From contig NC_088306.1 in the NCBI RefSeq assembly GCF_032854445.1, positions 15,743,386-15,807,385 of the forward strand: a stretch of DNA of 64,000 nucleotides, written 5' to 3'. A model generated the notes under the pieces. It worked only from the letters and a program-made list of their open reading frames with translations. It did no database searches and was not told where the DNA came from. This DNA is from Liolophura sinensis. Taxonomy: Eukaryota; Mollusca; Polyplacophora; Chitonida; Chitonidae. Below, piece after piece: positions 1-64,000 of the stretch. Every line of letters starts with the position of its first letter. Within the stretch, counting starts at the first letter, position 1. The position numbers were made by a program, and so were the translations under genes.

Positions 1-438
1 ACCCACCGATGTACAAAAGTACCTTCTCACTGGCTCACATCTGTTATAGGGACTACCCTAATTCCTCAACATTTGCGCATTTGATTGGTGCTTTAAGCCG
101 TATGAAAGAGCAAGTATCAGTACAATTTATGTTAGTCCGAATAATCTGACAACCTTACAGCAGATATTGTGAGAGGTCTGACGAAAAAAATGTGAAAAAA
201 ATGAGACTTTCCAAGCAACACTGCTGGTGCTAAATTACCAACCTTACCCTCTTGTTTTAGCTACATTCACGCATCTATAGTTCTTCTCGCCTCCACTCCA
301 GTCTAATTCTCCCATGTTTGTCCGCAGCCAACAATATTTTGATGAATAGCAAAGTGTTTGCACCAAGGACATCTGGACAAACACGACCATTCCCCGGTTT
401 ATCTTTCTTGGAATTGTTTCTGGGGTGATTTGTTACCC
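1..438. other. Left edge, no gene recognised
   Basis: No convincing exon is seen. If the minus-strand gene at 439-1069 is real, this is its 3' untranslated region or downstream DNA. A 17-base T run at 462-478 lies just inside that gene's last exon. Confidence 0.4.
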
Positions 439-664
439 TCAATTGTCTCTGTCCACCAGCGTTTTTTTTTTTTTTTTTGGTCTGCAGTGCTCGTGTTTGT
501 TCGGATGTTCTTGGGCGATGTCTACGACTTGTGTGACGTAGGGAATTCGAGCTAACACATTGGCGGCCATTGCGATAAGAGTGAAAGTGTGAATAGCCAA
601 GAGTTGTGGCAGAATCTGTTTGTCAAAATATCCATGACAATGGGCAAACAAGGTAGAAATTAGA
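439..664 (-). CDS. Putative exon 2 (last) of small unrecognised gene
   Basis: On the minus strand a good polypyrimidine tract and acceptor (tgtgtcctcctctacag) opens an exon that reads in phase with the candidate first exon at 1038-1069 (codon split AG|T). The joined product is about 85 residues, with a leucine/alanine-rich middle around ILPQLLAIHTFTLIAMAAN and the ending PKKKKKTLVDRDN. The lysine run comes from a 17-base A homopolymer, so its length and the downstream stop are fragile. I considered a tetraspanin fourth membrane segment (the GYFDK motif), but the helix is interrupted by ARIP, so I do not claim it. The family is not recognised. Confidence 0.38.
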
Positions 665-1037
665 CTGTAGAGGAGGACACAAGGATCACAGGTGCACGAA
701 TGTAGCTAAAACAAGACGATAAGGTGGGCAATTTAGTGTTAGCAATGTTGTTTGGAAACACTTTTTTCACATGGAACGGCCTATCATAATACCTGCTGAA
801 AGGTTTAGTCAGAATATTCAGACTAAATTTATGCATGTTTTTAGTTTGAATTTGGAGACAAAACTACATTGATTGGATTGGCCAATAATTTCCGGACTTC
901 ACAAAAAGTATAAATTTATCAGTTTACACAGAACAAAGTCCTCAGAATTTGCTTGAATAAACACCTTGTAACCTTGCGAAAAGGTTGAAGAATTACAGTA
1001 CATGTGTAAAGAAATGGGCCTTTATTAGGGGACTCAC

Positions 1038-1069
1038 CTCATGGCCGGACTCACGCCCGATGTCACCAT
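1038..1069 (-). CDS. Putative first coding exon of the same small gene
   Basis: An ATG is followed by ten codons (MVTSGVSPAM) and a strong donor, ATGAG|gtgagt. It ends in phase 2, which fits the acceptor at 664. No coding sequence is visible upstream, and the flank at 1070-1150 looks like a promoter. With only ten codons, this call rests on phase agreement and donor quality. Confidence 0.36.
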
Positions 1070-1160
1070 GACGACCAATTTGCGAGTTGTCCTTACTCGC
1101 CGCAACGAGCGGCCTAACGTCAGACATCCTATACTGTATGCGTCATTTGTCGCTAAAGTC
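1070..1160 (-). promoter_or_regulatory. Candidate promoter / 5' UTR of the small minus-strand gene
   Basis: This is a local cluster of CpGs (cgctcgttgcggcgag on the minus strand) in otherwise CpG-poor DNA. It also has TGACG elements resembling CRE half sites (tgacgcat, ctgacgtt). It sits directly upstream of the ATG at 1069. No TATA box is obvious. Confidence 0.3.
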
Positions 1161-1433
1161 ACAAACGCTTCTGGAAGAGAAAGAAAAGAAAGACATCAAA
1201 AACTGTCTACAGATAATAAGCTGTACCCACAAATATGCAAATGGGGTAAATAACTGATATTACTGAACTTAAAACAATATAATGAAATGGAAGTCAGCGA
1301 CAGAAAATGCAGCTAAATCCTGTATCTAAGGTTTCATCTTACATATACTCTGGAATAAATGCATAAAAATTTCACAAGCACAAGAATTTTAGATCTTTGT
1401 GATGATTTATTTGGGCAGTACACAATATACAAG

Positions 1434-1925
1434 TGCATGTACACTATATGTACACTGTACGTGTACCAGCAGGATACATGTATCACTTCATGTACATTGT
1501 ACCTACCAGAACGATACATGTATCACTGCATGTACACTGTACATGTACCAGCACAATACATGTATCACTGCATGTACACTGTACATGTAACAGCAGGATA
1601 CATGTATCACTGCATGTACACTGTACATGTACCAGCATGATACATGTATCACTGCATGTGCATTATTCGTGTAACATCATGATACACTTATCACTGCATG
1701 TACATTGTCTGTGTACCAGCATGATACATGTATCACTGCATGTACACTGCACATGTACCAGCACAACACATGTATCACTGCATGTACATTGTCTGTGTAC
1801 CAGCATGATACATGTATCACTGCATGTACACTGCACATGTACCAGCAAAACACATGTATCACTGCATGTACATTGTCTGTGTACCAGCAGGATACATGTA
1901 TCACTGCATGTATGTGCATGTACAC
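1434..1925. repeat. 42-bp minisatellite, palindrome-rich, about 11 copies
   Basis: The unit is built from short palindromes (tacatgta, tgtaca, acatgt) joined by a 'ccagcagga' spacer. The 42-bp length is 14 codons, so long open frames appear on both strands (for example 1433-1957 plus and 1677-2087 minus). They encode only a Cys/His/Ser-rich repeat and are treated as non-coding. Confidence 0.9.
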
Positions 1926-2059
1926 TAATAACAAATAATGGTGATATTGTACAATAATTTGCGTACACAAGGAAATGCTTACATACACAAAGAAATATTT
2001 ATGTATGTGAGTGTCATTCTCTTCCACCTTATACCAAGGTACCAGCTTTGTGAGTGGAG

Positions 2060-3347
2060 AAGGCCTGCAGAAACCATTTATGTACATTTTGGTGAGTTAC
2101 CTGCATGTACATGTAGCTAGTTCGGTTAAACCCTTTAATATTTTCTTAACTTGGTGGGTAGAGTAAACCGCTGACATTTTGGAGAGTTACAGTACCTGGG
2201 TGTATAGGGTAAACTTAACTGACATCTTGTTGAGTTTATCTGGGTGTCTAGGGTAAACCACTGACATTTCAGTGAGTTACCTGTATGGGTAAAGCAAAGC
2301 ACCGACATTTTGGTGAGTTACCTGAGTGGTTAGAATAAACCACTGACATTTTGGTAAGTTACCTGGGTGGGTAGAGGAAACCACTTATATTTTTAGTGAG
2401 TTACCTGGGTGGGTAGAGTAAACCATGTACATTTTTAGTGAGTTACCTGGGTGGGCAGAGTAAACTGCTCAATTACATTTCAGTGACTTACCAGGGTGGC
2501 TAGGGTAAACCACTGACATTTCAGTGAGTTACCTGTATGGGTAAAGCAAAGCACTAACATTTTGTTGAGTTACCTGGGTGTCTCGAGTAAACCATTCACT
2601 GACATTTCTGCATGTTACCAGGCTGGGTATGGTAAACAACTGACATTTCAGTGAGTTACCTGGGTGGCTAGGCTATGCTACTGACATTTTGGCGAGTTAC
2701 CTGGGTGGCTAGGGTAAACCACATTAACTGACATTTTGGCGAGTCACCTGGATGGCTAGGATAAACTACTGACATTTTGGCAAGTTACCTGGATGGTTAA
2801 GGTAAACCACTGACATTTTGGCAAGTTACCTGGACGGCTAGGGTAAACCACTGACATTTTGGCAAGTTACCTGGATGGCTAGGGTAAACCACATTAACTG
2901 ACATTTTGGCGAGTCACCTGGGTGGCTAGGGTAAACCTCTGACATTTTGGCAAGTTACCTGGGTGGCTAGGGTAAACCACTGACATTTTGGCAAGTTACC
3001 TGGATGGCTAGGGTAAACCACTGACATTTTGTGAGTTACCTGAGTGGCTAGGGTATACTACTGACATTTTGGCAAGTTACCTGGATGGCTAGGGTAAACC
3101 ACTGACATTTTGGCAAGTTACCTGGATGGCTAGGGTAAACCACTGACATTTTGGCAAGTTACCTGGATGGCTAGGGTAAACCACATTAACTGACATTTTG
3201 GCGAGTCACCTGGGTGGCTAGGGTAAACCACTGACATTTTGGCAAGTTACCTGGATGGCTAGGGTAAACCACATTAACTGACATTTTCTCGAGTCACCTG
3301 GGTGGCTAGGGTAAACCACTGACATTTTGGTGAATAACATGGGTGGG
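2060..3347. repeat. 41-bp minisatellite, about 28 copies
   Basis: The unit is close to 'ctgacattttggcaagtta' followed by 'cctggatggctagggtaaacca'. The period of 41 is seen directly, for example at 3061 and 3102. Some copies carry a 5-6-base insertion (acattaactgac). Many units contain ttggtgagtt, a good plus-strand donor, or the reverse-strand cacccag|gtaact. The first unit follows 'ctgcagaaaccatttatgtac', so a junction of a missed exon could be the source. The array runs directly into a SINE tail. Confidence 0.88.
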
Positions 3348-3398
3348 TATATTCTTGAGTACAGCGTAAAACACTCATCAAATAAATAAATAAATAAA
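3348..3398 (+). mobile_element. SINE 3' tail fragment
   Basis: It matches the terminal segment of the window's main SINE (tattcttgagtacagcgtaaaac, then an (aaat)n tail). Only the tail is present; the 5' side is replaced by the 41-bp array. Confidence 0.7.
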
Positions 3399-3399
3399 C

Positions 3400-5310
3400 T
3401 TCTCTCGGCCGCTAAGCCAATCAGGTTTTACCTGTACCTCTACATGTGGTTTATCCTACAACTGTAAATAAAACGTCAGTAAATATTATTTAATCACATT
3501 TCGGTGATTTTTTAAGACAAGCCAGTACATTATTTTTCTTGCTGCACATCTTTTCAGTAGCTACATACAGTCATAAAATCCTTCTAGTGACGGTCAGGGT
3601 GGTAGCCAAATGTACTTGTACACTCAGCACATTGTACTTGTACACTCAGCACATTCACGGTATGGGAGTACTAACCCAGATATATATACATGGTGGCATT
3701 TTGCCCCAGGACTCACAGAACATTGACATCTCTGCTGGCTATTTTTTGCACACCCCAGTACAAGCATGCAGCCACAGATATACATGTGGATTCAACCCTA
3801 GACAGATGTACAGAAAACACTGCTTGATTGTAGAAAGTCAATGAACAGTACATGGATCATGGCTACTAACTTCTTATCCATGCACTATAAAGCATATTTG
3901 TTAATCCAGGCAAATACATGCACATCATCAGGGTTCATAGACACTGAAATGTTAACTTCTCGGTCAGAAATACTGACTGTTTTAAAGGTCGTTTTGAGTG
4001 TTTTTTCAGATCTAACTGCCCTGTAATAGTGCTAAATTAAGTTTTTTTTCAATATCTAACTACCCTTGGCCAAAATTAAACTACCGTTTGCTTGATGTTA
4101 GACGCCCTTTATAACAAAAGAGGTATTTTTTTTATATATTAGGTAGGGATTTTTTTTGTTTTTTTTTTTGGTAGAAGGGAAGAACAATCGTAGAATCCTG
4201 TTCAAATGATTGATCGCGATTAAACTTCCTCAACATTGATCAGAATGCAGTAGTGTGCTGAATTATGTAACCCAATATCTGGCAATTCACAAAATAAATA
4301 TCATTAAACCTTTCCAGTAAAACTAACAAGTAAACATTAGTTAAGCATATTTATGAGATTAGAAAAATCTATACTGAGATTCCTGCTTTCATTTTCCTGG
4401 ATTTCCTAACTTTAAATAAACTTTGCCAGATTTAGGGGATTCTTCCTTCATGTGAAGGATCAAACATTTTTGTCCTCAACACATTATTCAATGTACCCGC
4501 TTGTCATATCCATATCCATTTGAATACCTGTAAAATAGTGTTGCCATATTTTTCACCTATAATCACGGTTACAAATTGATACCGAACTTACATCATAACT
4601 TTTCTCCCTGTCAAAACCCTATGCTAGGGAGCATGTAGCTGGGAATATATTGGTATAACTTCTTGAACTGTCATAATATCAGCCCTGCCAGATGCTTTTG
4701 TGGGTAGAAAGTGTATCTGTTTACTGATACATTGTTGTGAAGTGGAAACATTGGTAGTGACAATAGATAGGGCATGTGCATTTTAGATGCAAAAATGCAA
4801 GACAAAGCTGATATGTTCCATCTTTTAATCTTCATGTAACACGACGTGATTTTGGCTTTCCTCTTCCTGGTGTGTAAATGTTTAGGATAGTGTAAATTGC
4901 GTGGTGATGTGAGTTGGAACTTGCTTGGGTGCTTACAACTGCTCATACTTTTAGACACTTCACAGGTAGGCCCATCTAGATCTACGGGTATCTGATATGA
5001 TATGCCCGTCAAAGCCGTCACAGCGGGAGAGGAAATTATATCTCGAAAGAGTACCTGTCACCTGTTCACCGAGTGACATTTTAATCAATCAGCGACAAAA
5101 AAAAAACAAACAACAGAAATTAAATTAAGCAGAATAAAAATATTTGGCATCTGTAAAAAACACAAAAAAAGAATTTCCATCAGGGCTTCTTCGAAAGGTC
5201 GGTCATGACACATCAAACATACTGTATAATATTTTAATTTGGGCCCTATAGAATTAAAAAGACAAACTAATATTAATTTCCATGTCCCACCACACTAGAC
5301 TTATGAAGAA
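3400..5310. other. AT-rich intergenic DNA, no gene seen
   Basis: Short open frames at 3539-3844 and 4671-5021 lack splice-site support and recognisable motifs. Several T-rich tracts occur at 4090-4170. Confidence 0.5.
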
Positions 5311-5313
5311 TCA

Positions 5314-5388
5314 GCTGCCCCAGTAGCTCAGTCTGTAGAGTTTCCACTTCGGAGCAATGAGATCCAAGTTCAATCTAGTCAGCTATTT
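5314..5388 (+). repeat. tRNA-like sequence, probable SINE head or tRNA relic
   Basis: It has an A-box-like tagctcagtctgtagag and a B-box-like agttcaatctag with tRNA-like spacing. Pairing of the acceptor ends is poor, so this is a degenerate pol III promoter relic and not a working tRNA gene. Confidence 0.4.
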
Positions 5389-5623
5389 ATACGAATGACG
5401 TAAATGACGTGAATACATAAACAAAGAATATCAAATGTAATGTAATGATTAATATTTTAATTAACACCATTTCCTTGCTAACATCAATATTAAAAACAAT
5501 GTATATACATGACAATTCTCTGTATGAATTTTTCCTTCAAATGGGATAAAACCTGATACTTTTAAAACGAAGAAAACATATAGCTTGTAAAATGTCAAGA
5601 GTCCTCTATCAGTACACTGATTG

Positions 5624-5625
<2 letters not shown>

Positions 5626-5676
<51 letters not shown>
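5626..5676. repeat. (AT)n microsatellite
   Basis: About 25 uninterrupted AT dinucleotides. Confidence 0.97.
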
Positions 5677-5678
<2 letters not shown>

Positions 5679-6019
5679 AAGAGTTAACTCCATGGTCATT
5701 TATTTCTCTGTAGTCAGTTGGAGAAGTTAATACATAGGTTTGGGGTTCCCATACCCCTTTCTAAAGGGTGATGTCACCCAGATTTACATAGAAGTACGAA
5801 GAAAGCTGTAGTTCATGTACAACTTGGAGCAGAGATTATGATGGGGTGATTGCCATCTTAGCAGGGGAGCGTGGTGCAAACACGTACTCAAAACAAAAGT
5901 TTCAGACAGAACTGATTCAGATGTCCTGCTCTCCGCATATTTCAAAAGAAGTGTCTTTTTCAGAATTGAGTTTTACTGAAATATTTTCAGTTTTTCTCTA
6001 GCTTATAGTATACTTTTGA

Positions 6020-6290
6020 TTTATTTATTTATTTATTTGATTGTTGTTTTACGCTGTACTCAAGAATATTTATCTTATACGATGGCAGCCAGCATGATGG
6101 TGGGAGGAAACCGGGCAGAACCCGGGGGAAGCCCACAACCATCTGCAGGTTGCTGGCAGACCTTCCCACTTAAGGCCGGAGAGGAAGCTAGCATGAGCTG
6201 GACTTGAGCTCACAGCGACCACATTGGTGAGAGGCTCCTGGGTCATTACGCTGCACTAGCGTGCTAGCCAACTGAGCCATGGAGGCCCCT
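6020..6290 (-). mobile_element. tRNA-derived SINE, full length, main family
   Basis: On the minus strand it starts with a tRNA-like head (A box tggctcagttgg, B box gagctcaagtccag) and runs through a conserved body (cggtttcctcccaccat) into an (aaat)n tail. The target-site duplication atacttttga flanks it at 6010-6019 and 6295-6304. This copy is the template for the partial copies listed below. It resembles the tRNA SINEs with a conserved central domain described in bivalves (MetaSINE type), though the exact name is not verified. Confidence 0.9.
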
Positions 6291-6891
6291 CAGCATACTT
6301 TTGAGTTTTTAAAACTCCGTATTCAGTATTCTGAGGTCTATAAACCCCTCATGATCATGTACAGTTTATCATTTACAGGGAAAACATTGTTCAAAAAGTT
6401 TGTTGCAAAGACCTAATATTATTCTTTTATTAATATTTCATCATTACCACCATCAAGGAGGTTATCTTCTTGTCAATGTTTCTTTATCTGTCTCAGCAAC
6501 TTTTCAAATAAAGTTATTCAGGCATTAGCCAGCAAATCTACTGTATGCACAGCTTGGTCTTGGGCCTTGCACCAAGCATCAATCTACTACATTCTTTGGG
6601 GTATAAATGTACATTGTAAATGTGGATCGACTTTTTAAAATGACTCTTAACCACTGCCAGATAGGACACAAATGCATACTATTTTTTTCCTGTACCTGTA
6701 ATACCATACTTCACAGAGTACTGTCCCTTTACTGAAATTCATCATATGCCTGAGGGTGACTGTGCAGTTGTGTGGGACTTGGCACTTTTAGCTTTGGTGT
6801 TGGTTTGTGTTCTGAGAGTGTTTTCAAGTCTGTTGTTTTTTCTTGAGAAGTGAACAGCACTTCTAAATTTGACTTCTTAACATGAGCATTA

Positions 6892-7131
6892 AATTTATTT
6901 ATTTATTTAACTGGTGTTTTAAGAATACTGCTCAAGGACATTTCCCTTATATCCCGTTTGGTGGGAGGAAACTGGGCACGGGGAAACCTACGACCCTCAG
7001 CAAGGCTGCTGGCAGAACTTCTCACGTACGAACGCAGAAGATGCCAGCAAGAGCTGGACTTGAACTCACAGTGATCACATTGGTGGGGGGCCCCTGGTTC
7101 ATTATATCATGCTGGTGTGCTCCCTCAACCT
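6892..7131 (-). mobile_element. Degenerate SINE, main family
   Basis: Same order of tail, body and tRNA-like head as the 6020-6290 copy, with many substitutions and indels (ctcaaggacatttccctta instead of the usual tail motif). It is an old insertion. Confidence 0.8.
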
Positions 7132-7244
7132 AATTGTGTGTGCTTCATTCATCATTTTTTAATTCAAACGCTGGTCTGTATACGTACTGTCCTGTCGACA
7201 GTTCCTTGGAGATGCACGAAAAGACCAAAATAGAAAAATAAGAT

Positions 7245-7700
7245 ACATGGGATTGAGGATTGTCTGAAAATGTGGAAGGCCTGTCTACAAAGGTAGGAAA
7301 AGTAGGACAGGTGGAAGGCCTGTCTGAAAAAGTAGGGAAAGTAGGACAGGGTGGGAGATTTGTTTGTTGAAATAAGCAAAGCAGTCAGGTGGGAGGCCTG
7401 TCTGAAAAAGTAGGCAAAGTAAGACAGGTGAGAATGAGGTTGTGTCAAAATATAAGAAAAGTTGGACAGTTTGGAGGCCTGTCTGAAAAAAGTAGAACAG
7501 GTGGGCGGTCAATCTGATAAAATAAGAAAAATAGGACAGGTGGAACGCCTGTCTGAAAAAGTAGGAGAGGTGGGTGACCTGTCTGATAAAAAAGAAAAGT
7601 AGACAGGTGGGAGATTTTGTCTGATAAAATCATAAAAGTAGGACAGGTGGGAGATTTGTCTGATAAAGTACTTGCGGAAACTAGGACAGGTGGGAGGGGG
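7245..7700. repeat. 39-bp minisatellite, about 11 degenerate copies
   Basis: The unit contains aggacaggtggaaggcctgt and ctgaaaaagtagggaaagt. The 39-bp length gives open frames on the minus strand (FFRQAFHLSYFPY-type repeats), which I treat as by-products. Confidence 0.85.
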
Positions 7701-7969
7701 GGGGTCCGTCTTAAACCATAACCTACATGTACATGTATACACTTGATAATTAATAAATTAATAAACTAATTAAAAATGCATTTAGAGATATAGCAATTCC
7801 ATGTAGTTGTCAAACTCAAGCATTTCTTCTTTAGTATTAAATCTCGAAGGGGTTTATTTATGAAATACCAGTATGAAATCTTGCATATATATACATGTAC
7901 ATGTACATTATTGGTAAGACAACACATTTACATTAATGGCATGACCTGACACATTTAGTGTAAATCAGG

Positions 7970-8122
7970 TACTGAGGTCAAGGGGAAGAACAGCTCCTCC
8001 CCTACATACCAGACCATGACATTTCCCTCAAACTCAAGTACAATGGGAGCCCCACCGTGCCTGCCGCCCATATGTCAGCCAGAAGTCTGGGCATACATCT
8101 CTACAAACTGACAATATGATGT
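7970..8122 (+). other. Weak candidate coding exon
   Basis: After a possible acceptor (gtgtaaatcag), one frame reads GEEQLLPYIPDHDISLKLKY and continues through NGSPTVPAAHMSARS to a TGA at about 8120. Composition looks protein-like, but no partner exon or family is recognised. It may equally be chance. Confidence 0.15.
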
Positions 8123-9400
8123 GGACGTGATATCTCTGTAGACCAGATGTCAAACACCTACTGAGGTCAGGCTGTAACAAGCAAGGGTATGCAAGTACAT
8201 GTGATGCACATGTAGGTAACCATGCCAAGGTTACATGTAAATGTCAGGTCAAAGGCCAAAGGTTACAGACAGATTTGATGGTTGATACAGGGTATAAGCA
8301 TGCATGGTGTTCCTACAAACATATAATTTAAATGTATGGTTGACAGTTTCTTGAAGGGAAAGACAGCACCTGACTAACGTTTATGTCCACTGAAAGACTA
8401 CCATTCACAGTAATATCTTAAAAACTGAAACTTCGTCATGACACAATACCTCTCCATTATCGAGGTCAAGGTGACATCACATTTACTCTAGCTCTCTAAC
8501 ACAGAAGGTATTTTCTTTTGATAGGTTAAGCAGTGGCAGATAAAGTTGTGGACTTAGCGATGAAGGCACAAGTGATAAATAGCCTTCTCAGAAATTGGAC
8601 ATACTGTATATAAGGATAGTTCTTTCACTGCTTGATCTGTTGATACAGTAGGCCTACTATATCATTTACAAGGAACTGCAGTGACCCTGTTTAAATAGCC
8701 TGCAGATGCACAGCCGGGGTATTCCCGGTTTAGGTCTTAGGGTCGTAGCCTCCAGAGGGGGTTGTGCTGGTGATTTTGTTTACAAATTTACAATAAGATT
8801 GTTGTACAACTAGATTCATCCTCAATTCTAAAACAAGCAGAAATAAATCTAAGCACTACTGGGGCTGCATGATTCCAGCAATCGACTGTCGCTGGGTTTT
8901 ATGTTTCAACTTTGTAGCGGTGGTTTGTATGAGAGAGCAGTGCTAACCTAGTTATCACGGACGTCAGAGAAAGCACCTAGACTGGAACAGGGTGTTTCAA
9001 TAAATTTACTGTATTTTTATGAAAGAAAAAGAAAAACAAAAAAAAAAATTCCTTGTATGCGAAAAAGACAAATTTCAAATTCATCAGTCCTAATCAATTA
9101 AGAGAAAAAAAAAAGATTTATATAATTTCAAACGTTATGCAGTGAGTCTTCTCATTCCCACAAACCTTTGGCATCCCCAAAGAATTTTCAGTGTCTCTGA
9201 TGTAACATTAATATCATCACACTAAAATCAACAGGAGCTCATGTCTACATGAACATGTATGACAATTAGAACTGACTACAGCCAATGGCTATGTAATGCC
9301 AAAAATACTGGTTGCCACGGAAGATACGTGCACATAACGTTACGTGCGCTTTGTGAAACCAGTCCCTTGTCTACACGTATGATAACCAGTGTTGACTGGA
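8123..9400. other. Intergenic DNA, nothing recognised
   Basis: AT-rich sequence with poly-A tracts near 9030-9110. No splice-supported exon or element ends were seen. Confidence 0.4.
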
Positions 9401-9935
9401 ACTAATGCCTGTGATAATCATTCAGTTTTTGACTAGAGCTCATATCTTCATCTATGATAACCAGTGTTGACTGGAGTTCATGTCTGTGATAATCATTCAG
9501 TTTTGACTAGAGCTCATATCTTCATCTATGATAACCAGTGTTGACTGGAGCTCATGTCTGTGATAATCACTCAGTTCTGACTAGAGCCTCATGTCTACAT
9601 GTGTGATAACCAGTGTTGACTGGAGCTCATGTCTGTGATAATCATACAGTTTTGACTAGAGCTCATGTCTACATGTGTGATAACCAGTGTTGACTGGAGC
9701 TCATGTCTGTGATAATCATACAGTTTTGACTAGAGCTCATGTCTACATGTGTGATAACCAGTGTTGACTGGAGCTCATGTCTGTGATAATCATACAGTTT
9801 TGACTAGAGCTCATGTCTACATGTGTGATAACCGGTGTTGACTGGAGCTCATGTCTGTGATAATCATACAGTTTTGACTAGAGCTCATGTCTACATGTGT
9901 GATAACCAGTGTTGACCAGAACCCATGCCTATGAT
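9400..9935. repeat. 74-bp dimeric minisatellite, about 7 copies
   Basis: A period of 74 is exact at gataac positions 9605, 9679, 9753 and 9827. Each unit is two related halves, both ending in gagctcatgtct: one contains ccagtgttgactgg (a short hairpin) and the other cagttttgactaga. The array therefore grew from a dimer. Confidence 0.92.
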
Positions 9936-11266
9936 AGTTTTTTGAGAGCTGAAAAAACATGTGATGGCCTCACACTCAACCCCACTTCCCCAATATTCTT
10001 TTACAGTGATATAAATGGAATATAATACATTTCACACCATTAAATCTCATGGGTGACCTCACTTTTTGTTGAGGTCATCACTCTCTCTCTAAATATCAAC
10101 CATTCTGACCCAGATGGTCAGTGATTTACAACCACGGTTTCACAGTTACAGTGTACACTTTATGCATGTAAATTTATGTAAATCCTTGATATCCATGTTT
10201 AAGTCAAGCTTAAGCTTACTATTTATTTGTCATCCTGTAGTATCACCACTGAACCCCCTCCTCATCCCACAGCTTGTCTCCTGGGAAATCAAATGAATTC
10301 ATCTCTCAAAGGCCTGACTGCTAACATGTACATCAATGCAGACCTGCATGCCCAGATTAGACAACCATACAACACACTGCATGTCAATACAGTGTACATA
10401 CAGTAGTTATACAGCAGTCATGTACACTGTAGGTATAGAAGTCAAATATAATTATTCATCCAAAACCACTATATTGAAAATACATGTGCAGGTTGATGCA
10501 CATACTTAGGCAGTTTATTCACAGGATCAAAGTCTTTAATATCTAATATGTAACTGAGATTATTTGACCTAAATAGCCACTCTGCACTTTGATTTTACTA
10601 ATTTCCCAAAAAAACGATTATCAAGACAGAATCAAACTGCTGGTGAGTAGTCAAAATCAAAAGTTCTATGCAACCATTAAACAAATGATATTTCTGTGTT
10701 ACAATGTAGTTTTGCTGAAAACCTTCAACAATCTTCTAAACTTTGGTGTGCTGTTATAGCATTCACAGAGCATCAAAGTTTGCAAATCCCACTGAATTCC
10801 AATGAAAACCGTAGCAGCTCATTATGGATCATGAATTTTACAGTACATGTATGTGTGTCAGAATCCAGATTAGGTACAGTACTGACATTAAAACTACATG
10901 TACAGATGTGCATCTATAAAACTGCACAATTTAAGCTGGATTATCTGTAGTAGAAACACCCCCGTCCCCATCCTAGGCAGCTCACAGACATTATCCAACT
11001 ATTTAACTCTGGACTTTGTTCCTCTTTACTTCCTGTACCTACATCGAAATTTCACTGAAGAATAAGCGCCATATGCAGACAAACATAACATCAGGATACA
11101 AAACAACTCCAGGTAACCGTGATGTTTAAATGATTCCATAACAGGGTGCCTCAATTCATCCAATAGCCAAAGAGGACCAAGCAATGAAAACACCAAAATT
11201 CTTTATGTCTTATCAATTCCATGATATTTGCATTAAAGTTGTACCATGTGACCCTGAAAGGATAGA
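9936..11266. other. Intergenic DNA, nothing recognised
   Basis: Short unsupported open frames only (for example 10114-10296 and 10696-10950). No repeats beyond scattered acatgta motifs. Confidence 0.4.
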
Positions 11267-11272
11267 AGAATG

Positions 11273-11921
11273 CAGGCAGCGAAATTTGGCCTGCCGGCGA
11301 AACCCAGAAATCGGTTACGTCTTTTCCGCCTCGCCTAACCGATCATTCGGTTACGCCATGTATGTTTATCAACCCGATCGGTTACGCTAATTGTTTACGT
11401 GGTTTATGTTTCAGGCATCATTCTGGATCATTAATAAAAGTATTCAGCTCAATGTTATGTTTGTTTTTCTTTTCTATATCTAGCAGCTCATACCGTAAGG
11501 TTGGTGAACATAAGAAAGAGAAATTTTACACTCACACGGTGTTTCAACGTTGTGTGTTGCCTGGTTGGTACTTGACTCCTGTGGCACATTTTTACGTGAA
11601 ATTCCGTTATACAGGCTTATATGTGAAAAGATAAGTCGAAATGAATAATTTGAGTATTATCTCAAAGCCTATAAAGCATATATGAATGATTACATTTCCA
11701 TGTGGCCAGCACAGGCAGCTGGCTGTGGCTGACCGCATACTGGCCGCGTTGTGATTATGAAAGCTGTTCAGTCCAGTTTATCTGTAGTTACCTAATGCAC
11801 CCTGACTCTAAGGACGTTCTCGTTGGACAGTTGGCCTAACCGATTTTCCGGTTAGCCAAATTGAACCGCACGTAACCGTTGCGCGACCGACGGTTTCGTT
11901 CGCGCCAAATTTCGCTGCCTG
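11273..11921. mobile_element. Non-autonomous DNA transposon with 18-bp perfect TIRs (649 bp)
   Basis: Left end caggcagcgaaatttggc (11273-11290) is the exact reverse complement of the right end (11904-11921). A 6-bp direct repeat agaatg flanks the element at 11267-11272 and 11922-11927. The interior is CpG-richer than its surroundings and repeats inverted cggttacg/ctaaccg motifs near both ends. No transposase frame is present. The 6-bp duplication is unusual: hAT gives 8, Tc1/mariner gives TA and PIF/Harbinger gives 3. Dada-type elements (6-7 bp) are one option, so I leave the superfamily open. Confidence 0.88.
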
Positions 11922-11927
11922 AGAATG

Positions 11928-13590
11928 GCAGCCTAAGAAGCTGCATTTGACCCAGAATGTGTTAAGTATTCTTTTCACACCTTTTGAAATACCAAAACCA
12001 AAATCTTCAAGTGGGTTTTACAATGCGTTATTGCTAGACGGATTATATAATCTAACGGATAATGGGATTTAACGTGTCTTTCGTAAAATGTTGGAGCACA
12101 TTGCCTTAATATGGCTATGTGGATGTATATAAGACAGTAAATAGTATTTACGTTATGTAGCTTCTCTGTATATCAGATGGGTAAGTTATACAGGTTTACG
12201 GTTTCCCATACATCTCTCTAGAAAGCGGCCTAGCTCAGGTAACAGAACTGTAAGTTTGGAAAATTAGTCCAAATAAGGAAACAGAAGTGGCATCCCATAT
12301 TAAAGGACTGTATGTATACCCAAGTATCTTACACTTCACGCTTCATGCCAGCAAAATTTCATTTTGCAGAAAAAAATGCAACAGGTTAACTAACAAAACA
12401 TAACTTCGTTGAAATCAAATTTTCCCAAATATTGTTTTTAAAAAATTCAAACTGTGTTGCAGGATTTGTTTGACTGATAGAATTAAGAATATCTGTAATA
12501 TTGGTATGGTACATGGAAACTTTTGCAATGCTGACAAAATTTCTTCCTTGTTTAATACATTAGCCACATTAATGACCATCCTGTTCTATATCTAATATAC
12601 ATGCATACCAATATTATACATGAGTTAGTTACAGCCCTGAGTCCCCATTCATTGTGGCAGATTACCAGAACAGTGTTTTCAGGTAGATTTTGCTTTCAAA
12701 CTTGCATTTGTTCAACACTGGAAACCATTTGGATCCAAAAATTTTAATATCAAGTACTTTTTTGCAAAAAAAAAAAGAGAGAGAGATCATCCAGTTATGC
12801 AAGATATATATATATATTCAGTCTAGGATCTACCAAAAAATCATGGTATATGTCAGCCTTATTGCCTTGTACTTCTGCACCACCACTCCCCTCCACCCAC
12901 CCCGACTCACAACATGCTTCAAATCAATGGACTCTTAAAATGCTGATTCAGCTTACTTATATGTTAAACTAGCCTACATGTACACGTTTGTTCTCTTTGT
13001 AAACCAACATCATCAAAAATTCAAGACACGATAAAAAGAGTTCTCAGCCAAGTCTGTTCCGTTTTTGTTACCTGACAGCAGAGTTGCTACACAAGGCATA
13101 ATTTAAACTATGTTACTACTTTTAACATGTATGTGTATGACATGTCATCAACATGTCATTGATCAGTTACAACTTAGTACGTGATGCAGTCCTACATGTG
13201 TCTTAATCCAAAAAGATGCACGTGGTAAGGATAAGTATTACTATTAGTAGACTACTAGCCAGTTGTGCCTTTTGAATGACACTATAATTTGGAGATTACC
13301 ATTGCAGCATTAGCAAAACATGAATTTCAACGGCAAATTTGTGCTTGTTTGTGTCCAGCTTGAGAACAGCTGTATGACTGTACAACGTGGAGTACGTAGC
13401 CTTATAAGTCAAGAAAAGGCTGGTCGGGATTTTCGGAGGTAGGGTTCCACTAAAACTAGGCATGCCAACTTGACACAGGTGCAAATGACATTATATCGAT
13501 CCGGTACAATCTGAAATAAAGTGTAGTTCGTAACAGATAAGACATATCGAGGTGAAATGAAGAAAAGCGATTCTGTGAAGCAATAATTTA
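11928..13590. other. AT-rich DNA, possible intron of the minus-strand gene starting at 13610
   Basis: No further minus-strand exon could be identified. Contains a purine tract at 12766-12786 and a short (ta)n run at 12805-12817. Confidence 0.35.
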
Positions 13591-13591
13591 C

Positions 13592-13610
13592 CTGTTTCAA
13601 CCGCAGCCAT
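13592..13610 (-). CDS. Putative first coding exon of an unidentified minus-strand gene
   Basis: On the minus strand, agaggATGGCTGCGGTTG begins a start codon with a good context (MAAVET). It ends at donor ACAG|gtaaat in phase 1. The upstream flank is CpG-rich and has a CCAAT box in a divergent-promoter-like position. No downstream exon was located, so only the 5' end of the gene is proposed. Confidence 0.42.
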
Positions 13611-13614
13611 CCTC

Positions 13615-13800
13615 TCGATCACTTTCGTGTTCAACAAGGCCGTCTCGTGACCGCGCGACCTTCACAGTTTTCAGCCAATCAGCGTTAAGGACATTTAGTC
13701 ATGTGACCGGTAGTAGTTTGAGTTAAAATGGCCGCCCGGCACGGAAGATTTTCGTCACGTAACCATCGGAATTTGCTAAACAGTCACGCATGTGTGAGTT
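13615..13800. promoter_or_regulatory. Candidate bidirectional promoter
   Basis: CpG-rich stretch (gtctcgtgaccgcgcgacc) with a CCAAT box (agccaatcag, about 13673-13682) and a YY1-like aaaatggccgcc at 13725-13736. It lies between the minus-strand first exon at 13610 and plus-strand sequence that could hold the CCDC160-like 5' exon. A plus-strand ATG at 13728 opens 22 codons to donor tgt|gtgagt (13794). That exon would not keep frame with the exon at 15782, so if used it is untranslated or belongs elsewhere. Confidence 0.4.
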
Positions 13801-14507
13801 GTGACCGTTACACTTGGTATCGGCTGTTACAATAGCACATTTCCCACACAAAGACAGTGGTAAAATCACACAACTACCCAGGAAATTGTGGAAAAGTAGG
13901 TAAACATTCACGTTACTATCGACGCCGTTCTCATTGAACACTAGGTTGTTGTTGACACATCATGTCTACGGTGCCCTCTTTGATGCGAAAAAGCACCAAC
14001 TATCATTGGTGTGCCTATTTGCTCAGAATATCACATAAGTTTTAGTTCACGCCGTGATCAAGTTGAGCCATCACAGTATCCATTCCATTCCATTCATTGT
14101 TTCAACATGGTGGAGATGTCGACGTTCCAGGGCTGATTGAGTGATGTGCAATCAGCTAATTTAGTTTTAGTTTTACTTTTAGATAGAGGTCCAAACATAC
14201 ATGACTTAGAGATCAGCTGCTGAAAACCATGTATGCACAAGCTCTTAGTTTAAACCTTTTGGTAACCCTGCATAGCAGTGGATCTAGGTTACGTCTGTAA
14301 ACCCAGTATATGACCCAGCCCCCTACATATCTATAAGAAGTAAAGGTATGAAACGACTTTCGACCAGCATCCCACAATGTCTCCAAAATTTAAGAAATAA
14401 AGCCTTCAACCTCCAGTTTTTCCACTTGTTTCCCTACCTGGAGCTATTATCTGCTCATGTCTGTCGTTAATGTTTCTAAATCAGTTTTATTTTGTCCCAT
14501 GGGCACT

Positions 14508-14900
14508 TATATACTGAAGAAAAATATAAATGCAACACCCAATATTTTGATAAAATTAACTGCATTATCAAATTCCTTTCAATACCGTTTTTCAGGAGGG
14601 CATAAAATGGTCTCTTAGTTATACATTTTGTTAACTGTTTGAAACAGACAACTGATGGTAATGATGAGGCATGTTTATAGGAATCGGGGGTGGGTTCATT
14701 TCGTGAGATTCCACACTGGAGTTCGGTGTATGTCTGCCATTTGCCTGCTGCACTGCTACACATCGTCAAAGCGTAGAGCTGATGAGATGGTCAATTGTGA
14801 CTTGTGGATTGAATGTGGCAGCCTTGCTCGAGGATCGCTACACCTTGTCGGCGGGCAAACTCTGCAATCTATAGACAGCCTGCATTGACAACTCAAGGCA
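14508..14900. mobile_element. Possible remnant of a DNA transposon
   Basis: The segment opening with gaagaaaaatataaatgcaac resembles the terminus of IS630/Tc-type elements I recall from animal genomes. No matching opposite end is found nearby, and the frames inside are short. Weak call. Confidence 0.2.
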
Positions 14901-15224
14901 GACAGATTCCAAAGTTAGAATGTTAACTCTTAAGTGGGTTAGCAGGGTCTCGAATCTAAGAGACTCCACTGCCCTCAGGATCACCTGTTATTATGGCCAG
15001 GATTTACTTTCTGCTCGCATTTGTATGACCCGTTCAAATTCAGGATAGTTATGTAGGCTGCCATTTTTTATTTATGATCTCTGAAAATATCATGAAAATT
15101 ATAATCCTCTAAATCTTTTTAAATACTAGCAGTTCAAGTTTAACCTGACCAGCTACTGACTGTTCATTTTCTCTCTTTTTTTTTTTTTTTTTGGTTTTGC
15201 CTGCTTTTCTCCTTAAGCTGGCCC

Positions 15225-15750
15225 CTAACATGCCTTGCTACCCCTGACATGCCTGAATATCCTGCCCTCTCAGGAACATCAAACTGTTTGACATGTCTCC
15301 CTAACCCTTGAATATACACTGCTCCCAGAAGCATCTCAAATTGATTTATGTCTCTGGTTAAGCCCTGAATACCCTGCACTCTCAAGCACCTCACACTGTT
15401 TTACATCTTCCTAACCCTTGAATATACACTGCTTCCTGAAGCACCTCAAACTCATTTACGTCTCTTGTTACCCCCTGAATACCCTGCACTCTCAAGCACC
15501 TCAAACTGATTTATGTCTCTTGTCTCATGTAATTTACAAAAGCCTGCAATGTTCTGTCTCTGTCTCTGGTTAACCCCTAAATATTCTGCACTCTCAAGCA
15601 CCTCACACTGTTTTACATGTCTCCCTAACCCTTGAATATACACTGCTTCCTGAAGCACCTCAAACTGATTTATGTCTCACGTTACCCCCTGAATACCCTG
15701 CACTCTCAAGCACCTCAAACTGATTTATGTCTCTCGTCTCATGTAACTTA
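15225..15750. repeat. About 110-bp (2 x 54) degenerate tandem repeat next to the CCDC160 acceptor
   Basis: aatatacactgct recurs at 15311, 15421 and 15635 (spacing 110 and 214). The array is pyrimidine-rich on the plus strand. The intron's own 3' end (ctcatgtaacttacgaaagc ... tgcaatgttct, 15739-15770) has an earlier copy at 15518-15562, so the repeat includes the acceptor's upstream region though not the exon. Confidence 0.82.
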
Positions 15751-15813
15751 CGAAAGCCTGCAATGTTCTTTTTTTTTCTAGGTGAGATTGTAGTCAAAGT
15801 AGAAGGGAAAGCA

Positions 15814-16051
15814 ATGTCTGAAGAAGAGGAGAACCCTAATGCCCACTGGGTTGAGTCACTCTTTCCTCCTGCTTATGGAGTGACACTGAACGAGGTCTTG
15901 GAGGGGAGAATGCCAGATGATGAGGAGCATGAATCCAGGAGGGTTCAGAGGGTGTCTGCTTACAATCCTGAAGCTATTCAAAATGTCTATGAAAAGGTCC
16001 GCATGACTATGGCTCTCGGGAAAGAGATTAAGAAACAAAATCAGCAGTCAA
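15814..16051 (+). CDS. CCDC160: CCDC160-like coding exon 1
   Basis: Encodes the acidic start MSEEEENPNAHW and the conserved LFPPAY motif. It ends phase 1 at tcaa|gtaaag; aag|gtctgt at 16057/16058 is an equally in-frame alternative. The exon begins at 15782 with 32 untranslated bases. Confidence 0.75.
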
Positions 16052-17724
16052 GTAAAGGTCTGTCTAAATCCACTAAATTTGTTCACAGTTTTGTGGTTGA
16101 ATTCTCGATGCATGTATAGATATAATGTACATGGTACTGTGTTTATTTATTTATTTGATTGGTGTTTTACGCCGTACTCAAGAATATTTCACTTGTACGA
16201 CTGCGGCCAGCATTATGGTGGAAGGAAAACAGGCAGAGCCCGCATTGTACCGTGTGTCTGGATTATCTACCTGTAATGTCTGGATTATCTAAATGCATAC
16301 TGTAAATTTCTGTATGGCGTAACCCAGCAATCAATCATATAAATTCCTCAAATAATTTGACATGATTATTTTTAGGATATGCTGGAAAATTTTTGGCAAA
16401 AAATCCATAATTGCTAATCGAATCAAATTCCCTCCCCTTACTCCTACGTGTACTGTTTATATTGTTAAATTGATTCTAAATTTTGAGGAAGTTAAAAAAT
16501 TTATTTCCAATTTTGAACATCAACACATACACAGATGAAGTTCATATTTTGTGAAAGGTAATTAATAATAACAATAATTTGATTGGATTTGTGCTGATTG
16601 ATTTTTTTTTGCTAAAATCTCTGGTATAGTGTCTTGTATATTTATTTATTTATTTATTTGATTGGTGGTTTACGCCGTACTCAAGAATATTTCACTTATA
16701 AGACAGCGGCCAGCATTAAGGTGGGAGGAAACTGGGCAGAGCCCGAGGAAAACCCACGACCATCCGCAGGTTGCTGGCAGATTTTCCCACATACAGCCTG
16801 AGAGGAAGTCAGCATGAGCTGGACTTGAACTCACAGCGACTGCATTGATGAGAGGCTCCTGGGTTAGCGCGCTAACCAACTGAGCCACGGAGGCCCCGTG
16901 TCTTGTATAACATGTATGAAGAGGTTTTAACCTTTCAGACATTTACAGTGTAAGCAATGCATGTAATATTTGTGTTCTTGTTGCCTCTAACAGGAACTAG
17001 AGATGTTTCACAATCCAGTAACAACCGGTCTCCAGAACAAGGCACCACGGACAGAATGGAGAAGCATGTTGATCTGAGTCATTCTTGTATTTGGGACACA
17101 GAGGAGATATCTGTGCTACGCAAAGTGTACAAGGCAGCCAAAGAGGAAATAACTCAGTTAAAAGTCAGGATTCATGAAATAGAGGATAGAAATAAGAAGC
17201 TGGAGCAAAGGGCAGTAACTCTTGAGACTCAACTTCAGGACAAGACATCCAAGCACACCGAGGCCAAGAAGGCAAATCGCCGACTGAAAATTCACTGTGA
17301 TACGCTTCAGGAAGAAGTGGGAAAAGCTACAGCCAAAGTTAAAATGCTTCATGAAATGTACGAAGAAGCTAAAAAGGAAAGGGCTCGTTATATGATGGAA
17401 GCTCATGAGGCCCGGGTGGATCTGGACAAGGAAAGGCTGAAGAGAAAGGCTTTACAGGTGCAGTTCAGTAGTCAGAATCAGAAATTTGCTGTAGATAAAG
17501 TCCTGGCAGAAGAAAACATCAGGCTATCTTATGAACAAGAAATGGCCAATTTACAAAAAAGACTGGAAACTGTCTCCACTGATTTGGAATGTGAAAGAAA
17601 CCAACATTCTGTGACCAAGAAAGGACTGGAGCAATTACAGAAACATTTTTCCTCTTTACCTTATCAGGCAGGAGGCTTTCCTAATGCTGTAAGCAAGGAC
17701 GAGATCAAACGATTTCAGTATTAG
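15814..17724 (+). CDS. CCDC160: CCDC160-like coiled-coil protein, two coding exons
   Basis: Exons are 15814-16051 (within an exon that starts at 15782 after tttttctag) and 16994-17724. The join is in phase and gives 322 residues, against about 325 for human CCDC160. An alternative donor 6 bases downstream (aag|gtctgt, exon end 16057) keeps frame and gives 324. Two blocks match what I remember of CCDC160: an N-terminal HWVESLFPPAY-LNEVLEG, and a C-terminal block from LAEENIRLSYEQEMANL to LEQLQKHFSS. Residues about 117-308 are a long charged coiled coil (LKVRIHEIEDRNKKLEQRA). Molecular function is not established in the family. The first ATG in the exon was chosen because its distance to HW matches the vertebrate protein. 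There are no signal or membrane segments. Confidence 0.8.
16138..16240 (-). mobile_element. SINE fragment in CCDC160 intron
   Basis: Carries the tail and body of the main SINE (gattggtgttttacgccgta); the head is missing. Confidence 0.8.
16641..16897 (-). mobile_element. Full-length SINE in CCDC160 intron, 12-bp target duplication
   Basis: The perfect duplication gtgtcttgtata lies at 16629-16640 and 16898-16909. The tRNA-like head is at the right end (tgagccacggaggcccc), so the element is on the minus strand. It is among the best preserved copies. Confidence 0.93.
16994..17724 (+). CDS. CCDC160: CCDC160-like coding exon 2 (last)
   Basis: Acceptor ttgcctctaacag. Encodes residue 80 onward, including the whole coiled coil, and stops at TAG 17722-17724 after EIKRFQY. 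A possible poly(A) signal aataaa lies at 17943-17948 and another at 19574-19579. Confidence 0.85.
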
Positions 17725-19815
17725 AACTTATGTGTTGGATGGGTGTCCAATATAGGTAGCATGCATGTTGATTTACAAATGTGGGATTTTTTTATGACAT
17801 ATGTAAGGCCGAAAGCATAGGAGTCAAATAACTATAGTTATATGGGTTTTGCCATGGTGTGAGGATTGTTATTCCTCTCTTCCTCATATAGGAAAATTGG
17901 TATGCATATAATGAAGTATAAATATTCGATGCATAACTGGAGAATAAACTTGTTCCATGGGATACCGAAAGTTATTTTGTGATTTTTCCAGTAGTGAGGA
18001 AATCTATTTGTAGATGTATGAGTATTTCCTTGACACACACATCTGCTCTAAATCACAACTGAGTTTGCTAATTGTTGTAAGGAGATGGTTATGGCTAAGT
18101 GGTTAAAACGGTTGTTTTTGAATTACTTGACTCACAAGATGCGGGTTCAATCCTGGCTGTGGACAGCCAATTTGTAGAATCTCTTCTCATCCTGCATACT
18201 TGTAATAGTTAGCGGCTGTTTGAATTGCCTTTCCCTAGCATGGTGTACATATCAGTATATTACATACGAGAAACATTATCAGTAACTTTACAGCTCTTAT
18301 GCCAAAAACTATGCTTTTTCTCCAGACTCTCCAGTTTTTTGCACCAGAATTATTTCAGCATCATTTGATGATACTAAGAACTAGTATAGTAATCAGTCTT
18401 ATTAAACGTCTTAAACCTTCTTTGATTTATAGAAATACATGCAACTCATACCTGACCGGTGAAAACTGATAACATGGTAGTGCTTTAGATTGTCTTGTGC
18501 ACTATTTTGCTTACATTGAAACAGTGAAATCTCTGTCGCTGTTTAAATTGATTATGATATTTTATGTATGTGACGTGAACATTATGGTTGTAAACTGAAT
18601 GACAAGATGAAAATTGGCCCAAAGGACAAGGTCATGCAGAAATTTTGGGTGAAAATGGCTTTGTTCATATTTCCTCAGTTTTCTGTCCTTTTGCCTATTT
18701 CATGTGCGTGGTCAGTGTGTTTCTTTATTTCATATCTGTGACATTGACCTGGTTAGTTTGTATCATGCATGTCATTCTGAGGTTACAGTTTCAAGGTAAC
18801 TCATGCTTGGTATTGCCGAATGTTTTAAATTTCATGGAACTGGGTATGAATCATCTATACACCAAGGTTGCAATCGGACTGACTTTCTGACGAACATTTG
18901 TCTAAAGGTCACGGTCATGCAGAAGTGAAAAAAATCTGAGGACTGCTTTAGTGTTTGCCATTCGCAAAGACATTTTCTAGTTTTGCATCTATATATATTC
19001 TTGGTTCACTGTAGTGAGAAGTTGTTAGAACCATGGTAAATGGTCAGCTACATTTGAACAGTATACATGCATCTACAGATGATGTATCATAACATATATT
19101 TAACGTCATTTGTAACTATCTTCATGCTATACCTGTATGTGCACATACATGTATGTTAAAACTGCAGTGTGAAACCAGCCAAATGTTGAAGAAGCAGGAA
19201 TTTATTTTTATACCATATACATAAATGCAGAATGACATTAAACTTCATACATATACTTTTTGTCAGTGTTCACATGTATAAGTCTCATTTAAATGTAGAA
19301 GACATATTACAGTGCGTTTTAAGTATATCCTTGGAGAAAAATACAGGGCCAGGTTGTTTAAAAATGTCTTAAAGTAAAGCCAGGCTTGCTTTATGTCTTA
19401 ATACGAGTCTTATCCTAATACAAAATCAATGCCGCTTTAGTCTGGTTAATACAGGGTTTAAGTCCTAATACTGTTTTGAACAACTGAGCCCTAGACTATA
19501 TATGTACATGGATATCAGAATGGAGTGTTTGTTAACATTCATTTCATCACACGTCAGTTCTGTAAAGAAAACAAATAAACGTTATTGAATTTAAACTCAT
19601 TTTCCTTAACTTATGACTTCTTGTTTTTTGTGTGTACTCATATTAAAGAGGGTCTAAGTTTCATTTAATATAAAGCTTTATACCATATATTTCTTGACTG
19701 TGTGTTGTGTGCAGTGAACACATGAAGCTGGTGCATCAACTTTTACCATTGCTTTTATTCCTCTTTCATAGTTTTGATTTGCATTCCCCCTTTGTTGTTG
19801 GGATGCACTTGTTTT
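17725..19815 (+). other. CCDC160-like 3' UTR and intergenic DNA
   Basis: No further coding sequence seen. Candidate poly(A) signals are at 17943 and 19574. A tRNA-like segment is listed separately. Confidence 0.4.
18085..18165 (+). repeat. tRNA-Leu/Ser-like SINE head
   Basis: A-box-like atggctaagtggttaaaac and B-box gcgggttcaatcctgg with long spacing as in Leu/Ser tRNAs. No matching acceptor stem, so more likely a SINE relic than a gene. Confidence 0.4.
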
Positions 19816-19829
19816 GTCTTTATCTTGTC

Positions 19830-20268
19830 TCTCATGCTCTTCATCTATTGATATGTCCTGCTTCCTAATCACCTTTGTCTCGTTTCTCACTGGGATGGTC
19901 TTCTTCCTCACCAGCATTGTCTGGTTTCTGACTAGGATGGTCTTCTTCATCACTGGCATTGTCTGGTTCCTCTTCAGCATTGACTGGTTCCTCACTGGCA
20001 TTGTCTGGTTCCTCACTTGCTTTGTCTGTTTCCTGACTGGCTTTGTCTGCTTCCTGACTGGCATTGTCTGGTTCCTCACTTTGTCTGGTTTCAGACTGGT
20101 GTTGCCTGGTTCCTGACTGGCTTTGCCGGGTTCCTCAATGTGTATGGTTTCTCTTTTTGTCTGATTCTCAAGTGCGTTGTCTGGTTCCTCACTGGTGCTG
20201 TCTGGTTCCTCACTGGTGCTGTCTGGTTTCTCACTGACTTTCTCTGGTTCATGACTTCATCCCTATAA
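19830..20268 (-). pseudogene. 21-bp repeat encoding an acidic seven-residue repeat, frame broken
   Basis: Read on the minus strand, the array encodes (S/A)-E-E-P-D-N-A-type heptads (SEEPDSTSEEPDNA, SQEADKA), from about 20258 to a TAG near 19865. One 4-base deletion (aaagt in place of aaagccagt, near 20075) breaks this frame. The alternative VRNQTMP-type frame is open at 19678-20079 but is basic and less protein-like. No start codon or splice sites are clear. It may be a decayed acidic repeat protein exon or simply a minisatellite. Confidence 0.4.
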
Positions 20269-20269
20269 G

Positions 20270-20914
20270 GACTGGCGTTTTTCTGGTGGCACCATTGCTT
20301 TGTTTATTTTTGCTGTTAGTATGGACTCCTCTTTGTGTTATTGCATAATGGCTTTGTCAGATTCTGCACCGGTTTAGTTTGATTGCTTCACTGATGTTTC
20401 ATAGCTTCTGCCTGGTTCTACAGAGTGCCTGGAGCAAACAAGTACCTGACCCAACTCCTTACTTAAAACAACATGGAAAACAGCAAGATTCACTTTACAA
20501 ACATCAGTAACAAGACATGGTGTGTGTTTTACACGCTTTCATCACAAAGCACTTAAAATTCGTGTCATAGATCTTCTATTAGAAATTCCATGTGAAATCC
20601 TGTATGGTTAGTAAAATGGTCAGGAAGTCTGCACGAGGTTATAGCTCACTGAGTTGTTCTCTGTGGCATGGCTTGGACTCGTTTTTAACTGCAGATTGTT
20701 GGCTGGTGTAATTGCCATTTTTTGCCAATCTGCTAGCGGATTGTCCGCAGGCCCTCGGATAACTCCCCACTTACCCGGTAAAGTCATGATTCTGGTACTG
20801 CACTTCTATACTATAGTGCCCATGTGAACCATGAAATACTGCCAATGTGGAGTTAAGCCATAATGATTCATTCATGAAAACCAAGTGACACCATGAAGCC
20901 AACACAACGGATAG
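20270..20914. other. Intergenic DNA between convergent genes
   Basis: Lies between the CCDC160-like 3' side and the presumed ITM2 poly(A) site. No feature recognised. Confidence 0.4.
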
Positions 20915-20930
20915 TTTTAACCCAGACGGT

Positions 20931-20936
20931 TTTATT
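20931..20936 (-). terminator. ITM2: Candidate ITM2 poly(A) signal
   Basis: AATAAA on the minus strand (tttatt on plus) in gacggttttattcgcac. If used, the ITM2 3' UTR is about 3 kb (20915-23942). No transcript evidence. Confidence 0.4.
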
Positions 20937-21393
20937 CGCACAAAAGCAGATCCTTACAACGCAATTAACATGCAACACTAAACAATATCTTCACAGGATT
21001 TGTGGAATCCAAACATGGCAGAGCTGCTAAAATCAATTTAAGTACACATCACCATCTGTGTATACATTCATGTATATCACTAAACGCTGAGGTGGGAGAG
21101 GGGAGATTATGACCAAAGATATCCCCTGTGCATATGAAGAAACAATTACATTTGCAAATACAACCTGGGTGGTCTGGGAGAGTTTGAATTAACATTGGAA
21201 TAATTACACTGATAACTTGTGCCATCATTTTGAGTCCACAAATCCGTGAACTACAAGTACAACTGGTCGTAAGCATTGATGTCATGCCATTATGACACCG
21301 ATGGTAATCATTACACTAATGTTGTCATTACAGTGACTTGAATCTTTACATTTGTTACCAATATAACACTTCGGATACTCCATGAATTTCAGC

Positions 21394-21740
21394 ATTGTAG
21401 GTAATCCATGAATTACACTTACAGACCTCTTTGTAATCCATGAATTACACTTACAGACCTCTTGGTAATCCATGAATTACACTTACAGACTTCTTGGTAA
21501 TCCATGAATTACACTTACAGACTTCTTGGTAATCCATGAATTACACTAGCAGACCTCTTGGTAATCCATGAATTACACTTACAGACTTCTTGGTAATCCA
21601 TGAATTACACTAGCAGACTTCTTGGTAATCCATGAATTACACTTACAGACTTCTTGGTAATCCATGAATTACCACTACAGGCTTCAAGGTAATCCATGAA
21701 TTAGAACTAAGACTTCTTGGTAATTTATGAATTACAACTA
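21394..21740. repeat. 32-bp tandem repeat, about 11 copies, probably in ITM2 3' UTR
   Basis: The unit holds taatccatgaattacac and acttacagacttc. taatcc recurs at 21434 and 21466, confirming period 32. The core taatccatgaatta is a near palindrome. There are no spacers, so this is not a CRISPR-like array. Confidence 0.92.
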
Positions 21741-23942
21741 CAACATTGGTGATGTACATCCATTTTGACCCTCAGGTAATTATTATCAAGTACATCTACC
21801 ACGACATTACCTGTAGCCCTGAACTTGTCATAACAACATTGGTATAGTGACCTCTGATTTACTATTTAATAACCTTAAGACTGTAGTCTGTGTATATATA
21901 GCCTGACACATTGAAACTAACAAAACTATCCAAGTAGCTGTCAGTATACAAATTTAAACACTGGTATGACACTTTATACCTGATGAGCAACGAGCAATGG
22001 CAAAGTCCACCCTTTCTCCTCACCATTCACAAAATTTCCCTCCTTTTCATACAACAATAACTTCTCATAGTGCGTTCTACTGAATAGTTTGCATGACCTA
22101 ATTCTCATAGAATCAACGTTCACCTTTCATTCTTTGTATAATGAAGAGTTGGCTGCCAAAGAGGCTTTCCCGTAATCCTTAGGTACATCACTCATGTCAA
22201 TACACTAAGAAGCTTAATTTGTTTATATATGCAGCTAGCACACAATGATAATCACCTTTGTTCACTACCGAATGAGATTTGATTGTGCGCTGCATGTTTA
22301 AACTACAAATCAAATTGTGTGAATAGAGTTCGTACATGTAGATCTGTCTAAAACTTCAGGATAAAATTCATTCTCTTGGATAAATCAATTGCCAAAAACA
22401 TCTCATTACACACTTCTGACTGACAAGCAGCCATCACAAGTACAACAGTTTTCTTATGTCTGCGACTTTTTCTTGCCAGCATAGTTCAAATATCCTAGCC
22501 CAAACCTAATCTGACAGTAAAACAGTAAACAATTACAACACAAATCACAGTTACAAACAATACATTTATCATGTCTGAGCTATGTACAAGGGATTAATAA
22601 GAATTACTTATCATTTAAATTTTTCCATAAAACATAGCAAAAAGAAACAATAGAGAAAGCACTGCTATTTCTGACTGAAATGTTCAGAGCTAGCCTGGCG
22701 TGATTAACTTCCTCACAGGCTTTAACATAATCAACATAACCAGTCAGTATTTTAAAACAGCTTGTTCATTAGGCCACATTACAATGCCTGTAACTGTTAC
22801 AATCAACTCCTTGGAATTTGGGGGGGAAAAGAACTCAAAAACATTGAATTATTCCACTTCAATTCATATCAGACTGTACAAAAACAAGTTAACAACGGCA
22901 ATGCCCTCTCAACTATATCCAGTAAATCAGGGTCTCTAAGCCAATCAAACATAAGCTGCAGTTTCTCAGGCTGCATTCTATTTACTGGGGATTCCCCTTT
23001 TGCTCACAGACATGTGACTAAACATCCTGCAATGATTGGTCAGTGGTGATGTTGCAGGTTAACATAAGCTACTGAACATAATGTGCCAGGGAAATACATG
23101 TGCCAGGTGGGTATAAGTTTGTTGTCAGCAGAACAGCTTTCTAAGCCACTTCTGATTAAGATGCACCCATTTCCTACACGCATTCCAAGAAAAGATTATT
23201 TTGATACCACCGTAAACCATTACATTTATGACCGACAGCTGACTGCTTGTTTCCAAAAAGGTTCTTGCGTCATGTCAGCTTTTGTAAAATCTGGTTGTGT
23301 TCGGTGTACACATGCCTAATTTCCTGCACATACGACGTGTACTATGAAGCCCATTTAACTATTTGTAACTCTCGGAAACCAAACAATCTTCAGTGGCACA
23401 CACTCAATGTATACTTGTGCGTTAATATGCTTTCACAATTCAGGGAGGTGCACTAAAATGTTCAGTTCCTGCGTACATGCAGTACGGATCTGTAGCTGAT
23501 AAAAGGGGGAATTATACATGTAGAAAATGATGGAAAGAATAAAATATTTATCCCTTAAAAGAAAAACTGTAGTTCTTATTCTCTACCTCATCACTCCCAA
23601 AGCTTAAAATGAATACAAAACACTTCCATTGCAAGTTAATAATGCACTGAGCTGTTGTGATTTTCTACGTTCCTAAAAAATAACAAACATATCAGTGTTA
23701 GGGGTAAAATGTTGCAAATGGTATATTCATAGAGGTTTATAAAATGAAATCACAAACACAAAACAATATTGTCAACAACAAAAAGAAGTAATTACAAAAG
23801 GCATCATTTACATTTGGCCTTCTTCAAAATAGTGTTTGCCACAGTATTTAAAATGTAACGATAAAAACCAAAAAGAACAACATTTACAGGTGTTTTCCAG
23901 GAATTTAGACACCTGTCAATCAATCTACAGGCATCGCCCACT

Positions 23943-24073
23943 TTAAAACACGATCTCAAATTTGGCTAGGTTGAGTTCGTGTGCCCCCTTGTCCATCTGT
24001 CCTCCAAGGAAGCCATAGTAATGCGTTTCTCCGTGCACACCCGCTGTACCCACTGCACTGCGCTTCCATACAC
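23943..24073 (-). CDS. ITM2: ITM2 exon 6 (last): cleavage site and C-terminal peptide
   Basis: Acceptor gttgtattcatcag; encodes RVWKR then the 38-residue tail beginning SAVGTAGVHGE and ending AKFEIVF, stop TAA. The vertebrate peptide is about 23 residues and has two cysteines; this one has none. Confidence 0.9.
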
Positions 24074-27000
24074 CTGATGAATACAACACAAGTCACATAC
24101 AAACCGTCTGCATTTTGTTTTACTATGCAGTTTTCAATACAAAACTGGAAAATCCAGTCCAGAGACATTGTTTGCACACAGGTATTTCAAAAGCATTGGA
24201 ACTGGACAGTTTACAAATAGAGAGGCTGAAAACCCAAATACCTTTCCCATCTCAACGGGAAACTCGAGGACGAGCTACACAGGTCCCAGTTGCAGTAGAA
24301 CACATTATTTTCTTCTGTGATGTTGTTGCATTGCTTGTCTACTTCACATATGCTCAGCCCACATGCTTCAATAATTGTGTTTAACAAAGACAACAACAAA
24401 AGAGTTCATAGCCTTGGACCGTTTTTGTTAAAGACTGAGTTTTATGAGGTCTCTATTGTCCTTTGATATGTCATCGTTTGGAATTGGTAACATTTGTTTT
24501 TTGGTTTTTTTTCCTGTTATCTATGCAGGCGTACATGTTGTCACAACTAATGATGTTGGTACTTTTAACCTTCTTCCATATACTTACGTCTATTGCCGAC
24601 GATCCGCTCTAGTTTGTAGGTGCGCAAGCTGCCGCACTCCACTGCAATGTTTGGTCCCAGCTCGCTGAGGTCCTTCATGGGTGGGATACGAACGCGGTAC
24701 TTATGACGGACAATCACAGCATCCGGCACATAGTACCCACTCTGCAGAAATAAACATACAACATGACTGACCACCAGTGTGACTAAGTTTTCACTGATTC
24801 CCATACGCCAGAGCCCATTATAATCAAACATCTTAAGTCAAAAATTCAAATACAGCTACAAATAGAACTGTTTGCTCTAGAAAGCTACAACTTGTAAACT
24901 GATTCTTTATTGCAGAATGTACCAACCACAATTTAAGCCCTTTCCTTTGCTGATTTTGGCTTTTTAAGGATTTACAAATTATGATTTAAGTCTTAAGTTG
25001 GCTGATAAATACACCTCCAGAAAGCATTTTTTGTCTTGAATGAAAAGTGTAAATCTGAAACACAATCATTGATTTCAATGCTTTTGGTGAACATTCCTAC
25101 AGTGGTTCAAGAACAATACAACCTATACAACATTATCATGACACACTTAAGTAGCAGTCTTGTACAGAGAGAAAAACTTAAAGTTTGTGTAAATCTAAAT
25201 GGGATAAATAACATATATGGTGACCAATTATATCACTGTTCACAAACAATGCTACAAGGACCACTGTAATGTGGTAGTCATGAAAAGCAGTCGAGAGAGA
25301 CAACTTTAAATTCTGAATGTACCGACATACTGAGATAAAATTTAAAATGAATTCATTGGAATTATTAAAATGCAGTGTATCATTGTGAGCAAACAAACAA
25401 GGAGTAAAAATCTGTGTCAGTAATATAAGACATAAGAAGTTGTCAGTATACTTTAAACTATCTGCCATGCTGCATTCCTTTTATCAATCTCAACTTCAGA
25501 CACTGGATCTGACCTGCAGAAGTTGGTGCTGATTAAATGACCAGATTGGCATGTTCTGTGATTTATTATAGGATTGTCCAGTTTACATCAAAGCTGAAGG
25601 CAAAACCAGTTTATTTCCTTATTGCGAAGAAGTTTAGTTACCTTTGCAATTGAATGTTTGTTTCTCTGTGTAGGATAAAACATTGCCTAGTTGTCATGGA
25701 TTTACAGAAAATCCCATGTACTATTAATTATACGATGAAATTTAATCTCCAACAATACTTTTATTATTTTTTTTTTCCTTATTCATGTACAATTTGTGTG
25801 ATTAAAGTCCTGTCAGACTACCTAAATTCTAAAAACGTAAAAGTTCTCGCCTTACCCTCAGTTTCCATATCAGGTCAATCCAGTCCTTAGGGGGCGCCAC
25901 TAGGGTCCTGTTCAGATGCATCACGAAACATCGCTGCTTGTCTCGGTCCACAATGGCAGTGAAGTTCTGCAAATACCATGTTAAACATATTACATACAAC
26001 TTACATACTGGACTACAACATAGTTCTGCAGAAATTTGGAAATCAAATGCAAACGTATAAGATTTGATCTTACAGTATTAAATGTATGTGTTCAATGTGG
26101 AACTAATGGCTGTTATACAGACACATCTAAAACCACACTGCTGCAATAGGCCTCCTCTGAATTACCTCCCTTGTTATACCACGGCCATTATGACGTAACA
26201 GGCGTTTGAGGCATGAAACTGCGAGAAGTGGGACCTCACCTATTAAAGCATGCAGTATGTACAAGTAGCTCATGTCACAATAGTGACAAATACTTTCTGG
26301 GCAACAGAATGTAAAAACGCAAGTCTCACAAACGTCGCAAGATCTTTAATGAAGTCCATTTTTTTCCCATTGAAACTGTCTACTGTATTTAATTAGCACA
26401 ACGATTTAAACATTACCTCTGAATTTTGCAAAATTAAAATCTGTCATAAAGCTAGGTCTTCCAATAGTTCCTGCCCCTTTATCTCCACGACTTGCCATTA
26501 GCCATTTCCTGATGTCCCACCAAACCACAGCTTACTCCTTACAACCCACTTTGTAAACAGCAGTGACCTCAAGGGAGGTGCAACGGGTATCTAGAAGGAC
26601 ACATACTTACACTTTCAAAATCATGCAGTACCAGTGCCTTTTCGCACTCATCAAACTCCGGCACCTCAATCTTCTCCAGTCTGTTGTTGGTCACTTCTAC
26701 TGACTCGCTCATGTAACGATACTTCTTCTGCTTGTGATTTTTCTGCTCCTTCATGCGATGGTATTCTGACTTGGGTTGTCCGTCCTGTTCTAGCTCAAAT
26801 TCACTTTGGTCATAATATCTCACTCCATATACACCATAGGTAGCCTGCAAATGGCAATGAATCAATGATAGTGATCAAAACCAGCCTTAAATGCTCTACC
26901 ACATGTACATACCCCATCCCGATGTCACCAAACCAATGTTGATAGCCACACTTCATACCCACCAAAAGTAACATGCAAATCTGAATGAATCAATCAATGA

Positions 27001-30000
27001 CAGTGATCAAAACCAGCCTTAAACATTCTATCACATGTACATACTCCATCCTGATGTCACCAAAACAATGCTGAAAGTCACACTCCATACACACCATATG
27101 TAGCCTGCAACTGGCAATAAATCAATGACAGTGATCAAAACCATGCTCCTTCATGCGATGGTATTCTGACTTGGGTTGTCCGTCCTGTTCTAGCTCAAAT
27201 TCACTTTGGTCATAATATCTCACTCCATATACACCAAAAGTAGCAATAGCATGCAAATGGCAATTAATCAATGACAGTGATCAAATCCAGCCTTAAACGC
27301 TCTAGCACATGTACATACTCCATCCTGATGTCACCAAAACAATGCTGAAAGCCATACTTCATACCCACCAAAACTGGTCTACAACTGACAATAAATCAAT
27401 GACAGTGATCAAAACCAGCCTTAAACGCTTTAGCACATGTACATACCCCATCCCGATGTCACCAAAACAATGCTGAAAGCCACAATTAAAACACACCAAA
27501 GGTACCCTACAACTGGCAATGAATCAATGACAATGATCAAAACCAGCCTTAAACGCTCTACCACATGTACATACTCCATCCTAATGTCACCAAACCAATG
27601 TTGAAAGCCACACTTCATACACACCAAAAGTAGCATGCAAATCTGAATGAATCAATCACAGTGATCAAAACCAGCCTTAAATGTTCTACCTACAACTGGC
27701 AATGAATCAATGACAATGATCAAAACCAGCCTTAAACGCTCTGCCACATGTACATACTCCATCCCAATGTCACCAAATCAATGTTGAAAGCCACAATTAA
27801 AACACACCAAAGGTACCCTACAACTGGCAATGAATCAATGACAATGATCAAAACCAGCCTTAAACACTCTACCACATGTACATACTCCATCCCAATGTCA
27901 CCAAACCAATGTTGAAAGCCACACTTCATACACACCAAAGTAGCATGCAAATCTGAATGAATCAATCAATGACAGTGATCAAAACCAGCCTTAAACACTC
28001 TACCACATGTACATACTCCATCCTAATGTCACCAAACCAATGTTGAAAGCCACACTTCATACACACCAAAGTAGCATGCAAATCTGAATGAATCAATCAA
28101 TGACAGTGATCAAAACCAGCCTTAAACACTCTACCACATGTACATACTCCATCCTAATGTCACCAAACCAATGTTGAAAGCCACACTTCATACACACCAA
28201 AGTAGCATGCAAATCTGAATGAATCAATCAATGACAGTGATCAAAACCAGCCTTAAATGTTCTACCTACAACTGGCAATGAATCAATGACAATGATAAAA
28301 ACCAGCCTTAAACGCTCTGCCACATGTACATACTCCATCCTAATGTCACCAAACCAATGATAAAGTTCACACCATAGGTACAAGTACCTATGATCCAAAC
28401 CAGCCATAAACCATCTGGCAAGTCTGGTACAAATGTACATCGTACTACATCCGGGTGTAGCTAAAATAAAGGTGAAAGTCACACTCCATGCAACACACAC
28501 GTGCAAGTGAAGAGGAGATATCCAAGGCACCTGGAGAAATTTTCTTTACTGCCTTCCAACATGTACATGTGTAAGCAAGACAAATGTAAAATAAACATTT
28601 TAAGAAGCCTATTCTTCCATAATAAAAGTAAACCAAAATGCACACAAAACATCAACGATGGAACATCCCATTCGTAGCATTGTGTTTTACATGTATATTT
28701 TTGTTTTATTCCTTTCGGTATTATTAGCTTTTAGACTGAATTTTTCCAAATTATCTTATGTTTCAGAAAATCATTATGTGAGGCTTCCAATCAACAACCC
28801 TGAATGTCATCGTATATGACACAAATTCTTCACCTCAGCATTATACACAAGCACCAAGTTTAAAATACCTCCGTAACTAAAAATAAACAAACCAGCACAC
28901 GAAGACTTTATACATGAATGTTCGATTCATTTCCACATACTGTTTCCTGTAGATCTTATATTGTATAGCATAATCAGAAGTCGCTAGTCACACACATCTA
29001 TGTACAGACATACGTGTGCACTGGCCTTAATTCTTCTAAAATTTGGGACAGACATTAGTAGTGTTGAAAGTAGACTATTACAATTCTTTACCACCCTTTT
29101 GGAACAGTTAAGATATGAGTATGTTATTTATTAGATTGTCTGACCAGGTGAGAAAAAAGAAACTCAATATTTCTGCTAGAATTACATACATATTGGCTAA
29201 AATGGGTACACCAGGTGTCCCAAATAGGATAAGAAATACGGTAGTGTGCAGTTTATAGTATTTATTGTGTAACATTCATATTAAAACTACATGTAAACAC
29301 TACACATCTGATGAACCAGTACTTTTTGACGTACATGTACTACTAGGCAATCCTAACAAATATTTCTTATTGGTCATAACCTGACAACCTATCACAAAAA
29401 TTAGGTTTCATGGTACCTAGGAAATTCTTTTTTTATTATTTATCCTATTATTCTGTCTAATGAAACAGATAGGGATTTTAAAGAATTAGATTTCATCATA
29501 CATGTAAACATGCAGAGAATAATACATGTAGGCTTAGGTTATACACATGTAGAGTTCTACATGTATCCACATCCCAATAAAAACTTTAGTTAGTTATCTT
29601 TTTAAAGGATCTGTTGCGTTACATATACCAAACTGAAACAAACATATTTTTAATGATGGCCACAGTAATGTCAAGCCACAGCATACAGTGTGTTGGTTAT
29701 GAATAAGGTGCATGAATGTTACAGGAGAATGTCAGGTTGACTAGCATGGACTGGGACTGCTGACAACAAATGCTGGGTTACGGCATGTAAACAACAGACT
29801 AAAACATGCTCTTACAGCAGGACCTATAATCAATGTATGTTAGCATTCTTTACAGGCTTGTACAATGTACGGTGCATGCATGGCTGTTATATAAACAGCA
29901 ATTGTATGGGCAGTATGTTGAGTCATGTACATGTATACACATACCTACCTAATGGCCCTTTCATGTACTCGTGTTATGTTAATACATGGCTTGCATAATA

Positions 30001-33000
30001 TCTGCACAAAGTGTAACAGACCCTATATTATGCTAATAAGTGTATACGCAGTGTAACAAACCTGGTGTTATGTTAATAACTGAACGCATAGTGTAACAGA
30101 ACAGGTATTATGCTAACAGGTGTCCCACATAGTGCAACAGAATGTATTATGTTATTACGTGTACATGCAGTGTAACAGAATGTATTATGTTATTATGTGT
30201 ACACGTGGTGTAACAGAATGTATTATGTTATTATGTGTACACGTGGTGTAACAGAATGTATTATGCTAACATGTGTACACAGTGTAACAGGACCTGTATA
30301 ATGGTAATACGTGTTCATGCACATGATCGTGTATGTGCACGTAAGTTACATTACACAGCAAACTGCTACAAATGTACATGTTTCTGAAATCTCCCAGTTT
30401 CTTCTGATGCTTTACTTCGCTGGCAGGCCATTTAAAGTTGGTTGCCACGATCCTTAGTGCGGCCATACCTGGGAAGGTCTGCCAGAAACCTGCAGATGGT
30501 CATGGGATTTCCTGGGCTCTGCCCAGTTTCCTCCCACTATAAATGATGTTGGCCATCATCGTATATCAACGTATTGAAGTGAAATATTCTTGAGATCGGC
30601 ATAAAAACACCAATCAAATAAATAAATCCTTAGTTCAGTATCCAGTAACATAAAAAATTTCCCATGATAAGGTTGTACATTTTACCTCATTCTGACAGTT
30701 CTACTGATCTTAGAAAGGTGTATTAAAGTTCATTTGCAAGGTAGGATGATTTAAACAATAAAATTTCCTGACATTTTATTTTAAGTTTCTAAAAATGCAC
30801 TTTTTATTATTAAATTTTAGGTTATTTACTGTATGTACTGTCAGATAAAAGATATTCTTAGTAAGCTTCCTACATCATAAACATTTTGCTGAGTGTAAAT
30901 GTAACTTTTGCAACTTCTGGAAAATGTGCGGAAAACGGTTTGTTTTCTGCCTCAGCCTCAGCATTAGCCTGCCACAAGGTGTACAAGGTACAAGTATGTC
31001 CCATAAGGACACATCACAACATTCACTGATGATACCCCACTGGATGCCTTACTCGTAACTCAGGATTTATTGCCTTGGGCAGTAATTCAATGAGTGAAGC
31101 TAACAAATGCTTTGGCATTATTCCAGCAAAACTGCACAATGTACATATACAGAAAACCTCTATGCTGACATCATACAGTAATCTGAACCTGTGTCATTCA
31201 ACATCACATCGGGCTACTTGTTGTAGAGAACTTTATAGAGAAGACTTTGTTCTGGAGGGTGTACTAGTTATCAAAAGGATTGACAGCATTCTAAACATAC
31301 CTTGTGCAGAATCTGAAATCTTTATTATTAAACTGGAGTGTCATTACGCTTCTTTAAATTTTCTTAATGGTCTGCCATTTAAAAGTTGCATCTCCGGCTT
31401 GACCACACAATCTATCAGTCTATCATTCAGGGAGATACAGTCAATTTAAATATGCTTATTTAAAATGTCTTTCATCCGACACTCAAAAATTATTTCAACA
31501 ACACTCACATTTACATGACGTATGAGCAAATAGTAAAATTTGGCTGAAGTTCCCCAAATATGAAAGATCTTAATAGTTAAATACCAAAGTTTTTGGGTTA
31601 GCCCCCACTTACATGTATGCCCTCTTCAAAATTAGGGGTAGAAAATGTAGAGTAACATCGGTACATGTACACTGTTTTTAACTTGAAGTATGTTCTTTTG
31701 AAGAGCTTCATGATTCTTTCGAGTCGGTGAAGTTGATGATAAAACTTCCAAAATTCATGATCATTACATTTTGTGTCCTTACAAACTAGTAAACCTTCAC
31801 CATTGCTGCTCTCAATGCATCTAAAGGTCCTCAGGGTTATCCGACATTTAGTTGTGGTCTGCCATTTAAAAGTTGCATCTCCGGCTTGACCACACAATCT
31901 ATTAGTCTATCATTCAGGGAGATACAGTAAGTGATGATGTAGGTATGGCTATAAACTGACTGACCTTGTTTACCAAGTGTCTATACAGGTACACAATATC
32001 TAAAGTACAGTTAGTAAGTTGTGATGTTGGTATGGCTATAAACTGACTGACCTTGTTTACCAAGTGTCTATACAGGTACACAATATCTAAAGTACAGTTA
32101 GTAAGTTGTGATGTTGGTATGCCTATAAACTGACTGACCTTGTTTACCAAGTGTCTATACAGGTACACAATATCTAAAGTACAGTTAGTAAGTTGTGATG
32201 TAGGTATGGCTATAAACTGACTGACCTTCTTTACCAAGTGTCTATACAGGGACAGTGTCTATACAGGGACACAATATCTAAAGTACAGTTAGTATGTTGT
32301 GATGTAGGTATGGCTATAAACTGGCTGACCTTCTTTACCAAGTGCCTATACAGGGACACAATATCTAAAGTACAGTTAATAAGTTATGATGTAGGTATGG
32401 CTATAAACTGACTGAGCTTGTTTACCAAGTGTCTATACAGGTACACAATATCTAAAGTACAGTTAGTAAGTTGTGATGTTGGTATATCTAGCTGACTGAC
32501 CTTGTTTACCAAGTGTCTATACAGGGACACAATATGTAAAGTACAGTTAGTAGGTTGTGATGTTGGTATATCTAGCTGACTGACCTTGTTTACCAAGTGT
32601 CTATACAAGTACACAATAAAGTAAAGTACAGTTAGTAAGTTGTGATGTTGGTATATCTAGCTGACTGACCTTGTTTACCAAGTGTCTATACAGGGACACA
32701 ATATCTAAAGTACAGTTAGTAGGTTGTGATGTTGGTATATCTAGCTGACTGACCTTGTTTACCAAGTGTCTATACAAGTACACAATAAAGTAAAGTACAG
32801 TTAGTAAGTTGTGATGTTGGTATGGCTATAAACTGACTGACCTTGTTTACCAAGTGTCTATACAGGTACATACTATCTAAAGTACAGTTAGTAGGTTGTG
32901 ATATTGGTATATCTAGCTGACTGACCTTGTTTACCAAGTGTCTATACAGGTACATAATATCTAAAGTACAGTTAGTAGGTTGTGATATTGGTATATCTAG

Positions 33001-36000
33001 CTGACTGACCTTGTATTCCAGGACAAGGTGTCTGTACAGGTACATAACATCTAAAGTACCGTTAGTAAGTTGTGATGTTGGTATGGCTATAAACTGACTG
33101 ACCTTGTTTACCAAGTATCTATACAGGTACACAATATCTAAAGAACAGTTAGTAAGTTGTGATGTAGGTATGGCTATAAACTGACTGACCTTGCTTACCA
33201 AGTATCTATACAGGTACACAATATCTAAAGAACAGTTAGTAAGTTGTGATGTAGGTATGGCTATAAACTGACTGACCTTGTTGACCAAGTGTCTATACAG
33301 GTACACAATATCTAAAGTACCGTTAGTAAGTTGTGATGTTGGTATGGCTATAAACTGACTGACCTTGTTTACCAAGTGTCTATACAGGTACATAATATCT
33401 AAAGTACAGTTAGTAGGTTGTGATATTGGTATATCTAGCTGACTGACCTTGTATTCCAGGACAAGGTGTCTGTACAGGTACATAACATCTAAAGTACCGT
33501 TAGTAAGTTGTGATGTTGGTATATCTAGCTGACTGACCTTGTGTTCCAGGACGAGGTGTCTGTACAGGTACATACTATCTAAAGTACAGTTAGTAGGTTG
33601 TGATGTTGGTATATCTAGCTGACTGACCTTGTGTTCCAGGACGAGGTGTCTGTACAGGTACATACTATCTAAAGTACAGTTAGTAGGTTGTAATGTTGGT
33701 ATATCTAGCTGACTGACCTTGTGTTCCAGGACGAGGTGTCTGTACAGGTACATACTATCTAAAGTACAGTTAGTAGGTTGTAATGTTGGTATATCTAGCT
33801 GACTGACCTTGTGTTCCAGGTGTCTATAAAAGTACATAATATCTAAAGTACAGTTAACTGACTTACCTTGTGTTCCAGGTGTCTGTAAAGGTAGATACCT
33901 CCAATGATCCCAGCTGCCATGACAACCAGTGCTAGGAACACCACGATGACATTTGCACAGGCACGGGAACGGCGAGGTCGCACGAAGATGTATGCAGGCG
34001 TTTGGGGTGCAGCCTCTTTGTTCTCATCAGTCTACAGAAAAAACAAACAAACAATCTGTGAACAATAAAGTTTGACTTCAGTTAGAATCACTTTTGAGAT
34101 GGAGCACTAGAAATTACATGTACATGTACATGTATACATGGAAGCCTCTGTGGTTCAGTTGGTTAGCGCGCTAGCCCCTCACCAATGCAGACACTGTGAG
34201 TTCAAGTCCAACTCATGCTGGCTTCCTCTCCGGCTGTACGTAGGAAGGTCTGCCAGCAACCTGTGGATGGTCATGAGTCCGCCGGGCTCTGCCCAATTTC
34301 CTCACACCATAATTCTGGCCGCGGTCGAATAAGTGAAATATTCTTACGACGTAAAACACCAATCAAATAAGTAAATAAAATAAACATACATACTTAAAAA
34401 CCTTTACTTTTACCTTTGCCTTTATTCACTTGGAGCTTCAGTATGACATCATATGCAGAGGAATGTAAAAGCTTACTGTTCATGACATGTATTATGACGT
34501 AATACGGCTAAACTCAGATTGGAACATCATGAAACAAACATTTCTTTTTCCACATCATAGCATCTAAGTGTAAAACATCAAAAATGGAAGAAGAAAAAAA
34601 AGCGATATCCATAAATTGTGCGAAGTAGCACGTTATTCACTGAAGGAAATTCTGATAGTTCACCTTTACATTATAGACCATAGAAGTCAATCTGACGTAA
34701 ACAAACACAAATTCTTTTAATTATAGAAATAAACGGCATGAAATGACATCATTCGGGGAGGTGAATGTACCGTCTTGTGTGTTGCGTGCTACACTTGAGA
34801 CTGTTTGAAAGGTCATCACTATTTAACATGTATATTTGCAAACAGCCCACAGCTAAGATTGGGGTAAAACTGAAAAAACCTGGCTACACTGCATACTGAC
34901 AACAAAGTTTGCATCTTCAATGAGATAAACAAATCATGTTAGCATCATTTTCATAATCATCATATGCACATATATCCCACTGTGAAAAGTGCTTTAGTGA
35001 TTGAAAAGGTTGAATATTTATTTAGTCTCTTGTTTTTCTGTCAATTCAGCGGACTCCTGGTACAGTATGTTTAATAACGTTGAGCACTGACATGATTATA
35101 ATACTGACACATTTCTATTGCATTACATTCAGCATTACATAAAAATGCATCACCAAAACAGGGCTAACTTGTTCCCTATACAGACACATGTACATGTTGT
35201 ATATGTATCACACATATACAGTAAGACCGTCACATTTGAAGCATAACAAACATTGGACATAAATCACACAACCTTGTAGAAGCGTGTCCGTCTGGTTTCT
35301 GTGTGTACATTGTATATTAACAGTTATAACGTGTACCTGTCCTATTTTCATGTATATGTATGTACACACACACACAGCAGCTGTCCTGTTTGCCACGAGA
35401 GGACAATTTATTTATTTATTGGATTGGTGTTTTATGCGGTACTCAAGAATATTTCACTTATACAACAGCAGCCAGCCAGGATTATGGTGGGTGGAACCAG
35501 GCAGAGCCCGGGGGGAAACACCCACAACAATCTGCACTTAGATGGCAGATCATCCCACTTATGGCTGGAGAGGAAGCCAGCATGAGCTGGACTTGAACTC
35601 ATACTGGCCGCACTGGTGAGAGGCTCCTGGGTCATTGCGCCCATGTTGGCGTGGTAACCTCCTCGGCCATGGAACGCCCCCCTACTTATTTCAGTCAAAT
35701 TTTTACATATCTACAGGATGACATTTGTGGCTCTGGTAGAATTCATGATTAACTTCCCCATATTGCACACTTAACTACACGTCTCAAAATTAAACACGTG
35801 TCTATCTCTCCCAGTTAGGCGCAATTTCCTTGTGACAGAGCTACAGCTGAAGAGATGACTGCTCTGGGACTTCATTTCTACAATTCTAACATGGAGAAAA
35901 ATAGTTTTATTTTGTGGACAGTTAACAGGTAAAGGAGTTGTGACAACCCAATTGAAAATTTAATTCTGAGCCGTGTTAACCCTCCAGGTATTTACTGTAC

Positions 36001-39000
36001 ATGTTATTAAAAGCTGATGCTTTCTTCAGATGACTGAAGCACATTACACACTGTATGGACACTTTATAAATATACATGATGTACACCTTTTCTTATTACT
36101 AAGTAAGCTAATTATATATTTAATTATTTCATTGATGAAAAGTGACATTTCTTCATCCATGTTCTACTTGTCACATTCAGGGGTACATTAACATGCACTG
36201 TAAGCTTCCAAAGTCTACTCCTTAGAGGGGAAAACAGCTTTATAGAGCTCCATCAACTTGCAGCTGTCAGCATGAAAGTTAGTGCCCTGGACACAGTTCA
36301 CGTTCAAAAGTGTATTAGCTAATACTGGTAGTCATATTTCAGATTCAAGATTTTAGCCAAATTCAGCAGCCAATGCAATTGTCTGATCAGAGTATAAAAG
36401 CAGAAGATGTTCATACTTAATGTACTGCTGTATAATTTTTTTAGGCAAAGTACAAAACTGAAGACTTAGTCTAAACTTACATGTAAATCTTCTTTTATTT
36501 ATATATTTCATTGGCGTTTTACGCAGCCAGTACTCAAGAATATTTCACTAACACAACAGCGACAAGCAGTATGGTGGGAGGGCAGAGCCAAGGGGAAACC
36601 ACAATCTGCAGGTTGCAGTTAAAACTGGTATTACGTCCTCACTTGTAAAACAGTTCTGAACAACCACATGTAGGCCACCCAGCCATTGACCTAGATGTAC
36701 ATTGCGAACACTGTCAAAATAACTACACGCGAAATAAATGTGTACACAGCTATTGCACCCTTGTGATGGACAAAGAGATCAAATTTAATGCTGTAACATA
36801 AATTTGGGTTCTATAGGGGTGCAAAAATTGCGCTGCCCATGGCAATGAATAGAAAATATTCTTCTATCCTGCACACATGCCTGGTTACACAGAAAATGCA
36901 CAGTCACCGAGGTCACCAAGATATGAAAGTGTTCAGTGTTAAATCTCATATTTCATGAATACAGTACTCCACCAATTATTTCTACGAAATTTGCATGAAT
37001 TTAATATGCATCCTACTTCAGATGTGATTTAGAAAGGTGACTCACTGGTGGAAACTCATGTGAAGCGATCTGTGAATTACTGCAAATTTTGTAATTTCCC
37101 GTCATTTTTGCATCAAGTTGGTGTGCATACAGTAGCACGGTGGTTAGTTGGTGAAAAAATTGCAAGAAATATTAGGTGTTTTTCTCTAATCTTTGTTCAC
37201 CAGAAAAAGGCCAATTTACAGTGCACATATTTATGTCATTTATTTGCAGAGTAAAATTTTGAAGGTGTAGGCTCTGGGGTCGGCCAACTTTTAAATAAAG
37301 TTCAAATAAACTGATTGAAAAAAACTGTTTCAGATAATGAAAATAAAGACCGCCTTCTTTTGCACTTAACAATGTCAACAATTTAAATACGCATTATTGC
37401 CGTATGCACCTTCTATAGTATGTCAAATTTTGCTCAAACTGGAAAATCAAGCTATAAACGTCGAGGCTGTTTACACGTGAGGTGTTTTTTCACGAGAAAC
37501 TCCTTCATCCCAGGTGTTTGAATTACAACGATTAATTGGTCATTGATTGTAGAAATCATAACATATTGACACCCTGCTGTGAATCCTCAATATTTACTCA
37601 TCTAATTCTGAGCACCCAGGCTTTAAGTCTACATTGTTTACAGTTACATTTTTTGAAAATAAATGTAGCCTCAGAAGGATAAAACTGAAAATGTCCATTT
37701 CAGTGCCCTTAAAAACAAAAACAGACCAACTGATTGACCTGTAGGAGTGAGTGCTTAAGAGTTTAACCATTTTTCAGTCATATGACGACCAAGCCAGGCC
37801 TCAAATTTAACAAGAAAATGGTCAAGGCCAGTTTGGCGTTGGGTAAGTGTCAAGTGTTTAGGGCATCAAGGCCATTGTGAAAGCCATGGAGGTCAAATAC
37901 ACAGTGATAACCAGGCGATCAAGGTCAAATGCGCAATCATGAGGAGGGATTTCAGCAACCCATAATGACACTGCCTCTTTGTCTTTTATGACTGCTTAAG
38001 AACCTTAAGCTGTATTACGATTGATTGATGTTTAACACTGGACTCACATTTCACTTTCATGACAGCAGTATGGTTTATGGCTGAAGGAAACCAGACAGAG
38101 CCCAGAAGAAACCACCATACAGAACATCTCCATTATGACTGATTGCCATGTGACGGCATGGTTGACAAAAAATAAAGTTTCTCATTGGCGCCATTCCACT
38201 AACCAAATGGTGAAAATATTAAAAACAGTCTTTAGAATCAGAATAAAGTGCTCTGCTTTCAGGCAAGATAGTCTATAATCTATCTCTTTATTTTCCTTTA
38301 ACTAATTATCGTACATGTATATGTATATGTATATGATGAAGGATGATTTTTAAATTCAGCAAAATCCAAATGATCAATATGAATTAGAAAAAAATGCAGG
38401 ACTTGCTCGTGTGAGTCCTGCAGTGGGCTAAAGTTACCATTTACACCTAATAAATACATGAAATGGGGGAGGAGGAGGGGGAGGGCTGTACCTTATTTTT
38501 TATTTGTAGTGGAAAGTTAAGACAACCACATTGTTCTGACATGTGATGGTCGTGTTTAAAGATGTTATCACCACCTTACTGTACTGGTCATTTCCAAGGT
38601 TGCCAAATTAAAGCCAATACAAATGTTGTTGTTGAAATGAAATTAAAGTATATACATTTAAAACAGAAATAATTTACCTGGTTATACGAAAAAAAGCATC
38701 CAGATTTGGGTTCTTTTGTGCTCCTTTTATCCACGTTTTGAATTTAATTTGCTTTAGTCTCTCGTGTGACGGCATTTTCCCAGACGAACAGTTTCACAGA
38801 GCTCTATACTTCATCCTACAGCCACGCCGTGATTCATACATTGCTCCCGCAAAGGAAAGGTAGTATCGGAAACCTTCATGTGTACACACTCACAGTTTAA
38901 CTTAAGAGGGCATGGTTTCCGGATCCAGGCTAGTAAGGCATTGACGTAAATTATTGAAAAGATCAACTTACTGTGAGAGGTAAATGGTGCGAGAACAAAA

Positions 39001-40223
39001 CACAAAATCAGACAGACGTGATAAAAAGAAATCGATCCTTTTATTGTCAAGGGCACGTAGGCCTGTTTTACGGCAGCCAGATAGTGGCCGTTGATTAGGC
39101 ACCATTTTCAGGGACATTACGGCCATGTGACAGGGCAGTGGCGGCAATGGCCGTTGTGGCTGCCGTTAAATTCGAAAGCTGCAAAGCAGTCTTTAAAGTG
39201 CACATGCGTTTACTATGCCTCCTTGTTGCAGGACGGATTTCCACTGCTCTTTTATCTAGTGCTGCTTCACTGAGACAACTTACCGCAGGCAAGTAAGCCG
39301 CTCAACCAAGCCATTATACTGATATGGGTCAACCAGTCAAAGCACTATTGCTGAATGCCAGGCTGGAAAGCTGCAAATTCCCTTTTTTATAAAGTCTTAG
39401 GTGTGACCTGACCCAGGATTGACCCTGGATCTACTGCCTCTGAAGTAGACGCTCTACCAATAAGTGAATATTTCACTTATACGTCAGCATCCAGCATTAT
39501 GGTAGGAGAAAACCTGGCATAGCCTTGGGGAAACCCACGACCATCCGCAGGTTGCTGAAAGACCTTTCCACGTATGGCCAGAGAGGGAGGAATGGATAGG
39601 ACTACGTCAAACCATGATGCCATCAAATAATTGAATTTGACAAATGTAACCAAGTTCTTGGATGACACAGACAGATGGTGTTCTTCTCAAAAGGCAAAGC
39701 CTGGATTTCTTTACTACAAAACGCAAACTATAACATCAGCAGAACACATTCTAACTTTTAAGTCAAATTACAAGGGAGGTCTGACTTTTCCAAACAAGGA
39801 ATGTAAAACACAGCGCAAAGCCTTTTTTTCTTGAGGTGTAAGTTAAGTGACATCACCCATCAGTTTCACAGCAACCGTCACTTGCACTACTGGCAGAACG
39901 CATCCTTACTTGATAGCAAAATAACACACACGTAATGGTTTAATAAGGCATCGGGAATTGATTTGTTAATATACTATCCATCGTGTGAAGCAAAATGTTG
40001 ACATTATCACTTCAGAATTAGGCCATTGTGGTTAGTTGACACCAGTGGTAATTCCTAGAACGTAAAAGCAGAAACAGAAAGAAAGTCTCCATGTCAAGCC
40101 AAAACCATACGATTTTCGTCAAACATAACAGCGTTTCCTTACCAGTGGAACCGTGACTACGTCTGCAAAGTCGTCTTTCTTTTCGGGCTTCTTCTCGATC
40201 GTCGTGAACTTGTAAATAGTCAT
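23943..40223 (-). CDS. ITM2: ITM2/BRI-type BRICHOS integral membrane protein, six coding exons
   Basis: Exons in coding order: 40223-40143, 34031-33867, 26844-26611, 25966-25856, 24741-24588, 24073-23943. All junctions are GT-AG and in phase, giving 291 residues (vertebrate ITM2A/B/C about 265). Layout is type II: a cytoplasmic tail starting MTIYKFTTIEKK, a basic stop RPRRSR, a membrane helix at about 54-75, a linker, then BRICHOS. Family landmarks: VPEF, HDF with D157, KQRCFVMHLN with C173, VECGS with C233, and YKLER. The sequon N179-R-T aligns with the glycosylated LNTS of human ITM2B. A dibasic KR at 252-253 matches the proprotein-convertase site, releasing a 38-residue tail. The known role is as a secretory-pathway chaperone-like membrane protein that affects amyloid precursor processing in vertebrates; here this is inference. 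Confidence 0.94.
24588..24741 (-). CDS. ITM2: ITM2 exon 5: second half of BRICHOS
   Basis: Acceptor tttctgcag, donor AGAC|gtaagt. Encodes residues 198-248, including SGYYVPDAVIV, the second BRICHOS cysteine (VEC, 233) and TYKLER. Confidence 0.93.
25856..25966 (-). CDS. ITM2: ITM2 exon 4: core of BRICHOS
   Basis: Acceptor gtatttgcag, donor CTGAGG|gtaagg. Residues 161-197: NFTAIVDRDKQRC, the LNRT sequon and APPKDWIDLIWKLR. Phase 0 on both sides. Confidence 0.93.
26611..26844 (-). CDS. ITM2: ITM2 exon 3: linker and start of BRICHOS
   Basis: Acceptor gccatttgcag, donor GAAAGT|gtaagt. Residues 83-160: a tyrosine- and charge-rich linker, then VPEFDECEKALVLHDFES. Phase 0. The first about 25-30 bases and the acceptor also form the unit of the array at 26880-28420, and its first about 100 bases exist as a near-exact extra copy at 27144-27236. 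Confidence 0.93.
26880..28420 (-). repeat. About 131-bp tandem array derived from the ITM2 exon 3 acceptor, about 11 copies
   Basis: On the minus strand each unit runs from intron sequence (gattcattcagatttgca) across the acceptor position into exon-like ttggtgtgtatgaagtg, matching the true junction (ccatttgcag|gctacctatg then gtgtatatggagtg). ttaaac at 27991 and 28122 gives the period of 131. In many copies the acceptor cag has become cat; some (27079-27120) keep the AG. Confidence 0.88.
27144..27236 (-). pseudogene. Duplicated 5' part of ITM2 exon 3 inside the array
   Basis: About 92 bases are identical by eye to exon 3 (minus strand, from gtgtatatgg to gaaggagca). The acceptor next to it is lost (ttgcatg in place of ttgcag|g), so it cannot be spliced at the homologous site. 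The identity suggests a recent event. Confidence 0.9.
28421..29990 (-). other. ITM2 intron 2, middle part, no feature
   Basis: AT-rich intron; no exon or repeat recognised. Confidence 0.5.
29998..30300. repeat. 38-bp tandem repeat in ITM2 intron 2, about 8 copies
   Basis: The unit is close to tgtaacagaatgtattatgt plus tattatgtgtacacgtgg. Right-hand copies are cleaner than left-hand ones. Confidence 0.88.
30470..30629 (+). mobile_element. 5'-truncated SINE
   Basis: Begins in the body (gggaaggtctgccag) and ends with the usual aaataaat tail; plus strand. Confidence 0.85.
31370..31928. repeat. Pair of about 72-bp direct repeats 486 bp apart
   Basis: ggtctgccatttaaaagttg and the following about 50 bases occur at 31370-31442 and again at 31856-31928 with about two differences. 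The second copy touches the exon-2-derived array. Segmental duplication is more likely than an LTR, since no LTR ends (tg..ca) or target duplication were seen. Confidence 0.75.
31930..33860 (-). repeat. 84/87/90-bp array derived from the ITM2 exon 2 donor, about 22 copies
   Basis: The 3' end of exon 2 reads ctttacagacacctggaaca then caag|gtaagtcag. On the minus strand each unit repeats this as tgtatagacacttggtaaac then aag|gtcagtcag, followed by about 45 bases of intron. Translated, units read YLYRHLVNKVSQ, against YLYRHLEHK in the exon. Copies nearest the exon (33500-33840) keep LEHK and are closest to it. Unit lengths are all multiples of three, so a 355-codon open frame spans 32770-33837, on the gene's strand but separated from exon 2 by a TAG. 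Confidence 0.93.
33867..34031 (-). CDS. ITM2: ITM2 exon 2: transmembrane segment
   Basis: Acceptor ttttttctgtag, donor CACAAG|gtaagt; residues 28-82, phase 0 on both sides. Encodes the basic stop-transfer run RPRRSR, the hydrophobic helix and the luminal start YLYRHLEHK. Confidence 0.93.
34139..34380 (+). mobile_element. SINE in ITM2 intron 1
   Basis: Near full length, plus strand: head tggttcagttggttagcgcg, B box gagttcaagtccaac, body and aaataa tail. Confidence 0.87.
34381..35405 (-). other. ITM2 intron 1, no feature
   Basis: AT-rich; nothing recognised besides short (ca)n near 35365. Confidence 0.45.
35406..35682 (-). mobile_element. SINE in ITM2 intron 1
   Basis: Near full-length minus-strand copy (tail at left, head tggccatggaacgcccc-like at right). 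Open frames here are SINE-derived. Confidence 0.87.
36491..36617 (-). mobile_element. SINE fragment
   Basis: Tail and body with an internal deletion (gtgggagggcagagcc). Confidence 0.75.
36618..38014 (-). other. ITM2 intron 1, no gene; fragment of a second SINE family at about 37745-37800
   Basis: tgagtgcttaagagtttaac then ttcagtcatatgacgacc marks the second SINE family also seen at 39205 and 43121. Nothing else recognised. Confidence 0.45.
38015..38130 (-). mobile_element. Old SINE fragment
   Basis: Degenerate: gattgatgtttaacactgg, then ggaaaccagacagagccc in the expected order. Confidence 0.55.
39205..39462 (-). mobile_element. Second tRNA-derived SINE family
   Basis: The body (tgcctccttgttgcagga ... 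ctgcttcactgagac) ends on the right in a tRNA-like head on the minus strand: A box ttggtagagcgtctac, B box gggtcaatcctggg. Related to the copies at 43121 and 37745. Confidence 0.75.
39470..39592 (-). mobile_element. Main-family SINE fragment abutting the second-family SINE
   Basis: gaatatttcacttatacgtc followed by ggaaacccacgaccatccgc. It lies directly against the previous element, suggesting nested or adjacent insertion. Confidence 0.75.
40143..40223 (-). CDS. ITM2: ITM2 exon 1: cytoplasmic N-terminus
   Basis: ATG in gcaaaaATGACT; 27 codons MTIYKFTTIEKK to VVTVPL, donor CTG|gtaagg, phase 0. A start of the MTIYK type followed by lysines fits invertebrate ITM2 proteins as I recall them. Confidence 0.88.
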
Positions 40224-40550
40224 TTTTGCAACTTTTTGAAGGGCGACAATTTACCTTCCTTATCAAATGTTATCATCAAAACACCAACAATGTTCGGATA
40301 AAATCGGACGGTGAGATGAAAACTTCCGACTAAGCTTTAATATTGAAAACCCATTATTCATACATCACAAAATATGATTTTTGGGGTCAAAAATATATAG
40401 AAAATATCTTTCTGTAAATTGAAGTAACTGAGTTTCATCTGATAAAGGTACAAAGACGGATAAATATGTTTGATCCTGAATCTTTATTCCCGGTTTTGCA
40501 GTCAGGTTATTACAATGTGTCAGTCCGAGTGGTCAGAGTAGCACTGGGCT
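40224..40550. promoter_or_regulatory. Inter-gene region, candidate divergent promoter
   Basis: Separates the ITM2 start (minus) from the next plus-strand gene. CpGs such as aaaatcggacggtg occur at about 40300. No TATA box or other named motif stands out. Confidence 0.3.
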
Positions 40551-40556
40551 GCCTAC

Positions 40557-41546
40557 ATCCATGAGCAGCACGTCCACGAGGAGAACGGACATCCATGAGC
40601 AGACTGGAACATATAACTTGTTCGTTTACAAATAACTGGGCAAGGTACGAGACTATAAGCCTGTATATTTATATAGGCCTACATCCGAGCAGATCAATTC
40701 TCAACATTTTAAACCCCTTAATATCAGATAACACAGACATTACTATAACCTTGTAGACCTTCTTTAATGTGTCATAGTTAATTAATAACCTAATAATCCT
40801 CCATCACTAACTGGAAAAAAAGATATTAAAGATCCACGAGGAGGACCTTGCCTAGTTCACCTACATCCATGAGGAGGACGGTGGCTAATTTACCTTCCTG
40901 CAGGTATAAGGTACAATATCCATGAGGAGGACGGTGGCTAATTTAACTTCCTACTGGTATAAAGTACAACATCTATGAGGTGGGCGGTGGCTGATTTACC
41001 TTCCTGCAGGTATAAGGTACAATATCCATGAGGAAGACGGTAGCTAATTTAACTTCCTGCAGGTATAAGGTACAATATCCATGAGGAGGACGGTGGATAA
41101 TTTAACTTCCTACTGGTATAAAGTGAAACATCCACGAGGAGGACGGTGGCTAATTTACCTTCCTGCAGGTATAAGGTACAATATCCATGAGGAGGACGGT
41201 GGCTAATTTAACTTCCTACTGGTATAAAGTATAACATCCATGAGGAGGACGGTGGCTAATTTACCTTCCTGCAGGTATCATGTACAATATCCACGAGGAG
41301 GACGGTAACTAATTTACCTTTCTGCATGTATAAAGTACAACATCCATGAGGAGGGCGGTGGATAATTTACCTTCCTGCAGGTATAAGGTACAACATCCAC
41401 GAGGAGGACGGTGGCTAATTTACCTTCCTGCAGGTATAAGGTACAATATCCATGAGGAGGACGGTGGCTAATTTAACTTCCTACTGGTATAAAGTATAAC
41501 ATCCATGAGGAGGACGGTGGCTAATTTACCTTCCTGCAGGTACCAG
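40557..41546 (+). repeat. 53-bp array derived from the exon A acceptor of the PHD-like gene, 13 copies
   Basis: The true junction is ttcctgcaggtaccag|gtacaacatctatgagg then aggacggt. Units repeat it as ttcctgcaggtataag then gtacaatatccatgagg and aggacggtggctaatttac. The array thus holds about 23 exonic bases, then intron. Cleaner copies run 40835-41546; 40557-40620 is a degenerate outer edge. Confidence 0.92.
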
Positions 41547-41639
41547 GTACAACATCTATGAGGAGGACGGTTCCATCCAACATGCATTGGTGTTCCTGAA
41601 ACCTACGAGCCGGATGTATTTGTTTGACCAAGTTGCACG
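41547..41639 (+). CDS. PHD-like gene exon A
   Basis: Enters in phase 2, reads RYNIYEEDGSIQHALVFLKP and on to FDQVAR, donor GCACG|gtaagt. An acceptor 7 bases upstream (ctgcag|gtaccag) is the alternative. The preceding array is made from this exon's start. Confidence 0.62.
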
Positions 41640-44600
41640 GTAAGTTCCACTAGAAAACATGTCAATGCATGTCAATGCTAAAACTGTTAAAAACCGTCTT
41701 TGACGTATCTCTACATAATGTGAGGTTTGGACACTTACGTCTGGCATAAGATACACCATCTTTTAAAACAAGCCCCTAAAGGGCATGATTTCCTGCAAAT
41801 TACCTTTAGTTTGTCAAAGCCTTTATTTGTGATTATTTTGTGTGTTTATATATATGGTAAAAGTGAAATGAATTGGATATTAAAAAGCAAGGTGCATGAC
41901 AACGTTTATTATGTATTATATTTTAATGACCATATCTATGTCTCTGTTTACAGAAACACCAATCCCCAGCAAAGCTTTGATTTGGGGAAAATGGACAACT
42001 ATGTTGTATCTGCAACAAAGCGTAAATGTGGTGTAAATTATGGGATATTCTTTTAAATATTCCCAACTTTTTTACGGCCAGCCATCGTTGTTCGGCAACA
42101 TTCCATTCTGAATGAATTTTATGACTGATTACTGAGATATCAATTCTTTAAGCAAAACAGATATCGTTGGTGAAGTGAGAGGATGCTCACAGTTATGGAG
42201 CTGATTATTGATGTTTGCTCTTCAGGACATATTGGCAATGTAAAGCCTGTGCAGAGTGGTTTCACCCAGACTATATGGACGACAATGAAGACGGCAACCC
42301 TACCAATTTCATCTGCGATACCTGTGTGGTAACTATACTTGCTTTATAAACTCATGCATGAATATAATTTATAAAAATTTTCTCCCAATCCACCAATATC
42401 GTCAATGCCAAAAAGAAACATTGCATTCCACGTTTCGTCATTTAAAGTTTTCTACCTTTTAATCACAATCTACCTAAAAAACCAAGGCAGACGAGGAAGA
42501 TCGGTAGATCTGCAGTAGTACAAGTATGTATACATCCAATGGTTCACTTACTTTCCTGCGCATTACTGTATGGAACTCTAATTCAGTTTTCTCATATATT
42601 TCATAATTTTATTAGGGAACCCTCCTCCGTACATGCGTTGACTGTAATTGAGACCTCCACAACACATACAAAGCATTTCCAACTAATTCGCAGTGAGGAA
42701 AAATTATGCACAATATAACAGATGACAAAGAACAAAGTTGCATATTGCAGGAATTTTTTGACAGTTTTATGTTTGTTACACAGGTGCCCTGTAGAGAAGA
42801 AGATGACAAAATAGCATCACATGAGCTACACGAAGGGCTCCCACAGCAAGGATAACCTTATTACTACACGTAGCGCAGCGCAATGACCCAGAAGCCTCCC
42901 ACCAATGTGGGGTCGCTGTGAGTTTAAGTCCAGCTCATGCTGGCTTCCTCTCCGGCCGTAGGTGGGAAGGTCTGCAGCAACCTGCGGATGGTCATGGGTT
43001 TCCCCTCGGGCTTTGCCCGGTTTCCTCCCACCATAACACTGTCGTATAAGTGAAATATTATTGAATACGGCGTAAAACACCAATCAAATAAATAAATAAA
43101 TAAATATTACTACACGCTGATTGAGTGAGTGAGTGCTTTGGGTTTAACGTCGTACTGAACAATTTTTCAGTCATATGACGACGAGGAGTCCTTCTAGGGT
43201 ATGCATATGTAGTGTGTCTTCTTGTGATAGGGTGAGTTCATGCCGCCAAAGTTTGCCGCCACTAGAACATCATGCCGAAGACACCAAACGTGACACCCCC
43301 TCCAGTCACATTATACTGACACCGGGCCGAACAGTCATGTTTCCTTGCTCTAACCTCTCAATGCTAAACGGCAAGCGAGGCAGCAACAAGTACCGTTGGT
43401 ATGACCCGACAAGTAGAAAAATACAAGTAGAAAAATACCATTAAACTATGTCTGATAACTTTTGGATTTTTAATCTTAGTAAACACAATGTTTGGATTGT
43501 ATATATATGCCGCATAATGTTGATATTTCAGGGTGGTGTGATAGACCAGTATGTGGAGGGCTTGTTGACACACAAAGACTCAAAGTGGTATTTTCAGCTT
43601 AAGTCTGTACATTTCATTTAATTTCTTTGTCTTTTACATATTTTTCTATATTTCCTCATATGCGTACGCGCATTGTGGAGTTTCGCACAGTCAATGGTGT
43701 GAACAACAATTAGCTTAGGAATACCTACACATTTTACTGTGAAATTATAATTTACAGACACAGTGTATTTAATTGACACTTGTATTTGACTACATACAGT
43801 AGTTTTAAACATATGATCATCTCTGCATTTCCCATTTCTTCTATATTGACGCGCAGCACGCTGTACATTCATGTCACACAAACTCGAAAGATTTCGCTGC
43901 TATTTGAGGAATAATTGCTGGGGTACAAATAATTAATTTGTTACATGACATATAGTTTAATGTATTGTTTCACATCATATAGCCTGATGGTAGCATGTGA
44001 TTTCATAAAGATCTTCATGCTCTTCATCGCCCGGGATATATTATAATGTATCTAAAAAGAGTGGTTTAGAGTGTTTTATTGTGTTATATTGATATTTTCT
44101 CATAACCCCTTGCTCGTACAACTGTGTACATAATTATGTGTTTATCTAGGCCCGAGAGCTCTGAGCTGGAGATTTTCTTGACAAATCCGAGAAGGGAATT
44201 TCTAACCGGCTTTGGTTTCGGTTATGTCCTCGACTTGGTACGTAAAAGTGTGATTTCGGTGTATAAGTTGTTTATAAACTGATATTGACTTAGCTTGATC
44301 TATATGTACTAAAAATACTCTTTGCATGGAAAAAGTTTTTCGTTTCTTGTTTTCATCCAGTTTTCATCCTTATCTACTTCTGGCTGAAAGCACATTTGCT
44401 TATTGGGCAAGCCCTGTTACTATATTTATGTATGTTTTACGTACCAAAAACAACGCTGCAGGAGTTTGGAATTTTGTAAATGTTTTGTGAGTAAATTATG
44501 GTAATTCTGGGTGTTATTTCCAACTGGTATGTGTATGGTACTTAGTAAGATTTTCTCTTTTAGGCTTATACATATCTCGAAGCCTATGTGGCAAAAAGTT

Positions 44601-45685
44601 CTTCAAAATGAAGCTTAGGGACAAAAGGTACGTATAGGTACATGTAGGTAGGGTGGTTACCAGTAATCCCGGTCTACTNNNNNNNNNNNNNNNNNNNNNN
44701 NNNNNNNNNNNNNNNNNNNNNNNNNNNNNNNNNNNNNNNNNNNNNNNNNNNNNNNNNNNNNNNNNNNNNNNNNNNNNNNNNNNNNNNNNNNNNNNNNNNN
44801 NNNNNNNNNNNNNNNNNNNNNNNNNNNNNNNNNNNNNNNNNNNNNNNNNNNNNNNNNNNNNNNNNNNNNNNNNNNNNNCTACTCCATGCATGTTTCAAAT
44901 AATCATGCCTATAAGGGTTTTTTGTTACAGTACAGAAATGGGGATGTTCTGTTTGTTTGATTGTCACAGCTTAATTTGGTTCAAGAGTGAAGAAGAAAGT
45001 GACTGATTCATTGCTGCTTTCATGGAGCGTGATTAAATTGTGCGAAACATTCTGTTTATGCTTTTGTATACCTTGTCTGTAGATGTGCATTGGAAATGGA
45101 TCCTGATTATCTCTCACTGTGTGATTATATTCTTGTGTGAACATTGCTTCAGGCGCCCCGCCACATTTGGATTTGTACACATGCTAGTCCAGCTACCAGG
45201 AACCAGGAATTCAGAAGATTATAAATGTGGATGGGTTTGTATTTACCTTGTATTTTATCTGTTTGTTTTTATTTTTTATTTTTTGGTATAATACGATTTG
45301 GCTATTATGGCTCCAGTTATGCATGGAGTAGTATCGGAATGGCTTTCCAGCTTGATAATCAAGTAGTCTATACACAGACTGTTCAAATGTGTATAAACAT
45401 TTGACAAGACTAAAGTCATAAAAAACAAGGAAGGTAACTCAGAATACCGAAGTCACCAAATTGTCATTTACATTTAGATGTGTGTTTAATTATTTATCAT
45501 TATAATTTCATAATTTTGTCCCACGCATGACTTGCTAAAAAGTGCGCAGGCATATATTTTTAACTAGTAGCAATCTATATACATTTCCAGATTTCAGTCT
45601 TTTACAAATGAATAGAAACCCTTTGACAGGATTACATTCGGTTCACATTTTTTCTTTGAAGGTACGAAGGGACAGTCAGGAGTAG
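41547..45685 (+). CDS. Unrecognised multi-exon gene with a PHD-like zinc-binding segment (5' end missing)
   Basis: Seven exons join in one frame with GT-AG sites: 41547-41639, 42226-42328, 43532-43602, 44150-44241, 44564-44627, 45153-45234 and 45662-45685, about 176 residues to the TAG. The second exon encodes YWQCKACAEWFH ... FICDTC, matching the latter half of a PHD finger (W-x2-C-x2-C-x2-WFH ... C-x2-C), but the cysteine normally after the histidine is replaced (HPDYMD). The first exon (YNIYEEDGSIQHALVFLKP) could be part of a BAH-like fold; that is a guess. The rest (FLTNPRREFLTGFGFGYVLD, RPATFGFVHMLVQLPG) is not recognised. The 5' exon is not found, and intron 5 contains the assembly gap. 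The consistent phase chain is the main evidence. Confidence 0.6.
42226..42328 (+). CDS. PHD-like gene exon B: zinc-binding segment
   Basis: Acceptor gctcttcag, donor TGTGTG|gtaact. Carries WQCKACAEWFHPDYMD and NFICDTCV. Confidence 0.65.
42871..43105 (+). mobile_element. 5'-truncated SINE with 11-bp target duplication
   Basis: attactacacg at 42860-42870 and 43106-43116 flanks a plus-strand copy starting in the tRNA-like head. Confidence 0.92.
43121..43395 (-). mobile_element. Second-family SINE copy
   Basis: tgagtgagtgagtgctttgg, then ttttcagtcatatgacgacg and the ctcaatgctaaacggcaagcg motif, in the same order as the family elsewhere. The open frame 43175-43444 is part of it and not an exon. 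Confidence 0.75.
43532..43602 (+). CDS. PHD-like gene exon C
   Basis: Acceptor ttgatatttcag. Reads GGVIDQYVEGLLTHKDSKWY. The donor CTTAA|gtctgt is weak but gives phase 2, which the next exon needs (AA|G). Confidence 0.5.
44150..44241 (+). CDS. PHD-like gene exon D
   Basis: Acceptor tgtttatctag. Reads PESSELEIFLTNPRREFLTG then FGFGYVLDLV. Of two overlapping donors (ttg|gtacgt and gtac|gtaaaa), the second keeps frame with the next exon. Confidence 0.55.
44564..44627 (+). CDS. PHD-like gene exon E
   Basis: Acceptor ttctcttttag, donor AAAAG|gtacgt. Reads LYISRSLCGKKFFKMKLRDK; phase 2 out. Confidence 0.55.
44679..44878. other. Assembly gap, 200 N
   Basis: Exactly 200 N, typical of a scaffold placeholder. 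Both edges read ctact, so the contig ends may overlap and the true gap may be negative or very small. Confidence 0.97.
45153..45234 (+). CDS. PHD-like gene exon F
   Basis: Acceptor acattgcttcag; split codon AG|G with the exon before the gap. Reads RPATFGFVHMLVQLPGTRN then SEDYKCGW, donor TGG|gtttgt. Confidence 0.55.
45662..45685 (+). CDS. PHD-like gene last exon
   Basis: Acceptor tttctttgaag, then VRRDSQE and TAG. A second frame of the same exon stays open to about 45865, so an alternative phase would extend the protein. Confidence 0.4.
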   Translation, partial: VRRDSQE

Positions 45686-46494
45686 GAGATGTAAGGAAGC
45701 TTTGGTTTGGGATGTAGTCTCACTACCTGTATCCAACAAACTGCACATATCTTTACGAGAAGCAAGGCGAAGATGCTGTCAGACTGAACATTCATCGTTA
45801 CACACGGCCCCTAAAATAAGTGAACAATTAAGAGCACACCGCTTAATCAGCAGTACTGAATCGTAACTGGCGTGCTGTGTACGTAAATAATAGATGACTG
45901 ATGCGATTGACAATGTGTATTTTATATCACTGTTATCTTTGTATCGTGGCTATATGCCTTGTACATATAGCCTACACCTATAATCTATTTTCCATTCCAC
46001 CTCCATACCATTCATTGCTTCGCTTACATATGTGTAGAATCTTAGAATGTACAAGAGAGTTTATACACTAATGAACTTGCTTAGGGTACTGCAGCAAATG
46101 CATTGAAGCACAACTTTTGTCCGTACATCCCAGTAATGCGTTCTTCAGTTTATAATAGTCTTTCTGTAAAGGTTTTTGCAAACCGGATGAATACAATACT
46201 GTAACATTTTTAGGAAAGGGAACTTGTTTAATTAGAGTTTCTGTTTGCAAACTCTCCATGGGCAGTGGGTTATGGCACTGCGTCAGGGCTCCTTAAAATA
46301 CATATATTTAGTCTAGAATTTGGTTGTTGAATTTTTTTATTCAACTGTCCGGGATTGGTGGTTACTAGATTTCTCATACTCGATAATTCGTGGATTATAT
46401 TCTAAGGTACTGTGAATCCTTTCTCATACACGTACGTGAAAGGCAAACTGGGTTTGTCCTCGTTAATGTTGGTCTTTACTCATCTGCTGGGGAA

Positions 46495-47885
46495 AAGGAT
46501 GGTAAATTAGCCACCGTCCTATCCGTGGATGTTGTACCTTATACCTGCAGGAAGGTAAAGTAGCCACCGTCCGCCTCATGGATGTTGTACCTGATACCTG
46601 CAGTAAGGTAAATTAGCCACCGTCCTTCTCGTGGATGTTGTGCTGTATAGCTATTGATAGGTAAATTAGCCACCGTCCTCCTCATGGATGTTGTACTTTA
46701 CACCTACAGAAAGGTAAACTAGCCACCGTCCTTCTCGTGGATGTTGTACTTTACACCAGCAGAAAGGTAAATTAGCCACCGTCCTCCTCGTGGATGTTGT
46801 ACTTTACACCTGCAGGAAGGTAAACTAGCCAACGTCCTCCTTGTGGATGTTGTACTTTACACCTGCAGGAAGGTAAATTAGCCACCGTCCTCCTCATGGA
46901 TGTTGTACTTCACACCTGCAGGAAGGTAAACTAGCCAACGTCCTCCTTGTGGATGTTGTACTTTACACCTCCAGGAAGGTAAACTAGCCACCGTCCTCCT
47001 CGTGGATCTTGTACTTTACACCTGCAGGAAGGTAAACTAGCCACCGTCCCCCTCGTGGATGTTGTACTTTATACCAGTAGGAAATTAAATTAGCCAACGT
47101 CCTCCTCATGGATGTTGTACTTGACACCTCCAGGAAGGTAAACTAGCCACCGTCCTCCTCGTGGATGTTGTACTTTACACCTGCAGAAAGGTAAATTACT
47201 CAGCGTCCTCCTCGTTGATGTTGTACCTTATGCCAGTAGGAAGGTAAATTAGCCACCGTCCTCCTCATGGGTGTTGTACTGTATAGCTATTGATAGGTAA
47301 ATCAGCCACCGTCCTCCTCGTGGATGTTGTACTTTATACCTACAGGGAGGTAAACTAGTCACCGTCCTCCTCGTGGATGTTGTACTTTATACCTACAGGG
47401 AGGTAAACTAGTCACCGTCCTCCTCGTGGATGTTGTACTGTATAGCTATTGATAGGTAAATCAGCCACCGTCCTCCTCGTGGATGTTGTACTTTATACCT
47501 ACAGGGCGGTAAACTAGTCACCGTCCTCCTCGTGGATGTTGTACTGTATAGCTATTGATAGGTAAATCAGCCACCGTCCTCCTCGTGGATGTTGTACTTT
47601 ATACATACAGGGAGGTAAACTAGTCACCGTCCTCCTCGTGGATGTTGTACTTTATACCTACAGGGAGGTAAACTAGTCACCGTCCTCCTCGTGGATGTTG
47701 TACTGTATAGCTATTGATAGGTAAGTCAGCCACCGTCCTCCTCGTGGATGTTGTACTTTATACCTACAGGGCGGTAAACTAGTCACCGTCCTCCTCGTGG
47801 ATGTTGTACTGTATAGCTATTGATAGGTAAATCAGCCACCGTCCTCCTCCTGGATGTTGTACTTTATACCTATATGAAGGTAAAT
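46495..47885 (-). repeat. 53-bp array, inverted relative of the exon A array, about 26 copies
   Basis: Units on the plus strand (gtggatgttgtactttacac then ctgcaggaaggtaaactag and ccaccgtcctcctc) are the reverse complement of the 40557-41546 units. A variant unit (tactgtatagctattgatag) alternates with the standard one, forming a higher-order pattern at 47260-47840. Confidence 0.93.
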
Positions 47886-48261
47886 TAGGCACATTTTATA
47901 TAGATGCCGGGGGAAACCACCGTCCTGCACCCGATACCAAGTACCTGTATATTGTATAGTCCTATAGGCCTATGGACCCCATGTCGGGAAAACGGGTCTG
48001 GAGAGGCCGTGGGCTGTTGTATTCTTATGATATAGAATACCTTGTCTTATTCATCATCTGTCGTTGATAGTTCGATAATTTATACCGATAATTTACCTGT
48101 TGTCGATAGTTCGATAATTTGGAGAAGCGCTGTAGTAAATAAAATTTAAGTTAATGGTATGAGATATACAGTGATATAATCCGTATGTCTTTTTAATGAA
48201 CACAAATGTGTAACTATAATCATCCCACTACTTTGCATTTCGCGCCATATGTGTGGTCATG

Positions 48262-48310
48262 CGCACTACACCGTCCTCCTGATGGATGTCCGTTCTCCTG
48301 GTGGATGTAC
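48262..48310 (-). repeat. Outer-edge remnant of the inverted 53-bp array
   Basis: The reverse complement reads ccaccaggagaacggacatc, matching ccacgaggagaacggacatc at 40574-40593, the outer edge of the left array. Both arrays therefore share an edge sequence. Confidence 0.75.
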
Positions 48311-48359
48311 TTTCGTTCCCGTAGGGATGTAGGCTGACGAGTACTGTTGGGTGGTCACG

Positions 48360-48420
48360 GACATTACCGAAGGTGTAAATGACTTTCCGCCGGAAGTGAT
48401 CTTGAACTCGCGGGAAATGT
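48360..48420 (+). promoter_or_regulatory. Candidate photolyase promoter and first untranslated exon
   Basis: Contains ETS-type ccggaagt (48390-48397) and E2F-like tcgcgggaaa (48408-48417), followed by a possible donor aaat|gtaagg at 48419. That would splice to the exon starting at 49421. No TATA box. Confidence 0.4.
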
Positions 48421-49129
48421 AAGGGTAATCTTTGAGTTATGTAACTCAGGTATTTTAGTTCATGGCTAATTTTCTTGTACTACAGTGTTTACTTGTCGCC
48501 CAGAAAACGGTACTTTTGAGAGGTAATAGGAGGTAAGGATTATGGTCATGTATCAGTCCATGATGCCTAGTCGGAGTGATTGCAAACGTATTTCGTGCCA
48601 GCGCAAATAAAGTGGATATAGCTCTGACCGGCCGTCTCTTCATCTACATAAACGATAACGGCTCTGATGCCAACAGTACTACCTGTCATATAACCGTACC
48701 AGCTTTGCGTGCAGTACGTCACACATCGGTGTTGGGGCGGATAAAATGTGTCTGTCCGTACTCGTAGTTGACCGAAATGCTCTTAATTTGTTGTCTATCG
48801 AGACTGTTTTGACTCAAAATGACTGTGCCCATGATAACCTTGAACATGTCGATGTATAGGGAGACAATTTTTGCGGTAGCACTTCTAGTATGAAATAAAT
48901 TTATTCCACACACCGCATATTTCTCATTACAGCCACGTCCCACGTTTTTAACTCCTGTCAGTGTCAATAACGAAGATGGAATCTGATTGGACCATGAAAT
49001 TGTGAATGCATATTTACGAAGGAAAGTTCAGGGCGTTGAAGAGTCAATAGGTCTCATTAAATCATGTTAGATGATGTTAGACACCCCCAGCTTGATTAAA
49101 TGAAGATGAGTGTTATGGACTCTGATCAC

Positions 49130-49290
49130 GTTTATTGTATGATGTTCTCTCACCCTGACAGTGAAGTTAGGTGCCATAGAATCTGATTTGTCTAATTGCA
49201 TGATGCTCTCTTGCATTGACAGTGAAGTTAGGTGCCATAGAATCTGATATGGCTTGCTGGATGCTGTTCTGTCACACTAAAGTTAGGTGT
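49130..49290. repeat. About 62-bp duplication, 2.5 copies
   Basis: gacagtgaagttaggtgcca and tagaatctgat recur in the 5' UTR intron of the photolyase gene, upstream of the exon at 49421. Confidence 0.75.
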
Positions 49291-49507
49291 CTTTTTTTTT
49301 TTTGTTCACAGTTTACAACCTCTGTTTGATTTGAATGTATGTAAGCAAAAGTAATGCATGTATAATTTCTGTGCTGCAAACAACAGTTCATTTAATGCTT
49401 CCCTGTACATTGTTTTTCAGGACATTGAGAATTACGCAACACCGGTGTACGTGTACTCAGAATACCATAGACATAACTTGAGGCATAGTTTTGGTGGGTA
49501 GGGTTTC

Positions 49508-49922
49508 ATGAGTATTCTCTATGCTTTGTTTTCATCAAGTGTGAACTTTTCAAGCCATTTAATCAGAGCAAGTCGCTTATCTACACATAGCTTTCTTTCA
49601 AAAGACGCAAGAGCTGTCTGCACAATGCCAACCAATGAGAGGAGTAAAAAACAGACAGGCAGTAAAAAGCGAAAAGCTGAGCCAAGAGTCGATGGTCAAT
49701 CCCCTCCTAAAAAGATAGCGCCCACTTCGTCAGATAAAGAAACAAGCAACCCTTCTGAAAACTTGGTGAAAAAGATTGAAGAGGCACGGAAAAATGTTGC
49801 CCGATCCATCGCTGATTTCAAATTCAACAAGAAGCGCGTGAGGATGTTGTCGGAGGCAGTGGAATTTGAAGAAGACAATGGAGCTGTTGTCTACTGGATG
49901 TCACGTGATCAACGTGTACAGG
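49508..49922 (+). CDS. phr: Photolyase exon 1: presequence, NLS and start of antenna domain
   Basis: The exon begins at 49421 (tgtttttcag). The first ATG (49508) gives about 40 Ser/Arg-rich residues with almost no acids ([20 protein letters not shown]), resembling a mitochondrial presequence. A second in-frame ATG (49625) starts [20 protein letters not shown], which looks like a nuclear signal. It ends [12 protein letters not shown]. The end at 49922 assumes CAG-G then intron, but the bases are CAGGGGTATT. Confidence 0.88.
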
Positions 49923-52900
49923 GGTATTGTAATTTGCCACTTTGCAGCAAACTTTTCTCCCTTTTTTAACGTTGTTAATCATGTACTTGACTCCATTCGG
50001 ACTTTGTGTCTCTTCCCCTGCACTTTGCTCGTTTTCCTCCCACCATAATGCTGGTCAAAGTCATATAAGTGAAGTACTTTAGAGTAGGGCGTAAAACACC
50101 AATCAGATTAATAAATATTTGTACCTTCACACCTCTCAAAGACAACCTCCAACCCTCCCTCCCTCCTCCACCTCTAAATCTGACGTGTGCTTCTGTGTGA
50201 TTGTCTCTCTTTAGCTATAAAGCTGTGTTCTGTTTTATGACAGATAACCTGGCCTTCCTCTATGCTCAGAGACTTGCCCTCAAAATGGAGGTTCCCTTAC
50301 AAGTGTTTTCTGTGTGATTGTCTCCCTTAAGCTAAACTAGGCCTTCCTCTACACTCAGAGACTTGCCCTCAAAAATGGCGGTTCCCTTACACGTGTGTTT
50401 CTGTGTGATTGTCTCCCTTTAGCTATAAAGCTTTGTTCTGTTTTATGGCAGATAACTAGGCCTTCCTCTACGCTCAGAGACTTGCCTCAAAATAGAGGTT
50501 CCCTTACACATGTGTTTCTGTGTGATTGTCTCCCTTAGCTCTAAAGCTTTGTTCTGTTTTATGGCAGATAACTGGGCCTTCCTCTACGCTCAGAGACTTG
50601 CCCTCAAAATGGAGGTTCCCTTACACGTGTGTTTCTGCTTGGTTTCCGAAGTTTCTGAAGCAACTATTCGACACTTCGGCTTCATGTTGAAAGGCCTACA
50701 AGAAGTTGAGCAGGTACTATAGATTACTGTCATTATCTGAAAAGGGTATGGAAACAGTAAGTTGTAATGGTTTGTATATGAATGTAGATATTTCTTGAAA
50801 CAGGCTCTAGGTGTTTGTACATGTATTTGATTGACAGGAATGCCAACGGCTTGACATTCAGTTTCATCTCCTGATTGGCTATGCTCAGGATGTCCTGCCG
50901 GACTTTGTAGTCAGTCACAAGATTATGGGCGTGGTCACAGATTTCAGCCCCCTGAGGGTTCCCATGGAGTGGGTGGAGAATGTGAGGAAGAACCTGCCAA
51001 AGACTGTTCCGTTTTGTCAGGTAAGATAGCTTTTGGATGCTATTTAATAAGATCACACTTTGGATGTGAAAATTAACATATTGCATCATCCAAACACACG
51101 ACTTGAAATAAGCTGCCAACGATCGTTCACATTTATACAGAGAGGTTACTCGATGACAAATTTTCTGTGAACGATCTTTTGTTCGCTGAAGGCAAACTGA
51201 CTAAACGGTAGAAAAACAAAATACTATATACTTTGAATGACTAAATCTGTTGGAAGAGCTGGGCTATGCTATGTGTCGACAATTAATTTCCTATTCTAGT
51301 CGTAATTTTCTTTCCAATCAAAAGGGTGGTAAATCCAAGTCCTGGTGATTGAAAACTTTAACTTAAAAGTTGATGCATCAAGCAACTATTATGAGGCACT
51401 GCAACTGGACTTTGTGATGCCATAGAAAGGAGATTAAAATCAAATTAATAAATGCAGTTACCTTCATGTATCGAGACATTTGTCTCTCGATAATTAACTT
51501 CCTGCTTTTCGAATCTTCTTCACAGTCAAAGTCTCTTATAAAATCCTAAACCGCATTGTTTGAAAACTAGAACGTGGTGCATGAGGCCAGTGGCGTGAAG
51601 CACATCTAACACGTGGTCAGTCAACTAGTTTAATATTTACATCGTCACAAGACCTAGTTAAACCATTCCGGAATATAACTTTTTATTTTATGGTTTTCTG
51701 ATATCAGTATAAAACATAAGATGAAATAAATTTTACATACATCACAAAAAATTAACATTTAAAATAAAATTTAAAAATATAAAAGCCAAATAACTCTGAG
51801 AAAATAATTTCCAACTTATGTAAGTACTTGGTGTTTAACGTCATACTCAAGAGAATTAAGAATAGAGATTAAATGCCATATCATTGGATGCTATGTTATC
51901 ATACCCTCGGATAATGGGGTTTAATTAGGCTGTTCAATTAATCTAACATACGGGGTTACAGGTGAACATAATGCTGTAACCTACAAATAGGGTACTGGTG
52001 TGAGGTCTTATTTCAAGATGTACAAACAGTGCCTAATATTTTTAACTTGATCGGAGCAACCCCTGTAAGTATATTTATGAGATGTCAGCAGTTGTAAAAT
52101 TTTGGCTCTGGTAAACTGATTTCAGCGTTGGACTGCCATTTTAAACTCTGAAATAGGAGTGAGAAAAAAAAAAAAAAAAACCCATAAAAAAGGACATAAA
52201 CCAGCTTCAACATAGAATTAAGAACTGATGTAGTTCAACATGTACAATGTTCATGTCAAAAAGATCAATCAATGATTATCTTCTCTTTAACATTCATTAA
52301 AACTGACACTCTCAACTCCCACTTCCTTTACCTTTCATTACAGATCTGACCAGTGTAAGTACATGTAGTACCTGGACTGTTAAAACTTTTTAGCAGTAGT
52401 ATCTTTCAGAACTAGATTCCCACAATATTGCATCGAAACTGGCTATCAGTCAGTTCAGGTGTCATTCTCTCTCACCGATAGATGCCCACAATATTATACC
52501 TTGCTGGGAGGCCTCACCTAAACTGGCTATCAATCAGTTGAGGTGTCATTCTCTGTCACAGGTAGATGCCCACAATATAGTGCCCTGCTGGGAGGCCTCG
52601 CCTAAATTGGCTATCAATCAGTTGAGGTGTCATTCTCTGTCACAGGTAGATGCCCACAATATAGTGCCCTGTTGGGAGGCCTCACCTAGACTGACTATCA
52701 ATCAGTTGAGGTGTCATTCTCTGTCACAGGTAGATGCCCACAATATATTGCCCCGCTGGGAAGCCTCACCTAAACTGACTATCAATCAGTTGAGGTGTCA
52801 TTCTCTGTCACAGGTAGATGCCCACAATATATTGCCCCGCTGGGAAGCCTCACCTAAACTGACTATCAATCAGTTGAGGTTTCATTCTCTCTCACCGATA

Positions 52901-55900
52901 GATGCCCACAATATTGTGCCCTGCTGGGAGGCCTCACCTAAACTGGCTATCAATCAGTTGAGGTTTCATTCTCTGTCACCGATAGATGCCCACAATATAG
53001 TGCCCTGCTGGGAGGCCTCATCTAAATTGGCTATCAGTCAGTTGAGGTGTCCTTTTCTGTCACCCATAGATGCCCACAATATAGTGTTGCTGGGAGGCCT
53101 CACCTAAACTGGCTATCATCAGATGAGGTGTCATTCTCTGTTGCAGGTAGATGCCCACAATATTGTACCTTGCTGGGAGGCCTCATCCAAACTGGCTATC
53201 AGTCAGTTGAGGTGTCATTCTGTCACCGATAGATGCTCACAATATAGTTCCCTGCTGGGAGGACTCGCCTAAACTGGCTATCAATCAGTTGAGGTGTCAT
53301 TCTCTGTCACAGGTAGATGCCCACAATATCGTACCTTGCTGGGAGGCCTCACCTAAACTGGCTATGAATCAGTTGAGGTGTCATTCTTTCTCAACGGTAG
53401 ATGCCCATAATATAGTGCCCTGCCTGGAGGCCTCGCCTAAACTGGCTATCAATCAGTTGAGGTGTCATTCTCTGTCACCGGTAGATGCCCACAATATATT
53501 GCCCTGCTGGGAGGCCTCATCCAGACTGGCTATCAATCAGTTGAGGTGTCATTCTCTGTCACAGGTAGATGCCCACAAGATTGTACCTTGCTGGGAGGCC
53601 TCACCTAAACTGGCTCTCAATCCGTTCAGGTGTCACTCTCTATTACAGGCAGATGCCCACAATATAGTTCCCTGCCTGGAGGCCTCACCTAAACTGGCTG
53701 TCAGTCAGTTCAGGTGTCATTCTCTGTCACCGATAGATGCCCACAATATAGTGCCCTGCTGGGAGGCCTCATCTAAACTGGCTATCAATCAGTTGAGGTG
53801 TCATTCTCTGTCACAGGTAGATGCCCACAATATCGTACCTTGCTGGGAGGCCTCACCTAAACTGGCTATCAATCAGTTGAGGTGTCATTCTCTGTCACAG
53901 GTAGATGCCCACAATATAGTGCCCTGCTGGGAGGCCTCATCTAAACTGGCTATCAATCAGTTGAGGTGTCATTCTCTGTCACAGGTAGATGCCCACAATA
54001 TCGTACCTTGCTGGGAGGCCTCACCTAAACTGGCTATCAATCAGTTGAGGTGTCATTCTCTGTCACAGGTAGATGCCCACAATATCGTACCTTGCTGGGA
54101 GGCCTCACCTAAACTGGCTATCAATCAGTTGAGGTGTCACTCTCTGTCACAGGTAGATGCCCACAATATCGTACCTTGCTGGGAGGCCTCACCTAAACTG
54201 GCTATCAATCAGTTGAGGTGTCATTCTCTGTCACAGGTAGATGCCCACAATATAGTGCCCTGCTGGGAGGCCTCATCTAAACTGGCTATCAATCAGTTGA
54301 GGTGTCATTCTCTGTCACAGGTAGATGCCCACAATATCGTACCTTGCTGGGAGGCCTCACCTAAACTGGCTATCAATCAGTTGAGGTGTCATTCTCTGTC
54401 ACAGGTAGATGCCCACAATATTGTTCCTTGCTGGGAGGCCTCACCTAAACTGGCTATCAATCAGTTGAGGTGTCATTCTCTGTCACAGGTTGATGCGCAC
54501 AATATAGTGCCCTGCTGGGAGGCCTCACCTAAACTGGAGTACGGAGCCAGGACCATCAGGAAGAAAATTCACGACCAGTTGTCTGGTTATCTGACAGGCT
54601 TCCCTCCAGTTTGCAAGCATCCCTACAAGGCAGAGTTCAAAGCTGAGGTAAGTGAGGATGTCTTTGTTGTCAGCCAGTTTTACCTGGCCAAGATACTAGC
54701 AGCATGAGCTGGACTTGAACTCACCATCACCACATTTGTGGGAGGCTCTTAGGTCTTTGCGCCGCGCTGGTACGCTCAAATGGTCATTCACTTTGTAGCT
54801 GCTTGATGAAAACAGTGTGAGATGTTAAGGGCTCAACTTTAAGGGTTGTCTGGTCATCAGAGACAACTGAATTCGCCTGCAGACAACCATAAAGTCCCGT
54901 CACACATGTAAAATAACCTGCGCTAGACGAAAAATCAAACCTGAGAAGCTACATGTATTTTTGCAGGTGTCACGGCCATTTTTGCGGGAGTCACGGCCAA
55001 TATGACAGAAGCATGTTCAGATTTACCATACATTGCTGTGTTGCCACCCTCCACCATGTTAAAACAAAACTGTCCTCATTAAAGTTTGGTACTAACCGTG
55101 ATCCCAACTCTCCTCCCACCTGGTATCCCCGTTCAAACACCCAGCCTGGATAATTATGTTCACGCCCCCATGTCCTGGTGAACAACCCCACGTTGTCTAG
55201 AGTGGACTTCATGATGTTGTCCTCTGATGACAGGGCTTCAGATTACACACCACATGTACTTTCCAATGTAAATGTTATGCTCGAACAACTCTCAGCTCAG
55301 CACAAATTGAGTCACCAATAACCAGAGCCCTCTTATAAACAGTTACAAATCTCTCTTTGTTTATAAAGTTAAATTTACGAAATCAAATTCAGAATATTTT
55401 TGTGCTGGACACAAAATTTTGATGGGCAAATTTCACTCTTCCCATGACCATCATGTTATCCTGGTTCACAGGCACCATCACTACATTATGCTATGTTAGC
55501 TGGGAGACACATGGTCCTTTTGGTCAGTAAATAAACCCAGCAGGAGCCAACCAGATGTCTTCAGAAAATGAGTTTCTTAGACAGGGCTCACTGATAATGC
55601 CATTACGGATTAAACAGTGAACTCGCCAAGTGTTGCAATCTTATCAAAGCTCACGTGTTAGAAAAAGTGTTCACAAGTTTGAAATTTACATGTAGTTTTC
55701 AAAATGTTTAAGTGGGATTTAAGTGCGAAATTATTTTTGCCACAAAGTCATTAATGCTATAATTTATGGTCGGCTTCACTGAAGTTGTCATCACCTCTGA
55801 ATTTCTGTTTCAACAACAACATATACATGCGACTCATGCCTTCATCTGTAAGCACTGGTTTCACTTTCAGATGCACAAGTGTTTTACATGTAGCACTAGC

Positions 55901-58900
55901 CACTCAAAAATATCACTGTGCAGCCTGGTGTCATGTGATATATTTCAGACACCAGAACACTCACTTGTAATAAGTGTAAATTTTTTTGTTGTTGTTGGTT
56001 ATTTGGTTTAATACCATGTTGGGAAAATAGGTATACATGTATCAATCTATTGTGCACAAAACTGTCCAGGCAACCAATTTCTGTGTCAGTTTCAAAGACA
56101 GACTATGGTTTGTCCAGGAAAAATCCTTAAAATTGAGCCCTGGTTATTGTTTGCTTGTGAATTCTGTCTCTACAGAACTGCAGAGTATTTCATCGATGAA
56201 AGCTGTTTTATGATATCTCCACAAAGCCATATTATCCGCTGATATCCTTACCAACAGAACAGTGATATTAAAAAGGCCAGTATAAGGTGCCTCTTGTACG
56301 GGATAAGCTTCCAGTAACTTAACAGAATTTTTACTTAATGGTATTATCCACTGATATCCTCACCAACAGAACAGTGAAAGTAAAAAGGCCAGTATAAGGT
56401 GCCTCTTTGTGCAGGATAATCTTCCAGTAACTTAACAGAATTTTTACTTAATGGTATTATCCACTGATATCCTTACCAACAGAACAGTGATATTAAAAAG
56501 GCCAGTATAAGGTGCCTCTTTGTGCAGGATAATCTTCCAGTAACTTCGCAGAATTTTTACTTAATGGTATTATCCACTGATATCCTTACCAACAGAACAG
56601 TGATATTAAAAAGACCAGTATAAGGTGCCTCTTTGTGCAGGATAATCTTCCAGTAACTTAACAGAATTTTTACTTAATGGTATTATCCACTGATATCCTT
56701 ACCAACAGAACAGGGAAAGTAAAAAGGCCAGTATAAGGTGCCTCTTTGTGCGGGATAATCTTCCAGTGACTTCACAGAATTTTTACTTAATGGTATTATC
56801 CACTGATATCCTTACCAACAGAACAGTGAAAGTAAAAAGGCCAGTATAAGGTGCCTCTTTGTGCAGGATAATCTTCCAGTAACTTAACAGAATTTTTACT
56901 TAATGGTATTATCCACTGATATCCTTACCAACAGAACAGTGATATGAAACATGTCAAATGAGGATAAGCGTTCAGTACCTTTGCGGAATTTTGACTGAGC
57001 CTGTTATTAAAACTATTGTGTTTTCCTTAAATCACATACGTGAAAACCATCTGAAATTTGAAATATTAAAGGGTAGACCATAAAATCCCAGTGAAACCAA
57101 TAAATAAGTGGGTCTTACTTTGTTAGCTGTTCATAAGGCTGTCCTTTAAAAAATTTTCATTTTGTATAACCTAAAAAAAGTAGTGTGGGTTGACAAAAAC
57201 TTAAATCAGTAGGGCCTTTTTTGGAGGGTCAGTGGGATTACGCCCATTAAAATACATTTTTAATGATGGTCCCAGATCTGAGTTTAATCAGCCTTGTTCA
57301 TTTTCAGCCCATTGACTGGGAAGCTGCAGAGGCAAGTCTAGAAGTGGACCGATCCGTTACTGAGGTGGATTGGGCCATTCCAGGGACAGAGGGGGGACTC
57401 AGAATGCTGGAATCTTTCTGCAATAAGAGGTTGAAATATTTTAATGCTGATAGAAACAACCCAAACAAGGCAGCACTGAGTAATCTGTCCCCATGGATAC
57501 ATTTTGGTGAGTGCCTGAAAGTTACTTTTCCTGATGAAAATATTTTTAGCTCATATTTGAACAAAAGTGATGCTTTTGGTTGCAGGGTGTATTTTATGTA
57601 AAGCCCCCCCCCCCCCCCCCCAACCTAAAAAAAATCTTTAATGTGCTGCTTGTTCAATACACGTAGATCTGTATTTGAGACTGAAAGAATGGATGAGGTG
57701 GTTAACCTGCCAGCACAGCGCAATGAACCAGTTCAAATCTGCAGCAACCTGTGGATGATCTTGAGTTCCCCCCTGGCTCTTTCCGGTTTCTGGCCGCCAT
57801 CGTTTGACGTGAAACATTCTTGAGTATGACATAAACACCAAGGAAATAAAGTAGACTGAAAGGATAGAAACTGTATTCTTTAAAAATTCTTTCCCCTTAC
57901 GAACACTTCTTACAGTTTCCCCTTCCAAAGTTTCTTTTCACAAACTACTCTTTACCTACAGTTTATCCTTCCAAAGTTTCCTTTCACAAACTGTTTCTCC
58001 TCACATAAAGTTCCCCTTTCAAAGCTTCCTTTCCCAAACTGCTCCTCCTCACATAAAGTTTCCCCTTACAAGGTTTCCTTTCCCAAACTGCTCTTTACAT
58101 ACAATTCCCTTCCCAAATCTTCCTTTTTTAAACTGCTCCTCCTTACGAACAGTTAACTCTTCGAAAACTTTGTCTTTCAAACTGCTCCTATTACAAACAG
58201 TTAACTCTTCAAAAACTTTCTCTTTCAAACTGCTCCTCCTTGCGAACCGTTTACCCTTCCAAAGTATCCTTTCACAAACTGGTCCTCCTTACCCATAGTT
58301 TACCCTTCCAAAGTTTCCTTTCACAGACTGCTCCTCCTTGCGAACAGTTTACCCTTCCAAAGTGTCCTTTCACAAACTGCTCCTCCTTACCTATAGTTTA
58401 CCCTTCCAAAGTTTCCTTTCACAAACTACTCCTCCTTGCGAACAGTTTACCCTTCCAAAGTTTCCTTTCACAGACTGCTCCTCCTTGCAAACTGTTTACC
58501 CTTGCGAAGTGTCCTTTCACAAACTGGTCCTCCTTACCTATAGTTTACTCTTCCAAAGTTTCCTTTCACAGACTGGTCCTCTTTGCGAACAGTTTACCCT
58601 TCCAAAGTTTCCTTTCACAGATTGCCCCTCCTTGTGAACCGTTTACCCTTCCAAAATGTCCTTTCACAAACTGGCCCTCCTTACCTATAGTTTACTCTTC
58701 CAAAGTTTCCTTTCACAGACTGCTCCTCTTTGCAAACTGTTTACCCTTCCAAAGTGTCCTTTCACAAACTGCTCCTCCTTGCGAACAGTTTACCCTTCCA
58801 AAGTTTCCTTTCACAGACTGCTCCTCCTTGTGAACTGTTTACTTTTCCAAAGTGTCCTTTCACAAACTGGTCGTCCTTACCTATAGTTTACCTTTCCAAA

Positions 58901-61900
58901 GTTTCCTTTCACAGACTGCTCCTCCTTGCGATCTGTTTACCCTTCCAAAGTGTCCTTTCACAAACTGGTGGTCCTTGCGAACAGTTTACCCTTCCAAAGT
59001 GTCCTTTCACAAACTGCTCCTCCTTGCGAACAGTTTACCCTTTCAAAGTTTCCTTTCACAGACTGCTCCTTCTTGCGAACTGTTTACCCTTCCAAAGTGT
59101 CCTTTCACAAACTGGTCCTCCTTACCTATAATTTACCCTTCCAAAGTTTCTTTTCACAGACTGCTCCTCCTTGCGAACAGTTTACCCTTCCAAAGTGTCC
59201 TTTCACAAACTGCTCCTCCTTACCTATAGTTTACCCTTCCAAAGTGTCCTTTCACAAACTGGTGGTCCTTGCGAACAGTGTACCCTTCCAAAGTGTCCTT
59301 TCACAAACTGGTGGTCCTTGCGAACAGTGTACCCTTCCAAAGTGTCCTTTCACAGACTGGTGGTCCTTGCGAACAGTGTACCCTTCCAAAGTGTCCTTTC
59401 ACAAACTGCTCCTCCTTTTGTACAATTTCACCTTACCAACTGCTTCTTTGCCGTTTTGTTTGCAGGCCAGATTTCTGTCCAGCGATGTATTTTGACAGTG
59501 AAGGAATATCGCAGTAAATACAAGGAGAGTGTGGACGGCTACATTGAGGAGGCTGTTATTCGTAGAGAACTGGCTGACAATTTCTGTTTTTACAACAAAA
59601 ATTATGACAAGATTGAAGGTACATTTACTGGTAGATGTATTACCTGAGGTGTGTGATTCCAGGCCTTAACAGTCGATTTAATTGGAATCAGAGTTTTGGA
59701 AATTGCCGTAAAATTTTTTTTGAAAAAAGAGGTAAATAAATTTCATTAATACCACTTTCATGCTGAATATTTTTGTCGACAAAATATCATCTTAGCAACT
59801 CTCTAAGATGGATAAAACTCTCAGATCAATCAATAAATTTGATTGATTAATTGATTGAAAGCATGTTTGTTTGTTGTTGTTTTTTTAATAGATGGGAAGT
59901 GATGTTTGTTCTTATTTTATTTTTATAGGTTTGTTTTTAAATTCAACCTTTGTATATGTCCAGTTAGCTACTTGAAGGAATCATTATCATGAAGTTTGTC
60001 TACGATGATGTTTGTCTACGATGACGTTTGTCTACGATGTTTTGCTGTCAGGTGCTTACGACTGGGCAAAGAAAAGTCTAGAGCTGCACAAGGGAGATAA
60101 GCGTGAATATTTGTACAGTCGAGAGAAGCTGGAGGCGGGCAAAACTCACGATGATCTCTGGAACGCTGCTCAGGTATTATACATGGAATAGTAGGGGAGC
60201 TCTGAGAAACGTGAACTTATCAACTCGAGGTCAAATTTTAAACAATAAGTGTTTAAATACTTGTGAGGAACTAGCTACATCTGAAAGGCACTTGTTAGGC
60301 TTGAAAGCCAGGTAATTTGAAGCTGGAATTTTGTAGATGTCCTCGCTCTCATGGTTTGTTGTATTTTGGTGAAAATAAGCGTTGTACAACAGTTGTAAGG
60401 GTGTGTGTGTGTGCAGTCTACCATGTGTTAAAGACCACTTGTCTTCCACCAGTATGGTGAGCTTATCTGTACCTCACGTGTGGGAAAGTTTGTCAAAACT
60501 TGCCAAAGGTCAATCGCTTGTGCCTAACATTCCAGGTTCCTTCAATTATCAAACTGTCCAAATTCATCTGTTTCACTCAAGCATGAAAACAGTGTTTTGT
60601 TTTATTTTTATCCGTATCATGTAAATATGTGAAGGTTGGAGATCAGAAATGCTCAAGCAGGCTGAATGGTTTTGTTTCTCAGATCCAGATGGTTAGAGAA
60701 GGCAAAATGCATGGCTTCCTGAGAATGTACTGGGCCAAAAAAATCTTGGAGTGGACTGAGAGTCCTGAACAGGCATTGGTTGAAGCAATTTACTTGAATG
60801 ACAAGTACGAGTTAGATGGGAGAGACCCGAATGGTTATGTGGGTGAGTACTGAACAGGTGTTGTTAGAAGTGATATATCTGAGACCCGAATGGTTATGTG
60901 GGTGAGTACTGAACAGGTGTTGTTAGAAGTGATTTGTGTGAATGACAAGTATGAGTTAGACGAGAGATACCCGAATGGTTATGTGGGTGAGTACTGAACA
61001 GGTGTTGTTGAAGGTGATTTGTCTGGATGACAAGTATGAGTTAGATTAGAGAGACCCGAATGGTTATGTGGGTGAGTACTGAACAGGTGTTGTTAGAAGT
61101 GATTTATCTGAGACCCGAATGGTTATGTGGGTGAGTACTAAACAGGTGTTGTTGAAGGTGATTTGTCTGGATGACAAGTATGAGTTAGATGGGAGATACC
61201 CGAATGGTTATGTGGGTGAGTACTGAACAGGTGTTGTTAGAAGTGATTTGTGTGAATGACAAGTATGAGTTAGACGAGAGAGACCCGAATGGTTATGTGG
61301 GTGAGTACTGAACAGGTGTTGTTAGAAGTGATTTATCTGAGACCCGAATGGTTATGTGGGTGAGTACTGAACAGGTGCTGATAGAGGTGATTTGTCTGAA
61401 CGAGGAGTTAGACAAAAGAGATTGTATTTTGAGGTTGTGTGTGGTTTGTCTGTAGTGATTACTTTTTTATTTGTATTTTCAGGTTGTATATGGTCTATTT
61501 GTATCATTGACAGAGAATATGTATTTTCAGGTTGTACAGTACAGCCAGATCTTAACCATCAATCTTACGCCCATTGTGGCCGGTCGGCGTATGATACACA
61601 GACCATGCACCTTCGTGCGCCTAGACCGTGACGCAATCTTCCAGCCATCATATGCTGACCCTCGGTGAACTGTTAGCGGCCATCGGCCCATAATCATCAA
61701 ATGTTTTAAAGCTAAATACAGATCGATTTCCTGTAAACTGTCATGTCTGTTAAGAACACAGTGATGGCTCGCAGCATATTTACTTGCACACAAATTTCAC
61801 ACAAAGGTCGAGTTTTAATAGCTTACTGTTTGGGAACCCTGCTGTTTTGGTCTGCCACCCATATAGATGTACATGTACACCGTTCCTTTGAGGACAGGGG

Positions 61901-63366
61901 GATTCACGTTTGTACTATGCATCTCAAGTATACAATATTTTGTTTTAATATAAATTACTTCACTAATTATTAAATAATAAGCCTACATAGAGGCATTTGT
62001 GGCTGTTTTATGTGCCGACATATATATGTATATGCAACTCATTGATGTCTCTGAAGTCTGCACTCTACACGGTGGCTCTATACAACCGTGACGGCGTTTT
62101 AGAATTTGGAAACGAACTTGAGTTCTTTCACTTATCATAAATTTATCACAGTTTCATGTTGGAGACAAAATTGTGCTGGAATATTTGACTTTATTGTGTG
62201 ATGTGTGTCAGTCTGCGTGCTTATATATTCTTAAAAAACCTCTGTTGAAAATGTATATGTAATGAGTTATATCAGTACACCATCAAGACCTACAATTTAT
62301 AAAAGTCGAACTGCTGATGCGTATAAACACCAGCAAGTTAATATTTTTCCCTTTAATCTTGAGTCCCTAAATTGAATCCCTGGTTTCATAATTGTCGATC
62401 CTATCGTTTAATAATTTTATATGTACAAAAGCGTGTTTGTTATATGACAAACATAATCCTATGTAACCTTTATATACGCATGAAGACATGCGATGTAAAC
62501 CCTAAGCCTGTATATATAGATGCACCCTAAATCTTGCATAAAATGAAGCTATAAAATGTATTACATATTTTGAGAATATTCCTCCACCATTCATACATTA
62601 ATTATGAAAATACACCCAGGAAAGTAAAAGTCAAAACTGAAGATTTTTGGTACCGGTAAAAAAGAAATCTATTGGCACAGTTACAGTCCAGTTTTTTGCT
62701 TTTTACTTAAGAATAGCCTAATTAAATTGCCTTTCATGAAATATCAGCCTCGTCTGTGCACACGTTATATTCAAAATCTGTAATAAAGTTGTAAAAATTT
62801 ATAGGAAAAGTTAGGCGAATAATGCAAGGCCTACACTGCACATGTACATCTGATGTTGTTACATCAAACTCCAGCGAGTGAATAAATGACGTAATATGAT
62901 ACACTAACCATGGTGCTACGATGTATGGACTGTCTGCAGACTGGGGCCGACCCTACGCCAATGGTAGGCAGAGGGTGATGGTGTGTTTGATCAGGGACCA
63001 GCCAGGGTTGGGGTATAGTGGGCATCTATACATGTACCGTCGGACCACAATGGGCATAGGATTGATGGTTAGGATCTGGCTGTACTGTATTTGTGGTATT
63101 CGCATGGTATTTGTATTTTCATGCTATATGGGGTTTATTTGTGGTGTTCATGGTAGTTGTATATTCAGGTCATATGTGGTCTTGTTTGTGGTATTCACAC
63201 AGTATTTATATTTTCAGGTTGTATGTGGTCTATTTGTGGCATCCACGACCAGGGCTGGGCAGAGAGACCTGTCTTTGGAAAAATCAGATACATGAACTAC
63301 AATGGCTGTAAGAGGAAATTTGACGTCCCTGAATTTGTCCGTCAATACAAGGCAAAGAAAGCTTGA
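49508..63366 (+). CDS. phr: Class II CPD photolyase, nine coding exons
   Basis: Repairs UV-induced cyclobutane pyrimidine dimers with blue light and FAD. Exons: 49508-49922, 50568-50713, 50838-51020, 54489-54647, 57308-57506, 59466-59618, 60052-60173, 60683-60842 and 63218-63366. All joins are in phase provided exon 1 ends at CAG-G (see the splice-donor finding). The product is about 561 residues from the first ATG, or 522 from the internal M40. The N-terminal half is the Rossmann-like antenna domain ([29 protein letters not shown]). The C-terminal half is the helical FAD domain with class II signatures: [68 protein letters not shown], and GRDPNGYVG joined to [17 protein letters not shown]. 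Class II is clear; class I, DASH and cryptochromes lack these blocks. Confidence 0.97.
50028..50117 (+). mobile_element. SINE 3' fragment in photolyase intron 1
   Basis: ttttcctcccaccataatgc through gtaaaacaccaatcagatt; body end and tail only. Confidence 0.78.
50205..50567 (+). repeat. Tandem copies of the photolyase exon 2 acceptor region, 3 copies plus the exon
   Basis: Units contain ttctgttttatggcag and about 57 exon-like bases (ataactaggccttcctctac, gcccctcaaaat-type, ggttcccttac), then intron cttttctgtgtgattgtctc. Copies start at about 50243, 50330 (partial, acceptor lost) and 50450, ahead of the true exon at 50568. Period about 118. Confidence 0.92.
50568..50713 (+). CDS. phr: Photolyase exon 2
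   Basis: Acceptor ttttatggcag, donor GAGCAG|gtacta. Completes D139, then [28 protein letters not shown] and [17 protein letters not shown] of the Rossmann-like domain. Phase 0 out. Confidence 0.95.
50838..51020 (+). CDS. phr: Photolyase exon 3
   Basis: Acceptor tttgattgacag, donor TGTCAG|gtaaga, 61 codons. Reads [20 protein letters not shown] then [15 protein letters not shown]. Confidence 0.96.
51021..52429 (+). other. Photolyase intron 3, left part, no feature
   Basis: AT-rich; an 18-base A run at 52164-52181. No exon recognised. Confidence 0.5.
52430..54488 (+). repeat. 84-bp array derived from the photolyase exon 4 acceptor, about 25 copies
   Basis: Each unit has intron tcaatcagttgaggtgtcat then tctctgtcacag and 47 exon-derived bases (gtagatgcccacaatat to aaactgg). 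Unit translation is [16 protein letters not shown] plus [12 protein letters not shown]. From 53289 to the true exon the array has no stop in the exon's frame. Copies from 53760 on are nearly identical; left copies are more diverged, and a short deletion near 53093 breaks the frame. Confidence 0.97.
54489..54647 (+). CDS. phr: Photolyase exon 4
   Basis: 53 codons, phase 0 on both sides; acceptor tctgtcacag, donor GCTGAG|gtaagt. Reads [20 protein letters not shown] then [15 protein letters not shown]. The true exon is told from array copies by the continuation [11 protein letters not shown]. Confidence 0.96.
54696..54775 (-). mobile_element. SINE head fragment just after exon 4
   Basis: agcatgagctggacttgaac then gtgggaggctcttaggtc; tRNA-like head on the minus strand. 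Confidence 0.75.
54776..56194 (+). other. Photolyase intron 4, left part, no feature
   Basis: No exon recognised. A short pair (agtcacggcc / tcacggccat) sits near 54970. Confidence 0.45.
56195..56950. repeat. 113-bp tandem repeat in photolyase intron 4, about 6.5 copies
   Basis: ggtattatccactg recurs at 56340, 56453 and 56566. The unit contains gatatccttaccaacagaac and gcctctttgtgcaggataat. It has no exon 5 sequence, so unlike others it is purely intronic. Confidence 0.93.
57308..57506 (+). CDS. phr: Photolyase exon 5
   Basis: Acceptor ttcattttcag, donor CATTTTG|gtgagt; phase 1 out. Reads [20 protein letters not shown] and [19 protein letters not shown], conserved class II blocks. Confidence 0.97.
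57604..57621. repeat. Poly-C tract (18 bases)
   Basis: Uninterrupted C18 about 100 bases after the exon 5 donor. The opposite strand is G18 and could form a quadruplex. Confidence 0.95.
57690..57852 (+). mobile_element. SINE fragment in photolyase intron 5
   Basis: ttcaaatctgcagcaacctg then cattcttgagtatgacataa; internally deleted plus-strand copy. Confidence 0.75.
57875..59440. repeat. 49-bp pyrimidine-rich array before photolyase exon 6, about 30 copies
   Basis: The unit is tttacccttccaaagtgtcc plus tttcacaaactgctcctcct and tgcgaacag. The left third is degenerate. Since 49 is not a multiple of 3 and the unit has no stops in any plus frame, long open frames run in all three plus frames; these are not genes. 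The array continues almost to the acceptor (last partial unit ends gttttgtttgcag). Confidence 0.95.
59466..59618 (+). CDS. phr: Photolyase exon 6
   Basis: Acceptor ttttgtttgcag, donor GATTGAAG|gtacat. Reads [20 protein letters not shown] and [19 protein letters not shown]. Phase 2 bases in, phase 1 out. Confidence 0.96.
59995..60041 (+). repeat. Short tandem repeat (3 copies) abutting the exon 7 acceptor
   Basis: gtttgtctacgatgat recurs three times and ends about 10 bases before the acceptor tgctgtcag. Confidence 0.88.
60052..60173 (+). CDS. phr: Photolyase exon 7
   Basis: Acceptor tttgctgtcag, donor GCTCAG|gtatta. Reads [20 protein letters not shown] and [13 protein letters not shown]. Confidence 0.95.
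60683..60842 (+). CDS. phr: Photolyase exon 8
   Basis: Acceptor ttgtttctcag, donor TATGTGG|gtgagt. Reads [20 protein letters not shown] and [14 protein letters not shown]; core of the FAD site. Confidence 0.97.
60843..61400 (+). repeat. Array derived from the photolyase exon 8 donor, about 7 copies
   Basis: gacccgaatggttatgtggg then tgagtactgaacaggtg recurs after the exon. Each copy has the exon's last 14 or more bases plus the intact donor GTGG|gtgagt; longer units also carry aatgacaagtatgagttaga from further inside the exon. Two unit lengths (about 60 and 85 bp) alternate. Confidence 0.95.
61420..61536 (+). repeat. Copies of the photolyase exon 9 acceptor (left part)
   Basis: gtattttcag|gttgtatatggtctattt repeats the true junction atattttcag|gttgtatgtggtctattt, at about 61426 (acceptor gag), 61491 and 61531. 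The set resumes at 63088 on the other side of a transposon. Confidence 0.88.
61537..63087. mobile_element. 1.55-kb non-autonomous transposon with TIRs, TA-flanked, inside the exon 9 acceptor repeat
   Basis: Left end CAGTACAGCCAGATC (61537) and the reverse complement of the right end (63087) agree over about 43 bases with about 4 differences. Both are flanked by TA, as for Tc1/mariner-type insertion. Outside the TAs, the sequence joins gttg to tttgtgg, restoring the local repeat gttgtatttgtgg. No transposase frame inside, so non-autonomous. Open frames near both ends are TIR sequence. Confidence 0.82.
63088..63217 (+). repeat. Copies of the photolyase exon 9 acceptor (right part)
   Basis: Units such as ttgtatattcag|gtcatatgtggtcttg and gtattttcatgctatatggg precede the true exon and share its first about 30 bases (ctatttgtggcatccacg-like). 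Spacing about 52 bases. Confidence 0.88.
63218..63366 (+). CDS. phr: Photolyase exon 9 (last)
   Basis: Acceptor ttatattttcag. Completes G513, then [20 protein letters not shown] and [19 protein letters not shown], ending YKAKKA TGA. Class II hallmark C-terminus. Confidence 0.97.
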
Positions 63367-63895
63367 GAATGGATGAATCGTGCACAAAACAGGCTATTCA
63401 GATCCTTGTTACCTCTCAGTCTGTGGAGAACTCCATATAAGCCTGCCCATTTCTATAGTCGGAAACACTACATCCAAATTTATGCTATGTTTAACAATCA
63501 CAGCTGTAAGTCAGTATCCAGTATATCATTTGTTTTGTGTACTTTAATACCTTAGTACAATCAGTGTATTACATGTTCCAGTATAAAATGTTTCATTTTG
63601 TCTGTTAGAAAATATAAAGTAAAATAATATTCATATTGAAAGATGTTACAGTTTGCTCCCTGTCATTTTGTCCACATCTTACGGAAAGTGGCCTTAAGTC
63701 TTTATCTATATGTGAAAGGACATCTTTTGATACATTTTATACACCTTTATTGTTTTTGTTTTGTTTTTGGATTTTAACCACATTGGTTATTTTGAGAGCA
63801 GTATTTCTCTTCTGGACATGATAATGTCCTCAGTCTGTTAGTATGTTATCATGTTAGCATGTTATGGAAGGAGATTTCAGAAGTCCTGAAATATT
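63367..63895 (+). other. Photolyase 3' UTR / downstream
   Basis: No canonical aataaa seen; variants such as tataaa occur near 63583 and 63613. No gene recognised. Confidence 0.4.
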
Positions 63896-63897
63896 CA

Positions 63898-64000
63898 TAG
63901 ACAAACCTGGACATTAACAAACACCGGTGATCCTTAACGTTCACAGACACACCTGAACAATAACAAACACTGGCGATCCTTAATGTTCACAGACACACCT
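63898..64000. repeat. Start of a tandem repeat cut by the window end
   Basis: About 48-bp unit (aataacaaacactggcgatc then cttaatgttcacagacacacct), two copies visible. Confidence 0.8.

What the first reader, a model, noticed from the sequence alone, without database searches (positions are those of the whole stretch)
26880..63217. Minisatellites built from exon-intron junctions at seven splice sites in three neighbouring genes
In ITM2, the PHD-like gene and the photolyase, arrays beside exons have units that cross the splice site: intron end, AG or GT, and 15-60 exon bases. Donor type: ITM2 exon 2 and photolyase exon 8. Acceptor type: ITM2 exon 3, PHD-like exon A, photolyase exons 2, 4 and 9. 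Unit lengths differ (about 52-131 bp) and the sequences are unrelated, so this is a recurrent process acting on junctions and not one spreading repeat. It creates rows of near-identical decoy splice sites and lengthens introns. I know of no named phenomenon matching this.
Basis: partly seen in the sequence, partly recalled or inferred. Interest (0 to 1): 0.93.

Follow-up and report, generated by a model that had tools for sequence, protein, structure and literature searches.

The report
Tandemly repeated splice junctions in chiton
In this chiton, short tandem repeats in introns sometimes include the edge of an exon, making rows of spare splice sites; the same thing was named 'mirages' in amphioxus, and here it follows from introns rich in such repeats rather than from a process aimed at splice sites.

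Summary
The genome is the chiton Liolophura japonica. Six of the seven reported arrays are real and cross a splice junction: photolyase exons 2, 4, 8 and 9, and ITM2 exons 2 and 3. The seventh (PHD-like) is an end of a dispersed mobile element with inverted 53-bp arrays at both ends.

The phenomenon is already named. Tandem repeats spanning exon-intron boundaries are 'mirages' in amphioxus globin and Adh3 genes (passages read).

I tested 201 exons (402 inferred junctions) elsewhere in the genome. Junction-spanning arrays are widespread but not enriched by coverage: 14 of 402 junctions lie in arrays (3.5%), against 11.8% of nearby intron points and 0.24% of exon-interior points. A TRF-free test agrees: 15 of 402 against 499 of 4,360; in all 15 the spare copies lie on the intron side.

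Best reading: duplications arise throughout repeat-rich introns. Those that nick an exon edge survive because the copy attached to the exon still encodes the protein; those that engulf exons are lost. A roughly two-fold pile-up of array ends near exon edges (post hoc, confounded) leaves a junction bias open.

The parts
50183..50637 (+). acceptor-type junction array, photolyase exon 2 (117-bp unit; an older copy from 50183)
   Evidence: TRF 50335-50637; earlier copy 50183-50329 (converted to window coordinates); exon starts at 50568
52436..54537 (+). acceptor-type junction array, photolyase exon 4 (84 bp x 25)
   Evidence: found only here
60760..61400 (+). donor-type junction array, photolyase exon 8 (85/144/229 bp)
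   Evidence: found only here
63088..63239 (+). acceptor-type junction array, photolyase exon 9 (46 bp)
61425..61536 (+). detached copies of the exon 9 junction unit, parted from the rest by an insertion
31926..33896 (-). donor-type junction array, ITM2 exon 2 (87 bp x 22); TRF end 33856, last copy extended by eye to about 33896
   Evidence: found only here
26744..28359 (-). acceptor-type junction array, ITM2 exon 3 (128-131 bp, plus a 402-bp two-copy duplication)
   Evidence: found only here
40863..47892 (.). dispersed mobile element: inverted 53-bp arrays 40863-41571 (+) and 46496-47892 (-) around an interior with the PHD-like frame; not a junction array of a host gene
49625..63366 (+). class II photolyase gene, nine exons; exon-attached copies encode a protein without repeat inserts
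24588..34031 (-). ITM2-like (BRICHOS) gene, exons 2-5 mapped

Best explanation
These are mirages: minisatellites whose unit happens to include an exon-intron junction. Steps: (1) a tandem duplication arises with one breakpoint in the intron and the other 9-106 bp inside the exon (depths seen in the sample; the act of duplication is inferred). (2) The array grows and shrinks like any minisatellite (inferred). (3) The copy still attached to the exon body encodes the protein; the decoys found lie on the intron side (shown in sequence). (4) Splicing keeps joining the exon-attached site, probably by exon definition, so decoys behave as intron (inferred; the RT-PCR support I saw is for amphioxus only). 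(5) Arrays that sit inside or engulf exons are removed by selection (inferred from their near-absence in exons). The seven-site impression came from a repeat-rich window plus one mobile element.
For: Coverage falls from 11-15% at 200-700 bp from the junction to 3.6% (acceptor) and 5.2% (donor) in the last 20 intron bases and 0.5% and 1.5% at 60-80 bp into the exon, with no peak at the junction (first 145 exons). 14 of 402 junctions are in arrays against 11.8% of 10,323 intron control points and 0.24% of 818 exon points (binomial P 4e-9 for junction against intron, treating junctions as independent). TRF-free: 15 of 402 junction 30-mers have a nearby copy, 499 of 4,360 intron, 13 of 794 exon. 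Crossings 14 against 13.6 by unconstrained random placement. 0 of 178 copies lie on the exon side, at 20 of 21 sites examined; the 21st had no copy at that setting. The photolyase built from exon-attached copies aligns to 3umv with no repeat insert at exons 2, 4, 8 or 9. Named precedent with regular splicing (passages).
Against: Array ends, as opposed to coverage, pile up near exon edges: 24 in -60..+60 against 25 in -400..-60, 2.6 times the density, P 0.001 (first sample). By placement, over both samples: 16 just inside the intron against 7.2 or 6.7 expected, and 13 in the first 60 exon bases against 7.5 or 6.5 (P 0.04, 0.02). The bins were chosen after seeing data, and unknown neighbouring exons inflate the effect; in the five CCT genes it is absent on the intron side (0 against 0.9), while crossings there are 3 against 0.8 or 2.0. 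A CCT exon that I had dropped has an array ending 1 bp inside its acceptor and another starting 12 bp after its donor, which would add to the pile-up. With exon penetration capped at 60 bp, crossings exceed expectation (14 against 6.5, P 0.003; 3 of the 14 are deeper than the cap), but not with a cap of 100 bp (10.2, P 0.13) or 150 bp (13.5). The window has an excess of crossings, 6 against 0.95-1.65. The long-frame sample alone is inconclusive: ratio 0.42 (0.09-1.2). No RNA was examined.
Confidence: 0.74

Rival explanations
1. Exon edges seed minisatellites: breaks, R-loops or slippage near junctions make duplications start there more often than in the rest of the intron.
For: Array ends are about twice as dense within 60 bp of exon edges; crossings exceed placement if exon penetration is capped at 60 bp; excess of crossings in the window. 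One abstract passage says significantly more tandem repeats were found near intron-exon junctions, especially in two green algae (PMC3887541).
Against: Coverage at junctions is a third of intron coverage. Ends per kb in exon bases 8-60 are 0.53 against 0.33 in intron, P 0.16. Crossings match unconstrained placement, 14 against 13.6. Post hoc bins; neighbouring exons not all known; the window was selected for the pattern.
Confidence: 0.17
2. The arrays are functional: decoy sites or in-frame repeats give regulated or length-variable isoforms. In the exon 4 array the frame of exon 4 stays open through about 15 copies (ORF 53211-54707), so an upstream acceptor would add multiples of 28 residues.
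For: The open frame; 158 of 178 copies keep the splice dinucleotide, and 98 of 102 in the sample.
Against: In the exon 4 array only 16 of 24 decoys keep AG. Units of 46, 85 and 131 bp are not multiples of three. The ITM2 exon 2 frame stops about 23 bp into the intron. Dinucleotide retention was measured on copies aligned at the junction, so it proves little.
Confidence: 0.05
3. One spreading repeat or mobile element carries the arrays to junctions.
For: True for the PHD-like site.
Against: Units of the five other arrays searched match only their own locus, and each contains part of its own exon.
Confidence: 0.02
4. Assembly artefact.
For: Tandem repeats can be misassembled.
Against: HiFi assembly with mean read 8,347 bp, 14x (PMC11068029 passages); the longest junction array in the window is 2.1 kb; copies within arrays differ from each other.
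Confidence: 0.02

Closest known systems
Mirages of amphioxus (Adh3, globins BflGb6 and BflGb9, troponin C, PGBD5)
   Same: Minisatellite-like tandem duplications of an intron end plus exon edge; donor and acceptor types; unit lengths that vary between genes; many but not all copies keep AG/GT (passages).
   Different: Here in a mollusc, with up to about 25 copies, and with a genome sample giving a rate of about 3.5-3.7% of junctions. No RT-PCR or length-polymorphism data here.
Human CBS: 31-bp VNTR c.1444_1467+7(16_21) and the 844ins68 junction duplication
   Same: A VNTR whose coordinates run from coding sequence into the intron, and a two-copy duplication of an intron-exon junction (PMC2630376 passages).
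   Different: Single human loci; with ins68 splicing favours the more distal site and removes the upstream segment.
Intron gain by tandem duplication of AG/GT (Rogers model, discussed in PMC3087553)
   Same: Tandem duplication near splice signals as raw material for new introns.
   Different: No new intron is shown here; the decoys appear to lie within existing introns.
Mobile elements with tandem-repeat inverted ends (foldback-like; name recalled, not tested)
   Same: The PHD-like site: inverted 53-bp arrays bounding a homologous interior in the three copies compared.
   Different: Target-site duplications and a transposase were not looked for, so no family is assigned.

Membership tests
mirages (exon-intron boundary minisatellites) | tandem repeat unit spans an exon-intron boundary | tested here: met
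mirages (exon-intron boundary minisatellites) | both 5' and 3' exon boundaries can be affected, in different genes | tested here: met
   window: 2 donor and 4 acceptor; sample: 10 donor and 5 acceptor
mirages (exon-intron boundary minisatellites) | many but not all copies keep AG/GT | tested here: met
   158 of 178 copies at 20 sites
mirages (exon-intron boundary minisatellites) | the copy at the cluster boundary escapes homogenisation | tested here: inconclusive
   the exon-attached copy of photolyase exon 4 differs from the decoys beside it at two silent sites; no tree was made
mirages (exon-intron boundary minisatellites) | regular splicing is not disturbed | not testable with these tools
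   no RNA reads here; the protein built from exon-attached copies is intact, with an unresolved base at the exon 1 donor
mirages (exon-intron boundary minisatellites) | length instability between haplotypes or cells | not testable with these tools
   one assembly only
mobile element (PHD-like site) | dispersed copies with a homologous interior and inverted end arrays | tested here: met
   (two other copies read)
mobile element (PHD-like site) | target-site duplication and its own transposase | not tested
   not looked for

The most novel reading that the evidence does not exclude
Exon edges are preferred places for minisatellite birth in this genome: duplications start within about 60 bp of exon boundaries two to three times more often than elsewhere in introns, for a mechanical reason such as R-loops or splicing-linked breaks, and only shallow exon overlaps survive.
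Probability: 0.17. Interest if true: 0.72.

Novelty: new member of a known kind. Interest (0 to 1): 0.4.

Why it matters
In the passages I read, mirages are reported from a handful of amphioxus genes, with single comparable human loci. Finding them in a mollusc, at 3.5-3.7% of 402 sampled junctions, suggests that animals with repeat-rich introns may have many (inference). They are natural experiments on how the spliceosome picks one site among near-identical ones, and raw material for intron growth and gain. The coverage test shows that the obvious inference, a process aimed at junctions, is not needed.

Tried and rejected
Rejected: a junction-targeting process as the main explanation (coverage tests); a single spreading repeat, except for the PHD-like site; an assembly artefact. 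Tried without result: splice-dinucleotide retention as a sign of decoy function (0.89 kept against 0.75 for other dinucleotides, confounded because copies were aligned at the junction and flanks outside the unit were included); searches for earlier mollusc reports (no paper; 5 papers, none with junction repeats in title or listed abstract start); the original Adh paper (not held).

Selection of the sample. From the myosin listing I used 62 of 81 matches: all 62 with no stop inside. From kinesin 88 of 132: of 90 with no stop inside I overlooked two. From kinase 20 of 138: no stop inside and open frame of at most 130 aa; long-frame kinase matches were not added. The first sample used the 130-aa limit for these three families (62 kinesin, 32 myosin, 20 kinase); since in-frame arrays lengthen frames, a second sample added 26 kinesin and 30 myosin matches with longer frames. 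From CCT 31 of 50 matches, in five genes, without filtering on stops; one match of those genes was dropped because it had a stop and ran into arrays. I later looked at that match and the two overlooked ones: none of their six junctions is crossed by 8 bp or more, but arrays abut the dropped CCT exon on both sides. They are not in the counts. Junctions are inferred from profile-match ends plus a simple splice score, not from RNA; 95 of 201 exons have strong scores on both sides, and there 7 of 190 junctions are in arrays. Searches were made after seeing the first results; one search was a first version of the window placement, with a shorter ITM2 array end (5 crossings against 0.95 and 1.68).

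Full report
What was checked. The window lies in a 609,464,459-base, 632-contig genome. Contig number and longest contig (96,433,062) match the published assembly of the chiton Liolophura japonica (PMC11068029, passages read); total length differs slightly (609,495,693 in the paper). TRF finds 25 separate arrays of period 10 or more in the window, covering 24% of it and 32% of 26.7-63.4 kb.

The seven sites. Reading the sequence confirms six arrays whose units cross a splice junction: photolyase exon 2, 4 and 9 acceptors and exon 8 donor; ITM2 exon 2 donor and exon 3 acceptor. The exon-attached copies of the photolyase give a protein that aligns with a class II photolyase (3umv) at E 6.1e-138, with no repeat insert at the affected exons. 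ITM2 is supported by a BRICHOS match. Five of the six units were searched in the whole genome and match only their own locus; the 46-bp exon 9 unit was not searched, and the tool warns that it can miss matches.

The seventh site is different. The 53-bp unit of the PHD-like site has 595 matches over the genome (a lower bound; only part of them is listed), several of them as inverted groups some kb apart. In the window the pair is 40863-41571 (+) and 46496-47892 (-). Two other copies, L099 and L100, share the interior at 91-94% identity, and both carry the same arrays, inverted, at their ends. So this is a mobile element, and its array is an element end, not a duplicated host junction. The PHD-finger match of its frame is below Pfam's cut-off (19.5 against 24 bits).

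Is there a process acting on junctions? I took 201 exons from CCT, kinesin, myosin and kinase genes across the genome (profile listings; DNA), giving 402 inferred junctions; what was left out is told under Tried and rejected. In the first 145 exons, array coverage before acceptors is 14-15% at 200-700 bp, 3.6% in the last 20 intron bases, 2.1% in the first 20 exon bases and 0.5% at 60-80 bp into the exon; after donors it is 11-12% at 300-700 bp, 14% at 200-300 bp, 5.2% next to the exon, 4.2% in the first 20 exon bases and 1.5% at 60-80 bp. Over both samples 14 of 402 junctions lie in arrays (3.5%), against 11.8% of 10,323 intron control points and 0.24% of 818 exon points; the junction-to-intron ratio is 0.30 (bootstrap over loci 0.16-0.46). 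The long-frame sample alone is weaker: 4 of 112 against 8.5%, ratio 0.42 (0.09-1.2). A test without TRF, asking whether a 30-mer centred on the junction has a copy with at most 6 mismatches within 900 bp, gives 15 of 402, against 499 of 4,360 intron and 13 of 794 exon 30-mers. In all 15 the extra copies are on the intron side, and 98 of 102 copies keep the splice dinucleotide; four of the 15 junctions have weak splice scores (2.0 or less). In the window, junctions are in arrays no more often than circular shifts predict.

What speaks for some junction bias. Counting ends instead of coverage, exon-ward array ends are denser near exon edges: 24 in -60..+60 and 25 in -400..-60, a density ratio of 2.6, P 0.001 in the first sample. 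By placement over both samples there are 16 just inside the intron against about 7 expected, and 13 in the first 60 exon bases against about 7. The density of ends in exon bases 8-60 is 0.53 per kb against 0.33 in intron, P 0.16. Crossings number 14 against 6.5, 10.2, 13.5 or 13.6 expected when exon penetration is capped at 60, 100 or 150 bp or not at all; observed depths are 9 to 106 bp, 11 of 14 at most 44 bp. A CCT exon left out of the counts has arrays abutting it on both sides. These tests were chosen after the first results, and exons outside the cut pieces are unknown, which itself pushes ends toward known exons. The window alone has 6 crossings against 0.95-1.65 expected but was reported because of them.

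How it most likely works. A tandem duplication whose breakpoints fall on both sides of a junction leaves one complete exon, still attached to its splice site, and a spare junction in the intron. Further copies enlarge the intron. The protein is unchanged if splicing keeps to the exon-attached site; exon definition would favour it because only that copy lies at exon distance from the exon's other splice site. The geometry is shown here; the splicing step is inferred. Arrays inside exons are almost absent, as selection would produce.

What is known. Passages of the amphioxus globin paper (PMC3087553) describe tandem repeats spanning exon-intron boundaries, of donor and acceptor type, termed 'mirages', reported earlier in Adh3, with RT-PCR results suggesting that regular splicing is not disturbed; a passage of the PGBD5 paper (PMC3902484) adds troponin C and PGBD5. 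The original Adh paper was not held. Passages of PMC2630376 name a human CBS VNTR of 31 bp written c.1444_1467+7(16_21), so across an exon end, and a junction duplication (844ins68). One abstract passage reports more tandem repeats near intron-exon junctions, especially in two green algae (PMC3887541). Searches found no paper; others (12 of 36 listed; 5 of 5; 8 of 34) listed no mollusc paper on junction-spanning repeats by title or listed abstract start.

Verdict. Real and common in this genome, a new taxon for a known kind, with the proposed mechanism not supported by coverage and only weakly suggested by array ends.

Noticed in passing
window 61535-63088: An insert of about 1.55 kb with 53-bp inverted ends (89% identical) sits inside the exon 9 junction array and splits it, which suggests that the array is older than the insertion.
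   Followed up: partly
window 40863-47892; L099; L100: A dispersed element, 7 kb in the window and at least 7.1 and 9.5 kb in the two other copies as cut, whose ends are inverted 53-bp minisatellite arrays. Window 43806-44089 is missing from L099 but present in L100; 44679-44878 matches neither and coincides with the window's 200 N.
   Followed up: partly
window 49915-49930: The photolyase exon 1 donor reads CAGGGGTATT, one G too many for the frame expected from exon 2; possibly a homopolymer error or an odd donor.
   Followed up: no
window 15252-15769, 57912-59417 and 59989-60039: Three arrays end about 12, 48 and 12 bp before an acceptor (the first a likely one, gene not identified) without crossing it.
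   Followed up: partly
L001, L002: CCT genes carry clear donor-type junction arrays (66, 107 and 109-bp units), good targets for an RNA check. A further exon in L001 has a 41-bp array ending 1 bp past its acceptor and a 27-bp array starting 12 bp past its donor.
   Followed up: partly
window about 6000-7100, 16100-17000, 34100-34400, 35300-35700, 42900-43100 and 50000-50200: A short dispersed repeat recurs, recognisable in translation by frames like [20 protein letters not shown].
   Followed up: no
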